From positions 1 to 64,000 of the forward strand of contig NZ_FOQF01000021.1 in NCBI RefSeq assembly GCF_900113655.1: DNA of 64,000 bases. The letters run 5' to 3'. This stretch comes from Pseudobutyrivibrio sp. OR37. GTDB lineage: Bacteria; Bacillota; Clostridia; Lachnospirales; Lachnospiraceae. The notes under the pieces were generated by a model, which ran no database searches, was not told where the DNA came from, and saw only the letters and a list, made by a program, of their open reading frames with translations. The first letter of the stretch is position 1. Each line of letters starts with the position of its first letter. The position numbers were made by a program, and so were the translations under genes. Shown here in pieces: positions 1 through 64,000 of the stretch.

Positions 1-95
1 AAATTTCTTTCAGAATCAATACAGAAAGATTTTGCATTATCTGCAATTGTTTTAATTTGTGACATCAAAAGTTTCTTTACCATTTGTGGTTTCAT
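1..95 (-). CDS. Partial transposase-like protein (N-terminus only)
   Basis: An open frame starts with ATG at 95-93 on the minus strand behind a good Shine-Dalgarno (GGGAGG, at 101-106 on the plus strand) and runs off the left edge. The visible peptide begins MKPQMVKKLLMSQIKTIADN and ends in SERNF. This start resembles, from memory, IS4-type transposases found in Lachnospiraceae (a SERNFTR-like motif near residue 30), but only 31 residues are visible, so the family is a guess. The ORF is real-looking because of the ribosome binding site and uninterrupted frame. A perfect hairpin lies just upstream and could be part of the same element. Confidence 0.45.
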   Translation of the reverse strand, partial: MKPQMVKKLLMSQIKTIADNAKSFCIDSERN

Positions 96-137
96 GTGCG
101 CCTCCCTGAAATTTGTAAATATACTTACAATTTCAAG

Positions 138-182
138 GGCCGCTTTCGCTACCTCTGAAAATAATCAGTAGCGAAAGCGGCC
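138..182. repeat. Perfect 15-bp inverted repeat (hairpin)
   Basis: Arms GGCCGCTTTCGCTAC at 138-152 and its exact complement at 168-182 enclose a 15-base loop. There is no T-run on either side, so it is not a standard terminator. It sits between the start of the transposase-like gene and the pseudouridine synthase gene and may be an end structure of the mobile element. Confidence 0.6.
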
Positions 183-210
183 GCACTTTTCTGCATTAAT
201 GTCAACCCTT

Positions 211-246
211 TATAGAAAAAAGACCCCTGCATCATTCCTGATGCAG
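211..246 (-). terminator. Intrinsic terminator-like hairpin
   Basis: Stem CTGCATCA (227-234) pairs with TGATGCAG (239-246) around a TTCC loop. Read on the minus strand, the stem is followed by GGGGTCTTTTTTCT, a fair U-tract. It would stop minus-strand transcription before the transposase-like gene. On the plus strand the following run (ATCTTTAT) is weak. Confidence 0.45.
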
Positions 247-323
247 AGATCTTTATACATCCCTCTTAACTTAATGACATTGGACATTGACATGCCTGGC
301 TCTTTTGCTTAATAATTATCCTT

Positions 324-1265
324 ATGAATCGAACACTAACTTATAAAATAACAACTGAATACGATGGATTTCAGATAGATAAATATCTTAAGGCTCAGGG
401 ATATTCTTCTGCCAATATCACCGCCATCAAAAAAATGCCTAATAACGTTGTAATTGACGGCGAGTGGGTTCATATGAATAGAAAGCTGTCTGCTGGCGAA
501 CTGCTGACAGTGAATATATCTGAAGAGGATTCTTCCGAAAAGATTCCTGCTGTTAAGATGGATTTAGATATTGTTTATGAAGACGAGGATATCATTGTAA
601 TTAACAAGCCTGCTGGACTTCCTATCCATCCTAGTCTTAATCATTATGAAGATTCTTTGGCCAACGGGCTGGCCTTTTATTATGAGTCCCAAGGTAAGCC
701 TTTTATTTTCCGTTGTGCCAACAGATTAGATAAGAACACCTCTGGCCTTACTGTTATAGCCAAGCATTTGGTTAGTGCCAATTTAATATCTACAGCTGTT
801 AAAAACAGACAGTTTCACAGGGAATACTACGCTATTGTAAGAGGTTCCTTAGAACAAAAGGAAGGTACTATAGATGCGCCTATTGGGCGTGTCGGAGAAT
901 CTATTATTACCAGACAGGTGGATTTTGAAAATGGCGAGCGTGCCGTTACCCACTATAAGGTTGTAGAGGAAATGAATGGGCATAGTCTTGTTTCCATACA
1001 TTTGGAAACAGGGCGCACTCATCAGATTAGGGTGCACTTCAAATATATCGGTCATCCTCTGATTGGGGATTATTTGTATAATCCTGATTTTGAGTGGATG
1101 GATAGACAGGCGTTGCATTCACGTAGGATTGAGTTTGTGCATCCGATTACAAAAAAAGAGATGTCATTCACAGCAGATTTGCCAAGTGATATGGCTGCTG
1201 TATTAGACACCTCATCCGGTCCTTCGGACCACCTTCCCCTCAAGGGGAAGGCATTCAATTCATGA
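324..1265 (+). CDS. RluA-family 23S rRNA/tRNA pseudouridine synthase
   Basis: A 313-residue protein that would convert uridine to pseudouridine in RNA. An N-terminal S4-like region (about residues 15-65) precedes the catalytic domain. The signature RLDKNTSG contains the catalytic Asp136, and later blocks LETGRTHQIRVH and GHPLIGD are typical of RluA/RluD enzymes. The exact target base cannot be read from sequence. The natural C-terminus seems to end near LPSDMAAVLD. The last roughly 17 residues (SSGPSDHLPLKGKAFNS) and the stop region are encoded by a dispersed repeat copy, and the gene overlaps the convergent J-domain gene by 11 bases. A divergent minus-strand mobile-element gene lies upstream. 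Confidence 0.9.
   Translation: MNRTLTYKITTEYDGFQIDKYLKAQGYSSANITAIKKMPNNVVIDGEWVHMNRKLSAGELLTVNISEEDSSEKIPAVKMDLDIVYEDEDIIVINKPAGLPIHPSLNHYEDSLANGLAFYYESQGKPFIFRCANRLDKNTSGLTVIAKHLVSANLISTAVKNRQFHREYYAIVRGSLEQKEGTIDAPIGRVGESIITRQVDFENGERAVTHYKVVEEMNGHSLVSIHLETGRTHQIRVHFKYIGHPLIGDYLYNPDFEWMDRQALHSRRIEFVHPITKKEMSFTADLPSDMAAVLDTSSGPSDHLPLKGKAFNS
1208..1252 (-). repeat. Dispersed two-hairpin repeat, copy A (short form)
   Basis: On the plus strand CACCTCATCC (1208-1217) is followed by hairpin 1 (GGTCC TTC GGACC, 1218-1230) and hairpin 2 (CCTTCCCC/GGGGAAGG arms, 1232-1251). It has the same order and orientation as four other copies in the window. This copy lies inside the 3' end of the pseudouridine synthase gene and encodes its last residues. 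It is the only copy whose GGATGAGG end is not next to a start codon. Confidence 0.8.
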
Positions 1266-1713
1266 TTTCCTTCAAACCTTCGTATTCGCGGTTTATCTCG
1301 GCCACGGTGGCGTTGTCGCCTGACTCGCCATCGGGATGATAAATCTTTATTAATTCCTTGTAACGCTTTTTAAGAGCCTTTTTATCAGAAACACCAGAAA
1401 AGAACATCTCTCCGTGGACGATGTTATCCTGCTCTCTATAAAGCTCTGGCTCCATGTTGTTGGACTGAACCTGTTCATAGAACTTCTTTTTGCGCTCAAA
1501 TTGCAATTTATCATCAGCAAACTTCTTGGTTTCCTGAATCAGCAAATCCCATTTAAGTTCAAACTGCTTTTCTCTTTGTTCAAGAGCATGAATACGTGCC
1601 TCATACTCTCTTCTTTCCATTAGCAAATCGTTCCATGCTTTTTCTAACTCTTTATGTCGATCCTCAAGTGTTTGCATATCGATATTGCCTTGACATGATA
1701 GATCTTTTGCCAT
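1255..1713 (-). CDS. Small J-domain (DnaJ-like) protein with long coiled coil
   Basis: A 152-residue protein. Residues about 14-90 are rich in Glu, Lys, Gln and Leu and look like a coiled coil (for example HALEQREKQFELKWD). The C-terminal part (about 105-152) is a J domain with the HPD motif at 126-128 that stimulates DnaK ATPase. J domains usually lie at the N-terminus, so this C-terminal placement points to a specialised co-chaperone or adaptor rather than housekeeping DnaJ. There is no Gly/Phe-rich or zinc-finger region. A GGGAG ribosome binding site precedes the ATG. It ends convergently inside the pseudouridine synthase gene. Confidence 0.75.
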   Translation of the reverse strand: MAKDLSCQGNIDMQTLEDRHKELEKAWNDLLMERREYEARIHALEQREKQFELKWDLLIQETKKFADDKLQFERKKKFYEQVQSNNMEPELYREQDNIVHGEMFFSGVSDKKALKKRYKELIKIYHPDGESGDNATVAEINREYEGLKEIMN

Positions 1714-1840
1714 AGTAACTCTCCCGTATAACCCAATACCTAGTATATAGGACTATTAAACCAACTATATGTTGTATTCAAATCCCTACCTACACTGATT
1801 ATACTAAACGCCTTTTGGATTGTAAAATAGAATATAAGCC

Positions 1841-3871
1841 TTATCTTTTGTACACAATGCCGGTATATGGAGTAAGCTCCACATGGAGATTACCTCCCTC
1901 AACATTTATATCGGTCGGCATGATTGAATACCCAACCTCATTTGTAAGAATAACTCTATCTAAAGTACAATTCATAGGCACACCAGCAATCCAAACTGGT
2001 ATATCCACCGTTATGCTATTTCCATTAGAATTTATTACAACAATAATTTGCTCGTTAGATGTAAATCTGGCGTAGCTGATAAAGCCCTGTCCGCAATTCA
2101 GGAATCTAAATGAGCCTTCCTTGATGGAATGACTAAGCTTGTGAACCATTATCATATCTCTTGTAAAATCGATAAGATTGTAATCGCAATGTCCCCAAGG
2201 GAATGTACGGCGGCTATCAGGATCTGTAAAGCCACATACCCCTGCCTCGTCTCCATAATACAGGGTAGGAGCCCCTGGCCAGGTAAACTGTATCATTTCA
2301 GCCAGCTTCATAATAGGGATGCTTATGCCCTCCTCAGCGGCTCTGGCGCCCTTTGTTGCTATTCGTCCAACCACATGATTAGTACGTGTTAAAAACCTAG
2401 AGTGATCGTGGTTTGATAACTGATTCATGGAGCAATATAGCGATGGAGTCTTTAAGCGTGCCATAAAGTGTAGCATGGTATTCTTAAATCTCTCGCCATC
2501 TCCAATAGCACTTGGCTGGAATTCATCAGAATGCTTCTCCATTCCAGTTAAAAAGAATGTAAGTGGCTCCATAAATGCATCGTAATTCATAATGGTATCC
2601 CACTGGTCTCCTGCAAGCCATGCACTAGGGTTGCCATAGTGCTCTGCAAGTATGATGGCGTTACGATTAGCAGATTTAACCGCATTTCTAAAGTCTCTCC
2701 AGAATTTATGGTTAAATTCCTCAGAGTGGCCTAAATCTGCTGCCACATCAAGTCTCCAGCCATCGCAATTATAAGGTGGGCTTACCCACTTTTTACCTAT
2801 CTCAAGGATATAATTGTAGAGCTTTTCTGACGCCTCATAATTAAGCTTTGGCAGAGTATCATGGCTCCACCAGCCATCATAGGATTTATTGTCAGGCCAG
2901 GTATCCTCGAAAAATCCAAAGAAATCATGGTATGGGCTATCCTTGCTTTCATAAGCACCAGGAGCGTAGCCCTCTTCCTTTGAATAAATCTTTTCTCTAT
3001 TAAGCCATTTGTTAAAGGAACCACAGTGATTGAAAACACCATCAATAATTACTCGTATTCCTTTTTCATGGGCCTCTGTAACAAAGTCAGCAAAGAATTT
3101 ATTGCTGGCTTCCAAATTTTCTTTATTTGTAACCCTCAGCTTGTATTTGCTGGCATGAGTGTTGTCATGGTCCCCATCTGCCAAGCATTCTCCGCCATCC
3201 TTCGTGATTACGGTAAGATGAGGATCTATATAATCATAATCAGATGTATCGTATTTATGATTTGATGGTGACACAAATAGAGGATTGAAATAAATCACCT
3301 CTACTCCAAGACTCTTCAGGTAATGAAGCTTTTGCCTTACACCCTCTAAATCTCCACCATAAAATCGTCCTATATCAAGATTTGCTGGTATGCTATCCCA
3401 ATCTGTTACTCGCTGAACAGGAGCGCCTACATAATGATATTCGTTTGTCTCAACATCATTAGACTTATCCCCGTTGTAAAATCTATCCACAAGGATTTGG
3501 TACATAACTGCACCTTTTGCCCAAGCAGGTGTGGAAAACCCTGGCATAATTGAGAATTCATAATGCTCTCTCAAATCTCGCCACAAACCAACCCTATCGT
3601 AATAGTACATTCCATAATCGCCTACTATTTCAAAATGATATCTGAATTCCTTATCCTCTAGCTTGATATCGCAGGAATAATAATCGAATTCTCCTCTGGT
3701 ACGCTCAAGGTGCATCTTCTTAGTAACTGACTGCTGCTTGGATACGATAAAGGCTTCTACTTCTTCCTGATGATATACTCTAAGCCTAATGGTAACTAAA
3801 TCATAAGGATTTGGCTCTACTGGACTTCTATATTCTGCTGTTCCGTCTGAGTATATTGCTTGGATATTCAT
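1841..3871 (-). CDS. GH13 alpha-glycosidase (neopullulanase / cyclomaltodextrinase type)
   Basis: A 676-residue protein with an N-terminal CBM34-like beta domain (about 1-115), then a GH13 (beta/alpha)8 barrel. Motifs visible are DGVFNHCG (277-284), GWRLDVAAD with nucleophile Asp375, ILAEHYG with acid/base Glu410, and LSNHDHSR with Asp489. There is no signal peptide, so it acts in the cytoplasm on imported maltodextrins, pullulan fragments or cyclodextrins. The domain order fits GH13_20 enzymes, but exact specificity is unresolved. The ATG is preceded by GGGGAG. It is a single-gene unit separated from ftsH by a terminator. Confidence 0.88.
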   Translation of the reverse strand: MNIQAIYSDGTAEYRSPVEPNPYDLVTIRLRVYHQEEVEAFIVSKQQSVTKKMHLERTRGEFDYYSCDIKLEDKEFRYHFEIVGDYGMYYYDRVGLWRDLREHYEFSIMPGFSTPAWAKGAVMYQILVDRFYNGDKSNDVETNEYHYVGAPVQRVTDWDSIPANLDIGRFYGGDLEGVRQKLHYLKSLGVEVIYFNPLFVSPSNHKYDTSDYDYIDPHLTVITKDGGECLADGDHDNTHASKYKLRVTNKENLEASNKFFADFVTEAHEKGIRVIIDGVFNHCGSFNKWLNREKIYSKEEGYAPGAYESKDSPYHDFFGFFEDTWPDNKSYDGWWSHDTLPKLNYEASEKLYNYILEIGKKWVSPPYNCDGWRLDVAADLGHSEEFNHKFWRDFRNAVKSANRNAIILAEHYGNPSAWLAGDQWDTIMNYDAFMEPLTFFLTGMEKHSDEFQPSAIGDGERFKNTMLHFMARLKTPSLYCSMNQLSNHDHSRFLTRTNHVVGRIATKGARAAEEGISIPIMKLAEMIQFTWPGAPTLYYGDEAGVCGFTDPDSRRTFPWGHCDYNLIDFTRDMIMVHKLSHSIKEGSFRFLNCGQGFISYARFTSNEQIIVVINSNGNSITVDIPVWIAGVPMNCTLDRVILTNEVGYSIMPTDINVEGGNLHVELTPYTGIVYKR

Positions 3872-3902
3872 ACGAGCTCCCCTTTGAATATTTTTAGATA
3901 GT

Positions 3903-3932
3903 AAAAAAGACAGCTACGATCGCTGTCTTTTT
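3903..3932 (-). terminator. Bidirectional intrinsic terminator after ftsH
   Basis: AAAAAGACAGC (3904-3914) pairs with GCTGTCTTTTT (3922-3932) around a seven-base loop, giving a stem with a T-run on both strands. It ends the hup-to-ftsH transcription unit before the glycosidase gene. The remaining bases up to 4113 hold no feature I can support. Confidence 0.8.
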
Positions 3933-4113
3933 AGGAGAAGGTATTTTTACTATGGGGTTAGTAAAAATTATATAATGTATTGGGGGGTTTTTACGATGTT
4001 TATTATATGGCGATGCAACACTCAAGTGTGCACAAATATAACAAAACATCGTATCCATTTTTGTGCATATTGTACTAAACTCCCCGGATTATTCCTTCTA
4101 CAGCGATTGTTTG

Positions 4114-5937
4114 CTAGTTTTCACTATCAAATAGTGCTTCGAATTCTTCTCTGCCAATTCTTTCATTCTCTATTAATAGATTAGCACATTTATGTAGTAT
4201 CTGTTCATTATCTTTAAGAATTTTCACAGCTTTTTCATAACATTCATCGATGATGTTCTTAACCTCATCATCAATAGCCTTTGCTGTAGCATCGGAAAAG
4301 CCCTTTGTATGGGCAAGGTCACGACCTATAAATACTTCCTCGTCGTCATCGCCATAGTGAACCATGCCGATTGCCTTAGAAAATCCATATTTTGTAACCA
4401 TATTTCTAGCCATTTGAGTAGCCTGCTTAATATCATTTGATGCACCAGTTGTAACATCGTCAAATATAAGCTCCTCTGCAACTCTACCACCTAATGAAAC
4501 GATGATATTCTGGGTCATTTTGCCCTTTGTGTTAAACATATCATCATTTTCATCAATAGGCATTGTATAACCTGCTGCACTTGCGCCTGTAGGTATGATT
4601 GACACTGTGTATACAGGACCCACATCTGGAAGCACATGGAACAGGATAGCATGTCCAGCCTCGTGATAAGCAGTAATCTTCTTTTCCTTATCAGAGACCA
4701 CTCTGCTCTTCTTTTCTTTACCAATTCCAACCTTGATAAAGGATTTCTTAATATCTTCTTGAATTATATAAGCTCTATCTTCACCTGCTGCAAGGATAGC
4801 TGCTTCGTTGAGAAGATTCTCCAGGTCTGCACCAGTAAAGCCTACAGTTGACTGGGCAACCTGCTTAAGATCAACATCCTCGCCTAATGCTTTGTTGGCA
4901 GCATGAACCTTAAGGATTTCCTCGCGTCCCTTTACATCAGGACGACCTACATATACCTTTCTATCAAAACGTCCCGGACGCATGATAGCCTGGTCTAGTA
5001 TATCTACACGGTTTGTAGCAGCCATAACGATAATTCCTTCGTTGACGCCGAAACCGTCCATCTCTACAAGAAGCTGATTGAGTGTCTGCTCACGCTCATC
5101 GTGGCCGCCACCCATACCTGTACCTCTACGTCTTGCAACTGCATCTATCTCGTCAATAAATACGATACAAGGTGCGTTTTGCTTTGCTTCTGCAAACAAA
5201 TCACGTACACGGGAAGCACCAACACCAACAAACATCTCTACGAAATCAGAACCTGAGATAGAGAAAAATGGCACTCCTGCCTCGCCTGCGATAGCCTTTG
5301 CAAGAAGTGTTTTACCTGTACCTGGAGGGCCTACTAAAATAACGCCCTTTGGAATACGAGCGCCCAAGCGTGTGTATTTACCTGGGTCTTTAAGGAAATC
5401 GACGAGCTCTTCAACCTCTTCTTTTTCCTCTTTTAAGCCTGCCACATCATCAAATCTGGTGTGTATATCTTCTTTACTGGTCATTTTGGCACGGCTCTTA
5501 CCAAAATTCATCATCTTTGCATTAGCTCCACCGCCTGTTCCTGCGCTCTGAGCATTCATAAGCATCATAAAAAGTATAAATACTGCGCCAAGCACAACAA
5601 GCATGGGAAGAAGCTCGGATATCCAGCTATCATGAGGTACATCAGAAAGTGTGTAAGTAACCTTTGCGTCCTCAAGCAGCTTTTCCACTGATGTAACATC
5701 TGAAACGTACAGTGTGACTGTAGTTCCATCTGAAAGCTTGATATTAGCTGCGCCTGTAGGAACCTGCTCGTTCTGAGTAATATTAACTGATGTAACCTTA
5801 CCATCCTTAAGAGCAGCTTTGAACTTTGTCATAGTGTAGCTAGCTGTATTTCTCCCCATGCTTGTGTAAAGAATTACAAGCACCACTGCTACAAATATGG
5901 CATAAATAATCATTCCTGAAGCTCTAGATTTCTTCAA
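4114..5937 (-). CDS. ftsH: ATP-dependent zinc metalloprotease FtsH
   Basis: A 607-residue membrane-bound AAA+ protease that degrades misfolded membrane proteins and short-lived regulators. Two membrane segments (about 9-25 and 105-127) flank an extracytoplasmic domain. The AAA module has Walker A GPPGTGKT (203-210), Walker [10 protein letters not shown], and a second region of homology ending RPGRFDR. The protease active site is HEAGH (425-429). The start is a TTG codon behind a very strong AGGAGG, and that Shine-Dalgarno overlaps the hpt stop codon, so the two are likely translationally coupled. It is the last gene of a conserved Firmicutes block with tilS and hpt. Confidence 0.97.
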
Positions 5938-5946
5938 TTTTGCCTC

Positions 5947-6471
5947 CTAGTCTAATTCAACTACTCCAATATATGGGAGATTACGATATTTCTGATCATA
6001 GTCTAAGCCATATCCGATAACGAACTGGTCAGGAATAGTGAATCCTGTATAATCTACGTGCACGTCTACCTCTCGACGGTCTGGCTTGTCAAGCAATGTA
6101 GCCATGCGAACTGATTTTGCTCCACGGTCCTTGAAATACTGACCAAGGAAATTGAGAGTATTACCACTATCAATAATATCTTCAACGATGAGGACATTCT
6201 GTCCTGTTGGGTCTAAATCCAGCTCTTTTTTAAGCTTTACAACGCCTGTTGAAACAGTGCCGCCTTCATAGCTTGATGTAGCGATAAAATCCATAACAAC
6301 TGGAACAGTTATACGCTTTGCAAGCTCACATGCAAACATAGCTGCACCCTTCAAAACACATACCAAAAATACAGATTCGCCTTCATAGTCCTTGCTAATC
6401 TGTGCTCCTAATTCTGAAATCCTTTCAGCCAATTCCTCTTCTGGTAACAGAACTTTAATGTTCTCACTCAT
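5947..6471 (-). CDS. hpt: Hypoxanthine phosphoribosyltransferase
   Basis: A 174-residue purine-salvage enzyme joining hypoxanthine or guanine to PRPP to make IMP or GMP. The PRPP-binding motif VLIVEDIIDSGNT is at 93-105, the KGA flexible-loop region near 41 and the base-binding aspartate near the C-terminus (DYDQKYRNLPYIG) are all typical. Length is normal for the family. Its GGAGG ribosome binding site lies in the last codons of tilS, four bases away, which supports one operon. In Firmicutes the Hpt-TilS pair is often next to ftsH. Confidence 0.95.
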   Translation of the reverse strand: MSENIKVLLPEEELAERISELGAQISKDYEGESVFLVCVLKGAAMFACELAKRITVPVVMDFIATSSYEGGTVSTGVVKLKKELDLDPTGQNVLIVEDIIDSGNTLNFLGQYFKDRGAKSVRMATLLDKPDRREVDVHVDYTGFTIPDQFVIGYGLDYDQKYRNLPYIGVVELD

Positions 6472-6475
6472 TTTG

Positions 6476-7822
6476 TTATTCCTCCGTGTAACTTATCTCT
6501 AATACCCGAGTGGTATTTTCAGAAATCTTGTAATATTCGCTAACCCTGTGGCCTACTACCCACATAACATGATTTCCATCGCATACCAGTGGTACCTCAT
6601 CACGTAAATGTCTAGGGATTTTCTCATCAACAAAATAATCTTGAATTGATTTGCGATTACCATCAGAATCGATGACAAGATAGTCCCCTTCAGCACGGGT
6701 TCTTATTACAATATTAGCCATTATTCTATCACAATCGAACCATTTCGTATAGGTTTCTTTAGGGTAATTCATGGCTCTTTCATAGGCAAATTCCCTGTAT
6801 TCGAAATGGCCTTTTGTCTTTTCCTCATCCTTGTCGATAACGTATATTTTATCGTAGGAGATGATAAGCGTTTTCTTGTATGGAAGCTGTATCTGGCGTT
6901 CGCCCTCTTCGTTTAAAAGCTCTAGGATTGATTCGATATGTACTGCCGATACATCCTTCTGAAATGGCATAAATCCACTTAAATAATCCTTTAGAGCCTG
7001 ACTTGCTATAACTCGTGGAGCAGTTGACAGAGCACGCTTTCTAAGGGAGCCGTCCTCTTCCTTTGCCATCTGTAGTAATCCGCTTGCCTCAAAGGATATG
7101 TAGTCTGCCACTTCCGATAGTCTTTCTGTCATGTCAAAAATATGATCTAGGGCCTTATCATTTATTTTATTAAGCTCCGGCATAATATTGTGCCTAATCC
7201 TGTTTCTATCGTAATCCACCTCTTGATTAGTGGCGTCGATGCAGTAGGCGATTCCATTGTCCTCTAAAAACTCAAGTATTTCCCCTTTAGGGACTGCCAA
7301 AAGCGGTCTGATGATGTCCCCTCTAACTGGGGCAATGCCGCACATGCCATCAAGCCCTGTACCCCTCGCCATGTGAAACAGAACTGTTTCAGCGTTATCA
7401 TCGGCATTGTGGGCTACTGCTATTTTGGTATTTATTCCTGCATCCTTAAGAGAATTGGCCGCTTCTTCAAAAGCCTCATATCTGGCCATTCTAGCCTCTT
7501 CTTCTACCGACCTGCCACTTTCCTTAGCCATAGAAGGAATATCGATTCTATAAGCCTTTAAAGGCACCTCAAAGTCGTTGCAAAGCTGTCTGACGTATTC
7601 TTCATCCTCGTCAGCGTCCTTTCCACGTATCATGTGATTAATATGCACCGCATTGATGGTGAGTCCGTACTCTTCCTTTAGGGCTAAAAGCACAAAAAAG
7701 AGGCATACGGAATCCGGCCCACCTGACAGGCCAAGCACAACTCCGTCGCCTCTATTTAACATATTGTATTTATCAATATATTCTCTAATTTTCTTTTTCT
7801 TTAAAAATGATCCAATTGTCAT
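6476..7822 (-). CDS. tilS: tRNA(Ile)-lysidine synthetase
   Basis: A 448-residue enzyme that changes the wobble C34 of tRNA-Ile(CAU) to lysidine using lysine and ATP, so that it reads AUA instead of AUG. The N-terminal PP-loop motif SGGPDS is at 33-38, and the C-terminal part (from about 370) has the TilS substrate-binding fold (for example YLVIDSDGNRKSIQDYFVDE). The ATG at 7822 lies 38 bases inside divIC and has no obvious Shine-Dalgarno, so it may be read by coupling. An internal ATG (residue 21) would leave very few residues before the PP-loop and is less likely. Confidence 0.93.
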   Translation of the reverse strand: MTIGSFLKKKKIREYIDKYNMLNRGDGVVLGLSGGPDSVCLFFVLLALKEEYGLTINAVHINHMIRGKDADEDEEYVRQLCNDFEVPLKAYRIDIPSMAKESGRSVEEEARMARYEAFEEAANSLKDAGINTKIAVAHNADDNAETVLFHMARGTGLDGMCGIAPVRGDIIRPLLAVPKGEILEFLEDNGIAYCIDATNQEVDYDRNRIRHNIMPELNKINDKALDHIFDMTERLSEVADYISFEASGLLQMAKEEDGSLRKRALSTAPRVIASQALKDYLSGFMPFQKDVSAVHIESILELLNEEGERQIQLPYKKTLIISYDKIYVIDKDEEKTKGHFEYREFAYERAMNYPKETYTKWFDCDRIMANIVIRTRAEGDYLVIDSDGNRKSIQDYFVDEKIPRHLRDEVPLVCDGNHVMWVVGHRVSEYYKISENTTRVLEISYTEE

Positions 7823-8096
7823 GAGTCAAACCAAGCTTCTCTGAAGCTTCTTTTTCTATATATTCGTCACTTCCGACGTATTCTTCATCTTCTTTTAACT
7901 TATTCTGCTTTTGCTTTGCTGTTTCTAGCTGTTTTTCCAAAGCTTCCTCTGTGCGCTTATAATCCTGGTTCTTGCGATACAGATTGACCATCTGAACCGT
8001 CATGGCGCCAATCATGAAAAGCATGATTACAGCTACGTATATTCTACCTGTAGAGGTTTTCTTTCTTCTTCTAACTCTTCTTCCCTTTTTAGACAT
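7785..8096 (-). CDS. divIC: Septum formation initiator (DivIC/FtsB family)
   Basis: A small bitopic division protein. With the chosen start (MSKKGRRVRRRKK) it has a short, strongly basic cytoplasmic tail, one membrane helix (VAVIMLFMIGAMTVQMV) and an extracellular coiled coil (about 45-75) ending in a short conserved domain (EKLGLTHDNWIIF). It would bind FtsL and FtsQ/DivIB homologues at the septum. An ATG eight codons upstream is open, but the ATG at 8096 has a GGAG at workable spacing and overlaps the rqcP stop, so I prefer it. Position between rqcP and tilS matches Bacillus-like order. Confidence 0.88.
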   Translation of the reverse strand: MSKKGRRVRRRKKTSTGRIYVAVIMLFMIGAMTVQMVNLYRKNQDYKRTEEALEKQLETAKQKQNKLKEDEEYVGSDEYIEKEASEKLGLTHDNWIIFKEKEN

Positions 8097-8328
8097 ACTT
8101 AAATAGCTCCGCTGCTGCATCCTTTTTTGTTGTATCCTGGATATCCAGAACTTCTACTTTAACATTTTTGTTACCAAATGCTATTTCAATTATATCACCA
8201 ATTTTGACGTCAGTGGAAGCTTTCGCAATTTTTCCATTAATTTGTACTCGACCGCTGTCGCATGCCTCGTTGGCTACGGTGCGTCGTTTTATAAGACGAC
8301 TGACCTTTAAATATTTATCTAATCTCAT
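8089..8328 (-). CDS. rqcP: RqcP/YabO-type S4-domain protein
   Basis: A 79-residue protein that is essentially one S4 RNA-binding domain (MRLDKYLKVSRLIKRR to about residue 60). Members next to hup, divIC and tilS correspond to RqcP/YabO, which binds stalled 50S subunits with RqcH in ribosome quality control and alanine tailing. That role is from family knowledge. Its Shine-Dalgarno (GAGGTGA, five bases before the ATG) is provided by the end of dispersed repeat copy B, which separates it from hup and the hup terminator. Confidence 0.88.
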   Translation of the reverse strand: MRLDKYLKVSRLIKRRTVANEACDSGRVQINGKIAKASTDVKIGDIIEIAFGNKNVKVEVLDIQDTTKKDAAAELFKYV

Positions 8329-8333
8329 TTTAT

Positions 8334-8436
8334 CACCTCATCAGTCAGCTAAAGCTGACAGCTCTCTCCGCTCCCGCTCCGGTCGTTGCTAAACAGATGT
8401 CCACTGGACATCTAGCAACCCCTCAAGGGGAAGCCT
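8334..8436 (-). repeat. Dispersed two-hairpin repeat, copy B (long form)
   Basis: Starts with CACCTCATC at 8334 next to the rqcP start, then hairpin 1 (GTCAGCT AA AGCTGAC), an inserted segment with a further hairpin (GTTGCTA ... TAGCAAC with AGATGTCC/GGACATCT arms) and a last CCCCTCAAGGGG palindrome. Copy C has the same long form with different but complementary arm bases. Read on the minus strand, the GATGAGGTGA end is the rqcP ribosome binding site. Confidence 0.8.
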
Positions 8437-8467
8437 TTAAAAAAGGGGCTCGGCATTGCCGAACCCC
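8436..8467 (-). terminator. Intrinsic terminator of hup
   Basis: On the minus strand GGGGTTCGGC-AAT-GCCGAGCCCC (complement of 8445-8467) is followed by TTTTTT. Strong stem with a single G-U pair. It lies 30 bases past the hup stop. Confidence 0.88.
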
Positions 8468-8496
8468 ACCATCATCTAATAAAAGTCAAAAATATA

Positions 8497-8769
8497 TTAG
8501 TTGATAGAATCCTTAAGAGCCTTACCAGCCTTGAACTTAGGAGCCTTAGATGCAGGAATCTTCATCTCTGCGCCTGTCTGTGGATTTCTACCTGTACGAG
8601 CTGCTCTCTCAGATACTTCAAAAGTACCAAAACCTACGAGCTGAATCTTCTCACCCTTCTTAAGTTCTTCAGCAACAACCTCTGTAAATGCCTTAACAGA
8701 AGCTTCTGCGTCCTTCTTAGAAATGTTAGCCTTGCTAGCGATAGCTGCTACTAATTCTGTCTTGTTCAT
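8497..8769 (-). CDS. hup: DNA-binding protein HU
   Basis: A 90-residue histone-like protein that bends and compacts DNA as a dimer. It starts MNKTELVAAIASKANISKKD and contains the conserved GFGTFEV and GRNPQTG motif; the proline of the latter intercalates into DNA. Length and sequence are typical of HU rather than IHF. It has its own strong promoter, a GAGGAGG ribosome binding site and its own terminator, which fits high expression independent of the genes downstream. Confidence 0.96.
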   Translation of the reverse strand: MNKTELVAAIASKANISKKDAEASVKAFTEVVAEELKKGEKIQLVGFGTFEVSERAARTGRNPQTGAEMKIPASKAPKFKAGKALKDSIN

Positions 8770-8832
8770 TACTATTCCTCCTCGAGAATTTATTATAATT
8801 TATAGCTAGGAATCCCCTCAACTACAATATCC

Positions 8833-8861
8833 TTTATAATTGTTTTAACAATGCATGTCAA
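8833..8861 (-). promoter_or_regulatory. Sigma-A type promoter of hup
   Basis: On the minus strand TTGACA (8861-8856) and TATAAA (8838-8833) are separated by exactly 17 bases, about 65 bases upstream of the hup start. Both boxes are near consensus. The bases between this promoter and 8996 are AT-rich with no gene. Confidence 0.8.
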
Positions 8862-8996
8862 CACGAAAACCCCAAAAAATCCCGATTTTATAAGGTTTTT
8901 ATGGATTATTACAAATTTTTTGCATAATTTTTAAACATTATTACTATTTACAAACCCTTGATTTTTCGGGAAGTTCACATCTTTTTCACAAGTAAG

Positions 8997-10256
8997 CTAA
9001 TTCATCAGATTGCTGATGAGGTCTGAAATTGTGGATAAATAATCGACTTCATAATCATATTTGTCTTTTATAGAGCTTCCAGCCGTTTCTTTTTCAGACG
9101 TATTCGGTCTATTTTCTGAAGTATTATTCACCTGATTTGATGTGTCTGTATTTTCTGTTTGAGGAGGATTTTCAGCCACAGATTCTGTAGATTCTCCATT
9201 ATCCGACTCCATTGCAAGGGTAATTGTTGCAGATTCAGAATTTACAACCAACGTCTTATTCCAAGATGTATAACCTTCACATTGCACTACAAGTTTGTGA
9301 GCGCCATACTGTACATTCTGTGGTTCTGTAACATCCACCTGTTTTCCATCCAAAAATACGTAAGTATCTGGCACCGTAACCAGGAATGTAAGCAGGCAGA
9401 AGGATGGACCTTCACCCTTCAATTCCTCCAAATCAATAACTGTTGTGGCGTTTCTGGCAACGGAATACTCACCCGAACCGCCCCAGCCATTGTTGGCAAC
9501 GGTAACATTATAGGTGCCTTCTGGTACCTCTATCAGCTCCTCGCCATACACGGTGGAAACAATCTTTTTTCCTATGAAAATCATACTGCCATCAAACAGG
9601 GAAGTATTAATTAATTTGAAATAGCCATGGCCGGTAGTTACTGCTATGGAAATAACTTCCTTATCCTGCCCTACAACAGTGATAATGTCATCCTCACCTA
9701 TATCCGAAGCCTGAATCTTAAGATTATCCGAATAAACCTTGGTTTTATCGGTAATCTTATAATTCTTGCCATCGATTGTGATAAGGTTCCTATCGGCCTC
9801 TAGCTTATATTTGGAAATATCGTCAAAAATCCAAACATCCCCGCTCTTTTGGACAGATGCCAATGCGCCGGATGCTGGTAGAAAATCGCCGATGGTAACT
9901 ACTGTGCCATTTGTAAAGCTGGCCCATACGCTATTTGTGCCAAATTTGTCCAAAAAACGTGTGGTCATATTGTAGTTGTATCGTATCTGCTTATCCTCAT
10001 CCAGCGAATACAGGGAGATGGTTTCATCATTCATGTCAAGATTCTCCACGATATATAAAGAGGTATCCTTGATTTCAAGGTTTATCTCTTCATCCTGGGA
10101 ATCCTCCGAAGCTTCCGCCTTCTCCTGCTTTAATGCCGAGCCTGTATGATTGGTAACAGTGGCATTATTTGGATGAGTACAAGCTGATAGTACCAACAGC
10201 GATACAATAGATATAAGTATTAAATTGATTGTTTTTGTTGTAAAAATCCCTCTCAT
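8997..10256 (-). CDS. PEGA-domain lipoprotein
   Basis: A 419-residue secreted protein with a lipoprotein signal: hydrophobic stretch 10-25 and lipobox LSAC with lipid-modified Cys26. The middle holds beta-rich segments, and about 290-348 matches a PEGA repeat (VFLDGKQVDVTEPQNVQYGAHKL has the family pattern, here seen in part), with a weaker copy at about 210-275. The C-terminal part (350-395) is a Ser/Thr/Asn/Glu-rich linker and the last 25 residues form a possible helix. PEGA domains are common in surface proteins; binding target is unknown. Last gene of a tight proS-cca unit. Confidence 0.7.
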   Translation of the reverse strand: MRGIFTTKTINLILISIVSLLVLSACTHPNNATVTNHTGSALKQEKAEASEDSQDEEINLEIKDTSLYIVENLDMNDETISLYSLDEDKQIRYNYNMTTRFLDKFGTNSVWASFTNGTVVTIGDFLPASGALASVQKSGDVWIFDDISKYKLEADRNLITIDGKNYKITDKTKVYSDNLKIQASDIGEDDIITVVGQDKEVISIAVTTGHGYFKLINTSLFDGSMIFIGKKIVSTVYGEELIEVPEGTYNVTVANNGWGGSGEYSVARNATTVIDLEELKGEGPSFCLLTFLVTVPDTYVFLDGKQVDVTEPQNVQYGAHKLVVQCEGYTSWNKTLVVNSESATITLAMESDNGESTESVAENPPQTENTDTSNQVNNTSENRPNTSEKETAGSSIKDKYDYEVDYLSTISDLISNLMN

Positions 10257-10260
10257 AACA

Positions 10261-11586
10261 TTATTGTAGCATATCTTTTACTCGATTTAGCAAATAATCT
10301 CTCTCATTAAGCTTTGGATTATCCACAACCTCGTCAAAAAGTGCCTTTAATATCTCCCCAATTTTTTGTCCCTGTGGGACTCCCATATCCAACAAATCCT
10401 TGCCGTTTATCTTTAAATCCTTGATTTTCAGGCAATCTCCCGCTGAGATGACCTGTCTGTAAACCTGCTCAAGCTCATCTATATAAGCAAGCTTTTCTTC
10501 CCGATGATACATGCTCTGTGCCAAACAATCGGCACGTTTAACAGCAAGCAGATCATCAAAATTATCCTGACCTACCCTGATAATCATTCTTCGAACATTA
10601 CGCTCGTTTATTTCCGGCCTGTCATCATGATTCTTAACCAGATTGCAAACCCTATCGATGGTGTCATTGTCAAACTTAAGACGTCTAAGAACGGTGCGAG
10701 CCATTTCAGCCCCCTTCACAGGATGCAGCTTAAAATGGTCCTGTCCCTTTTCGTCGGTAGTCTTGCAGGCTGGCTTGGCCACATCATGAAGCAGCATGGT
10801 AAGGCGAATCGCCTTGTCTGCCGGCGAAAGGCACATAGCCTTAACGGCGTGCTCTCCAACTGTGTACATGTGATGCTTGTTGTTCTGTGGGCACTCCATC
10901 ATCACATTAAGCTCTGGGAAGAACACCTTTGAAAGACCTGTGTTATACACTTCCCTGATTCGCTCTGGATGGTCTGATGTTACAAGCTTGACCATTTCTA
11001 CCTGGATACGCTCTGCGCTGATTCTATCTAAGGTTGGCGCAAGCTTACAGATAGCCTGATAAGTAGCTGGCTCTATTTCAAAGCCCAGCTGAGCTGAAAA
11101 ACGCAAAGCTCTAAGCATACGAAGCGCATCCTCTGTGAAGCGTTCTGTAGGATTGCCTACAGCCCTGATGATGCCTGCCTCCAAATCCTCCTTGCCACCA
11201 AACAAATCCACAAGTCCGTTGCTCTCATTGTAGGCCATAGCGTTGATGGTGAAATCTCTGCGTTTAAGGTCTTCCTCCAACGAAGCTGTAAATGTGACCT
11301 CCTTAGGGTGGCGGCCATCCTCGTATTTGCCATCCACGCGATAGGTGGTAACCTCGTAACCAACGCCATGCATAAGTACAGTGACAGTACCATGCTCAAT
11401 TCCGGTATCAAAAGTTCTATCAAAAAGAGACTTTACCTGTTCTGGCAAAGCCGATGTTGTGATATCCCAATCGTGTGGAATTTTCCCTAGAATGCAGTCA
11501 CGGACACAGCCGCCTACTGCATAGGCTTCGTGTCCGTTAGATTCTAAAATATTTATTATTTTTGAAACGTCTGCTGGTAAATTCAT
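10261..11586 (-). CDS. cca: CCA-adding tRNA nucleotidyltransferase with HD domain
   Basis: A 441-residue enzyme that builds or repairs the CCA end of tRNAs. The class II nucleotidyltransferase head has GGCVRD (25-30) and the metal-binding DWD at 39-41, and the RRDFTINAMA motif is at 109-118. A neck and body follow, with an HD domain (HD at 267-268, MLLHDVAKP), as in the longer bacterial CCA enzymes. It could in principle be an A-adding or poly(A) enzyme, but a single copy in this context suggests CCA synthesis. The gene starts one base after the proS stop, so they are cotranscribed. Confidence 0.9.
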   Translation of the reverse strand: MNLPADVSKIINILESNGHEAYAVGGCVRDCILGKIPHDWDITTSALPEQVKSLFDRTFDTGIEHGTVTVLMHGVGYEVTTYRVDGKYEDGRHPKEVTFTASLEEDLKRRDFTINAMAYNESNGLVDLFGGKEDLEAGIIRAVGNPTERFTEDALRMLRALRFSAQLGFEIEPATYQAICKLAPTLDRISAERIQVEMVKLVTSDHPERIREVYNTGLSKVFFPELNVMMECPQNNKHHMYTVGEHAVKAMCLSPADKAIRLTMLLHDVAKPACKTTDEKGQDHFKLHPVKGAEMARTVLRRLKFDNDTIDRVCNLVKNHDDRPEINERNVRRMIIRVGQDNFDDLLAVKRADCLAQSMYHREEKLAYIDELEQVYRQVISAGDCLKIKDLKINGKDLLDMGVPQGQKIGEILKALFDEVVDNPKLNERDYLLNRVKDMLQ

Positions 11587-11587
11587 A

Positions 11588-13027
11588 TTAATAAGCTTTA
11601 CCCCAATATACTAATTTCTTAGCTGGCTTGCCGCAACATGCACATACATCAGAAATGTGTTCCTGATCATTGAATGGCATACAACGTGAAGTTACAGCTA
11701 AATCCTCTTTAATCTTGTTCTCGCAAGCTACATCGCCGCACCACATTGCACGAATGAAGCCTGGCTTGTTGTTAGCGATTTCTGTGAACTCAGCGTAGTT
11801 GTGAGCATCCCAGATATGGCTATCGCGGTGAGCCTTTGCTCTTTCAAACATATCCTTCTGGATAGTCTCAAGAAGCTCTGCTACCTTTGTCTCTACCTGA
11901 TCAAGTGGGCACTCGATTTTCTCACGTGTATCACGGCGAACAAGTACGCACTTGCCTGCCTCGATATCCTTTGGTCCAAGCTCTACACGAACAGGGATAC
12001 CGCGCATCTCTGCCTCAGAGAACTTCCAACCTGGTGACTTGTCTGAATCATCAAGCTTAGCACGCATTGTCTTACCAAGGCGTTCACAAACCTCGCCTGC
12101 CTTCTCAAGTACGCCTTCCTTCTTCTGCTGAATAGGAATAACTACTACCTGTGTAGGTGCGATACGTGGTGGAAGTACAAGACCTGAATCATCACCATGT
12201 ACCATAATAATAGCACCGATAAGACGTGTGGTCATGCCCCAAGATGTCTGGTGAACATACTGAAGCTGATTGTTCTTATCTGTGTACTGAATACCAAATG
12301 GCTTAGAGAAGTTCTGTCCAAAGTTGTGTGATGTACCAGACTGTAAAGCCTTACCATCATGCATGAGTGCTTCGATTGTGTATGTAGCCTCTGCTCCGGC
12401 GAACTTTTCCTTATCTGTCTTCTGTCCACGAACTACTGGCATAGCAAGTACTTCTTCGCAGAAATCTGCATAAAGATTGAGCATCTGCACTGTACGTGCC
12501 TCTGCTTCCTCTGCTGTAGCATGAGCTGTGTGACCTTCCTGCCATAAGAACTCACGTGAGCGAAGGAATGGACGTGTTTCTTTCTCCCAACGAACTACTG
12601 AGCACCACTGGTTGTAAACCTTTGGTAAATCTCTGTGAGAGTGAATAATATCTTTATAGAAATCACAGAAAAGAGTCTCAGATGTAGGACGAACGCAAAG
12701 GCGCTCCTGAAGCGGGTTAAGACCACCATGTGTAACCCATGCTACTTCTGGTGCAAATCCCTCAACATGATCCTTCTCAACCTGAAGAAGACTCTCAGGA
12801 ATGAACATCGGCATGTACACGTTCTGTACTCCTGTTTCTTTGAATCTTCTGTCTAACTCGTGCTGGATGTTTTCCCAAATAGCATAACCATCGGGCTTGA
12901 TAATCATGCATCCTTTTACTGATGAATATGCAATCAAATCAGCCTTAACAACAACATCGGTATACCATTGTGCGAAATCCTCTGACATAGAGGTAATCGC
13001 TTCTACCAGCTTTTTTTCCTGTGCCAT
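11588..13027 (-). CDS. proS: Prolyl-tRNA synthetase (archaeal/clostridial short type)
   Basis: A class II aminoacyl-tRNA synthetase charging tRNA-Pro. Motif 2 region ([20 protein letters not shown]) and the [12 protein letters not shown] block are clear, and the cysteine-rich C-terminal zinc-type tail (CACCGK...VYWGKAY) marks the archaeal/eukaryote-like ProRS. The bacterial INS editing domain is absent, so mischarged alanine would need a separate editing protein. The ATG at 13027 follows AAGGAG at good spacing; a longer frame starting 24 bases upstream lacks one. It heads the proS-cca-PEGA unit. Confidence 0.94.
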
Positions 13028-13095
13028 TTTAATCTCCTTATCTATTTTCAAAATATACTAACTACAGTTAGCTCTCCCATTTTAATACAAATAAC

Positions 13096-13129
13096 AAAAC
13101 AAGTCCACCCCTTCATAGAGGTGGACTTG
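13096..13129 (-). terminator. Intrinsic terminator after the EAL gene
   Basis: CAAGTCCACC (13100-13109) pairs with GGTGGACTTG (13120-13129). On the minus strand it is followed by TTTTGTTATTTG. It lies just after the EAL-protein stop and upstream of proS. Confidence 0.8.
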
Positions 13130-13132
13130 CTA

Positions 13133-15421
13133 TTATTTCAGATATAATTCTTCAAAACGTTTAACTGGCAGTGGCCTGTCGAAATAGTAGCCCTGGAGAT
13201 AATCTGCCCCAGTGCCTGTCAGATACTCTACCTGCTCTAAGGTCTCAACTCCCTCGATAATTACAAGCATATCAAGAGCTTTAGCCAGGCTGATGATTGT
13301 ATTAACAATCTTTCGGCCCTTCTTAGCGTTTCTATCCATCGAAAGAAATGCCATATCCATCTTCAAGATATCTGCTGGCACCTCTTTAAGCATGTTAAGA
13401 GATGAATAGCCGCTTCCGAAATCATCTATCTCAATTAGGAAGCCGTAGCTCTTCAATGAATTAAGGATTTCAATCTGGCGCTCCTTTTCATTCATGAAGA
13501 CTGATTCGGTAATCTCAAGCTTTAATCGTTTTGGATCGATTCTATATTTTTCAACAAGGCCAACAAGAGTCTCATATAAATCTATATAGTAGAAATCCTT
13601 GACGGATATATTCACTGAAAGAGATAAATCAGTCTCTCCAAAGGAGGTCCAGTATGCAATACGCTTAACTGCCTGCTCCCAAATGTATATATCAAGCTTG
13701 TATATATAGCCTGTCTTTTCAAGAAGCGGAACAAATGATGCCGGCGCGATGATTCCTCTATCTGGATGAATCCAGCGGACAAGGGCTTCTGCAATAACAA
13801 CCTTTTTATCCATATTTACAACAGGCTGTAGGAACATTGCGAACTGGCCTGTCTGTAAAGCCTCTTCAAATTCAGCGATAATCTTTTGCTCGGTAAGATA
13901 CTCGTGGCGAAGCATATCGCCATAGTATGCAATGGAATTCTTAAAGCTGTCTTTGATTGAATCGATTGCAAGGAATGCACCGTCAACCATTGATATAACA
14001 GGGGCTTCCCTATCAAAGATATCATAAACGCCTACAAGAATAACCATTCTATAATGAGCATTGCTTAGATAGTTACTTACCTTATTCATGCCCGTCATGA
14101 AAAGCTCTTCAGTATATCTTCTCTTTGGCATCAATACCGCAAATCTATCAGCCTCCAGCCTTGCAAATGTTGATCCTGGCTGAATCTTTTCTCTGATTGT
14201 GTCTGCACATCGAATCAAAAGATTATCAGCCTCTTCTTGTCCGAATATATCATTTACAAGCTTAAAGCCCTTGATATTACAGCAAACCATGATGTACTCA
14301 ACACCCACATTTTTATGAAGAAGCTCCCTAACCTCTTCGAAAAATGCTTCTCTGTTTAGAGCACCGGTAAGACTATCGTGACTACTACGATATTTTTCCT
14401 CTTCATAGGCTATAAAATCACCTGTAACATCATAGAAGGAAAAATAACAGCCGCAATAATAACCGCGTTTATCGTAAATCTTGTTGAAGTGAACATCGTA
14501 CCTGTATTCATCTCCATTTAGATTGTAAAGTTCATTAAAGCTGGTGTTTGAAATGGAATTGGCATCTCTTCCCTCTTTCCACTTCCTAAATCGTTCCTCA
14601 TATACACGCTTGTCACCTGTAGGCGAAAACATTCTATTTGCAAACTGATTTGAATAGATGCAATTATCATTTTCGTCGAAGGAAATAAGAGCGCAATCCA
14701 TTCTTTCGGTGATGGTTGTAAGCATGTATTCCACGAAAGTCTTTGGATTGTAAAGCAACGAATAATAACCAACAAAAACCGCGCCAACCGCATAAAAGCA
14801 AATTGAAACATCCACTGGAAAATCAAAAAACAGATACAATACGTTCAGGAAAATAATTCCCAGAAACATAATCAGTACAGATGAATACCTGCTTCGGTGA
14901 AATCCGCTGGTTAGAATGGTTTTCTTTAGAAAGATTACCATTATCATGGCCACCATGATGTAGCAAAATACCAAGTGGACATAGTAATAATCATTCAAAT
15001 GAAATGAGTAAAACCATTCATTATGATTTAAGTGCTTAATATCGAGCCAAAAAGCATGGTGCCATTTCATATTAGTAAACAAGCTAATGTTGTCAAAAGC
15101 AGCTATCGTGGTGGTAAACACTGGAGATGCATAGGTTTCCTGCCATATTTTGGTGTATTGTCTTGCGTAAAACAAGAAACTTATCAATATCCAATCTATA
15201 CCCGCAAAATATATAATGTATCCATACTCGGCCTGCCGGATATTATGAGTAGCAATAGCATAGGTATACCCCAGACAAGTTATGATTGCCACTACAAACA
15301 ACTGAATAATAGCTATGCTCAGCTTACTATTTTTAATTTTATGCTGCGTTCCGATATAAACTGCACATGCCAATAAGATAAATGCAGTAATCATGAACAG
15401 TAGAATATAAAACCTAATCAA
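13133..15421 (-). CDS. Membrane GGDEF-EAL protein, probable c-di-GMP phosphodiesterase
   Basis: A 762-residue signalling protein. Residues 1-225 contain about seven membrane segments like the 7TM histidine-kinase sensor module, then a PAS-like region (about 230-340), a GGDEF domain (about 345-500) and an EAL domain (about 510-762). The GGDEF signature is replaced by LEADR (422-426), so cyclase activity is unlikely. The EAL site is intact: EALVR (545-549), NIS, LEITES and DDFGSGYSSL (666-675). It should therefore degrade c-di-GMP in response to a membrane or extracellular cue. The start is TTG behind AGGGGG. c-di-GMP turnover fits the flagellar and surface-glycan genes nearby. Confidence 0.87.
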   Translation of the reverse strand: MIRFYILLFMITAFILLACAVYIGTQHKIKNSKLSIAIIQLFVVAIITCLGYTYAIATHNIRQAEYGYIIYFAGIDWILISFLFYARQYTKIWQETYASPVFTTTIAAFDNISLFTNMKWHHAFWLDIKHLNHNEWFYSFHLNDYYYVHLVFCYIMVAMIMVIFLKKTILTSGFHRSRYSSVLIMFLGIIFLNVLYLFFDFPVDVSICFYAVGAVFVGYYSLLYNPKTFVEYMLTTITERMDCALISFDENDNCIYSNQFANRMFSPTGDKRVYEERFRKWKEGRDANSISNTSFNELYNLNGDEYRYDVHFNKIYDKRGYYCGCYFSFYDVTGDFIAYEEEKYRSSHDSLTGALNREAFFEEVRELLHKNVGVEYIMVCCNIKGFKLVNDIFGQEEADNLLIRCADTIREKIQPGSTFARLEADRFAVLMPKRRYTEELFMTGMNKVSNYLSNAHYRMVILVGVYDIFDREAPVISMVDGAFLAIDSIKDSFKNSIAYYGDMLRHEYLTEQKIIAEFEEALQTGQFAMFLQPVVNMDKKVVIAEALVRWIHPDRGIIAPASFVPLLEKTGYIYKLDIYIWEQAVKRIAYWTSFGETDLSLSVNISVKDFYYIDLYETLVGLVEKYRIDPKRLKLEITESVFMNEKERQIEILNSLKSYGFLIEIDDFGSGYSSLNMLKEVPADILKMDMAFLSMDRNAKKGRKIVNTIISLAKALDMLVIIEGVETLEQVEYLTGTGADYLQGYYFDRPLPVKRFEELYLK

Positions 15422-15437
15422 AAGATGCCCCCTTAAT

Positions 15438-16094
15438 TTATCCAGCTATTCTACTGTCTACAAAATCTTCTCCCTTAGGCTTGATATCAAATCCCATTCT
15501 TTCCCCCGTGACAGGATGATTAAAGCCAATATAATGCGAACAAAGAGCAAGATTATGTCCCGTAGAAACTCCACCGTATTTAACATCTCCGATAATAGGC
15601 GCAGTACGGCTAGCTAGTTGGATTCTAATCTGATGATGTCTTCCTGTGTAAAGGTCTATATCTAAGAGCTTTCTATCGTCCCATTCCTCCACAACTCTAT
15701 ATCTAAGGACCGCCTTCTTTGCACGTGGGTCAGACTCCTTAACCACCTTAGATAAGTTTGTTCTGTTATCCTTTACGAGGAAATCAGTCAGCTCACCTTC
15801 ATTTGGAAATGCCTCTCTGCTGATAATAGCATAATATTTCTTTTTAAAGGTGTGCTCTGTAATCTGTTTTGTCAGCTTGTTTGCTGCATCAGCTGTTTTG
15901 GCGAATACCATAACACCTTCAACTGGCTGGTCCAGTCTATGTACCACGTGTGCTGTAGGCTTTTCATTTTTTGATGCAAGATAGTTGTTCACAAGGCTCA
16001 ACATATCCTGCTCGCCAATATTTTTTGTCTGAGTTGCAACGCCTGCTGGCTTGTAGCATACAATGATGCTTTCATCTTCAAATAATACGTCCAT
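15438..16094 (-). CDS. Short RluA-family pseudouridine synthase
   Basis: A 218-residue pseudouridine synthase lacking an S4 domain. The catalytic motif HRLDQPVEG holds Asp55, and GRHHQIRIQL and IGDVKYGG are also family hallmarks. The short form resembles YhcT/TruC-like enzymes, but the RNA target cannot be told. It is distinct from the S4-containing paralogue at 324-1265. The ATG has GGGGAGGG upstream. It ends upstream of the EAL gene by only 16 bases and probably shares a transcript. Confidence 0.87.
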   Translation of the reverse strand: MDVLFEDESIIVCYKPAGVATQTKNIGEQDMLSLVNNYLASKNEKPTAHVVHRLDQPVEGVMVFAKTADAANKLTKQITEHTFKKKYYAIISREAFPNEGELTDFLVKDNRTNLSKVVKESDPRAKKAVLRYRVVEEWDDRKLLDIDLYTGRHHQIRIQLASRTAPIIGDVKYGGVSTGHNLALCSHYIGFNHPVTGERMGFDIKPKGEDFVDSRIAG

Positions 16095-16236
16095 AATTAT
16101 TACCCTCCCCTAAAAGGTATATATGTATATTATAACTAAATTACGCCTAGCTTGCTAGAGTAATTCATTAGATAGTGGAGGAGGGGGTTCTGTCACAGAG
16201 ATTCCCGCGAAGCCTTTAGTTTCGTTGGTTTCCAAA

Positions 16237-16267
16237 ATAAAAAACCTACAGACAGTTTATCTGTAGG
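16237..16267 (-). terminator. Intrinsic terminator after the SGNH gene
   Basis: CCTACAGA (16245-16252) pairs with TCTGTAGG (16260-16267); on the minus strand the stem is followed by TTTTTTATTTTGG. It ends the SGNH hydrolase transcript. Confidence 0.82.
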
Positions 16268-16293
16268 CTTTTACTTCTATATAACATTTTTGA

Positions 16294-17052
16294 TTATTTA
16301 ATACTTTCCAAAATCCTATCTGTAATACACTGGTAAGTTAAATCATTTGGGTGGATTGCCACAGGTGGAAAATCTATTTTGTGGAGCTTTCCATCATCGC
16401 CATAAACTTTATCGCCTACAAATGACTGATATTTTTTGTTTGTACGGATGTCTGAGATGTCTATATATGTGCAATTCTGTCGGGTTGCAACATTAATCTT
16501 CATAGCATCGCGGCCAGGGTATACCCAAAAATCGCCAACGAGCACAATCTTTGCATTAGGTTGTTTAGCCTTAACATATTGAACCAGTTGTTCGTAGTCT
16601 GCTTCAAATGTTGCTGTGCTCTTTGCATTTTCCCCAAGTTGAATAACCACCAGGTCATAATCATTTTCCAAAATGCCATCTATCTTTGGAAGAGCTATGC
16701 CGCGGACATTTTTTCTTTCCCATACTGAATAAGAAATAATATCATAATCAACTGCGTTGTATGTCTCTTTTAGTCCTGCAACAACTTTATGAACATAATC
16801 ATTTTCTGCAGTAGAAGCTGCCATTCCCCAACTGCCCCACCAATAATCACACACAGGATGCCATGTGATAGAGTTTCCTATAAACAGTGCAGAATAATCT
16901 GCATTTTCCACTTCATTCTCTTGATATAAAAAGAAATCATACGCTTCATTTGGTACATAAGTAGAAGCATCCGCCTTAATAGATGTAGTTCCTACTGTTG
17001 CTAGAATAGCTAACGCCATTACGGCTCTCATAACCTTTTTATTCATTTCCAT
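16294..17052 (-). CDS. Secreted SGNH-hydrolase-like protein
   Basis: A 252-residue protein with a cleavable signal peptide (MNKKVMRAVMALAILATVG, cut probably after KADA near residue 29). SGNH blocks are present: FIGNSIT with Ser61 (block I), QLGEN with Asn142 (block III) and IHPND with His234 (block V). The usual Asp three residues before the His is Val231 here, so it may use a Ser-His dyad or be a variant. Such enzymes are esterases acting on acylated glycans or lipids; substrate is unknown. Start could be either of two ATGs two codons apart. It is transcribed alone. Confidence 0.75.
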   Translation of the reverse strand: MEMNKKVMRAVMALAILATVGTTSIKADASTYVPNEAYDFFLYQENEVENADYSALFIGNSITWHPVCDYWWGSWGMAASTAENDYVHKVVAGLKETYNAVDYDIISYSVWERKNVRGIALPKIDGILENDYDLVVIQLGENAKSTATFEADYEQLVQYVKAKQPNAKIVLVGDFWVYPGRDAMKINVATRQNCTYIDISDIRTNKKYQSFVGDKVYGDDGKLHKIDFPPVAIHPNDLTYQCITDRILESIK

Positions 17053-17233
17053 TGCCTAATAGTTATATTTCCCTGACACATCCTTGTAAAACAAGGTTAA
17101 TATAACATTTCCTTTCAAACGTTATCATACTCCCACTTCAATCAAGATGTCAATCATCTATAACATGAATAATTTGTGATATCAATCATTTGTGTGTATT
17201 ATCATCTAATTTTTTCTAACATCTAAAAAAGGC

Positions 17234-17265
17234 AAAAAAATCCCCTCAGTATCAAACTGAAGGGA
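17234..17265 (-). terminator. Intrinsic terminator after the two-component genes
   Basis: TCCCCTCAGT (17241-17250) pairs with ACTGAAGGGA (17256-17265), with one wobble pair. On the minus strand the stem is followed by TTTTTTTGCC. It closes the response regulator transcript. Confidence 0.85.
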
Positions 17266-17274
17266 ATGTAAACA

Positions 17275-17964
17275 TTATACTTTGAAGCGGTAGCCTACGC
17301 CCCAAATAGTTTCTATGTATTGAGGCTTCGATGTGTTTAGCTCAATCTTCTCACGAATCTTATTTACGTGCACTGTTACTGTGGAGATGTCTCCGATAGA
17401 TTCCTCTCCCCAAAGAGTTTCAAAAAGCTGCTCCTTAGAGTAGATTACGTTAGGATTCTCTGCCAGGAATGTGAGTAAATCAAATTCCTTTGCGGTGAAA
17501 ATCTTTTCTTCACCGTTAATCCATACGCGACGGCTGGCCTTGTCGATTCTAAGGCCACGGATGCTGATTTCGTTCTTTTGGATTGCAGGAGACTGAACCA
17601 GTCTTTCATATCTGGCCAGATGTGCCTTTACGCGGGCAACAAGCTCACTTGGCGAAAATGGCTTGGTGATGTAATCATCTGCCCCAAGGCCAAGGCCCCT
17701 GATTTTATCGATTTCTTCCTTCTTGGCTGTAACCATAAGGATAGGAACATTTTTCACCTCACGGATGCGCTTGCAAAGCTCAAAGCCGTCTATTCCAGGA
17801 AGCATTAAATCCAGGATATACATGTCGTAGTTTCCAGCTAAAGCCTTCTGTAGGCCCTTCTCGCCGTCTGCCTCTATATCCACCTCAAAATTTGAAAGCT
17901 CTAAGTAATCCTTCTCAAGCTCTGCAATTGCTTCCTCATCTTCGATGATTAATATCCTACTCAT
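17275..17964 (-). CDS. OmpR-family response regulator
   Basis: A 229-residue DNA-binding regulator. The receiver domain (1-115) has acidic pocket EDE near residue 8, phospho-acceptor Asp52 in ILDLMLPG, and the conserved Lys in ITKPFSP. A winged-helix domain follows (about 130-228) ending in TIWGVGYRF, typical of OmpR/PhoB members. It overlaps the 3' end of its partner kinase gene by eight bases, and its GAGGAGG ribosome binding site lies in the kinase's last codons. The target genes are not visible from sequence. Confidence 0.93.
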   Translation of the reverse strand: MSRILIIEDEEAIAELEKDYLELSNFEVDIEADGEKGLQKALAGNYDMYILDLMLPGIDGFELCKRIREVKNVPILMVTAKKEEIDKIRGLGLGADDYITKPFSPSELVARVKAHLARYERLVQSPAIQKNEISIRGLRIDKASRRVWINGEEKIFTAKEFDLLTFLAENPNVIYSKEQLFETLWGEESIGDISTVTVHVNKIREKIELNTSKPQYIETIWGVGYRFKV

Positions 17965-19111
17965 TTACGACCTCCTCATTTTCAATGAATTTTCTAATAA
18001 CGAAATACATGGTTGTGCCTTCGTTTTCCTTGCTGGTAACCCAAATCTTACCACCGTGGTCCTCTATGATTTTCTTTACTATTGAAAGACCAATCCCGCT
18101 ACCGCCTGCTGCAGAATTGCGGGAAGTGTCGGCACGGTAAAATCTATCAAAAACATATGGCAGGTCATGGGTTGCAATGCCCTTGCCATTATCTGAAATC
18201 TCTATCTGAACAAAATCGCCTACATCCTTAAGAACTATGCCAACGCGGGATGCCACATCAGCTCTCATGTATTTAACTGAATTGCTGACGATGTTGTGGA
18301 TGATACGCCCAAGCTGCTCTGGGTCTGCGATTATCAGCACGTCAGGGTCTACAAAATTGGCATAATCAAGTCTAATGTGCTGATTTTCCAAATCCATTCC
18401 CAATTCTTCGATACAATCCTCAAAGTATGCGTGAAGATTTAGCTTCTGGAAATTGTATGGGATTTTGTTGGTGTCAATGTTGGAATACAGTGTAAGCTCG
18501 TTGATGAGAGTGTTCATCTCTGCCGCCTTGTTGTATATGGTGCGGATGTATTTTTCCTGTTTTTCTGGTGTATCCGCCACTCCATCAAGCATGCCTTCTG
18601 CATAACCCTTTATGGCTGTGATTGGAGTCTTAAGGTCATGGGCGATGTTTGAAATCAGCGCTCGCTGTTCGGCCTCATCCTCTAATCTGTCCTTGGCATT
18701 ATTCTTAAGACGGATTCGCATATCTTCAAAAGCATTACATAGTTCGCTCATCTCGTCTTTGCCTGTTGATGCCACGCTGAAATCCAGATTGCCCTCTTTG
18801 ATATTGTTAGCAGCTGCCTTAAGAAGCTTCAGCTGTGGGGCAATACCTCTATAAATCCATACAACCATGATGATTGCAGTCAATATCAAGATAACAAACT
18901 CTGCCACGCAAAAATTCAACACCAGCTGGTCAAACTTTCCCGCCTCATCCATGTAGTTTTTCACTGAATTGATGATTTCGTTGGTAAGTATTTGTTCCTC
19001 TGTGGCTTCCTTTACGATACCCTTTAATCCAAGCATAAGAGAACTAAAGATAGCTACGGGGACTATTGTGATTATTAAGAATGATATTATAAGTCGGTTT
19101 TTTAGTTTCAT
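17957..19111 (-). CDS. Sensor histidine kinase
   Basis: A 384-residue membrane kinase partner of the regulator downstream. It has two membrane helices (about 8-28 and 66-88) around a short extracellular loop, a HAMP domain (about 88-140), a dimerisation domain with phospho-acceptor His158 in NIAHDLKTPI, and an HATPase with N, G1 (ISDNGKGI) and G2 (GGSGIGLSIVKKI) boxes. I place the start at MKLKNRL (19111). The longer open frame upstream is just translation of dispersed repeat copy C. The Shine-Dalgarno (GAGGTG) comes from that repeat. The stimulus is unknown. Confidence 0.9.
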   Translation of the reverse strand: MKLKNRLIISFLIITIVPVAIFSSLMLGLKGIVKEATEEQILTNEIINSVKNYMDEAGKFDQLVLNFCVAEFVILILTAIIMVVWIYRGIAPQLKLLKAAANNIKEGNLDFSVASTGKDEMSELCNAFEDMRIRLKNNAKDRLEDEAEQRALISNIAHDLKTPITAIKGYAEGMLDGVADTPEKQEKYIRTIYNKAAEMNTLINELTLYSNIDTNKIPYNFQKLNLHAYFEDCIEELGMDLENQHIRLDYANFVDPDVLIIADPEQLGRIIHNIVSNSVKYMRADVASRVGIVLKDVGDFVQIEISDNGKGIATHDLPYVFDRFYRADTSRNSAAGGSGIGLSIVKKIIEDHGGKIWVTSKENEGTTMYFVIRKFIENEEVVNE

Positions 19112-19114
19112 ACA

Positions 19115-19215
19115 CACCTCATCCACCGCTAAAGCGGTCCCCCTTGTCTCGCCTCCCGGCTCGGTCGTTGCTAAGCAGGCTCCACTGGAGCCTAGCAACC
19201 CTCAAGGGGAAGGCT
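19115..19215 (-). repeat. Dispersed two-hairpin repeat, copy C (long form)
   Basis: CACCTCATCC (19115-19124), hairpin 1 (ACCGCT AA AGCGGT), an inserted segment with GTTGCTAAGCAGGCTCC / GGAGCCTAGCAAC arms, then CCTCAAGGGGAAGGCT. The form and order match copy B while arm bases differ in a compensated way. Its GGATGAGGTG end is the ribosome binding site of the histidine kinase. It lies between metK and the kinase gene. Confidence 0.82.
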
Positions 19216-19270
19216 ATAATAAAAGCAGCCACGCTACGTGACTGCTTATATTATAGCATACCTGCCAATA

Positions 19271-20452
19271 TTAAAGATATTTCTTTAATGCATCCACCTT
19301 ATCTGTGTGCTCCCAAGGTAAATCAACATCTGTACGGCCGAAGTGACCATAAGCTGCTGTTGGGCGGTAGATTGGACGACGAAGGTCGAGCATCTTGATG
19401 ATTCCTGCTGGACGAAGATCGAAGTTCTCGCGAACGATTTCGATAATCTTTTCATCTGAAAGCTTTCCTGTGCCGAATGTGTCTACCATGATAGATGTAG
19501 GCTCTGCAACGCCGATAGCGTATGAAAGCTGAATCTCACACTTATCAGCAAGACCTGCTGCAACGATGTTCTTTGCAACGTAACGTGCTGCATAAGCACC
19601 TGAGCGGTCTACCTTTGTGCAATCCTTACCTGAGAATGCACCGCCGCCGTGGCGAGCGTATCCACCGTAAGTATCAACGATAATCTTACGGCCTGTAAGA
19701 CCGGCATCACCGTGTGGTCCACCAATAACGAAACGGCCTGTTGGGTTGATGAAGAACTTTGTCTTGTCATCAATCATCTCCTTAGGGAGAACTGGGTCGA
19801 ATACATATTTCTTGATGTCTGCGTGAATCTGTTCCTGAGTAACATCTTCATCATGCTGAGTAGATAAAACTACAGCCTCAAGTCTAACTGGCTTGCCAGC
19901 CTCGTCATACTCTACAGATACCTGTGTTTTGCCGTCTGGGCGAAGGTACGATAATGTACCATCCTTGCGGACATTGGTAAGCTGAAGAGCAAGTCTATGA
20001 GCAAGAGAAATAGGATAAGGCATGAGTTCTTCTGTTTCGTTAGTAGCGTAACCGAACATCATACCCTGGTCACCAGCACCTGTATCTAAATCATCTGCTA
20101 GTGAACCTTCCTTTGCCTCAAGAGCCTTGTCAACACCCATAGCAATGTCAGCGGATTGTTGATCAAGAGCGACCATAACAGCGCAAGAGTTTCCATCGAT
20201 GCCTTTCTTTCCATCGTCATAACCGATTTCAAGAAGAGTCTTGCGAACAATAGCTGGAACATCAAGCTGTGCCTTTGTTGTGATTTCTCCTGTTACAAGA
20301 ACAAATCCTGTACATGAAGCAGTCTCACAAGCAACACGGCTCATTGGATCTTCAGCTAGGCAAGCATCGAGGATGGCATCAGATACGGCATCACATACCT
20401 TATCTGGATGACCTTCTGTTACTGACTCTGAAGTAAAAAGTAACTTTTCCAT
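19271..20452 (-). CDS. metK: S-adenosylmethionine synthetase
   Basis: A 393-residue enzyme making S-adenosylmethionine from methionine and ATP. Clear motifs are GHPDKVCD near the N-terminus, the [12 protein letters not shown] signature and GGAFSGKD. The start at MEKLLFTSE (20452) is chosen because it matches the usual N-terminus; an open frame extending 38 codons upstream is AT-rich leader. I looked for a SAM riboswitch in the leader and do not see an S-box-like core. It is followed by repeat copy C. Confidence 0.96.
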
Positions 20453-20528
20453 TTTTTGACTCTCTTTCTGTAAAAATAAAAATAGTTGCCTAAGCTTATC
20501 TAGTATATCGTCATTATGTCTTTTCTTC

Positions 20529-20557
20529 AATATACAACTTAAAATTTTTGTTAGCAA
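20529..20557 (-). promoter_or_regulatory. Possible metK promoter
   Basis: On the minus strand TTGCTA (20557-20552) and TATATT (20534-20529) are 17 bases apart, about 80 bases before the metK start. The match to consensus is moderate. Confidence 0.4.
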
Positions 20558-20675
20558 TGAAGACACGGAATTTTCAGAATTTTTATCGTTTCATATAGTA
20601 TATTTTCTGTTAGAATTTAGATATACAATACACATTCGGCTATTTATTAGACATTAAAATAAGGGTTGATGATTT

Positions 20676-21848
20676 ATGATTACTTTAACTGTGGACAATT
20701 TAACACCAGGAATGATTGTGGCATCTCCTATCGTCACTAAACGTGGGCAAACTATTTCAAAACCAGGGGAGAAGCTGACGCCTCAGCTTATAGCCAAGCT
20801 TTCTTTTTATAAAATAGACGTTGTAACTGTTGAGGGCCAGGCCTCTGCACCTGTGGATACAGATATAGAACCTAGCAAGCCTGCGCCAAAGGAGGAAAAG
20901 AAGGAAAAAGCTGAAGAAACAAAGCCTGCTCCTAAACCAAAGGAAGAATCCCGCGTAAGCGACCAAATCACATACACGCAGCGCCTAAAGCAATCCAGCC
21001 ATTTTCAGAAATTCCAATCAGATTACGCAATTAACATCGCTAATCTAAAGGATCATTTCAATGCTATCATAGACGGCGGAAATGCAGACTGCTGCGCTGA
21101 CCTGCTAGAGCAATGCGAAGCCCTATTCAAATCAAAAACAAATTTGGAGCTTTTCGACATGCTTGCCAACATGCGAAATCTGGAGGACCCAATTTATTCT
21201 CATTCATTAAATGTAGGTCTGATTTCCCGCGCTATTGGCAAGTGGCTTCGCCTTCCAAAGGCTGATTTAAACACCCTTACACTGGCTGGGCTTTTGCATG
21301 ATATAGGAAAAACACAGATTCCAGAAGATATTTTAAATAAGCCAGGTAAATATACAGACGAAGAATTCGCCACCATGAAGACTCACCCACTTTTAGGTAA
21401 AAAGATTCTTAACGGCAAGGGCTTTGACGCAAGAATCCTTTCTGCCGCTCTTCAGCATCATGAAAGAAGTGACGGAAGCGGTTATCCAAGAGGCCTTATG
21501 GAGGATGAAATAGATGATTTCGCCGCAATTGTTGCTATTGCAGATGTTTATGATGCCATGACTTCTGCCAGAGCCCACCGCGACCCACTATGCTCCTTCC
21601 AGGTTATCAGTCAGTTTGAAAAGGATGGTTTGAACAAATATCACACCAAGTATGTACTTACATTTTTGGAGCATATTGCAAACACCTACAACAACAGCCG
21701 TATCATGCTCAATAACGCAAAAACAGGCCGCGTGGTCTACATCAATAAGAGTAACCTTTCACGACCTGTTATTCAGCTGGACTCAGGTGAGATAATCAAC
21801 CTGGCCGACAATATTCACAATGATATTTTTATCAAATCTATTCTCTAA
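20676..21848 (+). CDS. HD-GYP domain protein, probable c-di-GMP phosphodiesterase
   Basis: A 390-residue cytoplasmic protein. The N-terminus (about 1-55, TPGMIVASPIVTKRGQTI) resembles DUF3391-like domains often found before HD-GYP. A Pro/Lys/Glu-rich linker (65-95) follows. The HD-GYP domain (about 155-330) has HD at 208-209 (GLLHDIGKTQIP) and HHERSDGSGYP at 261-271. It would hydrolyse c-di-GMP to pGpG or GMP. The last 60 residues look like a PilZ-like or small beta domain but I cannot assign it. It is divergent from metK and overlaps convergent recD2 by 11 bases. Confidence 0.87.
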   Translation: MITLTVDNLTPGMIVASPIVTKRGQTISKPGEKLTPQLIAKLSFYKIDVVTVEGQASAPVDTDIEPSKPAPKEEKKEKAEETKPAPKPKEESRVSDQITYTQRLKQSSHFQKFQSDYAINIANLKDHFNAIIDGGNADCCADLLEQCEALFKSKTNLELFDMLANMRNLEDPIYSHSLNVGLISRAIGKWLRLPKADLNTLTLAGLLHDIGKTQIPEDILNKPGKYTDEEFATMKTHPLLGKKILNGKGFDARILSAALQHHERSDGSGYPRGLMEDEIDDFAAIVAIADVYDAMTSARAHRDPLCSFQVISQFEKDGLNKYHTKYVLTFLEHIANTYNNSRIMLNNAKTGRVVYINKSNLSRPVIQLDSGEIINLADNIHNDIFIKSIL

Positions 21849-24066
21849 AGGCTTCGTCTATTCGGCTTCTTAATCCTGAATAGCGTTTAGCCTGAGAAGT
21901 ATTATCAACCATTGAATAAAACACATTTGCGTCGCCTACCATGGTGACGCATTTTTTTGCCCTGGTGATTGCTGTGTACAGGATATTTCTGTTCATCAGC
22001 ATCTTTGGGCCTTCCATTATGGGCATTACAACAGCTGGATATTCCGAACCCTGAGACTTGTGAATAGTGATTGCATAGGCAAGCTCAAGCTCATCTAGGC
22101 TGGCAAATGGATAAACCACTTTTTTGCCTTCTTCGTACTCAACAGTGATTGTCTTTGCCCAATCATTTATATCCTTGATGATTCCCACATCACCGTTAAA
22201 CACGCCAACTCCCTTTTCAATAGCGATGTTATAGTTTCCAGTAACCTCCCATTCAAGCTGATAGTCGTTACGAATCTGCATAACCTTATCGCCCTCGCGG
22301 AAGATTCTGGTGTCCCCACTCCATTCCTTTTTCTTAGGAGATGGTGGATTAAGGAAATTTTGCAAAATGCCATTTAATCGTTCAACGCCTATCAAGCCCT
22401 TTCGTGTTGGGGTTAATACCTGAATCTCGCTGATTCCCGCATCTACGTATTTAGGCATTTTATCTCTAACCAATGTAAGCATTACCCTGATGATGGTATC
22501 TGCGTCATCCCTCTTTAAAAAGAAGAAATCCTTTGATTTGTTATCAAGCTCTACATGCTCACCCTGATGAATCTTATGGGCGTTCATGACGATGTCACTT
22601 TCCTGAGCCTGGCGGAAAATCTTTTCCAAGGTAACTGATGCGAAATGGCCGGATGCCAATATATCCTTCAGCACATTTCCTGGGCCTACGCTTGGAAGTT
22701 GGTGCTCATCTCCTACGATGATAAGTCTTGTTCCTGGGGAGATGGCCTTCAAAAGAGCGTACATCAACGACACATCTACCATGGACATCTCATCGATAAT
22801 AATAACGTCGCACTCTAATGGATTATCCTCGTTGCGTTCGAATCTGGCAAAGGATGTGTTATCGTCATCATCGCTGATGTTTCCTGTTACCTCTAGCATT
22901 CGGTGAATGGTTCTGGCTTCATAGCCTGTAGCCTCACTCATTCTTTTTGCGGCACGGCCCGTTGGAGCAGCTAGGAAGATGTTGTAATTCTCTTCCTCGA
23001 ACAGCTTAATCATGGTGGTGATTGTGGTAGTCTTTCCTGTACCTGGACCACCAGTTAGAATAAAGAAGCCTCTTTCAGCTGCTGCAATTACTGCATTCTT
23101 CTGCAGCTCATCCAGCTCTATCTCCTCTTCCAGTTCGATTCGTCGGATGGTGTTTGCTAAATCCTCTTTATCCACCTTGTATGTAACATCCAGCTCCTTC
23201 AGCATACCAGCAATGGATTCCTCCATCCTGTAGAAGGATCTGGAATAAACCTGGCTTTCTTCCTCATCCTTTTTGATGATGAGCTTTCTATCCATGGCAA
23301 GATTCAAAATTTGCGCATGAATGGAATCCTGGTCTACCCCCAGCAAATCCTGGGACATCCTGGTAAGAGTCTCTATAGGCAGATAGGTATGTCCCATGCC
23401 AGCCCCCTGACTTAGGATGTACTGAACGCCGCCCTTTATTCTGAACTCCGAATCAACCTTGATGCCAACCTGACTGGCTATTTCATCTGCGGTCTTAAAG
23501 CCGATGCCCGAAATTTCATCTGCCAGCTTGTATGGGTTAGATTGGATTACATTGTAGATTTCGTTTCCAAATCGATTATAGATTTTGATTGCCTTGTTGC
23601 CGTGCAATCCGAATCTATCAAGAAAAATCATGGCATTTCTAATATCCTTTGCACCAACAATCTGGTCGGATATCTCCATAGCCTTATTTATTGAAATGCC
23701 TTTTACCTCTGCAAGGCGCTCTGGCTCTTCTTCAATAATTCTGAAAGTATCATCACCAAACAGCTTGATAATTCTAGCAGCCAGCTTAGGGCCGATTCCC
23801 TTGATAGCTCCCGAACCTAAATATCTTTCCATAGAAATTGTGTCCGTAGGTGCAACTGCCTCATAGCTCACCGCCTTAAACTGTTTTCCATAGGTAGGAT
23901 GATCTACATAATCACCTCTCAGCAAGAGGTTTTCCCCTTCGCCTACTGTTGGGAAAATACCTGTGCAGGTAATCAGAAATTCATCTACTACGAAATCCAG
24001 CACAGTATAGCCATTATCAGCATTTCTATATATTATGTTTTCTACGTATCCTGTTATTTCTTCCAT
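21838..24066 (-). CDS. recD2: RecD2-type ATP-dependent DNA helicase
   Basis: A 742-residue SF1B 5'-3' helicase of the stand-alone RecD2 (YrrC) type. The N-terminal OB and helix-hairpin-helix region (about 75-210, GSGAIKGIGPKLAARII) distinguishes it from RecBCD-type RecD. The motor has Walker A GGPGTGKT at 339-346, DEMSMVD and the C-terminal AITIHKSQGSEYP motif. It acts in DNA repair and replication-fork handling. No clear Shine-Dalgarno precedes the ATG, and the gene overlaps the convergent HD-GYP gene tail to tail. Confidence 0.93.
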   Translation of the reverse strand: MEEITGYVENIIYRNADNGYTVLDFVVDEFLITCTGIFPTVGEGENLLLRGDYVDHPTYGKQFKAVSYEAVAPTDTISMERYLGSGAIKGIGPKLAARIIKLFGDDTFRIIEEEPERLAEVKGISINKAMEISDQIVGAKDIRNAMIFLDRFGLHGNKAIKIYNRFGNEIYNVIQSNPYKLADEISGIGFKTADEIASQVGIKVDSEFRIKGGVQYILSQGAGMGHTYLPIETLTRMSQDLLGVDQDSIHAQILNLAMDRKLIIKKDEEESQVYSRSFYRMEESIAGMLKELDVTYKVDKEDLANTIRRIELEEEIELDELQKNAVIAAAERGFFILTGGPGTGKTTTITTMIKLFEEENYNIFLAAPTGRAAKRMSEATGYEARTIHRMLEVTGNISDDDDNTSFARFERNEDNPLECDVIIIDEMSMVDVSLMYALLKAISPGTRLIIVGDEHQLPSVGPGNVLKDILASGHFASVTLEKIFRQAQESDIVMNAHKIHQGEHVELDNKSKDFFFLKRDDADTIIRVMLTLVRDKMPKYVDAGISEIQVLTPTRKGLIGVERLNGILQNFLNPPSPKKKEWSGDTRIFREGDKVMQIRNDYQLEWEVTGNYNIAIEKGVGVFNGDVGIIKDINDWAKTITVEYEEGKKVVYPFASLDELELAYAITIHKSQGSEYPAVVMPIMEGPKMLMNRNILYTAITRAKKCVTMVGDANVFYSMVDNTSQAKRYSGLRSRIDEAFRE

Positions 24067-24082
24067 AGTGTATATAATAGCA

Positions 24083-24123
24083 TAAAAAAAGCCGCGTTAC
24101 ACTTTTGAGTAACACGGCTTTTA
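24083..24123 (-). terminator. Bidirectional terminator after the flagellar rod genes
   Basis: AGCCGCGTTAC (24090-24100) pairs with GTAACACGGCT (24109-24119) with one mismatch, flanked by an A-run on the left and a T-run on the right. On the minus strand it ends with TTTTTTT. Confidence 0.85.
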
Positions 24124-24132
24124 GATATTTTA

Positions 24133-24585
24133 CTATGCTCTTATTGATTGAACAGTTGAAGCATTTGACTGGGCAATATCATCTGAAACCTTTGCATTGT
24201 CGAGGCCCGCCGCCTCTGTAGGCGCACCTGATGTTCCTGTGATACCATAGTTTCGCATAATCTGGTCTACAAAATCATCAGTTAAATCACCGCCGATTTG
24301 ATCTACTAGCTGAGAAGCGATTTCGGTTATAGCCTTATCCATATACAAATCCTTGTACATGCCCATGGTATCGCTCTTATCTTCCTCACCCACTACAGAT
24401 TCCTTCATCTGCTTGATGACCTTTTCCACCATGAAGGTTTCGAAGCCCTTTACGGCATTTTCGATTTCCTCACGTGATGAATCCTTAGAAATACCACCGA
24501 TTGACTTGGCTGTTGCTTCTGCCATTGCCTTGTTTTGGTTTGCATACTGCGTCTGCAAATACGTGCTTGTTCCTAAAACATCCAT
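24133..24585 (-). CDS. flgJ: FlgJ-like rod-binding protein (no muramidase domain)
   Basis: A 150-residue protein made of the FlgJ N-terminal rod-binding domain (about 38-115, AVKGFETFMVEKVIKQMKES and DKAITEIASQLVDQIGG). The C-terminal peptidoglycan hydrolase domain of proteobacterial FlgJ is absent, as is usual in Firmicutes. It would cap or aid assembly of the flagellar rod outside the membrane. The tail is Ser/Ala-rich. It has a GGGGGA ribosome binding site and follows flgG by 28 bases in the same operon. Confidence 0.8.
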   Translation of the reverse strand: MDVLGTSTYLQTQYANQNKAMAEATAKSIGGISKDSSREEIENAVKGFETFMVEKVIKQMKESVVGEEDKSDTMGMYKDLYMDKAITEIASQLVDQIGGDLTDDFVDQIMRNYGITGTSGAPTEAAGLDNAKVSDDIAQSNASTVQSIRA

Positions 24586-24613
24586 TTTCCTATCCCCCTG
24601 TTAATAGTTTACT

Positions 24614-25432
24614 TTATCTCTTCAGGTTATTAGCCTGCTCCAGCATTGTATCTGAAGTGGTAATAGCCTTTGAATTCATTTCATATGCACGCTGTGAAAT
24701 AATTAGATTAACCATTTCGTCAGCTACATTTACATTTGAGCCTTCCAGATAATTCTGAAAGACCTTACTTCTTGTAACACCCTGAGTGTTCCATTCACCC
24801 ATTGGCTCACCTGATGCCACACTTTCATCGTAGAGGTTTTCCCCTATCTTCTCAAGTCCGACTCTATTTGCGAACTGGTAAATCGCAATGTTTTGACCAG
24901 TTGGAACATCTCGGCCTTGAGCATTTCTAAGTGTTACCTGCAATGTATCAGGATTAACCTTGAAGCCCTCTGTTCCGGCAGTTCTTGGTATTGTGATAGC
25001 ACGACCACCCTGATCAAGGACTCTATAGCCCTCTGCTGTTGTAAGAGTTCTGGAACCATCTGCCTCTGTAGACCAGCCGAAGTTACCATTTCTTGTATAA
25101 TGAATCTCCTCACCCTCCTGCACTGCAAAGAAGCCATCACCGGTGATGCACATTGCGGTGTTACTATCGTTTGCAAGCTGGGCTCCCTGTGTGAAATTAG
25201 AATTAAGAGATGCTACTCTTGTTCCTAGTCCCACCTGAGCGCTGGTTGGCTTTGTCTCGCCCTGAGCATTTGTGCTTGGCGACTGCATTGTCTGGTACAA
25301 CAAAGTCTTAAACTGTGTGCTCTGGGATTTGTATGCTGTAGTGTTTACATTTGCTAAGTTATTTGCAATTGTATCAACTGATACTTGCTGGCCCTTCATA
25401 CCTGAAGCACCAGACCACAATGCTCTCATCAT
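24614..25432 (-). CDS. flgG: Flagellar distal rod protein FlgG
   Basis: A 272-residue rod protein. The N-terminal signature (ALWSGASGMKGQQVSVDT then ANNLANVNTTAYK) and the C-terminal EMVNLIISQRAYEMNSKAI are the conserved helices of the rod/hook family, with a central beta domain between. It is exported by the flagellar secretion system and polymerises as the distal rod. Together with flgF and mbl it matches the Bacillus mbl-flhO-flhP order. A GGGGG ribosome binding site precedes tandem ATGs. Confidence 0.92.
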   Translation of the reverse strand: MMRALWSGASGMKGQQVSVDTIANNLANVNTTAYKSQSTQFKTLLYQTMQSPSTNAQGETKPTSAQVGLGTRVASLNSNFTQGAQLANDSNTAMCITGDGFFAVQEGEEIHYTRNGNFGWSTEADGSRTLTTAEGYRVLDQGGRAITIPRTAGTEGFKVNPDTLQVTLRNAQGRDVPTGQNIAIYQFANRVGLEKIGENLYDESVASGEPMGEWNTQGVTRSKVFQNYLEGSNVNVADEMVNLIISQRAYEMNSKAITTSDTMLEQANNLKR

Positions 25433-25477
25433 AATTTCTGTACCCCCATGGTCTTTGGCTCGCCTGTTACGCTCTCA

Positions 25478-25530
25478 AGCCTAATTATTTCCTTCGTCGA
25501 CTAGATGTCTCCTTCGGAATTAATTATGCT
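25478..25530. repeat. Imperfect palindrome between flgF and flgG
   Basis: AGCCTAATTATTTCC (25478-25492) is nearly the reverse complement of GGAATTAATTATGCT (25516-25530), with 13 of 15 positions paired. It lies in the unusually long 123-base gap between two genes that should be cotranscribed and could be an mRNA processing or attenuation hairpin. Confidence 0.5.
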
Positions 25531-25555
25531 TGATAGCTACAGGCTATCTTTACTT

Positions 25556-26362
25556 TTATCTTACAGAACCTACGTTATTTACGGTTTTGTCTAGAGTCGC
25601 GTCTTCGGTTTGGATCATTTTTTGGCCGGCCTCGTAGGCGCGGGCTATTTGGATCATGCTTACCATTTCGTCTACTACGTTGACGTTGGAGGACTCTAGC
25701 ATTCCCTGCTCCATATAGGCTTCGCTTTCTATAATCTGGCCTCCATCAATTAAATCATATAGATTCTCACCGTATTTATTGATGTAGTCGTAATCTGCTA
25801 TATCTACAAGTCCGATGGTGTCCACCTCTTGCATATTCTGGGTTATGGTTCCATCCTTTGCGATGGAATATTTCAAGTTTGGATCAATCTGTACGTAGGA
25901 ATCCTCGCCCAATGTAGAATTAAGGGCTGCATCCTGATTCAGTACGTAATCACCATCCGATGTTCTAAGGAATCCCTCGCTATCTACTGTGAAAGCTCCA
26001 TCTCTTGTATATTTAATAGAAGTTTCTCCTGCCTTGTTTGTAAAGGCAATTGCGAAAAAGCCTCGTCCAGCAATGGCTACATCGGAATCCTTGTCGGTGA
26101 TTTGGAAGGCTCCCTGGTCCCAATTGGTATAGGTCTCACCAATCTTCGCACCAAGAGAGATATATCCAATATCCTCTGGCATGTTGTTAAGTGCCGATGT
26201 ATCCTTGATTTTGATTGCAAGTCTTTCGTCAAAGGCCTGCGCAACCATCGCTTCCTTCTTATAGCCTGTCGTTGCTGAGTTTGCGAGGTTGTTAGTCATA
26301 ACATCCATTCGCCTCTGCTCGTTTACCATTCCGGTATAGGCTGTGTATAGTCCTTTTACCAT
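25556..26362 (-). CDS. flgF: Flagellar basal-body rod protein FlgF (FlhO-like)
   Basis: A 268-residue rod/hook-family protein. It has GLYTAYTGMVNEQRRMDV and TNNLANSATTGYKKEA at the N-terminus and DEMVSMIQIARAYEAGQKMI at the C-terminus, the paired helices that form the axial core. Its N-terminus and gene position next to mbl correspond to Bacillus FlhO; its function is proximal rod assembly. A GGGGG Shine-Dalgarno lies before the ATG. First of the three flagellar genes. Confidence 0.9.
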   Translation of the reverse strand: MVKGLYTAYTGMVNEQRRMDVMTNNLANSATTGYKKEAMVAQAFDERLAIKIKDTSALNNMPEDIGYISLGAKIGETYTNWDQGAFQITDKDSDVAIAGRGFFAIAFTNKAGETSIKYTRDGAFTVDSEGFLRTSDGDYVLNQDAALNSTLGEDSYVQIDPNLKYSIAKDGTITQNMQEVDTIGLVDIADYDYINKYGENLYDLIDGGQIIESEAYMEQGMLESSNVNVVDEMVSMIQIARAYEAGQKMIQTEDATLDKTVNNVGSVR

Positions 26363-26506
26363 GGCGCCCCCTTAATTTGCTAGCTTACAATACTCTCCAT
26401 CTCATATATCGGACACCTATAAATAAAATTAACCCCTCTTATGAAAAAAATTATAAAATATAATCTTTTCCACAAAAGGGGTTTTGATTCGTATAATTCT
26501 CTTTAA

Positions 26507-27490
26507 TTAATCGTCTGAAAGAAGCTCTACGTAGCGGCCTGTACCGATTGCTACACAAGTAGTAGCCTCGTCAGCTGTCATTGTGTTGATACCTGTGCGG
26601 TCCTCGATAAGCTCCTCAAGACCACGAAGAAGTGCACCGCCACCTGTAAGAACGATACCTCTATCAGCAACATCGGCTGCAAGTTCTGGTGGAGTCTTCT
26701 CAAGTACTGAGTGAATAGCCTCAACAATCTGCATTGTAGATTCCTTAAGGGCCTCTTCTGTCTCCTCTGATGAAACGGTGATTGTCTTTGGAAGACCTGA
26801 AACAAGGTTACGTCCTCTAACATCCATTGTCTCTGGCTCGCCAAGTGGGAAGCAACGACCGATTTTAATCTTGATATCCTCGGCTGTACGCTCACCGATA
26901 AGAAGATTGTGCTTCTTACGCATGTAACGAACAATAGCTTCATCAAAATCATCACCAGCAACCTTGATAGATGTGCTGACAACTGAGCTACCAAGTGAGA
27001 TAACAGCGATATCTGCTGTACCACCACCTATATCTACAATCATGTTACCCATTGGAAGTGAAATATCGATTCCAGCGCCGATTGCTGCTGCGATAGGCTC
27101 CTCGATAATCTTAACGTCACGTGCGCCTGCTGCAAAAGCTGCATCCTCAACGGCACGCTTCTCTACTTCTGTAGCTCCAGAAGGAACGCAAACTGCAATA
27201 CGAGGCTTACGATAGCTCTTCTTGCCCATTGCCTTCTGAACGAAGTACTTAATCATTTTTTCTGTAACTGTATAATCTGAAATAACGCCCTGACGAAGTG
27301 GACGAACTGCTACGATGTTACCTGGAGTACGTCCAATCATAAGACGTGCTTCCTCACCGATTTCTTTAATTTTGTTAGTATCTCTATCAAAAGCCACAAC
27401 TGAAGGCTCTTTTAAAACAACGCCCTTACCCTTTGCATAAACAAGAACGCTCGCTGTACCTAAATCGATTCCGATATCTGATGCTGCCAT
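26507..27490 (-). CDS. mbl: MreB/Mbl-type actin-like cell-shape protein
   Basis: A 327-residue bacterial actin that guides lateral cell-wall synthesis. Phosphate-binding motifs are IGIDLGTASV near the N-terminus and DIGGGTADIAVIS in the middle, and the adenosine motif LTGGGALLRGL near the C-terminus. The start is MAASDIG at 27490, preceded by AAGGA; an upstream in-frame Met is unlikely. Adjacency to flgF/flgG argues for the Mbl paralogue rather than MreB of the mreBCD operon. Confidence 0.9.
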   Translation of the reverse strand: MAASDIGIDLGTASVLVYAKGKGVVLKEPSVVAFDRDTNKIKEIGEEARLMIGRTPGNIVAVRPLRQGVISDYTVTEKMIKYFVQKAMGKKSYRKPRIAVCVPSGATEVEKRAVEDAAFAAGARDVKIIEEPIAAAIGAGIDISLPMGNMIVDIGGGTADIAVISLGSSVVSTSIKVAGDDFDEAIVRYMRKKHNLLIGERTAEDIKIKIGRCFPLGEPETMDVRGRNLVSGLPKTITVSSEETEEALKESTMQIVEAIHSVLEKTPPELAADVADRGIVLTGGGALLRGLEELIEDRTGINTMTADEATTCVAIGTGRYVELLSDD

Positions 27491-27602
27491 GTTATAAATC
27501 CTTTCTATCAACTAAATCAAAGTATATTAAATGTCTTATAGACAAAAATACGCATTTTTACGTTTCTATTATATACTAAAATACTTAAGTTTCAAGAGTG
27601 AT

Positions 27603-28472
27603 TTAGAAGCACTTATCACACAGCTTGCATGCTGATGGAGTGATTGCGCAGCCTCCCTTGGCAGTTTCCCTAAACTCTACCGGCAAGCGGCGTCCCACGT
27701 TGTACATACAATCCAGCATCTCGTCTAATGGAATCATTTGGGTAATTCCAGATAGTGACATTTCTGCTGCAACAAGTGCATTTGCCGCACCAGCTGCATT
27801 TCTGTTTTGGCAAGGATATTCAACAAGTCCCAGCACTGGATCACAGATAAGGCCCAGCATGTTCATAAGCACTGTGGATGCCGCGTAGGTACATTCTCTA
27901 GGTGTTCCCCCCATCAACTCTGTGGCTGCCGATGCTGCCATCGCGGCCGCCACGCCTACCTCTGCCTGACATCCTCCAACGGCACCGGAAACTGTAGCAT
28001 TCTGCATTGCCAAATATCCGATTGCACTGGCATTGAATAATCCATCGATGATTTTATCATCAGGAATATCGTACTCCTCCTGGAGAGCAAGCAGTACACC
28101 TGGCAGCACGCCTGATGAGCCTGCTGTAGGTGATGCCACAATAAGTCCCATAGATGCGTTGACCTCAAGCACTGCCATGGAATAGGTGATAGCCTTTGAC
28201 ATCAGGCTGCCAACTATTGATTTTCCGGCTTCTCTGTGGTTATTCAGCTTTTTGGCCTCTCCGCCGATAAGGCCACCCATTGATTTTACTGCAGTCTTTG
28301 TTGGGCTGATGGCCGAATCCTTCATTATCTTCCAAGCCTGCTGCATCTTATTTATTATTTCATCTTCAGTTGTTTCAAACTTGCTACATTCACGCCTTTT
28401 CATGGCATTAGATATGCTGATTCCTTCCCTCTCGCATATCTCAAGCATCTCTTCTGCTTTCTTAAAATCCAT
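27603..28472 (-). CDS. sdaAA: L-serine dehydratase, iron-sulfur alpha subunit
   Basis: A 289-residue catalytic subunit converting L-serine to pyruvate and ammonia. The three cysteines known to bind the catalytic 4Fe-4S cluster are in GGCQAEVG, ICDPVLG and YPCQNRNAA. It is oxygen sensitive, which fits an anaerobe. A further cysteine-rich tail (ACKLCDKCF) ends the protein. The gene follows its beta subunit by ten bases with a GAGGT ribosome binding site. Confidence 0.94.
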   Translation of the reverse strand: MDFKKAEEMLEICEREGISISNAMKRRECSKFETTEDEIINKMQQAWKIMKDSAISPTKTAVKSMGGLIGGEAKKLNNHREAGKSIVGSLMSKAITYSMAVLEVNASMGLIVASPTAGSSGVLPGVLLALQEEYDIPDDKIIDGLFNASAIGYLAMQNATVSGAVGGCQAEVGVAAAMAASAATELMGGTPRECTYAASTVLMNMLGLICDPVLGLVEYPCQNRNAAGAANALVAAEMSLSGITQMIPLDEMLDCMYNVGRRLPVEFRETAKGGCAITPSACKLCDKCF

Positions 28473-28482
28473 TACAATACCT

Positions 28483-29151
28483 CTATATCTGCACTAGCAT
28501 TACATCTTCAACATATTCGTTTTCTTTGATAGCTTCCTTGAGCTCCTCTGGAAGAGCACTATCAGTTTCTACTATAGTATAGGCTCTCTCATGCTTGCCC
28601 TCTCTGAAAAGTCTCATGAATGCAATGTTGATGTCACGATCGCTAAGGGCGCTTGCGATATGCTTGATAACGCCAGGCATATCCTTTTGAACGATGATTG
28701 CCGCACTGTACTCGCCTGTGAAATGCACTGGTACATTGTCGATTCGCACGATTCGGCACTTGCCACCACCAATGGATTCTCCACGGACATCCAACGTCTT
28801 TCCATCATCCATGATGATGTGGATATCTACTGTATTAGGGTGCAAATCGGTTTCAGTTTCGTTGGTGGTGAACTGAAAATCTACCCCCTGCTCTTCAGCT
28901 ATCTTAAAGGAATCGCGGATTCTTGTATCATCTGTTTTAAATCCTAGGATTCCTCCAAGTAAGGCTTTATCGGTGCCGTGGCCACGATAAGTTTCAGCAA
29001 ATGATCCGTACAGGGTAAAATCAACATGCTTTATATTGCCGCCTGCCATTTTCCACGCTAGGTAAGCAATGGAGCTGGCACCCGCTGTATGTGAACTGGA
29101 TGGACCAATCATGTTTGGTCCCAAAACATCAAAAACACTTATATTACTCAT
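28483..29151 (-). CDS. sdaAB: L-serine dehydratase, beta subunit
   Basis: A 222-residue partner of the alpha subunit. The N-terminal part (SVFDVLGPNMIGPSSSHTAG) is the conserved beta domain, and the C-terminal part (about 147-220) is an ACT domain (IVQKDMPGVIKHIASALSDR) that may sense serine. The split two-gene form is the normal Firmicutes arrangement. An AAGGTG ribosome binding site precedes the ATG, and the pair forms a small operon. Confidence 0.93.
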   Translation of the reverse strand: MSNISVFDVLGPNMIGPSSSHTAGASSIAYLAWKMAGGNIKHVDFTLYGSFAETYRGHGTDKALLGGILGFKTDDTRIRDSFKIAEEQGVDFQFTTNETETDLHPNTVDIHIIMDDGKTLDVRGESIGGGKCRIVRIDNVPVHFTGEYSAAIIVQKDMPGVIKHIASALSDRDINIAFMRLFREGKHERAYTIVETDSALPEELKEAIKENEYVEDVMLVQI

Positions 29152-29211
29152 ATTTTCACCTTCGAAATAAATTGTAATTAAATACTACCACAGCATAATA
29201 TTTCTATAAAG

Positions 29212-29240
29212 AAAAAAACACCAGCGCTTTCACGCTGGTG
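29212..29240 (-). terminator. Intrinsic terminator of uvrBA
   Basis: CACCAGCG (29219-29226) pairs perfectly with CGCTGGTG (29233-29240); on the minus strand it is followed by TTTTTTTC. It is the main terminator after uvrA. Confidence 0.88.
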
Positions 29241-29255
29241 GAATAATCGGGGAGT

Positions 29256-29279
29256 GCGACCAAAGTGTCCTCTGGTCGC
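29256..29279. other. Small hairpin downstream of uvrA
   Basis: GCGACCA (29256-29262) and TGGTCGC (29273-29279) form a seven-pair hairpin with a ten-base loop between the uvrA stop and its terminator. No T-run follows. It may only be a 3'-UTR structure. Confidence 0.4.
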
Positions 29280-29393
29280 TGAGTTATGAAAAATTTGGTA
29301 TTAGCTTTCCGCTAGTACGTGTAGTAATATAACGTCCTTATGTGATGGTTAGGTGAAGATTTTAAAAGTTACTCATATAATTTTGTTTGCGGC

Positions 29394-32216
29394 TTATAGG
29401 TACTCCTTTAGGTACTGACCTGTGTAGCTCTTTTTAACCTTTACAATCTCCTCTGGGGTACCCTTCGCAATTACGGTACCACCTCTATCTCCGCCGTCTG
29501 GGCCCATGTCGATGATGTAATCTGCACACTTGATTACATCAAGGTTGTGCTCGATAACAACTACCGTATTTCCGGAATCAGATAGCTTACGCATGATTTC
29601 TACAAGCTTGTTAACATCATCAAAATGAAGACCTGTGGTTGGCTCGTCTAGGATGTAGATGGTCTTTCCTGTGGCACGGCGAGAAAGCTCTGTAGCAAGC
29701 TTGATACGCTGCGCCTCACCACCTGATAATGTGGTGGATGGCTGACCAAGCTTGATGTAGCCAAGTCCTACATCATACAAGCTCTGAATCTTGTTAAGGA
29801 TGCTAGGTACATTCTTGAAGAACTCTACCGCTTCCTCCACCGTCATATCAAGTATGTCGTAGATAGTCTTTCCTTTATAATGAACCTCAAGAGTCTCACG
29901 ATTGTATCTCTTACCACCGCAAACCTCGCATGGTACATAAACGTCTGGCAGGAAGTGCATCTCAATTTTGATGATACCATCGCCTGAACATGCCTCACAT
30001 CTACCGCCCTTTACATTGAAGGAGAATCGGCCCTTGCTGTAGCCTCGCTCCTTGGCCTCTGTTGTGCCGGCGAACAAATCTCTGATTAAATCAAACACGC
30101 CTGTATATGTGGCAGGGTTGGAACGTGGGGTACGTCCGATTGGAGACTGGTCGATGTCGATGACCTTATCAAGTGCCTCTGTTCCTATAATATCATCATG
30201 CTTTCCCGAAACCTTACGGGCACGGTTCAATCGCTTCGCCAAATCCTTGTATAAAATCTCGTTAACAAGGGAGCTCTTACCTGAGCCTGAAACGCCAGTT
30301 ACAACTGTCATGATGCCAAGTGGAATATCCACATCGATGTTCTTAAGGTTATGCTCTCTGGCGCCCTTTATTGTAAGCCAGCCCTTTGGCTGTCTACGTT
30401 CCTTTGGAACTGGGATGCAAAGCTTGCCGCTAAGGTATTGACCTGTGATGGAATCTGGACATGCCATGATTTCCTCTGGGGTTCCTGCGGCGATAACTTG
30501 TCCACCATCCTTACCTGCGCGAGGCCCGATATCCACAAGATAATCCGCAGCCTTCATAGTATCTGCATCATGCTCTACTACGATAAGAGTGTTACCCAGG
30601 TCTCTAAGGCCCTTAAGGGATGCCAGTAGCTTGTCGTTATCCTTTTGGTGCAAGCCGATTGATGGCTCGTCTAGGATATAGGCTACGCCAACTAAGCCTG
30701 AACCAATCTGTGTTGCAAGGCGGATACGCTGAGCCTCTCCACCTGAAAGTGTGGCGGTAGCACGGCTAAGTGTAAGGTAATCCAAACCTACATCCACCAT
30801 GAATTTAAGTCTTGCCTTAATCTCCTTTAAAACAACAGCACCGATTTTCTTCTGCTGTTCGGTAAGATTCAAGCCATCTATCATATCGTAAAGCTCATGT
30901 ACTGGGTACTGAGTCATTTCGAAGATATTCTTGCCATCCAATGTAACTGCCAGTGATTCCTTCTTTAGACGCTGACCGTGGCAGCATGGGCAATCACTGT
31001 AGAACATGAACTCTTCGTATTCTTTTTTAGCTGATTCAGAAAATGTCTCCTTGTATCTGCGGTTAACATTTTCAATCAATCCCTCGAAAACTGTAGGGTA
31101 AACGCCATGGCCCCTTTGGCCCTGGTAATGCACATCTACCGAACGGTCAAAGCCGTGGATAAACATGTGTCTTATGTTTTCTGGAAGCTCCTTGTATGGA
31201 GTGTCCAGTGAGAAATCGTATTCCTTTGCAAGTGCCTCCAAAAGTGCGTGGGCAAAGCTGGTGCTCTTGTTTGAAGACTGCCAGCCCATTACCTGAACCG
31301 CCCCCTGATTAAATGAAAGGCTCTTGTCTGGAATCATCAAATCCTCGTCAAATTCCATTTTGTAGCCCAAACCAAAGCACTCTGGGCAGGCACCAAATGG
31401 GTTGTTGAAGGAGAAGCTTCGTGGCTCTACCTCATCGATACTGATTCCGCAATCAGGACATGAAAAACCCTCGGAAAATCTGATAGGCTCCCCATCGATA
31501 ACGTCTACAATCATCAGGCCATCAGCCAGCTTAAGCACTGCCTCGATGGAATCCGTGAGACGCTTTTCAATGCCTTCCTTTACAACCAATCGGTCTACAA
31601 CTATTTCTATGTTATGCTTGATGTTCTTATCAAGCTTTATTTCCTCGGAAAGATCGTACACATTGCCATCTACGTTGACACGTACATAGCCGGATTTCTT
31701 AGCCTTTTCAAAAAGCTTTTCGTGTGTACCCTTGCGGCCTCTAACGACAGGGGCCAACAGCTGAATCTTGGTACGCTCTGGCAATGCCATAATGGCATCC
31801 ACCATCTGGTCTACTGTCTGCTTGCTAATTGGCTTGCCACAGTTTGGACAATGTGGCACACCACATCTGGCGTACAGAAGACGCATGTAATCGTATATCT
31901 CTGTAACTGTTCCAACTGTAGAACGTGGGTTGTGGTTGGTGCTCTTCTGGTCGATTGAAATGGCTGGTGGCATACCTTCCATGTGCTCTACATTTGGCTT
32001 TTCCATCTGGCCTAAGAACTGGCGCGCGTAGCTGGAAAGAGATTCCATGTAGCGTCTTTGGCCTTCAGCAAAAATGGTGTCGAAGGCTAAGGATGATTTT
32101 CCCGAACCCGACAATCCTGTAAGCACAACGAACTCATCACGTGGGATGTCTAGGCTGACATTTTTAAGGTTGTGCTCGTTGGCGCCTTTGATTTTTATGT
32201 ATTTTCTTTCTTTCAT
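29394..32216 (-). CDS. uvrA: Excinuclease ABC subunit A
   Basis: A 940-residue damage-recognition ATPase of nucleotide excision repair. It has two ABC ATPase modules, each with Walker A ([14 protein letters not shown] near 33-46 and [14 protein letters not shown] later) and [12 protein letters not shown] / [12 protein letters not shown] signatures. Zinc-binding pairs appear as CPNCGKP, CPDCG...CPECFG and CEAC...[10 protein letters not shown]. The start ATG follows GAGGTG that belongs to dispersed repeat copy D. It is the second gene of a uvrB-uvrA operon. Confidence 0.97.
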
Positions 32217-32220
32217 TTAA

Positions 32221-32269
32221 CACCTCATCCACCGCTAAAGCGGTCCCCCTTCCCCTCAAGGGGAAGGCT
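32221..32269 (-). repeat. Dispersed two-hairpin repeat, copy D (short form)
   Basis: CACCTCATCC, hairpin 1 (ACCGCT AA AGCGGT), then CCCCCTTCCCC TCA AGGGGAAGGCT. It fills almost exactly the 51-base gap between uvrB and uvrA. Its left-hand AGGCTA end forms the uvrB stop codon (TAG on the minus strand) and its GGATGAGGTG end is the uvrA ribosome binding site. Confidence 0.85.
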
Positions 32270-34247
32270 ATAATTCTCGTAACATATTTTTAAGTTCAAC
32301 CATCTTGTCGCGGTATTCGGCAGCGGCTTCGAAGTTGAGCTCGGCGGCAGCCTTTTGCATCTTCTTCTGAATGTCTGCAATCAGCTTCTCAAGCTCCTTC
32401 TTATCCATTTCCTCAGGGTCCTTCTTAAACTGCATCTCCTTGTGGGCGATATCCTTTGAAATAGATATAAGCTCGCGGACGGATTTTTGTATAGTCTTAG
32501 GAGTGATACCGTGTTCCTTATTGTATGCCTTCTGAATCTCGCGACGACGCTCTGTCTCGGAGATGGCCTTTTCCATGGATTCCGTGATGGTATCGGCATA
32601 CATGATTACGTGGCCCTCGGAGTTTCGGGCTGCTCGTCCGATAGTCTGAATCAGCGAGCGCTCACTTCTAAGGAAGCCTTCCTTATCTGCATCAAGGATA
32701 GCAACCAGCGTAATCTCCGGGATATCCAAGCCCTCTCGAAGCAGGTTGATACCAACTAATACATCAAACACATCCAGGCGCAAATCTCTGATGATTTCTG
32801 CGCGCTCCATGGTATCAATGTCTGAATGCATGTATTTAACTCTGACGCCAAGCTCTGCCAGATAATCTGTAAGATCCTCCGCCATTCGCTTGGTAAGAGT
32901 GGTTATCATTACCTTATTTTTCTTTTCAACTTCCTTTTGGATTTCGTTGAAGAGGTCATCAATCTGCCCCTCAACTGGCCTTACCTCCACCTCAGGATCA
33001 AGCAAGCCTGTTGGGCGAATAACCTGCTCCGTTCTAAGAAGCTCGTGCTCCTCTTCATAGTCACCAGGTGTTGCACTTACAAACATAATCTGGTCTATCT
33101 TTGATTCGAACTCACCGAAATTAAGCGGTCTGTTATCAAGCGCTGATGGCAATCTGAAGCCGTATTCAACCAAAGTCTTCTTACGTGCCTGGTCACCCGC
33201 AAACATTCCTCGCACCTGAGGAAGTGTGATGTGACTCTCGTCCACTATAATAAGGAAATCATCATCAAAATAATCTATCAGGCACTTAGGTGGCTCTCCC
33301 GGCTGCTGGTTAGTCATGTGCCTGCTGTAGTTTTCTATGCCGGAGCAGAAGCCTGTCTCTCTAAGCATTTCTATATCAAAATTAGTACGTTCTGATATTC
33401 GCTGGGCTTCTATAAGCTTGTCCTCTGACTTGAAGAACTTCACCCTTTCATCCAGCTCTGCCTCTATGCTGGCGCAGGCTGAATTAATCTTATCTTGAGG
33501 GATAACATAGTGACTGGCTGGGAAAATAGCTACATGCTCAAGCTCGCGCTTCACCAGGCCCGTCATAATATCAGTCTCGCAAATGCGGTCTATCTCATCT
33601 CCAAAGAATTCGATACGGATACCGTAGTCGCTGGTGTTGGCCGGGATAACTTCCAATGTATCACCTCGCACTCTGAAGGTACCGCGGTCGAAATCCATAT
33701 CGTTTCGCTGATACTGGATGTTGATAAGCTCATGGATAACATCATCTCTGTCCTTAAAATCTCCAGGGCGTAGGCTAACCATCATGTTCTGGAAATCATC
33801 TGGCTCACCAATGCCGTAAATGCAGGAAACCGAAGAAACGATGATAACGTCACGGCGTTCTGACAAAGAAGCTGTGGCTGAAAGACGCAACTTATCTATT
33901 TCATCATTAATAGAAGAATCCTTCGCGATGTATGTATCCGTGCTAGGCACATAGGCCTCTGGCTGGTAGTAATCGTAGTAAGACACGAAATATTCCACAG
34001 CGTTCTCTGGGAAGAATTCTTTAAATTCGCTGTATAGCTGGCCCGCCAAGGTCTTGTTGTGAGCAATGATAAGGGTAGGTTTGTTCAGCTGCTCAATGAC
34101 ATTAGCCATGGTGAAGGTCTTACCAGAACCTGTAACACCAAGAAGTGTCTGCATCTGGTTACCTTCCTTGAAACCCCTTACCAAATCTGCGATAGCCTGT
34201 GGCTGGTCGCCTGTTGGTTTATATTCTGAATGTAATTTGAAATCCAT
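32268..34247 (-). CDS. uvrB: Excinuclease ABC subunit B
   Basis: A 659-residue helicase-like protein that verifies damage with UvrA and recruits UvrC. It has Walker A GVTGSGKT, the beta-hairpin region [21 protein letters not shown], helicase motifs through GRAARNSEG, and a C-terminal UVR motif (about 620-655) for UvrC contact. The start at [13 protein letters not shown] (34247) matches family N-termini and follows CGAGGG. A longer frame of 21 codons upstream lies in the leader. The stop codon is donated by repeat copy D. Confidence 0.97.
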
Positions 34248-34339
34248 AACTGGCCCTCGAAATCTACATTGTTGTTGGTTGTTAATTGTTCTTTCTGATT
34301 GGCTGCGCAATTTTAATTGTGCACAATCGTATGTATTTT

Positions 34340-34367
34340 ATTATATCATAGCTATTTGATATGTCAA
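34340..34367 (-). promoter_or_regulatory. Promoter of uvrB
   Basis: On the minus strand TTGACA (34367-34362) and TATAAT (34345-34340) are 16 bases apart, both perfect to consensus, about 95 bases upstream of the uvrB start. I did not find a clear LexA-type box. Confidence 0.8.
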
Positions 34368-34425
34368 ACATCTGTTTGTTATTTGTTTGGGTTTTCGGTT
34401 GCTTTGGAGCTATCGTTATTTTATC

Positions 34426-34454
34426 TTGACATATTGTTATAGTCATGTTATATA
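34426..34454 (+). promoter_or_regulatory. Strong plus-strand promoter facing the palindrome array
   Basis: TTGACA (34426-34431) and TATATA (34449-34454) are separated by 17 bases. It points toward the palindrome array and the nuclease gene 650 bases away. No gene with a good ribosome binding site lies directly behind it. Confidence 0.65.
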
Positions 34455-34692
34455 TAACATCGTGTTATTCACAGGACACACCGCTGTAATTTCATACAGC
34501 ATCATGCAATTTCATCATGGCTTTAGCAGCAAGCACATGATGAAGTATAACTTCAGCAAAAGTTATGGTTTGCATCCAATTGCCGTTATCGGCGTTTAGT
34601 ACCCACCATTAATATGAATATTGACGCGTACTAGGACTTTTTGCGCTTTTTATGAATTTAGACGCAATCCCTGGCTAGTTTTTGCTTGCAAA
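34455..34692 (+). other. Noncoding stretch between promoter and palindrome array
   Basis: No gene is supported here. The only open frame worth mentioning is a 31-codon one starting MQFHHGFSSK near 34504, which has no Shine-Dalgarno. The stretch would form the 5' part of a transcript from the promoter at 34426 and could be a leader or small RNA; no terminator is obvious before the array. Confidence 0.35.
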
Positions 34693-35058
34693 GTTAAGTT
34701 TTTTTCGAGATTCTAAATCTCCACTTAAAAATTGATTTTGCTGTTAAGTTTCTATGAAAAAAAAATATTTTCACTTAAATTTCGTTAAATCATTTTAGCT
34801 AAACTTAAGTGGAATATGCATTTCTAAATATTCACTTAACAGAGCAAGGCAACTTGTTAAGTTTCTCCCTAAAACTAATTATTTTCACTTAACAATCTGC
34901 CTTTTTATTCCAATTTATTTAAGTTTATTTTTATAAAATCTATTTAAACTTAACAGCAAAATCAGTTTTTAAGTGAATTTATATTTTTCCTGATTTCACT
35001 TAACTTCTCCAAGCAAATCATATAAGTGAATTTTCAAAAACCTATTTTCACACTTAAC
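34693..35058. repeat. Array of alternating TTAAGTG / CACTTAA palindromes
   Basis: Fourteen heptamer-like sites occur in 366 bases, alternating in orientation: TTAAGTTT or TTAAGTG near 34694, 34744, 34805, 34857, 34919, 34969 and 35022, and CACTTAA or AACTTAA near 34722, 34772, 34833, 34886, 34948, 34997 and 35051. Neighbouring sites pair into hairpins of about 30-40 bases; the best are TTAAGTGAA/TTCACTTAA (34969-35003), TTAAGTTTA/TAAACTTAA (34919-34953) and CTTAACA/TGTTAAG (34835-34861). The unit recurs about every 50-60 bases. The inner sequences differ, so this is not a simple tandem repeat or CRISPR array. Confidence 0.8.
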
Positions 35059-35112
35059 TGGCCCCCAAAAAGCTCCAAGCCACGCCAAAAACACCATTTT
35101 TAAGGAGGAAAC

Positions 35113-35907
35113 ATGTTATCAACACCAACAATAGACAGCAATAAGCTGGTTCAATCTATCTACCAACTAATGGATATCGCAGATAAAGAGCTGCTTTCGT
35201 CACCAAAGGGTTTTATCCGCCTAGAAAGCAGCAAGGGATATCCCAGATTTTATTACTACAAGAACCGCTCCGATACCAAGGGCAAATACATGTCAGCCGA
35301 CAATATCGGATTCATCACATCCATCTGTCAGAGGGATTATCTAATGAAGGTTTCCAAGCGCATGCACGAATTGATTTGTAAGATTAAAAAGGGAATGCAT
35401 GTGGATTTATATGTAGAGCTGGATAACATCTACTATTCCTTTAATCCAGGGAGGAGGTCGCTGATTACACCGATTATTCCGGACATCGAAACCTTTGTCA
35501 AAGACTGGTACAACGATAATCCCAGCTGCCAGAACTCTTACTCCGTGGATAAGGGCGTCTACACTAAAAACGGGGAGCTGGTGCGTTCCAAATCAGAAAA
35601 GATTATCGCGGACAGACTGTTAGATTTTGAAATACCTTATGTGTATGAGCCAAAGATTGTTCTAAGCGACCATCTTAAATATCCTGATTTCATTACGCTG
35701 AACAAGCGAACCAGAACCACCATTATCTGGGAGCATTTTGGACTATCTGATGACCGAAACTACAGTGTCAACAACATGCTGAAGCTGTCTTTATATGAAC
35801 AATCCGATTACCATCTAGGTAAGAATCTTATTGCTTCCTTCGAGACTAGCGATGACCCGCTAAATTCTTATATTGTAGACAAAAAAATAGAGGCATTCCT
35901 TTTATAG
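35113..35907 (+). CDS. Putative PD-(D/E)XK nuclease-fold protein
   Basis: A 264-residue protein of unknown role. Residues about 150-264 look like a PD-(D/E)XK nuclease core: RSKSE with Glu162, YPDF with Asp192, and IIWEHFG with Glu207, followed by a helix and GKNLIASFETS. I recall similar hypothetical proteins in gut Firmicutes, without a settled function. Residues 1-145 match nothing I recognise. It has a strong TAAGGAGG ribosome binding site. It is the only plus-strand gene in a long minus-strand stretch and lies directly behind the palindrome array, which may be its target or operator. TnsA-like and Vsr-like folds are alternatives. Confidence 0.6.
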   Translation: MLSTPTIDSNKLVQSIYQLMDIADKELLSSPKGFIRLESSKGYPRFYYYKNRSDTKGKYMSADNIGFITSICQRDYLMKVSKRMHELICKIKKGMHVDLYVELDNIYYSFNPGRRSLITPIIPDIETFVKDWYNDNPSCQNSYSVDKGVYTKNGELVRSKSEKIIADRLLDFEIPYVYEPKIVLSDHLKYPDFITLNKRTRTTIIWEHFGLSDDRNYSVNNMLKLSLYEQSDYHLGKNLIASFETSDDPLNSYIVDKKIEAFLL

Positions 35908-35918
35908 GAATCCTCTAT
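35881..35918 (-). terminator. Terminator inside the 3' end of the nuclease gene
   Basis: ATAGAGG-ATTCCT (35887-35900, one bulged base) pairs with AGGAATCCTCTAT (35906-35918). On the minus strand TTTTTTTG follows. It terminates the convergent membrane-protein operon and includes the nuclease stop codon; on the plus strand there is no T-run. Confidence 0.8.
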
Positions 35919-35929
35919 GATAAATCAAT

Positions 35930-36565
35930 TTAATAATGCAAATCCTCGTCCTCTTTGGCGATGTCTTCAGCAGACATGTACTTGCGGAATACCTTTTCAA
36001 GGATAGGATGTATTGCGCATGCAAAGATTCCAGGAGCAAAGACGATGAGAATCATGATGCGATACATCAAATACAATAGTGCGATAGTAACGGCTACAAT
36101 TGCCACGCTCCAGCCAATGTTGACAATCATGATGATTGCGGAATTCTTGAAGGATGCCTTGAAGCTGTTTTCAAAGCGGGCGATGTATGCAAAATGATAT
36201 ATAGCCCAAACTATTGTAAATACTAATAACACTAAGAAGAAAATAGATGCTGCAGCAAATGGGCTATTAGCAGAAACCATATTTCTTGTTATGTAGATGT
36301 CGCCTGAAAGGATTGCAAACAATACCATGAATATCAACCATGATAAGGTGGACTGCTTGAAATTATCCTTGAAGGAACGGAAAAACTCTGTAGTATAGCC
36401 ACGTCCCTTGTAAATGCATTTATGTGTTGCGTAATAAAGCGCTGTTGCGCTGGCACCAATTGTAAATATTGGCAACGAGCATACTATGAAATATAAGCCC
36501 AACAATATCACATCTGTTGCCTTTGAAATGCCATCAAATATCTTACTGTTAAAAAATCTTCCCAA
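35930..36565 (-). CDS. DUF624 (YesL-like) membrane protein
   Basis: A 211-residue integral membrane protein with about five hydrophobic segments (about 17-38, 75-95, 105-130, 145-165, 170-190). The start GRFFNSKIFDGISKATDVIL and the LPIFTIGASATALYYATHK block are hallmarks of the YesL/DUF624 family, often found with carbohydrate ABC transporters, whose role is unclear. No transporter is next to it here. It starts with TTG behind AAGGAG, and that ribosome binding site lies in the last codons of the upstream membrane protein gene, so they are coupled. Confidence 0.75.
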   Translation of the reverse strand: MGRFFNSKIFDGISKATDVILLGLYFIVCSLPIFTIGASATALYYATHKCIYKGRGYTTEFFRSFKDNFKQSTLSWLIFMVLFAILSGDIYITRNMVSANSPFAAASIFFLVLLVFTIVWAIYHFAYIARFENSFKASFKNSAIIMIVNIGWSVAIVAVTIALLYLMYRIMILIVFAPGIFACAIHPILEKVFRKYMSAEDIAKEDEDLHY

Positions 36566-36568
36566 AAC

Positions 36569-37264
36569 TTATTCTCCTTCTACTTCATACAAAAGCTTAT
36601 AAAAATTCTCCATGTATTCTTCGCTACCGCTTAAATCAGCGATTACAAGATAATTGATATTATCCGCCAAGCCAAAATATTCATGGATTTTGCTATCAGA
36701 GATATCTACAGCTACGTGACCTGTGTAGGTGTTTCCATCGTCTCCTACCACTGAGGCTTCGTATAGCTTGTCCGCTGACCACTCTGATAAAAGATAATCT
36801 GGAACTGTCGTTTCAAGCTCACGGATTGCTCCCATGTTTACCAGATAATCAACCCCCGCCTGATCCGTAAATGCGAAGTCAAGCTGACCTGACATTACAT
36901 ATATATCTAGGCGATTGCCGTAACCACCCATGTTGGCGCTTTCGTCAGTGTATAAATCTGCAGTGATATTAACACCATCGTGCTTTGACATTTTAAGCTG
37001 GTCATGGAGAGTTTCGTTTAATTCGGTGTTGAACTGGCCTGAGTTTATGACCATTCCATAAACCTTGTATTGTACGTAGGTTAAAGCGTGATGCACACCC
37101 CAAGTGATGGCGCCGATTATCAAAACTATCACTAAAATATGTAGCTTGTAATAAGCCCATATATATTCAAGCTTTTCGCCAAAGCTCATTTGACTGAGCT
37201 TTGCTTTTTCCCCCGCCCAAGATTTCTTAACTGCTTCTTGTTCTGTGTCTGTAAAATTATTCAT
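36569..37264 (-). CDS. Membrane-anchored protein of unknown function
   Basis: A 231-residue protein that I do not recognise by name. Residues 1-40 are cytoplasmic and charged, a single membrane helix spans about 42-60 (LHILVIVLIIGAITWGV), and the rest (65-231) would be extracellular, with a periplasmic-binding-like flavour (GNRLDIYVMSGQLDFAFTD, later YLLSEW). It is translated just before the DUF624 gene with a four-base gap, so the two may form a complex. Its Shine-Dalgarno (GAGGGT) comes from repeat copy E. Confidence 0.6.
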   Translation of the reverse strand: MNNFTDTEQEAVKKSWAGEKAKLSQMSFGEKLEYIWAYYKLHILVIVLIIGAITWGVHHALTYVQYKVYGMVINSGQFNTELNETLHDQLKMSKHDGVNITADLYTDESANMGGYGNRLDIYVMSGQLDFAFTDQAGVDYLVNMGAIRELETTVPDYLLSEWSADKLYEASVVGDDGNTYTGHVAVDISDSKIHEYFGLADNINYLVIADLSGSEEYMENFYKLLYEVEGE

Positions 37265-37269
37265 TGTTT

Positions 37270-37318
37270 ACCCTCATCCGTCAGCTGCGCTGCCACCTTC
37301 TCCCACAGGGAGAAGGCT
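37270..37318 (-). repeat. Dispersed two-hairpin repeat, copy E (short, variant arms)
   Basis: ACCCTCATCC, hairpin 1 (GTCAGC TGC GCTGCC), then CCACCTTCTCCCACAGGGAG with the right arm ending AGAAGGCT. The second hairpin has CCTTCTCCC/GGGAGAAGG arms against CCTTCCCC/GGGGAAGG in the other copies, a compensated change. The GGATGAGGGT end is six bases before the start of the downstream membrane-protein gene. Confidence 0.8.
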
Positions 37319-37337
37319 TTCTTACATATCCTAGCGT

Positions 37338-37375
37338 AAAAAAACGGCTACCGCAATACACGGTAGCCATTTTTA
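37338..37375 (-). terminator. Bidirectional terminator after pgi
   Basis: GGCTACCG (37346-37353) pairs with CGGTAGCC (37361-37368), flanked by an A-run and a T-run. On the minus strand it follows the pgi stop by about 40 bases and ends in TTTTTTTA. Confidence 0.87.
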
Positions 37376-37410
37376 ATAAACTTTTAATAATAATGGAAGT
37401 CGCAGCTATC

Positions 37411-38994
37411 TTAGATATCCAAAAGCTTTGCGTAAGCTGCAAGAGCATCTGATGTATCGCCAGCAAGTACCTTCTTTGCAAGTACCTTTCCAAGCTGAAC
37501 ACCTTCCTGATCGAATGAGTTTACATTCCATACGAAGCCCTGGAACATAACCTTGTTTTCGAAGTGAGCAAGAAGAGCACCAAGTGTCTCTGGTGTAAGC
37601 TGCTCGCCAACGATGATTGAAGAAGGTCTATTACCTTCGAAGTATTTATTTCTGTTGTCATCATCCTTACCGCAGGCGAAAGCCATGATCTGAGCAGCAA
37701 CGTTAGCCTTAAGCTTCTGCTGTGATGTGCTTCCCTCGATAACAACGTCTGTTGCCATCTGGCTCTTCTTGAAGCCTACGAACTGAAGTGGGATGATGTT
37801 TGTTCCCTGATGTAATAACTGGTAGAAGCTGTGCTGACCGTTTGTACCAGGCTCGCCAAAGATAACTGGGCCTGTAACGTAATCAACTGGCTCTCCAAAT
37901 CTGTTAACGCTCTTACCGTTTGACTCCATGTCGAGCTGCTGTAAGTGAGCAGGGAAACGGCTAAGTGCCTGTGAGTATGGAAGAACTGCTGTAGACTCGT
38001 ATCCGAGTACGTTTCTTTCATAAACACCAATAAGTGCATCAAGAAGTGCTGGGTTCTTGCGAATATCAGCGTTCTTTGCAAGGGCATCTTCTGCTGCTGC
38101 ACCATTTAAGAATCTAGCGAATACATCTGGACCAAATGCAAGTGAAAGTACTGCGCCACCTACTGAAGATGTAGATGAGTAACGACCACCGATGTAATCA
38201 TCCATAAAGAATGCATCTAAGTAATCAGCAGACTTAGCAAGTGGTGATGTCTCAGATGTAACAGCAATCATGTGCTTAGAAGCATCAAGACCAGCCTTTG
38301 CAAGGGCATCCTTAACAAATGACTCGTTTGTAAGAGTCTCAAGTGTTGTACCTGACTTAGATACAAGGATGAAGATTGAGTGAGCAACGTCAACGCCAGC
38401 AAGTACAGCTGCTGCATCGTCAGGGTCTACATTTGAAATGAAGTGAGCCTCCATCTTGAATGTGCCTGTAACCTTTGCCCAGTTCTCAAGTGCAAGATAC
38501 ATAGCGCGAGGGCCAAGGTCAGAACCACCAATACCAATCTGAACTACTGATGTGAACTTCTCACCCTTTTCGTTTACGATTTCACCTGCGTGAACCTTGT
38601 TAGCGAAGTCAGCGATACGCTCCTGCTGCTTTACGTAAAATTCTCTCTTGTTAACGCCATCAGCCATTACATCATCGCCAAGCTGACCACGTGTGAGCTG
38701 GTGAAGAACTAATCTCTTCTCACCTGTATTGATAACCTCTCCATTGTAGAGGGCTGCGTACTTGTCAACGAGCTGTGCCTCATCAGCAAGCTTTGCAAGT
38801 GCGTCAAGAACTGTGTCATCTACCTGCTTTGAAGCAAAATTGTATGTCATTCCGTTTGACATTGGAACAGCGTACTCAGCGACACGCTTTGCACCGTTTG
38901 CTCCAGCCATAGCTGTCTTAAGTTCTACCTGATTCTTAAGCCCCTGGAGAGTCTTGAAAGACTCGAGCTTATCAAAATTTTTCCATTCTATCAT
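37411..38994 (-). CDS. pgi: Glucose-6-phosphate isomerase
   Basis: A 527-residue glycolytic enzyme interconverting glucose 6-phosphate and fructose 6-phosphate. Signatures are GIGGSDLGPRAMYLAL, GGRYSSTSSVGG and FGEPGTNGQHSFYQLLHQG. The long form (over 500 residues) is common in Bacteroidetes and some clostridia. The ATG at 38994 has AAGGAG at ideal distance; a GTG three codons upstream is open but less likely. It lies directly downstream of the glycan locus and supplies fructose 6-phosphate for sugar-nucleotide synthesis, although that is its general role. Confidence 0.96.
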   Translation of the reverse strand: MIEWKNFDKLESFKTLQGLKNQVELKTAMAGANGAKRVAEYAVPMSNGMTYNFASKQVDDTVLDALAKLADEAQLVDKYAALYNGEVINTGEKRLVLHQLTRGQLGDDVMADGVNKREFYVKQQERIADFANKVHAGEIVNEKGEKFTSVVQIGIGGSDLGPRAMYLALENWAKVTGTFKMEAHFISNVDPDDAAAVLAGVDVAHSIFILVSKSGTTLETLTNESFVKDALAKAGLDASKHMIAVTSETSPLAKSADYLDAFFMDDYIGGRYSSTSSVGGAVLSLAFGPDVFARFLNGAAAEDALAKNADIRKNPALLDALIGVYERNVLGYESTAVLPYSQALSRFPAHLQQLDMESNGKSVNRFGEPVDYVTGPVIFGEPGTNGQHSFYQLLHQGTNIIPLQFVGFKKSQMATDVVIEGSTSQQKLKANVAAQIMAFACGKDDDNRNKYFEGNRPSSIIVGEQLTPETLGALLAHFENKVMFQGFVWNVNSFDQEGVQLGKVLAKKVLAGDTSDALAAYAKLLDI

Positions 38995-39064
38995 TTTGAT
39001 CACTCCTTTATATATGAAAAATGTGTTTACTAAAACGATATCTATGAAATTGTATAATAAATGC

Positions 39065-39085
39065 CCTCTCTTTTCAAGAAAGAGG
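39065..39085 (-). terminator. Weak hairpin between the glycan locus and pgi
   Basis: On the minus strand CCTCTTTC-TTGA-AAAGAGAGG forms a short stem with a wobble pair, but only a loose T-rich stretch follows. It may mark the end of the glycan operon, partly uncoupling it from pgi. Confidence 0.35.
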
Positions 39086-39124
39086 ATTCAAAATTCACAA
39101 ATCGACTTTTTTATGTAAAAATAC

Positions 39125-40075
39125 CTATTTTTCGACCTCTTTTGAGATATAAACACCAATTTCTCTGATGAATTTTAGAACCGTAGGCTTCATTTCTGCA
39201 GGGAAGGATGTAAGAACTGGCTCGGTTTCAAAGCTCAACACACCATCAAATCCACTGTCCTTTAAGCCACGGATGAAGGCTGGCCAGTTTGTAGAGCTTT
39301 TGTTATCCCTGGTTTTGGTAAAAGTAAATGGTAGCTGATGAAGGTCGGCGCAGCCATCATTGTCGTGAAGATGCAGCACCTTTAGGCGTGTGCCAAGGGT
39401 GGTGATAAAGTCGTAGAAATCAAGCTTTACGATGTTGGCATGGCCGATATCGAAGCAGAAGCCTAGAACCTCAGCGCCATATTTTTCATTGAATGCATCG
39501 ATGCGAGCCGCTGCTTTTCTAGCGTCGCAGCATGGCCCCTCAACCAAATGAGAATTTTTGCCCTCTAATACGCTGTTGTATAGGTTTTCGATACAGATGG
39601 TGATGTGATTTTCAGCGGCAAAGCCTGCAATGGAATCAATAAATTCCGCCGTCTTTTGCCATTCCTTCTCCTCACTACCTAGCTTTTGAATCAGCTTCAC
39701 GCCGTGTATAACGATGTTTGGGCACTCTAGGAATTTGCAGATTTCCATGCTCTTTGGGGCAACCTGCTCCCAAAGATATTTATTCATGCCCACATCGCCG
39801 TCCGGCACAAGGATTGGGTATGGCATGTGCATTTGGTTGATGCGGATGCCAGCCTGCTTTGCGGCTTCCTTGTGGGGCGTGAAAAATTCCCTAAGCTCCT
39901 CCACAGATTTGTCGAAGAAGGGATTAATATCACCGGCGTAGATATTTTTGTTATATAGATAGGCGTTAAGGCTGAAGTCGCAGCAGGTGAAGCCCGCCTC
40001 CTTCAACATCATGAACCCCTCTAGTGGATTGTCATCATTTACCACGCTTTTTGTTTGTACACCAATATCAAACAT
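39125..40075 (-). CDS. Sugar phosphate isomerase/epimerase (xylose-isomerase-like TIM barrel)
   Basis: A 316-residue TIM-barrel protein. Metal-binding positions can be seen in CIENLYNSVL (Glu), FCFDIGHANI (Asp and His), LHLHDNDG (His, Asp) and the terminal SFETEP (Glu), the layout of AP-endonuclease-2/IolE-like epimerases. Substrate is not predictable, but as the last gene of the glycan locus it may make a precursor sugar or sugar acid. ATG at 40075 with TAAGGAG upstream is preferred over a GTG two codons earlier. It has a homologous TIM barrel next door, fused to a GAG module. Confidence 0.78.
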   Translation of the reverse strand: MFDIGVQTKSVVNDDNPLEGFMMLKEAGFTCCDFSLNAYLYNKNIYAGDINPFFDKSVEELREFFTPHKEAAKQAGIRINQMHMPYPILVPDGDVGMNKYLWEQVAPKSMEICKFLECPNIVIHGVKLIQKLGSEEKEWQKTAEFIDSIAGFAAENHITICIENLYNSVLEGKNSHLVEGPCCDARKAAARIDAFNEKYGAEVLGFCFDIGHANIVKLDFYDFITTLGTRLKVLHLHDNDGCADLHQLPFTFTKTRDNKSSTNWPAFIRGLKDSGFDGVLSFETEPVLTSFPAEMKPTVLKFIREIGVYISKEVEK

Positions 40076-40084
40076 AGGCACTCC

Positions 40085-41194
40085 TTACAATATCTCGTCA
40101 TTGAATCGCTCTATTGGGTTTGGCAGATTCATGGATTTTAGCTGTTCTGTGATTTCATCGTAAAAGGTGTTGCAGATGAAAATTGCTGTGTCCTTTGGGA
40201 GGGCTTTAAGGGCTTCGGGGGATTTGATCTGAAGTCCAAAAGCTTCACTTCCCCATAGGCTGCTATTGTTGTCGCAGGTAAATGCAGGTGGATAATCTGC
40301 CCCGAAATTCTCCATATAAACACGGCACATATTTCCTGCACCAAAGAGCACTCTACTATCGTATTTACGAATCGTCCTCTCAAGGGTGATTTGCCAATCT
40401 ATATAATCCATTAATGTCTTTGTGTAATTCACATAGGCAGGCTTAAGCGGGCTTGGTACTTCCCAGTACTTTTTGTACCTGTCAATCAGGATACGTCCGT
40501 CGAATTCGCATTTACGAAGTGACAATATCAAATCCTTCAGATTATCTTGCTCGCTCATGTCCACTATATCAATCAAGGCAGCCCACTGGTCAATTAACTC
40601 AGATAATCGCTGTCCCAAATCATTCACTACTTCTGTATTAAGAACCATTCCAAAATGCTCACCGCCAGCCTTTTCATTTAGTAAATCAATAAATTCCACA
40701 AATTGGTATTTATCTGAAAGAATGCCTCTATAAATGTTGCCATTATAAAGAGTTGGCTGGTTTGGAATTAAAATCTTAACATCCGATTTAAGAGCGTACG
40801 GAATCAATGATTCATAAAATAGCTTTGCCTCTTCATCAGTCATTGGTTTTTTAACATCCACGAAGTAAGGATTCACTATAATAGCTTTGCACCCCAATAC
40901 CTTAGCCACATCAAATGACTGGAAAAACAATTCCTCAAGCCTTGCCTTAGGATAAAGCTTTAGCTCATATGCAAATGATGGTGCCTTTGCCACCTCCACA
41001 TCTATGCCATCGGCTTTGCATTGATTAACAAATCCTTCGCAAAGATAGCGTATATCCTCTTCACCTTCAAGGACCTCCTCGGTCTTAAAAGCGTCGAAAT
41101 CCAGCAGGAAATTGTTAAACCCAGCCTGCCTGTGTTCCTTATATGAGTTAGATATTTTTTCTGTAAAACATGTGCCTGTAGAAATCGTTCTCAT
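40085..41194 (-). CDS. TIM-barrel isomerase-like protein fused to a C-terminal GAG Rossmann module
   Basis: A 369-residue two-domain protein. Residues 1-265 look like a divergent xylose-isomerase-type barrel (DFDAFKTEEV, ILIPNQPTLYNG, FGMVLNTEVVNDLG, RILIDRYKKYW), though several metal ligands are not obvious, so it could be inactive or altered. Residues about 278-365 are the recurring Rossmann module: RVLFGAGNMCRVYMENFG (FGAG at 284-287), then CDNNSSLWG, SPEALKALP and AIFICNTFYDEI. Its ATG overlaps the stop codon of the upstream multidomain gene (TAATG), so translation is coupled. Confidence 0.65.
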   Translation of the reverse strand: MRTISTGTCFTEKISNSYKEHRQAGFNNFLLDFDAFKTEEVLEGEEDIRYLCEGFVNQCKADGIDVEVAKAPSFAYELKLYPKARLEELFFQSFDVAKVLGCKAIIVNPYFVDVKKPMTDEEAKLFYESLIPYALKSDVKILIPNQPTLYNGNIYRGILSDKYQFVEFIDLLNEKAGGEHFGMVLNTEVVNDLGQRLSELIDQWAALIDIVDMSEQDNLKDLILSLRKCEFDGRILIDRYKKYWEVPSPLKPAYVNYTKTLMDYIDWQITLERTIRKYDSRVLFGAGNMCRVYMENFGADYPPAFTCDNNSSLWGSEAFGLQIKSPEALKALPKDTAIFICNTFYDEITEQLKSMNLPNPIERFNDEIL

Positions 41195-43548
41195 TATTTT
41201 TCCTCTTCCTGTGATGAATCTCTAAGCTGGCCCTTTAGCATGGTGGAGCTGATTTCTTCTGTGTATGGGAAGAATACCAGGTCACTGCCTTGCTGATGCA
41301 ACCACTCCCTCACTGCCAGCCAATTTGGGTCATCCGCATAATCACTGCCTGAAAACTGCGCATCAAATCTGTAGGTGCGATAAGCATATTCTGTGCCGGC
41401 GTTATCTGCAGGAATCGTCACCGCCTCATCCACATATCTGCAGCCTTGCACTATGGCATAGCGCTGCTCAAATGGAATCATAGGCCTGGTCTTTTTATTG
41501 TGCATAATCTGCTCATCTGTAACTACGCCCACAATCAGATAATCACACTGTTCCTTAGCGCGGCGCAGCAGATTCAAATGGCCGATGTGGAACATATCAA
41601 ACACCCCTGCAACATAGCCGATGTGGTATTTTTTCGCTGGCTTTCCTTCTGTGGCCTGAGCCACATGCTTAAGCGGCCTTGGATAATCTAGCCTTGGGTC
41701 AAATACAGCGATATTAGGAACAGCCATATCTTTGAGCTGCGAAAGCACATCATCATAAAACTTAATGCAGATGAAAACCTTGTAACCTTCAGTTTCATTT
41801 ACCAAAGTCTCTGGCGAGCATATTGGAATGCCCTCTACATCAGTGCCCCATTTACTCGCATTGTTGTCGATACAAGCAACGATTTTGTACTCATTTCGGA
41901 ATTTTTCTATAAACTTTTTCGCATAATCACCGGAACCGAAAAGATAGATTTTCTTGCCCTCTACATCCTTGAAAATATCAGTGAATAACTTTTCATACTG
42001 GTCCTGAGTGTAGTCCATCCTAAAACGATTGTTAACGATAGTATTGTAATCCGCTCTGACCTTTCTATTGTAGGCAACCAGCTCCTGGTCATTAATGAAA
42101 TCGATAAGATTTTTGCTAACCTGCAGCCTGAATATTTCAGCGTTTGTTTTTAGATTAAAATAATCCAGCACCTCATCCATTGGAAGTAGCCGATAGCCCT
42201 CTGGCCAGTATGCGTATACCACCTCTATTAGCCTTAAGAATATGGCGTTTGCAGGAATCTGTGGCACATAAAATTCTTGGTCAAAAAATACCGGACCATC
42301 ATCTGTCATAAAGCAGTTGATTGGCGCCAAATCCAGGTAGCCTCGCTCCAGGATGATTCCTATGGCTGCCTTGTCCTCAGCGGTGCCGTTTGCTAAATCC
42401 CGCCATTTGTATAGCTCTGGATCGTCTGACTTTCGTTTCTGCCAGTATGGATCGAACTTGGTCCAGTCCACTTCATCGTATGGTAGTTGGCGGGATGAGT
42501 TTTCGATTATAGTTTTGAATTTGGCAAGCTCTGTTAAAAAGGCTTTTTTGCCCTTTTGTGTAAGGGTGTTTCTCAGGTATTCTGTGAGAATCTGTCCCTT
42601 TATGAATGGGGTTTCGTAACCTGCTTCTGTTAGCTTGCCTTCTATCACTGGAACGCCGTATTCCCTAAGATAGCTTGCATTGGCGTCGATTTTTTGAAGA
42701 GCAGTAGCCCCCGCTGGATACATATTTTTCTTTACTACTTTATTCGTATATACGATAGTTGCCAGGGCAGATTGTGGACTGCGGCCTGTCTGTACAGTGA
42801 TTTCCAGGATATCGTCTAAATTTTTTGTTTGGTCTGTTTTGCCCCCTGCCTGTGATTTGGTGCAAATATACAAATATCCATCTGCCATTTGATGCAGCAA
42901 ATCGTTTTTCATAAAATCATCATACAGATTGTTTTTATTAAGATATAATGTCTCGGGAGAATTGTACATTCCCTGGATTCTTGCGTCGAACCGCTCATTA
43001 GGCTTTTCGCCGTATCGCACCATAATCTGAGGTCTGAATATACTTGGGAAAACGCTAAATACTTTGGTGTCTTTCAGTCCTACTGCTGCAAGCATCTCGT
43101 CAATCTCCACCTTAGAATAGCTATGGCCGCCTATTTCCTTCATTCTCTTTTCGCTTATCTGTGCATAGTTATCAATGCCATCTAACACATGACCTGTTGT
43201 TACATCCTTATCCCCAAGGAATTGCCCCAGATTAAAGCGGTTAAACGTGGCCAAGAAAAACATACCATCATCCTTCAGATTGGCCGCCGCAGCAGCCATC
43301 AGCTTGCCTGGCTCTATAGTACTTTCCAATCCTGCTGCAATCACCACATAATCATATCCACCGCTGACCTCTTCAAGACGCGGGATATCCACAACCTCCG
43401 CCTGCATTCCCACATCCTCGAATACAGAAAAAAGCACCTCAAAGGCAGGGAAGTTCCCTGTAATTAAAAGTGCTTTACTATCTTTTTTGAAATTGTACCA
43501 GCTGATCAGCCCCCGCGCCAAATCACGTACTGAATCTGTTGTGTTCAT
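41194..43548 (-). CDS. Four-part protein: methyltransferase-like, kinase-like, GAG module, cytidylyltransferase
   Basis: A 784-residue protein. Residues 1-185 resemble a class I methyltransferase fold without a clear glycine-rich SAM loop (ALLITGNFPAF, YDYVVIAAGLES, DDGMFFLATFNRFNLGQFLG). Residues about 210-470 have a kinase-like middle (NMYPAGATALQKIDAN; APINCFMTDDGPVFFDQEF), like choline or sugar kinases. A GAG module follows (about 530-620, KKIYLFGSGDYAKKFIEKF). Residues about 640-770 form a TagD-like nucleotidyltransferase with HIGH (654-657). It could phosphorylate and then cytidylylate one substrate. ATG at 43548 follows GGGAG; a longer frame of ten codons is possible. Confidence 0.65.
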   Translation of the reverse strand: MNTTDSVRDLARGLISWYNFKKDSKALLITGNFPAFEVLFSVFEDVGMQAEVVDIPRLEEVSGGYDYVVIAAGLESTIEPGKLMAAAAANLKDDGMFFLATFNRFNLGQFLGDKDVTTGHVLDGIDNYAQISEKRMKEIGGHSYSKVEIDEMLAAVGLKDTKVFSVFPSIFRPQIMVRYGEKPNERFDARIQGMYNSPETLYLNKNNLYDDFMKNDLLHQMADGYLYICTKSQAGGKTDQTKNLDDILEITVQTGRSPQSALATIVYTNKVVKKNMYPAGATALQKIDANASYLREYGVPVIEGKLTEAGYETPFIKGQILTEYLRNTLTQKGKKAFLTELAKFKTIIENSSRQLPYDEVDWTKFDPYWQKRKSDDPELYKWRDLANGTAEDKAAIGIILERGYLDLAPINCFMTDDGPVFFDQEFYVPQIPANAIFLRLIEVVYAYWPEGYRLLPMDEVLDYFNLKTNAEIFRLQVSKNLIDFINDQELVAYNRKVRADYNTIVNNRFRMDYTQDQYEKLFTDIFKDVEGKKIYLFGSGDYAKKFIEKFRNEYKIVACIDNNASKWGTDVEGIPICSPETLVNETEGYKVFICIKFYDDVLSQLKDMAVPNIAVFDPRLDYPRPLKHVAQATEGKPAKKYHIGYVAGVFDMFHIGHLNLLRRAKEQCDYLIVGVVTDEQIMHNKKTRPMIPFEQRYAIVQGCRYVDEAVTIPADNAGTEYAYRTYRFDAQFSGSDYADDPNWLAVREWLHQQGSDLVFFPYTEEISSTMLKGQLRDSSQEEEK

Positions 43549-43586
43549 ACTCGCTCCCGCATATACCATATTAATCATAAACTCTT

Positions 43587-44648
43587 TTATAATTCAAAAT
43601 CCCCATAATCTATTATATATTCAGCAAAAAATGGCAATGCCAACGATACTGCTCTTGTCTTACTCTTGATTATTCCTTTTTTTAACAAACGAGAACGATA
43701 TACTGAATAATTAGTTGGCTTATCTAATTTTTCTATTATATCTTCCCTAGTATTTTCATCTTTATCAATAAGACATTTGCAAAAGATTCGATCACCTTCA
43801 GACATCTCTTCCCAAATCTTTTCATAAGAATATGCAAACAATTCTTCTTTTAAATCTGAAATAATCCTATCTAATTTCTCTAGCTTACTATTCTTAAAAT
43901 ATAGAACTCCCAGTTCTTGAAAGGCATATGGATATCCTTTTGTTAATCTTACAAGATCTTTGGCAGTATCTAAATCGATTTTTAATTCACGCCTGTAGGT
44001 TTCTACCATCTTTACAGCATTCAACGGTTCTGTTTTTATAGTTGTTGCACGTCTGAAGAAAGTAAGATTTTTCACATTGTATAATTGTTCTATGTTTTCA
44101 TAGAGACCTGTGCAAACCAAATAAATGTTATAACCTGCACGTAACCATTTGGAGAATTCCAGTGCAAACACTAACATTTCATCATTTTTAGAAACCTCAT
44201 CTATTCCAATAAGAATTTTCTTTCCTTTTTGCGTAGCAGCTTCTAAAGCTTTTTCTATTTTTATTCCAATATCAGAATACTGTTCATCTGCCTTAGAAAT
44301 ATTTATTCCAACTGGAATAGATGGTACAGCTACACTTGCACTGGCTTTCAGCGTCTTAACCTGCATAAGCTTCTCTTCTATCATGTAAGTAGCCAGCTGG
44401 CTTAACATATCTCTTCCTGGAGATATTCTAAAAACGTACCATCCTTCTTTTTTTCTAAAATCTTTTTTAAACTCTTCTTCAACCTTTGCAAGAAGTACTG
44501 TTTTACCAGATCCTCTAACCCCGGTAATTTTATATACAGACTCCGATGGTCTTTCATATGAAAAATTATCTATAATTTCGCGTTCTTGTTCAGTAGAAAT
44601 ATATGTTTCAGGTATCTTTGAAAACGTGGTTGTAAATGGGTTCTGCAT
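43587..44648 (-). CDS. AAA+/STAND-like ATPase with C-terminal winged helix
   Basis: A 353-residue ATPase. Walker A is GVRGSGKT near residue 44-51, and Walker B is ILIGIDEVSKN. A C-terminal region (about 280-345) looks like a winged helix (CLIDKDENTREDIIEKLDK, SVYRSRLLKKGIIKS). This resembles bacterial and archaeal AAA ATPases of the DUF234/ATPase_2 kind, whose function is unclear. It does not look like a glycan enzyme and interrupts the biosynthetic genes. The ATG follows GGGAGGATGT; seven codons upstream are also open. Its leader contains two near-identical 23-base repeats. Confidence 0.7.
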   Translation of the reverse strand: MQNPFTTTFSKIPETYISTEQEREIIDNFSYERPSESVYKITGVRGSGKTVLLAKVEEEFKKDFRKKEGWYVFRISPGRDMLSQLATYMIEEKLMQVKTLKASASVAVPSIPVGINISKADEQYSDIGIKIEKALEAATQKGKKILIGIDEVSKNDEMLVFALEFSKWLRAGYNIYLVCTGLYENIEQLYNVKNLTFFRRATTIKTEPLNAVKMVETYRRELKIDLDTAKDLVRLTKGYPYAFQELGVLYFKNSKLEKLDRIISDLKEELFAYSYEKIWEEMSEGDRIFCKCLIDKDENTREDIIEKLDKPTNYSVYRSRLLKKGIIKSKTRAVSLALPFFAEYIIDYGDFEL

Positions 44649-44700
44649 ACATCCTCCCTTTAGCGTCACTTAATACAGTATCTATTTTATAATTATAGAT

Positions 44701-44763
44701 TTCTTTTATAACGGTTTATAATTGTTACTATTCGTTAATTTTCTTTTATAATGGTTTATAATT
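44701..44763. repeat. Two 23-base direct repeats upstream of the AAA ATPase gene
   Basis: Sequences at 44701-44723 and 44741-44763 differ by one base (TTATAACGGTTTATAA versus TTATAATGGTTTATAA core) and are offset by 40 bases, close to four helical turns. Each core has TTATAA on both sides of four bases. They sit 53 to 115 bases upstream of the ATPase start and may be operator sites. Confidence 0.6.
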
Positions 44764-44806
44764 TTGTTTTTATTTTATAAAAGCCTTTTGAGGATGTCAA
44801 TGATTC

Positions 44807-46144
44807 TTATAGACTATACCGTATCGCATCACTTAAAAACAAAACATTATCTATTGCAAGTCTCTGCAGATTTTGGAGCATTTCATATTGATTCTCTTCT
44901 TTTACAGTGATAATAAAAATCGTATTTTCACCACAATCTTTAAACTCATCAATTTGTTTAACCGGTATACCATCTTTTTCATCTTGATTATCGGATCTGG
45001 ATGTTACTGCAAATACAAGCTGTGATTTTTGAACCCCAATATTAACCAAATCATCCTTAACTTTGCTTCCAACGACGCCTGCCCCATATAAAACGATGTT
45101 TTTATATGATGCCGCTTTTGTAAGGATTGCATCTTTATACACGCTAGCATTCATCGTGCCTTGCCACAGCCTATTGTCAAAAATCTTTTTACCTGTCTTT
45201 TTATAAAATGCATCCTTATCAGCTATTATTTCTTTTGCAGTGGCTACCGCTTCATCATCCCAGATATCTGCTGAAAAATCTCCTCGAGATTCGTATATAC
45301 GAAGACGGCGGGCAAGTTCGTTTAGCATGACGAACTGGTAGGCCGGTACTGCCAAATAATAGTTTTCAATAAAAATTCTAAAAGAGAGCCTAGACAAAAT
45401 AGGCTCTAAAATTTGCTGATTACCTTGTGATGCAAGCCGTCCATTACAATGATCTATCTCACCACATAATTTATCTAATTTATTTTCCATTTTTACTGAT
45501 GAATTTGGATTAGTTATTCTATAGTGATAATATGCTTTATCCGTAAAAAATACATTATTTGCATTTGCAAAAACTTGAAACACAAATGATACATCCTGAA
45601 ATGATGCCCCTGGTGTTTCATGAAATCTAACATTATTGCTCTTTAAAAAATCAGCTTTATACAATGCGCTCCATATTGTTTGCATTAGTAAAAAAGCTTT
45701 TTGTTCTTTTATAGGATTGACGTTTTTATTTAAAGGTAACTCATTAACTAGTTCCTCAATTATTGATGATTCGTCAAAGTCCGAATAATAATAAAAATTA
45801 GACTTTACTACATCAGCACCTGATTCTTCTGCAATAGTTAATAGCTTTTCAAACATATCTGAATCAATATAATCGTCACTTTCAACTATGCCTATATATT
45901 CGCCGTTTGCTTCATCTAATCCCACATTCATGGTGTTACCATAACCTGTGTTGTACTTATCTATCAGCCTGAAACGCTCATCCAGTTTTACATACTTTTC
46001 AATAATCGACTTGCTACCATCAGTAGATCCGTCGTTTATACACAGTATTTCCATGTCTTTCAATGTCTGCAGGTGTAAAGACTTGAGGCATTGGTCTAAG
46101 TATTTTTCAACGTTGTATATCGGAACAAGTACTGATAGTTTCAT
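44807..46144 (-). CDS. GT2 glycosyltransferase with C-terminal GAG module
   Basis: A 445-residue cytoplasmic glycosyltransferase. The GT-A domain (about 1-230) opens LSVLVPIYNVEKYLDQCL, has NDGSTDGS, and its DXD-type motif is ESDDY at 88-92. After a helical linker the Rossmann module begins at about 347 (NIVLYGAGVVGSKVKDDL, GAG at 354-356) and ends near 440. It would add one sugar to a lipid-linked or nascent chain; donor and acceptor are unknown. A GAGAGG ribosome binding site lies nine bases after the preceding stop, in the same long operon. Confidence 0.83.
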   Translation of the reverse strand: MKLSVLVPIYNVEKYLDQCLKSLHLQTLKDMEILCINDGSTDGSKSIIEKYVKLDERFRLIDKYNTGYGNTMNVGLDEANGEYIGIVESDDYIDSDMFEKLLTIAEESGADVVKSNFYYYSDFDESSIIEELVNELPLNKNVNPIKEQKAFLLMQTIWSALYKADFLKSNNVRFHETPGASFQDVSFVFQVFANANNVFFTDKAYYHYRITNPNSSVKMENKLDKLCGEIDHCNGRLASQGNQQILEPILSRLSFRIFIENYYLAVPAYQFVMLNELARRLRIYESRGDFSADIWDDEAVATAKEIIADKDAFYKKTGKKIFDNRLWQGTMNASVYKDAILTKAASYKNIVLYGAGVVGSKVKDDLVNIGVQKSQLVFAVTSRSDNQDEKDGIPVKQIDEFKDCGENTIFIITVKEENQYEMLQNLQRLAIDNVLFLSDAIRYSL

Positions 46145-46153
46145 AATATCCTC

Positions 46154-47560
46154 TCACATGTTATGGTGATTAGTATAATTATCAATCGTCAATTCAATTT
46201 CTCTCTCAATGTTATCTGCTAGAATATCTAGTGTAAAATACTTTTCATAAGTGTCTCTAGCCTTTTCTCTCATATCATCTAATTCATTTAAATGATTTAT
46301 TATGTACTGAAGCTTTTTTGCTAAGGTATTAATATCACCAGCTTTATATACAAAACCATTCACACCATCTTCTATATATTCAGCTATTCCTGTCTCATCT
46401 GTAGTAATGCAAATTTTCGAATCCATCATGCCTTCAACAACTGAAAGACAAAGAGTTTCCTCATAGGAAGCACAAATTACAACATTTATTTTTTTTCTTT
46501 GAGCCACCAATTCATCTCTATTTAAAACTCCTTCTAACGATACCTGCAATTCCGAACTCTCTTTAATCTTTTTTTCATAATCATCATCTCCTATTGCACC
46601 TATAATCTTATATTCAACTTCTTTTTGATTATTTTTAAGGAGTTTTATTGCATTGATTACATCTAATTGACCTTTTGCAGGTGCCACAGTTCCAAGCGTT
46701 GCAAATACAATAGTACTTACGTCGGCTTCTTCCTTAGATGAAAGAGATTCATCATTAATGCCTACTGGGAAGATGCAGTCAATTTTCCTCTCGTAAATGC
46801 TTTCAAATACATTTTTCGCTATAGTACTTACTGCTGCAATTCTTATGTTATTGAATAAAGATGCATTATCATATCTGTAGTGTTTTTGCCTAGTGTTTTT
46901 ATAAAAATAATTGTATTTATCACTGCTTTCATGTAACCACCATAACACTGGCACTCTCTTTGATAGTTCACATGCAACCCTTATCATTGGAAACACATTT
47001 ACTAATGCAATATCATAATCGCAAAAAATATCAACATCGTCCTGGTTAATGTATGGTAAATGTGGACATATGATTAATCCAATTCCTGCATTTCGAAGTA
47101 TTTCTATAATAGCGGAATCTGCATGTGCTACTGTAATATCTACAGAATAACCTCGTCTAGTTAAAGCTAATGAAGCGTTTACAGCTGCCATGGCACCACC
47201 ATTGAAAAGCAAAGGTTCAGATATTACCAAAATCTTTTTAAAAGAATTACCTTTTGCTACAAGAATTCTTTGAAAGGCCCTTTTTGAAATACTAATATAT
47301 TCTTCAAAATCTAAAATTTTACTATCATCTATACCAATATTGTGAAGTTGTTCTCTAATATTTTTATAATCTGTAGCCATTACGATTATGTAATCAAAAG
47401 CTACTTTTTTTATTTCATTAGGGTGATATACCTTTTTATCTTCAAAAGAACCTATTTCGTTTGCACGATTATCAACAAAAGCTTCTATTTTATCCGTATC
47501 AAGTAACTCTTGTTTTTTCTTTTGATAAAACTTTCCTGTTCCAAAAATTAATAATTTCAT
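46154..47560 (-). CDS. GT4 glycosyltransferase with N-terminal GAG-like module
   Basis: A 468-residue protein. The Rossmann-like module is at the N-terminus (LLIFGTGKFYQKKKQELL, FGTG at 6-9, then FVDNRANEIG and FDYIIVMATDYKNI). From about residue 105 it is a GT-B glycosyltransferase: ILVISEPLLFNGGAMAAVNA, then the GT4 donor region ASYEETLCLSVVEGMMDSK and DGVNGFVYKAGD. It would use a nucleotide sugar as donor, with retention of configuration. Spacing to both neighbours is under 20 bases. Confidence 0.82.
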   Translation of the reverse strand: MKLLIFGTGKFYQKKKQELLDTDKIEAFVDNRANEIGSFEDKKVYHPNEIKKVAFDYIIVMATDYKNIREQLHNIGIDDSKILDFEEYISISKRAFQRILVAKGNSFKKILVISEPLLFNGGAMAAVNASLALTRRGYSVDITVAHADSAIIEILRNAGIGLIICPHLPYINQDDVDIFCDYDIALVNVFPMIRVACELSKRVPVLWWLHESSDKYNYFYKNTRQKHYRYDNASLFNNIRIAAVSTIAKNVFESIYERKIDCIFPVGINDESLSSKEEADVSTIVFATLGTVAPAKGQLDVINAIKLLKNNQKEVEYKIIGAIGDDDYEKKIKESSELQVSLEGVLNRDELVAQRKKINVVICASYEETLCLSVVEGMMDSKICITTDETGIAEYIEDGVNGFVYKAGDINTLAKKLQYIINHLNELDDMREKARDTYEKYFTLDILADNIEREIELTIDNYTNHHNM

Positions 47561-47577
47561 TTCTTCACCATTTTATA

Positions 47578-49539
47578 CTATGGTTTATTAATAATTAGTT
47601 TATCAATAGATGTGTATACCTTTTCTTCATCAATACCAAATTCAACCAAAAAATTCTTTATATCTTCCGCTCCATTCTTAACAGCCACAACAATCGCCAT
47701 GTAATCTAATTTATTTATTTCGGACAGAGAACTAACTGGTAATCCTTCGTTGGCAAATTTCTGGTAATTTTGGTCAACCCAGGCTATGATTTTGAAACCT
47801 TTACTTCTAAGCATTTCTGAGTATTCACGACCATATTTCCCTGCCCCATATAGAATTATTGATTTTTCGTGGCAATCAGCTTTGTCTATGTACAAATAAT
47901 CTGCCTGTGCGACATTTTTTACTTTATCTAAACAAGCCTTTTCTTCATCAGTCAATCTTAGCAATGTGTAATTTAAACTATACCCATTAAAAGTCTTTTT
48001 TCCTTTTTGTATTTCTACTAACTCATCTACGCTCACACGTGGACCAAATTTTGTACCATTAATATTATTATCATCTTGTGGGATTTCTCCAAAATAATCT
48101 GCTACGCTTTTTGATGGTTTTGTGAAAAAATCTTTCATCAAAGCAACCGCAATTTCTCTAAAATATGTTGAAATCCCAAATTGGTTTTCAAAAGCAATGA
48201 TTCCATTACATATCTCAATCACAGTTTCAGTAAACCTCTGAAATTGCTTCTCGATAGTTTCATTCATCTCGCGATTATCCAGAACCTCTTTATAGATATC
48301 GCCTACTTTTTCATATCCTATTGTTGCACCATGAGGTGCTCTGCAAATAGCCTCTATATAATGGAATGGCCATGTACAACTATAATATTGAAAGAACTTA
48401 TCCACATAATCTAACTCATAATTTTTCACCTTAGCATAGGAAATAATATTAACGTGCATATCGCAAATTCTTGCCATATTATTCACTGTATTTCCTGTAG
48501 CTATTGTATCTACAAGAGCACTTCTTTTAGTATCTTTTATATTTTCAAATATATATCCTTTTAAATTCTCTTTTTCTTCTGCTGTTTCAGGATTCCAGGC
48601 CTTTCGAGATGAATAAAGATAGATTGTTTTTATATCCAAGCCATAAGTCTGAATGTATATGTCCGCTATATCTTTTAAAATATATCCATCTCGTGCCAAG
48701 AAGAAAAGCTGATTTATATTATTTGCTATACTTACTTCAATTACCCATTTTACGTAATCATAAAGTATAGGTGCACATATAATCCCTGCCTCTATCTCTC
48801 CGCCTTGTAACCCATTTTTTAAATAATACTTTTTACTTATTAAGTGAATTTCTCTTGTCGCTGAACTGCTAATTCTATAATAATTTCCCCAATCTAGGAT
48901 TTTTTCCACATAGTCATCATTCAGATATTCTTCAGTATTTATGCCAAGCAATGAAGATCGCTGATTATCAGATATCTCATCATCACCAATATGTGTCCAA
49001 TCTTTATATTCGACATTTTCAATTCTTCTTATTTTAAAATACAAATGACCTGTCGCTTTTGTTGCATTATAATCACATGAAATATAAATTGGGATGTCTA
49101 AAAAACATTTATCAAATCCTACCAATATTTCCCGAATCACTTCTTCTGGGTAGTACATATCTGAAATAAGAATCACTTTTTCTTTATTTTCTATAAGCTT
49201 TTTTATCCGCGCAATAACCCTCAAGTTTGGATGCAATACAGCTAATTCAATCTCATACTCTAATTGTTTCAACTGTTCCGAATGCTTATGTCCAATTCCT
49301 GCTATTGTTTCTAATTCATTATAAATATGGTCAATATTATATTGATATCTTCCTTCTGCTTTTAGATTTGCCATTCTTTCGGCTTCTTGCCTAATAAATG
49401 CAAATTCCCGCTTCGCTCTTCCAGGTACACTACTGTACTTCTCTGATTCATTAATAATAGATTGCACAATAAAAAAAACTTCAGCCGGATTTCTAACTGC
49501 CCTTATTAGAATTGTATTAAAAATATCAAATGAATACAT
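47578..49539 (-). CDS. HAD-superfamily protein with C-terminal GAG module
   Basis: A 653-residue protein. The N-terminal HAD domain (1-215) has motif I SFDIFNT with Asp5, motif II LISDMYY (126-130), Lys161 and motif III/IV GDDEISD (185-191), so phosphatase chemistry is possible. A second domain (about 235-480) contains FLARDGYILKD and resembles the second half of large HAD-like proteins found in polysaccharide loci. The GAG module is at about 558-645 (SIILYGAGKYGREYSEML). It may dephosphorylate a glycan intermediate. The GGGGAG ribosome binding site is strong. Function remains uncertain. Confidence 0.7.
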   Translation of the reverse strand: MYSFDIFNTILIRAVRNPAEVFFIVQSIINESEKYSSVPGRAKREFAFIRQEAERMANLKAEGRYQYNIDHIYNELETIAGIGHKHSEQLKQLEYEIELAVLHPNLRVIARIKKLIENKEKVILISDMYYPEEVIREILVGFDKCFLDIPIYISCDYNATKATGHLYFKIRRIENVEYKDWTHIGDDEISDNQRSSLLGINTEEYLNDDYVEKILDWGNYYRISSSATREIHLISKKYYLKNGLQGGEIEAGIICAPILYDYVKWVIEVSIANNINQLFFLARDGYILKDIADIYIQTYGLDIKTIYLYSSRKAWNPETAEEKENLKGYIFENIKDTKRSALVDTIATGNTVNNMARICDMHVNIISYAKVKNYELDYVDKFFQYYSCTWPFHYIEAICRAPHGATIGYEKVGDIYKEVLDNREMNETIEKQFQRFTETVIEICNGIIAFENQFGISTYFREIAVALMKDFFTKPSKSVADYFGEIPQDDNNINGTKFGPRVSVDELVEIQKGKKTFNGYSLNYTLLRLTDEEKACLDKVKNVAQADYLYIDKADCHEKSIILYGAGKYGREYSEMLRSKGFKIIAWVDQNYQKFANEGLPVSSLSEINKLDYMAIVVAVKNGAEDIKNFLVEFGIDEEKVYTSIDKLIINKP

Positions 49540-49573
49540 ATGCTCCCCACCAATTCTTTAATTGTACACAGGT

Positions 49574-50746
49574 CTAATGTACAATCGGCTTTTTCCAAAT
49601 CATTTTATCAATATCACAGCCAATTTTTTTTAATTCTGTTATTATCTCGTTTGCTAGCTCTTCCTTTGCAACAGCAATCACAATGCAATCGTAATCAATC
49701 CCACCTATATAACTCACAGGTTCTATTTCATAATAGCCTACATCTATTTCCCTAGAATTTTCATCAACCCATGCAACAATCTCGCATTGACTATATACTC
49801 TAAATCTCTTGTAATAATCTTTGCCAACTCTTCCTGCTCCATATATAATTATTTTTTTCCCGAATAATGTCTCTATATTGGGATAGTAATACCTAAGATA
49901 TGATTCATTAAAATACCTATCATTTTTCATTATGTATTCTTTTTTTCGGCCAAATAACCATTTGTATAATATATCTTTGTCGATATCTAAGGGACTATTT
50001 ACTAACTCAAGAAAAACATAATTTGTGATGTAGTCATGCTGTATTCCCCTTTTCAAATCATCATCTGTTCCCCGTGATAAAGATCCATTTCTTATACGAT
50101 AATGATATAGGTCTTTAGAAATTATCTTTGCACTATTTATTATAGACATCATTTTCACATAATTTGCTAAATCTTCACCTATATTTAAATCATTTGGCAC
50201 TATAAAATATGTATTCATAATCATATTTCTAGAATATAGTTTTCCCCAAATAGTACTTGTTATACAAGAATAGGTGTTTTCTAACCAGGATTCTATAAGT
50301 CTTTTCTTTTCATCATTTGATAATTCCGTGTATACCTTATCCAATTGGACAATTATTTGTCTTTCTTCACATTCCTCAACAAATCCGCACTGAACCATAT
50401 CAAATGAGCTAGAAACGGCTATATTCGTTAATGTTTCAACCGCATCGGCTTCTAACCAATCATCACCATCAACAAACATAATATATTCCCCTGTGCAAAT
50501 ATTTAAACCCATTTTACGAGTAGCAACTAAGCCTTCATTATATTTATGAATCACTATTACTCTTGAGTCTGTTTCCCTATATTCATCACATATTTCACCA
50601 CTTTTATCAGTAGAGCCATCATCAACTAATATTATTTCTATATTTGCATATGTCTGGTTTATAATACTTTCTATGCAACAGGCAATATATTCTTCAATGT
50701 TATATATAGGAACTATTATAGAAACTAACGGTTTATAGTTGTGCAT
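49574..50746 (-). CDS. GT2 glycosyltransferase with C-terminal GAG module
   Basis: A 390-residue protein. The GT-A domain starts directly at PLVSIIVPIYNIEEYIACC, has DDGSTDKS and the motif FVDGDDWL. The GAG module begins near 298 (KKIIIYGAGRVGKDYYKRF, GAG at 303-305) with VAWVDENSREID and CIVIAVAKEEL. The ATG at 50746 has GGAGG upstream and begins just before the catalytic fold. An ATG 15 codons earlier overlaps the upstream stop (ATGA) and could be used by coupling. It is paralogous in layout to the GT2 at 44807-46144. Confidence 0.83.
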   Translation of the reverse strand: MHNYKPLVSIIVPIYNIEEYIACCIESIINQTYANIEIILVDDGSTDKSGEICDEYRETDSRVIVIHKYNEGLVATRKMGLNICTGEYIMFVDGDDWLEADAVETLTNIAVSSSFDMVQCGFVEECEERQIIVQLDKVYTELSNDEKKRLIESWLENTYSCITSTIWGKLYSRNMIMNTYFIVPNDLNIGEDLANYVKMMSIINSAKIISKDLYHYRIRNGSLSRGTDDDLKRGIQHDYITNYVFLELVNSPLDIDKDILYKWLFGRKKEYIMKNDRYFNESYLRYYYPNIETLFGKKIIIYGAGRVGKDYYKRFRVYSQCEIVAWVDENSREIDVGYYEIEPVSYIGGIDYDCIVIAVAKEELANEIITELKKIGCDIDKMIWKKPIVH

Positions 50747-50787
50747 GAATCTCTGCCTCCAATATGGTAAAAAATTAGTTATTGATG

Positions 50788-51888
50788 TCATCTTTCCATA
50801 TCCTTAGAAACTCTTTCATTATGTTCCTTAAATGAGCTATCCTGCCAAGAGGCTTCATAATGATGTATTGCTTTAGTAAAACTTCTATTTCTAACTCTTC
50901 TAGTTTTTGAACACATTCCATTTATCATTATTCCAGGAAAAACTGTTATACCATCAAGTATCTGGTATTCTCCGTTTGTTACAAGTCCATACTCTTTCAA
51001 CACTGCTGTTTGATATATTGGACATGGCGTCAAATCATTTGAACCATCTTCTTTTATAAATTTTCTATCTTCATAATCATCTAACCAATCTTTCACAACT
51101 CTGTTGCCTTTGCAAGCTCCAAATCCTAACCCTAAAGCAACATATTCCTCATGCTCAAACGCACAAAATGCATCTTGATACAATAATTCATCCAATGATT
51201 GTATGATTTCTACATCCGTATCAAGATATATACCCCCATAATGATATATCACATCAAGCCTTGCGTAATCTGACACAAATCCCCATTTTTTTCTTTTGTA
51301 CGCTTGCCTCATATAGCTATTTTTTTCAATATCATAATTCGTCTCATTCCACTCAATTATTTCGTAATCCGAACAATATTTTTTCCAACTATCTATGCAC
51401 ATTCTATTTAATTGTGATTTTTGATTTTTCCCAAACCAACAATAATGAATTCGTTTGGGTATTAGCATATCAGTTGATTTTTTTATTTCCAGAGGAATAT
51501 TCTTGCAATAGTCAATCTCTTCCTGTTTTATCGCCTGTAGTAAAGCCAATGAATATACATCTAATTCATTTAACAACGGGGTCTCTTTTATAACTGGTAA
51601 TATCTCTTCATATCTTAAATTATTTATTAATAATACGAACTTATCTTTTTTTACAATTTGCTGAGCCTCTTCTATGGAAATAACCTTTATTTCTTGATTA
51701 TTTACATTTATTTTTTGCCCTTGTTTATCAGGACTGCTATCAATTATGTATTTGATTGCGCTTAAAACTAACTTACTTTCCAAAATCGTGGCAAGTTTTA
51801 AGCACATTTTCCCCGCACCATAACAAATGATTGAATAGCCCTTTTCAACTTTGTCAGATAAACTTCCTATACTCTCTACTATAAACAT
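50788..51888 (-). CDS. GT32-like glycosyltransferase with N-terminal GAG module
   Basis: A 366-residue protein. The Rossmann module is at the N-terminus (YSIICYGAGKMCLKLATIL). The catalytic part (from about 120) is a GT32/capsular sugar-transferase fold: RIHYCWFGKNQKS, YEIIEWNE, FVSDYARLDVIYHYGGIYLD with the DTDVE metal motif. The domain order is the same as in the protein at 59038-60126, and they are clearly paralogues. The ATG at 51888 has GGGGGAT six bases before it; an ATG four codons upstream is the alternative. Confidence 0.8.
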   Translation of the reverse strand: MFIVESIGSLSDKVEKGYSIICYGAGKMCLKLATILESKLVLSAIKYIIDSSPDKQGQKINVNNQEIKVISIEEAQQIVKKDKFVLLINNLRYEEILPVIKETPLLNELDVYSLALLQAIKQEEIDYCKNIPLEIKKSTDMLIPKRIHYCWFGKNQKSQLNRMCIDSWKKYCSDYEIIEWNETNYDIEKNSYMRQAYKRKKWGFVSDYARLDVIYHYGGIYLDTDVEIIQSLDELLYQDAFCAFEHEEYVALGLGFGACKGNRVVKDWLDDYEDRKFIKEDGSNDLTPCPIYQTAVLKEYGLVTNGEYQILDGITVFPGIMINGMCSKTRRVRNRSFTKAIHHYEASWQDSSFKEHNERVSKDMER

Positions 51889-51904
51889 CCAATCCCCCAT
51901 TATC

Positions 51905-52996
51905 TTAGATTGTATCTATCAAATGCTCTATAGCTAAAATGTATTCCTCAAATTCCTTTTTTTCAGTACTATACATATGCTTTTTTTTATCAATGCTAAT
52001 TTCCCTTTCCATATATCCACAAATTGCGTCAACTGCTTCTTCATTATTATCAATCACTTTTCCACATTCATCACAAAATATCTGTCGGTCCGCAGCACCT
52101 ACACGTGTAGATACTACTGGCACACCCAAGCATATTGCCTCAGATACAGCCAAACTGTACCCTTCTGATTTAGATACCATCAGCATCACCTTTGCCTGTT
52201 TCACAATAGGATAAGGGTTTTGTTGATATCCTAGAAAGAAAACACTATCTTCAATTTTATAGGTCTTGGCCAATAATTCTACTTTTTCTTTAAGAACTCC
52301 ATAACCTATATAATATAATTTTGCATCGGCTTTTCGTTGGATAACTTCTTTGAATATCTCAATCGCTCTAACTGGATTCTTATTCTCATCCAAACGTCCT
52401 AAAAAAATGATTGAATTATCATCCAGTCTTATATCGCTCTTACAATTTGATTCTTTCAATATTTTTCTTGCATTAATACAGTTGTACAACTTTACTATTT
52501 TATTCTTATGTCTTGGATATAAATCTAATACAGATTTTTCCGTATTGTCACTAATTACTACAATTTTATTTACTTTTTCAAATGCTATATCCTGCAACTG
52601 TTTTTCCTCGAGCATATTATCATCGAGCAAGTTATAAATATCACCATGTATCCATGCTATGTTTTTCTTTCCTTCTGGTAATAAAAAACTTGGTTTTAAA
52701 TAATTAAATGAAATGTAAATATCATAATCTTGTGGAATATACTTCTCTATCACCTTATTCCATTCATGATATACAGAATACATACGAATTTTTCTGTCAG
52801 GAGCATCTGCCAAAGTATAATAAGGATAAACTTTAACATACGCTGGAATAGCTTCTTGCTTAATTGTATCGTGAATAATCTCCATTACACCAAGCTCATA
52901 TTTATTCGGGTTTAATCCATGTAGTATTGATGCCAATAGTGCTTCTGCTCCGCCACCTTTTGAAAAACAATTAATAATAAAGAATACTTTTGTCAT
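51905..52996 (-). CDS. GT4 glycosyltransferase
   Basis: A 363-residue GT-B enzyme. It starts KVFFIINCFSKGGGAEALLA, the glycine-rich acceptor-side loop of GT4, and has the donor motif SKSEGYSLAVSEAICLGVPV with the catalytic-type E-x7-E spacing. IIFLGRLDENKNP is also typical. Unlike most neighbours it carries no GAG module. It lies immediately after the phosphonopyruvate decarboxylase gene, with a six-base gap, so it should be co-expressed with the phosphonate genes. The sugar donor is unknown. Confidence 0.85.
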   Translation of the reverse strand: MTKVFFIINCFSKGGGAEALLASILHGLNPNKYELGVMEIIHDTIKQEAIPAYVKVYPYYTLADAPDRKIRMYSVYHEWNKVIEKYIPQDYDIYISFNYLKPSFLLPEGKKNIAWIHGDIYNLLDDNMLEEKQLQDIAFEKVNKIVVISDNTEKSVLDLYPRHKNKIVKLYNCINARKILKESNCKSDIRLDDNSIIFLGRLDENKNPVRAIEIFKEVIQRKADAKLYYIGYGVLKEKVELLAKTYKIEDSVFFLGYQQNPYPIVKQAKVMLMVSKSEGYSLAVSEAICLGVPVVSTRVGAADRQIFCDECGKVIDNNEEAVDAICGYMEREISIDKKKHMYSTEKKEFEEYILAIEHLIDTI

Positions 52997-53001
52997 AATC
53001 C

Positions 53002-54123
53002 CTAAATCCCCTTAAGATTAGCCATAAATTGTTTCATATTCTCCTCAGGACTAATCGTAGGTCTCCCCAAATCATCTCTCGCGGCTATTTTACATTTTAT
53101 TTCCAAACAACACAGCCCACTGGTATTCTTAATTATTTCAAGTTTTTCTCTTAAATCATCTATCTTAGAAACCTGAAATACTTTTTCATAGCCACATGAT
53201 AATGCTATCTGTGAGAATTCTTCTACATTAGCTGCTGTAGGCATACCTCCTACTGATTCATGTGCTTCGTTATTAATAATTACATGAACTAGGTTTTTAG
53301 GCTTTATTTTAGCATTTGTAAACATAGCACCCGCATGCATCAAAAAAGCACCATCTCCATCAATACACCATACTCTTTTATCTTTTCTTGTAACAGCTAT
53401 ACCAAGAGCAATTGAAGAAGCATGCCCCATCGAACCTACAGTAAGAAAATCACTTTCGTGTTTTTGATTCAACTGGTCCCTGATTTCAAATAGTTCTCGA
53501 CTAGCTTTTCCTGTGGTACAAACTATTACATCATCTCCTATTGACTTTACTATTTCTCTAATAGCATCTTCTCTTAATAGATTATTATTATTTTTATATT
53601 CCACTTTTCTATCAGTGGTTAAACTATTCTTTTTAAATACAAATGCTACTTGCTGTCCATCTTTTAACAATGGTTCAAATGACTCCATAGCTTGAGAAAT
53701 TGCTTCTACTGATGTATTTTCATCCACTATAAAATACGATACATTCATATTATCTAATAAACTAAGTGTAATTTCACCTTGAAAAGCATGCTGTGGTTCA
53801 TCCTTAACACCTGGCTCTCCTCTCCACCCTATAGCAAATATTACTGGTATTCCATACACCTTTTCATTTAAAAGTGAAACTATAGGATTGACTGCATTTC
53901 CCTCCCCACTATTTTGCATATAAACAAGAGGTACTTTTCCCGTTGCCAGATAATACCCTGCTGCAATACCCACACAATTTCCTTCATTAGCCGCAATTAT
54001 GTGTTTATCGTTTCCAACACCATATTCAGATATTAGGTAATTGCATAGACCTTTCAACTGTGAGTCAGGTACACCTACATAGAATTCTGTTTTTAACACA
54101 TCTAAAAAATGCTTCGCATCCAT
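53002..54123 (-). CDS. ppd: Phosphonopyruvate decarboxylase
   Basis: A 373-residue thiamine-diphosphate enzyme that decarboxylates phosphonopyruvate to phosphonoacetaldehyde, the irreversible step that pulls phosphonate synthesis forward. The PYR domain holds the activating Glu47 in ANEGNCVGIAAG; the PP domain has the GDGAF motif (256-260) and downstream Asn (IINNEAHES). Single-chain layout and length fit the Ppd/AepY family. Other TPP decarboxylases such as sulfopyruvate decarboxylase are related, but the PEP mutase gene next door settles the assignment. The gap to PEP mutase is 11 bases. Confidence 0.93.
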   Translation of the reverse strand: MDAKHFLDVLKTEFYVGVPDSQLKGLCNYLISEYGVGNDKHIIAANEGNCVGIAAGYYLATGKVPLVYMQNSGEGNAVNPIVSLLNEKVYGIPVIFAIGWRGEPGVKDEPQHAFQGEITLSLLDNMNVSYFIVDENTSVEAISQAMESFEPLLKDGQQVAFVFKKNSLTTDRKVEYKNNNNLLREDAIREIVKSIGDDVIVCTTGKASRELFEIRDQLNQKHESDFLTVGSMGHASSIALGIAVTRKDKRVWCIDGDGAFLMHAGAMFTNAKIKPKNLVHVIINNEAHESVGGMPTAANVEEFSQIALSCGYEKVFQVSKIDDLREKLEIIKNTSGLCCLEIKCKIAARDDLGRPTISPEENMKQFMANLKGI

Positions 54124-54134
54124 CCATTTGCTCC

Positions 54135-55430
54135 CTAGATTTCATCTATTAAAGTAATTATATCTTTAATTGACATAAGCCTGTCATCTACTTCTTTTGC
54201 CCTATGATATTTTAAAATATCTTTTGCCGTCTGCACCATGGCTGGAAATGCACTTCGGGTAAGTTGATTAGCGTAAATAACCATGTTTACTCCATGCTCA
54301 ACCAATTCATTTTCAGTAATTGTATTATATGAAGTAGGTACTACAACTATAGGCGTCTCTTTATTGACCTCTCTAAACTTGTCGCAAAACTCTAATACTT
54401 CGTTAGGCTCTTTCTTTCTGCTATGTATCATTATTCCATCAGCACCTGCATCTACATATGCATGAGCTCTCACTAAGGCATCCGTTAATCCTTTTTCAAG
54501 AACCAAGCTCTCAATACGAGCAATAATCATAAAGTCATCCGTAAGCTGAACTTTTTTTCCAGCCTTAATCTTACTGCAAAAATGTTCTATATCATCTTGC
54601 TCCTGCTTAGCTTCTACTCCAAATAAAGAATTTCGCTTAAGTCCTATCTTATCCTCAATAATAATCGCAGATACTCCCATGCGTTCTAGAGTTCTTACCG
54701 CATATACGAAATGAGCAGTTTGTCCACCTGTATCTCCATCAAAAATAATAGGCTTAGTTGTAACCTCAAGTACATCATCAATAGTTCTGAATCTAGAAGT
54801 AAGATCCACAACTTCTATATCAGGCTTACCTTTTGCTGTAGAATCACATAATGAACTAATCCACATAGCGTCAAACTGATTAATTTCTCCGTCTTTCTCT
54901 ACTACAGTTTTTTCTGCAATTAGTCCTGTAATACCACTATGAACTTCGATAGTTTTAACTATAGGACACAGTCTAATGAGATTCTTTAATCTTTTTCGCC
55001 TATATTCTGGCATGCCAAGCTTTTCCTTGATTCGTGCATCAATTCTTCTTACATTATCATTATATGTATATGGAACATCAATAATTTTACCACCATACTC
55101 ATTCAATCTCTTTTCTACATGGTCTCGTATAGCCTTCATTGGTCCTTGACACCAATTATCTCCATGAATGACATAATCCGGATGTAATTCATCAATCACA
55201 TCATCATACATAAGATTATTCTGTTTAATGACATCAAACACCCCATCGATGTTTTTAACTAACTCTACTCTTTTTTCTTGATTCAAAATTGGAAATCTAT
55301 CAAATTTAATTGCTTCTTCATCAGCTAAAACACCTATCGTAAGCTCACCATATTTAACTGCTTCATTGATAATGTTAAGATGCCCCTCATGAATCACATC
55401 TGTAACAAAGCAGGTGTATATTTTCTTCAT
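54135..55430 (-). CDS. pepM: Phosphoenolpyruvate mutase with N-terminal cytidylyltransferase domain
   Basis: A 431-residue fusion. Residues about 1-130 are a nucleotidyltransferase with HEGH (14-17) and YVIHGDNWCQGP. Residues about 150-431 are PEP mutase, which forms the C-P bond by turning PEP into phosphonopyruvate; FDGDTGG (230-236) and the diagnostic EDKIGLKRNS (259-268, EDK-x5-NS) separate it from isocitrate lyase relatives. The fusion is known in Bacteroides-type AepX proteins. ATG at 55430 has GGGGTGGAG; an ATG eight codons upstream overlaps the previous stop but has no ribosome binding site. Confidence 0.94.
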   Translation of the reverse strand: MKKIYTCFVTDVIHEGHLNIINEAVKYGELTIGVLADEEAIKFDRFPILNQEKRVELVKNIDGVFDVIKQNNLMYDDVIDELHPDYVIHGDNWCQGPMKAIRDHVEKRLNEYGGKIIDVPYTYNDNVRRIDARIKEKLGMPEYRRKRLKNLIRLCPIVKTIEVHSGITGLIAEKTVVEKDGEINQFDAMWISSLCDSTAKGKPDIEVVDLTSRFRTIDDVLEVTTKPIIFDGDTGGQTAHFVYAVRTLERMGVSAIIIEDKIGLKRNSLFGVEAKQEQDDIEHFCSKIKAGKKVQLTDDFMIIARIESLVLEKGLTDALVRAHAYVDAGADGIMIHSRKKEPNEVLEFCDKFREVNKETPIVVVPTSYNTITENELVEHGVNMVIYANQLTRSAFPAMVQTAKDILKYHRAKEVDDRLMSIKDIITLIDEI

Positions 55431-55450
55431 TCTCCACCCCTTCATTTCAT

Positions 55451-56167
55451 TCATAAATATTTTAAATAACTTTTATCTAGCTGAACCAATTCCTGTACTG
55501 TATCGATTTCTGTAACAACTCCTTCTTTTATTGGATATACTTTCAAATCAAATGTATCAAGATTAGCATCCACTACCTCATCCCAAAAAAGATTTCTATT
55601 TACGTTATTCTGAAAGGCTTCATTTATCTTATCCGCCAATATTTTAGTATCATTTTTATTAAAAAATGATAGACCTATCATGTTGTAACAATCTGTTCCA
55701 CCTTTTCTTACTCTAGTAATTTTAAGATTATCATCTGTTTCAAATATCCAATCATCGGAATATCCTTCTACCAATGTCCCAAAATAGCCTGAATTATCTA
55801 ATTGTTTGTTAAACACTTGAGCATCTGAAATATATAAATCTCCTTCGCAAATCAAACAATTACTATTGCGTATTACATCTGTTACTTTATACAAAGAAGA
55901 TATATTGTTACACTCTTTATATAAATCATTATATATAAGAGTAAGGTTGGGATATTTCTCTTCTAGAATTTTGAATTGTTCTCCTAAGTATCCTACTACA
56001 ACATATATCCTATCTATACCTCTATTATTTAGCCCATCTATTATTGTCTCCACAAGTGCTTTCCCATTAACTATAACCATAGGCTTAGGTACATTTTTAG
56101 TTATAGGATACATCCTTTTCCCCAATCCTGCTGCCAATATAACGGCAATATCTTTTGTATTATTCAT
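55451..56167 (-). CDS. LicC/PntC-like nucleotidyltransferase, probable AEP cytidylyltransferase
   Basis: A 238-residue nucleotidyltransferase. ILAAGLGKRMYPITKNVPKP is the nucleotide-binding signature and NDLYKECNNISSLY matches choline-phosphate cytidylyltransferases of the LicC kind. Relatives named PntC activate 2-aminoethylphosphonate with CTP to give CMP-AEP. Its place between the transaminase and PEP mutase genes strongly suggests the same here, although a sugar-1-phosphate substrate is not excluded. The ATG at 56167 lies inside the end of the transaminase gene; the long overlap supports coupling. Confidence 0.82.
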   Translation of the reverse strand: MNNTKDIAVILAAGLGKRMYPITKNVPKPMVIVNGKALVETIIDGLNNRGIDRIYVVVGYLGEQFKILEEKYPNLTLIYNDLYKECNNISSLYKVTDVIRNSNCLICEGDLYISDAQVFNKQLDNSGYFGTLVEGYSDDWIFETDDNLKITRVRKGGTDCYNMIGLSFFNKNDTKILADKINEAFQNNVNRNLFWDEVVDANLDTFDLKVYPIKEGVVTEIDTVQELVQLDKSYLKYL

Positions 56168-57278
56168 AGTGTACAGGCACCTCAACTCCTATCTTTCTGT
56201 GAGCCTCCTTAAATACTTTAAAAAAATCACGTATATCATTAACTGTAATGGCACCTAAAGAGCACAATCTGAATGTTTTCGAGCTCATAATCTTACCTGG
56301 ATATATAGTAAAGCCCCGTTCATAACAATAATCATGTATTTCTTCAAAATTAAAGTTATTATCATCGGGATAAATAGCTGTAGCCACTAATCCGGCACGA
56401 TACTCTGGTTTAATGACTTGTTTATATCCCATCTCTTCTAACCCCTTACAAATCTCATCAAAAACACCTTTGTGCCGTTCCCATTTAGCCTCTTCACCTT
56501 CCTCCCAGTATTCCTTTATAGCTTGCTTAGTCGCATATGCTGTCTGTACAGGTGGTGTAAAATGCATTTCTCCGGTGCGCTCAAAAAAATCATACTGTAG
56601 AAATAGATTGCAGTAGTATGATCGTCTAGGATAATCCTTAGAAGCTTCTATTATTGACTTTCGCCCCACTATAAACGAGAGTCCTGTCATAGACATAAGA
56701 CCTTTTTGAGCAGATGCCATACAAAAATCTATATTATCTTTTATCACATCAATAGGTCGCATAGCATATGTCGATGTAGTATCAACTACAAATATTGCCC
56801 CATATCTATGAGCAACTTCCCCTATATCTCTTATCGGATTAAGTAACCCAGTTCCCGTCTCATTGTGAGTAGTATATACTAGCGAAATATCTTCATGTTC
56901 TTTTAATTGTTTTTCCACCAACTCAATATCTGCAGGTTCATAAATAGGTAGCTTTAATTCCAAAAAATCTAATCCATAATATTCGCATACTTCTACAGCT
57001 CTACTACTATACGAACCATTGTTTACGATAAGAGCCCTCTTCCCTTCAGGAATAAGTGAATTAAGACAGACATCAATATTTATAGTGCCAGAGCCACAGA
57101 ATAATACAGCAGTATACTTCCCATCTCCGTGTACTATTTTTACTAAGTCCCTTCTAATTTCCTGCATAAGTTTTGTAAATTCTTTTTCCCTAGGACATAT
57201 GTCAGGAACCACCTGTGCCATCTTTACACTATCTGTTGTTGTTGCAGGACCTGGATTTAACAATACATTTCTTTTCAT
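56160..57278 (-). CDS. phnW: 2-aminoethylphosphonate-pyruvate transaminase
   Basis: A 372-residue class V PLP aminotransferase. Asp166 (VVDTTS) contacts the pyridine nitrogen and Lys192 (SAQKGLMS) binds PLP. The NPGPATTTDSVKMAQ opening is characteristic of PhnW/AepZ. It can run in either direction; next to PEP mutase and Ppd it should make 2-aminoethylphosphonate from phosphonoacetaldehyde rather than degrade it. No phosphonatase gene (PhnX) is visible. It begins four bases after the phosphatase-superfamily gene upstream. Confidence 0.93.
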   Translation of the reverse strand: MKRNVLLNPGPATTTDSVKMAQVVPDICPREKEFTKLMQEIRRDLVKIVHGDGKYTAVLFCGSGTINIDVCLNSLIPEGKRALIVNNGSYSSRAVEVCEYYGLDFLELKLPIYEPADIELVEKQLKEHEDISLVYTTHNETGTGLLNPIRDIGEVAHRYGAIFVVDTTSTYAMRPIDVIKDNIDFCMASAQKGLMSMTGLSFIVGRKSIIEASKDYPRRSYYCNLFLQYDFFERTGEMHFTPPVQTAYATKQAIKEYWEEGEEAKWERHKGVFDEICKGLEEMGYKQVIKPEYRAGLVATAIYPDDNNFNFEEIHDYCYERGFTIYPGKIMSSKTFRLCSLGAITVNDIRDFFKVFKEAHRKIGVEVPVHYE

Positions 57279-57281
57279 TTA

Positions 57282-59033
57282 CTAAGCCCCCAAAACAGTA
57301 ATCTGGTCTCTAACAATATCGTATATACGATTTATTTCATTGTCATCAAATATTTGATGTTCATTTACATACAATTTCTTTAGGCCATTACTAAATACAA
57401 TAAGCTTCTTGCCATCTTCAAACACAAAAGCCTCAAAAGCCATAAGATTCTCTTCATGCCCCATCTCTCTATACAGAAATCTAAAATCAGGGTTATATAT
57501 TTGAGTGCGAGCGCACTTAACATATTTTTTTTTAGGTATTATTGGTACTTCATCTTTTTCAAGCGCAATTACAACATTATTCATTTCAGAAAGAGATACT
57601 ATATCATCACATTCTCCATTAGGTATATACTCTCCTATTAATACAAATGGTATCTCTGTCCATTCTGCAGAACATGACAACTGAATCTCCGAAACATCCT
57701 TAAGTGTTGCATTCTTAGGAAGGAGAAGATTTCCATGATCAGCATACAAAAAAATCTTAAATCTGCTGAGTTCTATAAATTCGGCCATTATTCCATCAAC
57801 ATATCTTAAAGAATCGTTATGCTGTCTAATATAATCAGCTCTCAATTTACCCCCTTTAGCTGGCAAAAAATCGAACAGCATTGCTGTCCCCTCAAACACC
57901 ACATCTCCAGACGTGTATGGATTAGAGAATGAATAATGTGTTTCATATAATTCATGTAAAATAAACAAACCATTATCTGTTTCAAGCGCATCCATTACAA
58001 ATTCCCATAACTTCTCTGTTATAGTCTGAAATGCCCCGCAATGATTAATCCCTTCACCCTCAATGTGCTTGTCCATATCCGTATATAAGTGAATGTCTCT
58101 ACCTTGCTTCAATGCCTCTTTAATAAATCTACAATCACTAGCATCCACTACGCCGTGATTATAATAATTCGTACTTAAATCATAATTCTCACTATATACG
58201 GGAACTAAACTCTCAAATGTTGATGTTGAAAATGAATATGCATTAGTATATCTATAGCCCTTCTGATTTATTACTGCCATTAACCTAGGCATATTGTCCT
58301 CTGTCACGTCACTACGTCTCATCCCATCTAGACACATCAAAAGAACATTTTTGCTACCAATTTTTTTATATCCCTCTAATAATTGTTCTCGAATCTCTTT
58401 TATATCACCCAACAACAACTTATATGTCTCATTAGGAAAAAGTGACAATAATCTTTCTACACTCTCTGCCGCCAAACGAAAATCCTTGATTTGAATGTAT
58501 AATGAAACCAATTCAAATAATTTTTCTTCCGATTCTAAATTTTTATTAAGTTTATTAATGGTTCTGTACAACTGATGAGGATGTGTTCCATAATAATAAT
58601 CTGCATTAAGTTTAATTCCTCTAGCATTGATTTCATCATAAATATCAAGTGCTGGTATGTCTGGACATATTTTGGTTAATTTCTCCTTTATTTCTTTTCT
58701 AAATTTATAAGAAGAAATGATTATTCCATCTATATCGAATTCACTAATCTGATCGTCTGAAATTTGTTTGAAACCTGACTCGTTTTCCTGATTATAGTTA
58801 TCGATAATAATCTTTACATTTTTCATTTCAAACATAAAGTCAGCCATTAGCATCCTGGTATGACCACCATTCGCGTATAATGCAGGTTTTTTTTTGTCTT
58901 TCAAAAAATGCTCCAAAATATCTTTAACGTTCAATGCTATTTTTTTTGAATCTAGCGGCCTATTTAGGCTATATTTTTCAAATAACTCATCATATTTTTT
59001 TATTAACTCTTTTCGTAAATTAAAATTTGTCAT
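57282..59033 (-). CDS. Alkaline-phosphatase-superfamily protein with GAG-like N-terminal region
   Basis: A 583-residue protein without signal peptide or membrane helix. Residues about 35-140 look like a divergent GAG Rossmann module (KKPALYANGGHTRMLMADF, IIIDNYNQENE). From about 228 it is a sulfatase/LTA-synthase-like fold: VLLMCLDGMRR (metal Asp236), a Thr/Ser nucleophile region SFSTSTFES (267-275), HELYETHYSF and YADHGN (430-435). Family members transfer or hydrolyse phosphoethanolamine, phosphoglycerol or phosphonates. Being cytoplasmic and beside the AEP genes, it could act on AEP or its ester. ATG at 59033; a TTG six codons upstream is open. Confidence 0.68.
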   Translation of the reverse strand: MTNFNLRKELIKKYDELFEKYSLNRPLDSKKIALNVKDILEHFLKDKKKPALYANGGHTRMLMADFMFEMKNVKIIIDNYNQENESGFKQISDDQISEFDIDGIIISSYKFRKEIKEKLTKICPDIPALDIYDEINARGIKLNADYYYGTHPHQLYRTINKLNKNLESEEKLFELVSLYIQIKDFRLAAESVERLLSLFPNETYKLLLGDIKEIREQLLEGYKKIGSKNVLLMCLDGMRRSDVTEDNMPRLMAVINQKGYRYTNAYSFSTSTFESLVPVYSENYDLSTNYYNHGVVDASDCRFIKEALKQGRDIHLYTDMDKHIEGEGINHCGAFQTITEKLWEFVMDALETDNGLFILHELYETHYSFSNPYTSGDVVFEGTAMLFDFLPAKGGKLRADYIRQHNDSLRYVDGIMAEFIELSRFKIFLYADHGNLLLPKNATLKDVSEIQLSCSAEWTEIPFVLIGEYIPNGECDDIVSLSEMNNVVIALEKDEVPIIPKKKYVKCARTQIYNPDFRFLYREMGHEENLMAFEAFVFEDGKKLIVFSNGLKKLYVNEHQIFDDNEINRIYDIVRDQITVLGA

Positions 59034-59037
59034 ACTT

Positions 59038-60126
59038 CTATTTCTTTTCAACTCTATTCATTAGTGTTCTCATAAATGACGTGTTTTTCTTTTCCTCTAC
59101 TAATTTCCAGCTTCCTACCTCTTTATGGAGTGAAACTGTTTTCTCAGTAATCATATTAGGCATACCTTCTATTGTTAAAGGTGACATTACTTCTCGCGGA
59201 TACAATACAATCTCGTCTTTCTTTTGATATTGATTTATAATCTCAAATCCATATTTTTTTAATACAGGATGAGAAAAGGTATGGTCCTGCGTTTTTTTAA
59301 ATTCTCCACCGGTATCCCTAATAGATACACATATATAATCTATCATCTCTTGAATAATATCCGCATTACTTATAGAACCAAATCCGCAACCTCTGCTTAC
59401 CATCTCTCCAGAGCCCATATTAAAAAAAGATTTATCTTTTAGTAAAATATCAAAATTTGCTATAGCCTCCACATCCGTATCCAAATATATTCCACCATAT
59501 TTGTTAATGATATCTAATCTTGCAAGATTAGGTACAAAACCCCACGCTCTACTAGTAAATGCTAATTTAGTATATTCATCTTTACAAAAATCATAATTAC
59601 TTTCGTCCCATCGTATAATTTCATAATCAGGATTATACTTTCTCCAAGACTCTATATTTTTTTTAAATTCACCCGGTAATTCTTTTCCTCCAACCCAAAT
59701 ATAATGAATTTTCTTTGGAATAAGTTGAGGTCCCTTCGTGAATTCCCATGGCTTTATTTCCTCAAATGTATTTCTCATTATTATTGAAAGATAACACTCT
59801 AATTCGTCAAGCTCTGGTATAGCATCAAGCTGCTCTACTACTTCGTTTGCATAAAAAGGAGAATCAATGTAACAAATTAGGTTCTTATTTGTCTTATATG
59901 CTTTTATCAAATTGTTTAACGAGTAAATCATATATATTTTCCCGTTAAACTCATGCTCTGTGTTCCATAAACCATCATTATTGTCCACAACAAAAAGCAC
60001 ATTCTCATTTTCAAAATATATATCCAAACAACTATCTAAAGCTCTACCTGCTCCAAATATTACTATTTCCTTATCCTTTATATAATTTTTGAAAGCAACT
60101 GGACCCATGTTTTTTAAAGTAACCAT
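59038..60126 (-). CDS. GT32-like glycosyltransferase with N-terminal GAG module
   Basis: A 362-residue paralogue of the protein at 50788-51888. FGAG is at 24-27 (KEIVIFGAGRALDSCLDIYF, VVDNNDGLW). The catalytic domain has KKIHYIWVGGKELPGEF, YEIIRWDESNYDF, FVPNLARLDIINKYGGIYLD and DTDVEA. It would transfer a sugar from a nucleotide donor. AAGGA lies upstream of the ATG. A 165-base gap separates it from the preceding gene; that gap holds only very short open frames and no clear promoter. Confidence 0.8.
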   Translation of the reverse strand: MVTLKNMGPVAFKNYIKDKEIVIFGAGRALDSCLDIYFENENVLFVVDNNDGLWNTEHEFNGKIYMIYSLNNLIKAYKTNKNLICYIDSPFYANEVVEQLDAIPELDELECYLSIIMRNTFEEIKPWEFTKGPQLIPKKIHYIWVGGKELPGEFKKNIESWRKYNPDYEIIRWDESNYDFCKDEYTKLAFTSRAWGFVPNLARLDIINKYGGIYLDTDVEAIANFDILLKDKSFFNMGSGEMVSRGCGFGSISNADIIQEMIDYICVSIRDTGGEFKKTQDHTFSHPVLKKYGFEIINQYQKKDEIVLYPREVMSPLTIEGMPNMITEKTVSLHKEVGSWKLVEEKKNTSFMRTLMNRVEKK

Positions 60127-60291
60127 AGATTTAATCCTTCAACTAACCATTTTGCAGTCATGCACAACTTTACTACTTTAATCCAATCCTCATTTTTTAC
60201 AATCATCTATAAATGCCTTTTCCTTGTATTTTGAAATGCTTTAATTATGACGTTTTTTACACTAATAATAATCTCCATATCATCTTTCCTT

Positions 60292-61104
60292 CTAAAATAT
60301 TTCTTCAAAAGAGCTCTCAATTTTCGCATTTACCTGCAACAGTGTTAAAAGGTTTTGTCTGCTGATTTTGTTTTCCAACTCACTTTCATGTATTAATCCT
60401 CCTAAACCATGAATCTCTTCTTGTCTCATAGTGCTGGGGTAAATATTAACATTAACTAAGGAAACTTTTTTGTATATTGCCATGCTTAGTCTGTGAACAC
60501 CATCAATGTGTTTATAATTATCTAATATAGATATTGGATAATTATTCAAAAAGCCTCTAGTCTCTATACTACGAATCAAATCCTTAAAATTGATTAGTCT
60601 CTTTTTTGCTGTTTCATGAGAGCAATACAATTCCATACATGCCATATAGATATCATCACCATCATTTCTCAGGCCATAAAATTGTTCCAATACTACATAT
60701 CTTGTTGCAATTAAAAGATTATCTTTATTTGCTAGATAAATTTGCTTTACTGGAATCTTAATATTTTTTTTTATAGGTGTTCCTAACATAAATTCATAAA
60801 GAAATGGATATATCCAAATACATTTATCACATCTTTCTTTAAGTAACACTTTATTAATTTCTTCTTTCAATGATTCGTGTACTGCAAGACATACGACATA
60901 ATCACTAATTTTTATATTATCTATTGATTTTATTGGATAATTATCTATACTCTTGGTATCTCCCTCCGTTGTCACAAAGCATTCTAAATTATCTTCTAAA
61001 CTTCGTATTTTTATACCTTTATAAAATTTTTCAGCAACATATCCTGCACCATAGATTATGAATTTGTTATTCTTAAGAATATTGATAAATTCTTCAAATT
61101 CCAT
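60292..61104 (-). CDS. GAG module fused to a ParB/Srx-like domain
   Basis: A 270-residue protein. The N-terminal GAG module (about 13-100, KFIIYGAGYVAEKFYKG, YGAG at 18-21) is followed by a region that contains ILDNYKHIDGVHRLSMAIYK (DGVHR at 201-205), the fingerprint of ParB N-terminal/sulfiredoxin-like domains. Such domains can bind or hydrolyse nucleotides, or phosphorylate serine, as in CTP-using ParB and the SbnI family. In a glycan locus it could be a CTP-dependent kinase or sensor. GGAGAT precedes the ATG and the gene overlaps the TagB/TagF-like gene by 11 bases. Confidence 0.6.
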   Translation of the reverse strand: MEFEEFINILKNNKFIIYGAGYVAEKFYKGIKIRSLEDNLECFVTTEGDTKSIDNYPIKSIDNIKISDYVVCLAVHESLKEEINKVLLKERCDKCIWIYPFLYEFMLGTPIKKNIKIPVKQIYLANKDNLLIATRYVVLEQFYGLRNDGDDIYMACMELYCSHETAKKRLINFKDLIRSIETRGFLNNYPISILDNYKHIDGVHRLSMAIYKKVSLVNVNIYPSTMRQEEIHGLGGLIHESELENKISRQNLLTLLQVNAKIESSFEEIF

Positions 61105-62353
61105 TTATATCTCCATAAATTATCTGTCTGCTAGTAATATTGCCAATTATATCCACAACCCTTTTGGAAGCTTTTCCATCAGCAACTATTCCACATCGAT
61201 AGCGAAAATTCGTAGACTCTTCTCTATACTTCAAATCATCAAAGGATAGAATATTTTCAACCAATTCATCTGTAGATTTAGCATACGAAAAAGGTATCTC
61301 ATCTAGTGAAAACATAAGATTTCCTCTATCGTCAACGTACTCTTCTAAATCATCAGCATATATAAATCCTGGCTGACCCGTTAAAAACCCTTCGAAAATC
61401 ACTGTAGAATAATCCGTTATTATTGCATCTGTAGCAGCCATAAGCTCATTCATATCATCAGCTTGCGTCACATCTATAATCTTTGAATTCGTATTTGCGA
61501 TATTCATCTTTTTAACTGAGTCTGCAAGTTGCGGATGTAACCGAAGAAACAGATACCACTCTCCGCCAAATCTTTTCTCGAATGCATCAATAACTCTATC
61601 AAAATCCAAAGAAACTTTTTTCTCATTTACACTTCTATTTAGCGCCTGGCTACCACCTCTAAATGTTGGCGCGTATATAGCTATCTTTGCATTATTTGGA
61701 ACCTCATATCGTTCTCTAATTAATTGGTGTTTTTCCTTAACACTATTTATTAATATATCAAAGCGAGGTGTGCCAATCTCTTTAATATCGCCATCATATA
61801 TCAAGCCTTTGGGCCACATATTTGTACACCATTTGCTTCCAGAAATTGCTATATCTATTAAATCTGAATCTGTTTTGCTCACCAAATAAGCTATTTCTGA
61901 TAGTTTATTTCCTCTACATTTTCCAATAGGTTTTAAGCTAATTGAGCCATGCCAGGTCTGGATATAGGTTGTCCCTTTTCTTTTTCTCGTTCCTAAAAAA
62001 GTTCTTGTATTCCCTATCCACACTCTAGCTGTCGTCATTTGAAATGCTCTATTCCAAATAGTATCCTTAACTACCTTTATACCATCTGGAAAACTAAGGC
62101 TAGGTTTCTTTGTAATCCACACTAAATCATAATCAGTTTCACCTTTTGCATTTCTTTTAAGTATTTCCTCGGCTATGTATCTAGGATTACAACTATAGCC
62201 TCCATTTCCTTCCAGAGTCCAAAGCACAATCTTGTTCTTTTGAATAGGAAATACTCGACAAATATAAAATGGAAAACTATAAAAAAAAGCTTTAATTTTT
62301 CTTTTCTTTATATACTTTTCTTCAGTGCTTTTTTTTCCCATATCTCTATGCAT
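61094..62353 (-). CDS. CDP-glycerol glycerophosphotransferase family protein (TagB/TagF-like)
   Basis: A 419-residue enzyme of teichoic-acid type. Hallmarks are QTWHGSISLKPIG with the catalytic His, YAPTFRGG, LRLHPQL and ITDYSTVIFEG. Family members transfer glycerol phosphate or ribitol phosphate from a CDP donor to a membrane-bound acceptor. A hydrophobic, basic N-terminal stretch (KAFFYSFPFYICRVF) may hold it at the membrane. With the TagD-like gene upstream it suggests a polyol-phosphate backbone or side chain, or CMP-AEP could be its donor. The start is uncertain between two Met four codons apart. Confidence 0.87.
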   Translation of the reverse strand: MHRDMGKKSTEEKYIKKRKIKAFFYSFPFYICRVFPIQKNKIVLWTLEGNGGYSCNPRYIAEEILKRNAKGETDYDLVWITKKPSLSFPDGIKVVKDTIWNRAFQMTTARVWIGNTRTFLGTRKRKGTTYIQTWHGSISLKPIGKCRGNKLSEIAYLVSKTDSDLIDIAISGSKWCTNMWPKGLIYDGDIKEIGTPRFDILINSVKEKHQLIRERYEVPNNAKIAIYAPTFRGGSQALNRSVNEKKVSLDFDRVIDAFEKRFGGEWYLFLRLHPQLADSVKKMNIANTNSKIIDVTQADDMNELMAATDAIITDYSTVIFEGFLTGQPGFIYADDLEEYVDDRGNLMFSLDEIPFSYAKSTDELVENILSFDDLKYREESTNFRYRCGIVADGKASKRVVDIIGNITSRQIIYGDINGI

Positions 62354-63386
62354 CTATTAAATCCAAGAATCTTTCTAAGCTATACAGTAATAATCTTTGT
62401 TCTCCTGTTAATCCAGTTACGCAGTCTTCTTTAAACTCTTTACGTTTAGGTCCTCCCCAGTTTTTCATCCAGGCCTCTGCTGGTCTCGACATCGGCTTTT
62501 TTTCTGGTATCTCAAGCATTGGGTATCTCATTTTAAAAAGCTGGCGGATTAAATATTTGCTTTCTCCATTTCTAACTCGCTTTAAATCTAACGGCTCCGC
62601 CATCTTTAAATGCTCAAATGGATCAATATAATCTAATCCCGCACACTCGAATGCATTTGTTAATGCTCCAGCAGCTGATACAGCATAAGGTCCCTGAATA
62701 TAACCTATGAAATCAATATCCCCATTGGTTTTTCTATATTTTTCATAAGTATCCATTGCTATACTGCCATCTTTTAAAACTTTAGATGCATCTAAAAAAG
62801 TAAATCTATTAATCCATTCATCATACTTCCAATCCTTAGAAAGCAATCTATCCATTCCACCAAATTCAGTATCGGCACAATCCCCATAAACTATCAGATT
62901 GCATCCATCTGCTTTTGCTCTTAATGCAGCCTTATATGCCTGTGGTTCGTTTGGAATAATAGGCGAACCATCATGAAGCATTAGTTCATCCATTTCGTTT
63001 ACATAATCATCCCATGTAACATCTACAATCACATGTTCCAGCTCGTATATATCACAGTATTTCTTTGCCTGTTCAGTTTCATCAACAGCATTTTCTCCAA
63101 TACATCTTGCTGTATAGCACTTAGCTCCTTTAGGCATATATGAAGCAAGAATAGCTGAATCCATACCACCACTAAGCAGCATTCCCGCCTTTGATAAATC
63201 TATCTTTTCCAGCTGATTTCTAATACCTTCATCTATATCTTCTGCTGTTTTACAAGGAACCTTTTTCTCCAGTGGAACATCGGGATGCTTTCTTGGAATA
63301 ATTCCTTCCTTAAAGCATTTGTTTTCATCATATACATATCTCACTGTTAAATATGATTCCATGCAGTACTTTTTATCTTCCATCAT
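62346..63386 (-). CDS. Asparagine-synthase-like ATP-dependent amidoligase
   Basis: A 346-residue protein with the synthetase half of AsnB only. SGGMDS (72-77) is the PP-loop ATP site, and YGDCADTEFGG and the C-terminal KYLIRQLFK region match the AsnB active-site cleft. The N-terminal glutaminase domain with its Cys1 nucleophile is missing, so it needs free ammonia, another amine such as AEP, or another protein. It probably amidates a sugar acid or peptide in the glycan. Tandem ATGs follow GAGGAG, which overlaps the end of the TagD-like gene. Confidence 0.72.
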   Translation of the reverse strand: MMEDKKYCMESYLTVRYVYDENKCFKEGIIPRKHPDVPLEKKVPCKTAEDIDEGIRNQLEKIDLSKAGMLLSGGMDSAILASYMPKGAKCYTARCIGENAVDETEQAKKYCDIYELEHVIVDVTWDDYVNEMDELMLHDGSPIIPNEPQAYKAALRAKADGCNLIVYGDCADTEFGGMDRLLSKDWKYDEWINRFTFLDASKVLKDGSIAMDTYEKYRKTNGDIDFIGYIQGPYAVSAAGALTNAFECAGLDYIDPFEHLKMAEPLDLKRVRNGESKYLIRQLFKMRYPMLEIPEKKPMSRPAEAWMKNWGGPKRKEFKEDCVTGLTGEQRLLLYSLERFLDLIDA

Positions 63387-63389
63387 CCC

Positions 63390-63812
63390 CTACTCCTCAC
63401 ATGCTTTCGGTATCTCAACCCTCAATCCCGTCGATGAAACGCTAGGTGTATGTGGCAAATACACTACATCAACACCCAGCTTTGCCAAATCTTCCTCTGT
63501 TTGTTTCCAGCGTTCATTGCCTTTCCAGTCGTCGCCTATGAACACTGCATCAAATCTATGCGTTTTATAGATTTCCACCTTATCCAAGGTATCTACAATT
63601 ATTACATCGTCCACCGCACGCAGGTTTCTGACTATCTCAGCTCGGTCATTCTCGTTAATTACTGTTGTCTTATGCTTGTACTGCTGCACAAGCTCATCAG
63701 AATTAACCCCAACAATAAGCTTTTCGCATTGAGCCTTAGCGTTGTTTATTAAATTCAAATGTCCCACATGGAACATATCAAAAACGCCCTGTGTATACCC
63801 AATTTTATACAT
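63390..63812 (-). CDS. tagD: TagD-like cytidylyltransferase
   Basis: A 140-residue protein of the glycerol-3-phosphate cytidylyltransferase type. HVGH is at 15-18 (GVFDMFHVGHLN), and the KMSKS-like region of the family appears as SVSSTGLR near the C-terminus. Length is normal. It would give CDP-glycerol or a related CDP-alcohol for the TagB/TagF-like transferase two genes downstream. The nucleotidyltransferase part of the protein at 41194-43548 closely resembles it. AGGT lies before the ATG. It is the first gene of the visible operon. Confidence 0.83.
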   Translation of the reverse strand: MYKIGYTQGVFDMFHVGHLNLINNAKAQCEKLIVGVNSDELVQQYKHKTTVINENDRAEIVRNLRAVDDVIIVDTLDKVEIYKTHRFDAVFIGDDWKGNERWKQTEEDLAKLGVDVVYLPHTPSVSSTGLRVEIPKACEE

Positions 63813-63861
63813 GCCATTTTACCTATCGCTTGCACCGTACAATCTATTCACACATTTACAA

Positions 63862-63891
63862 AGGGCTCCGCACCCTCAGGTGCGAAGCCCT
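63862..63891 (-). terminator. Strong hairpin upstream of the glycan locus
   Basis: AGGGCTCCGCACC (63862-63874) pairs with GGTGCGAAGCCCT (63879-63891) with one mismatch and a CTCA loop. On the minus strand CCCTTTGTAAATG follows, a poor U-tract, so it may end an upstream minus-strand transcript from beyond the window or act as an attenuator. No gene is visible in 63892-64000. Confidence 0.55.
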
Positions 63892-64000
63892 ATAAAACTC
63901 CTACTATTCCTATACTCCCCACCATTCATGCAATTAAACCCCTAGCAGAAAAGCTAAATGCAGACACTCCCACATCTAAGTTTTTCTATGGTTTAATTAT

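Follow-up and report, generated by a model that had tools for sequence, protein, structure and literature searches.

In the genome of a rumen bacterium, ten predicted surface-sugar enzymes of several unrelated kinds, encoded by adjacent genes, carry the same small domain of a nucleotide-binding type. The window analysed here is a stretch of 64,000 bases (bases 1-64000 of the 67080-base contig C22; genome, 3.56 Mb), and the ten proteins lie between positions 40085 and 61104, each with one Rossmann-like module of about 100 residues. The domain itself is already known, and we claim neither a new fold nor a new family. The new aspect is the use of the module throughout an assembly locus, of which we found no description in the titles and abstract openings of the open-access literature, a silence that is weak evidence of absence.

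A sequence-only reading of this DNA had proposed that one module recurs in the ten proteins. We excised and aligned the ten modules, left each out in turn, and ran the resulting nine-module profile on the 250 open reading frames (ORFs) of the window (stop to stop, at least 60 aa). The held-out protein was recovered in all ten cases, with scores of 15.9-51.0 bits as whole ORFs and 21.7-55.7 bits as cut modules. The best scores among the other 240 ORFs and among 2,500 shuffled ORFs were 10.1 and 9.9 bits. These leave-one-out profiles support a single shared module type present at all ten places. Nine of the ten held-out modules also outscored three Rossmann-type proteins of the same genome (a PglD-like protein, a CapD-like protein and a 476-aa protein). 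The idea that the modules resemble each other more than they resemble distant Rossmann domains thus stands for nine and fails for the 57282 module, which had rightly been singled out as the weakest copy and falls below the PglD-like outgroup (21.6 versus 24.7 bits). The 59038 module is only slightly above the outgroups (25.9 versus 23.4 bits). The modules sit at the C-terminus, at the N-terminus or inside their proteins, in each case as originally described:

Module A, 40088..40393 (-): C-terminal in 40085-41194 (residues 268-369), TIM-barrel type partner, with FGAG and TCDNN; leave-one-out 47.5 bits.
Module B, 41683..41985 (-): internal in the 794-aa protein 41194-43578 (residues 532-632), whose N-terminus is methyltransferase-like below the Pfam cut-off and whose C-terminus is CTP_transf_like (Pfam 8.4e-18); leave-one-out 55.7 bits.
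Module C, 44810..45133 (-): C-terminal in the GT2 44807-46144 (residues 338-445; Glycos_transf_2 4.4e-32), beta2 tip without an acidic residue; leave-one-out 41.6 bits.
Module D, 47267..47560 (-): N-terminal in the GT4 46154-47560 (residues 1-98); leave-one-out 31.1 bits; C2185-like_N 32.0 bits, cut-off 27.
Module E, 47581..47898 (-): C-terminal in 47578-49539 (residues 548-653); leave-one-out 48.7 bits; PglD_N 32.5 bits, cut-off 23.4; model pLDDT 85.
Module F, 49577..49888 (-): C-terminal in the GT2 49574-50791 (residues 302-405; Glycos_transf_2 5.4e-35); leave-one-out 47.7 bits.
Module G, 51526..51879 (-): N-terminal in the GT32-like 50788-51900 (residues 8-125; Gly_transf_sug 5.2e-17); leave-one-out 33.1 bits.
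Module H, weakest, 58596..58919 (-): N-terminal in 57282-59051 (residues 45-152), YANGGH instead of GAG, and IIDNY; leave-one-out 21.7 bits.
Module I, 59767..60111 (-): N-terminal in the GT32-like 59038-60126 (residues 6-120; Gly_transf_sug 1.8e-14); leave-one-out 26.2 bits.
Module J, 60769..61104 (-): N-terminal in 60292-61104 (residues 1-112), beta2 tip without an acidic residue; leave-one-out 28.2 bits.

The partner labels first given by eye held in part. GT2, GT4 and GT32-type partners exceed Pfam cut-offs, as does a cytidylyltransferase-like partner (CTP_transf_like), while Pfam did not confirm the HAD label of 47578. Searches of Pfam, PDB sequences and PHROGs gave no support to 60292 as ParB-like or to 57282 as phosphatase- or sulfatase-like; the PDB-sequence matches of 57282 were designed TIM barrels and were disregarded. 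No Pfam family was found in 40085, and its TIM-barrel label is carried by a BLAST link to 39125, which has AP_endonuc_2. These two neighbours, 39125-40081 and 40085-41194, fall into one BLAST group, the former without and the latter with the module. The middle part of 41194-43578 had no match in a PDB search and by eye resembles an APH/LicA-type kinase (LAPINCFMTDDGPVFFDQE). With this kinase part judged by eye, the 794-aa protein may make a CDP-activated alcohol on a single chain. An AAA-type ATPase (ATPase_2) is encoded amid the glycan genes, on the same strand (43587-44669); of the three members of its BLAST group, one is on a control contig of the same genome (C32).

Two further groups of genes in the window lack the module:

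53002..57278 (-): aminoethylphosphonate-type genes (Pfam; putative pathway), comprising a TPP enzyme (53002), CTP_transf_like with PEP mutase (54135), a nucleotidyltransferase (55451) and a class-V aminotransferase (56160).
61094..63812 (-): Glyphos_transf, CDP-glycerol type (61094, Pfam 5.1e-65), an Asn_synthase-like protein (62346, Pfam 4.8e-17) and CTP_transf_like (63390, Pfam 3.3e-20).

The PEP mutase of 54135 carries EDKIGLKRNS. This PEP-mutase motif and the frequent fusion of PEP mutase with a nucleotidyltransferase are described in the available text of PMC6697681. With its aminoethylphosphonate-type enzymes, CDP-glycerol-type transferase and GT2, GT4 and GT32-like transferases, the locus looks like a surface-polymer pathway.

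The consensus of the domain across the genus passes the Pfam cut-offs of C2185-like_N (Pfam accession PF22674, 45.5 versus 27 bits), CoA_binding (30.6 versus 22.3), PglD_N (Pfam accession PF17836, 29.1 versus 23.4), Methyltransf_14 (28.9 versus 23.5) and TrkA_N (25.4 versus 23.8), and the best solved relatives of the profile include 3nkl, Rex, 2g6t, VioB and WbaP. These matches place the domain in a known superfamily. Single proteins match less often. C2185-like_N is over its cut-off in 46154, reaches 16.9 bits in 47578, and is not among the matches listed for the other eight window proteins; PglD_N passes in 47578 only. We also scanned 127 module proteins of other genus genomes (58 + 69) with Pfam at E 0.001 or better. 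C2185-like_N was found in 4 of the 69 and was not among the 25 families listed for the 58, and PglD_N was found in 5 of the 58 and 3 of the 69.

C2185-like_N is the closest known family by consensus score and also by predicted fold. The AlphaFold model of the 47578 module, built from the ten-module alignment (pLDDT 85), has as its top Foldseek match the Clostridium acetobutylicum structure 2g6t (E 1.8e-4, TMq 0.66). The model of the 57282 module, built from three orthologues only, is of moderate confidence (pLDDT 73) and has the same top match (E 2.2e-3, TMq 0.51), with no match at E 0.001 or better. The two models, from separate alignments, have a similar order of strands and helices, and their common top match agrees with the prediction of one fold. 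C2185-like_N is named for the N-terminus of a single protein, whereas the module described here occurs with more than ten Pfam partner families (E 0.001), at either end or inside, and many times per locus. The partner domain in 2g6t, which we take to be DUF1919, matches 2 of 69 module genes.

Strong matches to the module in this genome are confined to the one locus. A ten-module profile, trained on the same ten window proteins, scores each of them at 90 bits or more, and the next place in the genome scores 21.7 bits. With a broader profile of 60 rows, two weaker places are added, including the PglD-like protein (44.1 bits). On four control contigs of the same genome (C24, C31, C32 and C56), none of 103 called genes has the module, and a fifth (C63) has one weak match, in the CapD-like protein. 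The genome has 27 GT2 matches; among the 16 listed, two are in the locus, both with the module. A 213-aa frame on contig C78 had been considered a Rex and the nearest relative in the genome; it was rejected as a Rex, having by eye hexapeptide-like repeats after a PglD-type start.

We identified module matches at E 0.001 or better in 25 of 29 genomes of the genus, this genome included. Twenty regions of 13 genus genomes, chosen for having module matches, together with the window hold 137 module genes. Within the bounds of these chosen loci, set by the outermost module genes, 218 genes encode at least 120 aa, and 137 of them carry the module. The 140 domains counted comprise 65 at the C-terminus, 57 at the N-terminus and 18 inside their proteins, and all are fused by the rule of at least 60 further residues beside the module, although four module genes of this set encode only 158-174 aa.

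Beyond the genus, multi-copy loci are patchy in the family, and certain further families of the phylum have them too. Of 150 family genomes, 134 have a match at 1e-5 and 36 have four or more matches; where a genome has a single match, this is likely often a PglD-like or Rex-like protein, judging by frame lengths. In the phylum, 48 of 249 genomes match at 1e-9, mostly once or twice, and some other families reach three or more. We chose thirteen further regions from ten genomes, eight of the family and two of other families. The number of module genes per region ranges from 2 to 12, and their proportion from 12 of 16 genes (L085) to 3 of 17 (L087); one 116-aa ORF in these regions is nearly the module alone. 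Two regions from a genome of another genus (L097 and L098, G560) contain two adjacent long ORFs of 756 and 766 aa with module hits of 28.4 and 41.5 bits. The alignment of 57282 to these ORFs pairs its module-bearing N-terminal part with their C-terminal part, placing the same module type at the opposite end. In another region, the module appears to be N-terminal on a cyclase-like protein (L059:4666-6453, -) and C-terminal on an F420-hydrogenase-like protein (L059:6501-7733, -); both labels were given by eye, and both would widen the range of partners.

The partners of the module are mostly predicted transferases. In the 127 module proteins, GT2 is the most frequent (28 proteins), followed by methyltransferases, radical SAM, LicD, cytidylyltransferase-like and RgpF, and further partners are GT4, GT9, GT32-type, Glyphos_transf, WbsX, FkbM, HAD-type and DUF1919. 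The 75 module-free neighbours within locus bounds are led by GT2 (11), GT4 (5) and NTP_transf_3 (5), with epimerases and NTP_transferases, and the latter two appear only in the neighbours' list among the 25 families listed per set. The share of GT2 does not differ significantly between proteins with and without the module (28/127 versus 11/75, p 0.27).

We examined 60 gene-called GT2s, 29 of which carry the module, always at the C-terminus (29/29). The 31 without it comprise 15 in module-locus regions, flanks included (15 of the 44 there), and 16 in control contigs, where no GT2 carries the module (0/16). Among 150 GT2 matches listed for eight genus genomes, 21 have a listed module match at a distance of up to 20 kb, and for 14 the distance is at most 1.5 kb. 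A quick tree with long branches rejects a single clade of the 29 module-bearing GT2s (AU p 2e-12), and module state changes 8 times on this tree (shuffled mean 20.4), with at least 3 changes on starred branches. Gain or loss of the module thus seems to have occurred repeatedly among GT2s, with a fixed architecture.

Conservation was assessed in 142 domains from the window and the 20 genus regions. A GxG loop is present in 125 of them and GxG together with an acidic beta2 tip in 101, so that the site is incomplete in 41; in the window, seven of ten modules have both, and C, H and J lack a complete site. The strongest columns include two glycines (96% and 92%), the preceding aromatic residue (Y/F/W, 92%) and the D of the beta2 tip (83%), while the third loop glycine is G in 56% and A in 18%. 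With 12 pocket and 44 exposed-type columns chosen by hand, the pocket is better conserved than the other exposed-type columns (mean 1.68 versus 0.87 bits, one-sided p 0.005; hydrophobic columns, 1.20). Three exposed-type columns outside the pocket set (599, 635 and 614) are conserved like much of the pocket.

Related domains bind nucleotides at this site. PglD_N, found in the PglD, NeuD and VioB sugar acetyltransferases, shares with the module a GxG-type loop and an acidic beta2 tip. In those enzymes it lies ahead of a left-handed beta-helix acetyltransferase and serves to hold the substrate; in contrast, no left-handed beta-helix (hexapeptide) family is among the Pfam matches listed for the ten window proteins. 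Structure titles record a TDP-sugar with VioB (7txp) and NAD+ with a Rex. The NAD domain of the Rex repressor, presumably of the CoA_binding family (PF02629), matches the profile at 39.7 and 39.1 bits and has its motifs in the same order as the module. Rex adds a DNA-binding domain, whereas no DNA-binding domain family is among the partner families listed here (25 per set). In a PglD-type acetyltransferase, the N-terminal domain is a UDP platform, in which Asp40 and Ser11 lie close to the ribose and Asp41 is at the uracil, according to the available text of PMC8040287. The conserved D of the module probably corresponds to Asp40, judging by motif order and not by superposition.

A precedent for regulation comes from the add-on domain of WbaP (8t53), which we assume to be of the CoA_binding_3 type and which matches the module in fold and, at 26.6 bits, in profile. 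The portions of PMC10942596 available to us report that this domain is stabilised by UMP, UDP and UTP and that UMP inhibits the enzyme; its authors assign the domain a regulatory and dimerising role and suggest that feedback control of glycan flux may extend more widely. Unlike the membrane phosphoglycosyl transferase WbaP, the module genes here seldom encode membrane segments: by hydropathy prediction, 6 of the 137 have at least one, and none has three or more (0/137 versus 2/81 other genes within locus bounds).

The conserved site, the UDP platform of the PglD-type enzyme and the WbaP regulator together favour a nucleotide-binding, regulatory reading. We lean towards the view that the module is a ligand-binding domain for a nucleotide or nucleotide-sugar, with a probably regulatory role; binding, regulatory effect and ligand identity are all things that we infer. 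In this view the module belongs to the C2185-like_N / PglD_N group, as an add-on Rossmann domain whose nucleotide-phosphate pocket is retained in most copies, and it would bind a nucleotide or nucleotide-sugar, possibly NAD(H). Binding would adjust the activity or substrate supply of the fused enzyme, much as ACT domains do in enzymes of amino-acid metabolism. ACT domains are small ligand-binding modules fused to many unrelated enzymes of one metabolism, with amino acids as ligands. The module would work alike with a different fold, and we claim no homology.

The same modules could instead serve as docking units that pair with each other or with a hub and so hold the soluble assembly enzymes in one complex, a role that the sequence-only reading had offered beside ligand sensing and that we consider unlikely. 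The dense co-occurrence of module genes in the chosen loci fits such a role, as does the dimer element of WbaP (in the available text of PMC10942596), and exposed columns tend weakly to be more alike within clusters (33/500 label shuffles reach the observed value). This trend is not significant, however, and neither is whole-module likeness within versus between clusters (19.9% versus 19.6% identity; 52/300 shuffles); the GT2s without the module in module-locus regions also speak against docking. Two further comparisons within clusters, of the variable pocket columns (41/500, a weak trend) and of the beta2 tip (259/500), were likewise not significant, and with none of the four shuffle tests significant we reject a cluster-specific code. 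Of the proposed ligand sensing, the conserved GxG loop and acidic tip, with relatives that bind nucleotides there, lend support to the general claim, while the pocket-column and whole-module tests give no significant support to a tuning of the modules of a cluster to one metabolite.

As a catalytic substrate domain, the module would bind the nucleotide-sugar (donor or acceptor) for the enzyme to which it belongs, like the domain of PglD, and would not be a regulator; precedents are PglD-type enzymes and VioB. Module similarity also tends to follow the partner, in that for 80 of 142 modules the nearest neighbour comes from a different cluster and belongs to the same partner group, these groups being coarse single-linkage BLAST groups in which orthologues count. 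GT2 and GT4 enzymes already possess their own donor sites, though, module-free GT2s are common, and the module sits at different ends in different proteins; we find this role distinctly improbable. Still harder to credit is a structural or hitch-hiking remnant, by which old folding-stabilising fusions would have been kept as loci draw on a common gene pool. The invariant C-terminal placement in GT2s and the incomplete sites could be read in this way, but module-bearing GT2s do not form one clade, and the site is intact in 101 of 142 domains despite a mean pairwise module identity of about 20%.

For the nucleotide-sensing role that we prefer, CDP or CMP was considered as the general ligand. Within the genus this is plausible. 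At least 24 of 45 Glyphos_transf (PF04464) matches are within 20 kb of a module match, among the 150 module matches listed, and such 20-kb surroundings amount to 1.4-3.7% of the genome in the eight genomes computed; contig breaks hide further pairs. Outside the genus, the specific CDP link fails at the genome level, and we reject it as a general one: PF04464 is present in 17 of 24 genomes with at least six module matches and in 12 of 16 without any. One genome with 13 module matches has no PF04464 (G115), and some others have it inside the module locus (G061, G118 and G307).

Tentatively, many Lachnospiraceae and some related Firmicutes may use one interchangeable nucleotide-sensing module to wire whole loci for surface glycans. 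If so, the glycosyltransferases, methyltransferases and phosphotransferases of a locus would respond together to one class of nucleotide signal, and the module would be an ‘ACT domain’ of glycan assembly. This bears on how bacteria coordinate a dozen soluble glycan enzymes that share a scarce lipid carrier and nucleotide-sugars. A direct search for its ligand could start from the module expressed by itself, which is small and sits on most of a locus's enzymes. One such answer would inform the study of many enzymes from gut and rumen bacteria whose annotation is poor.
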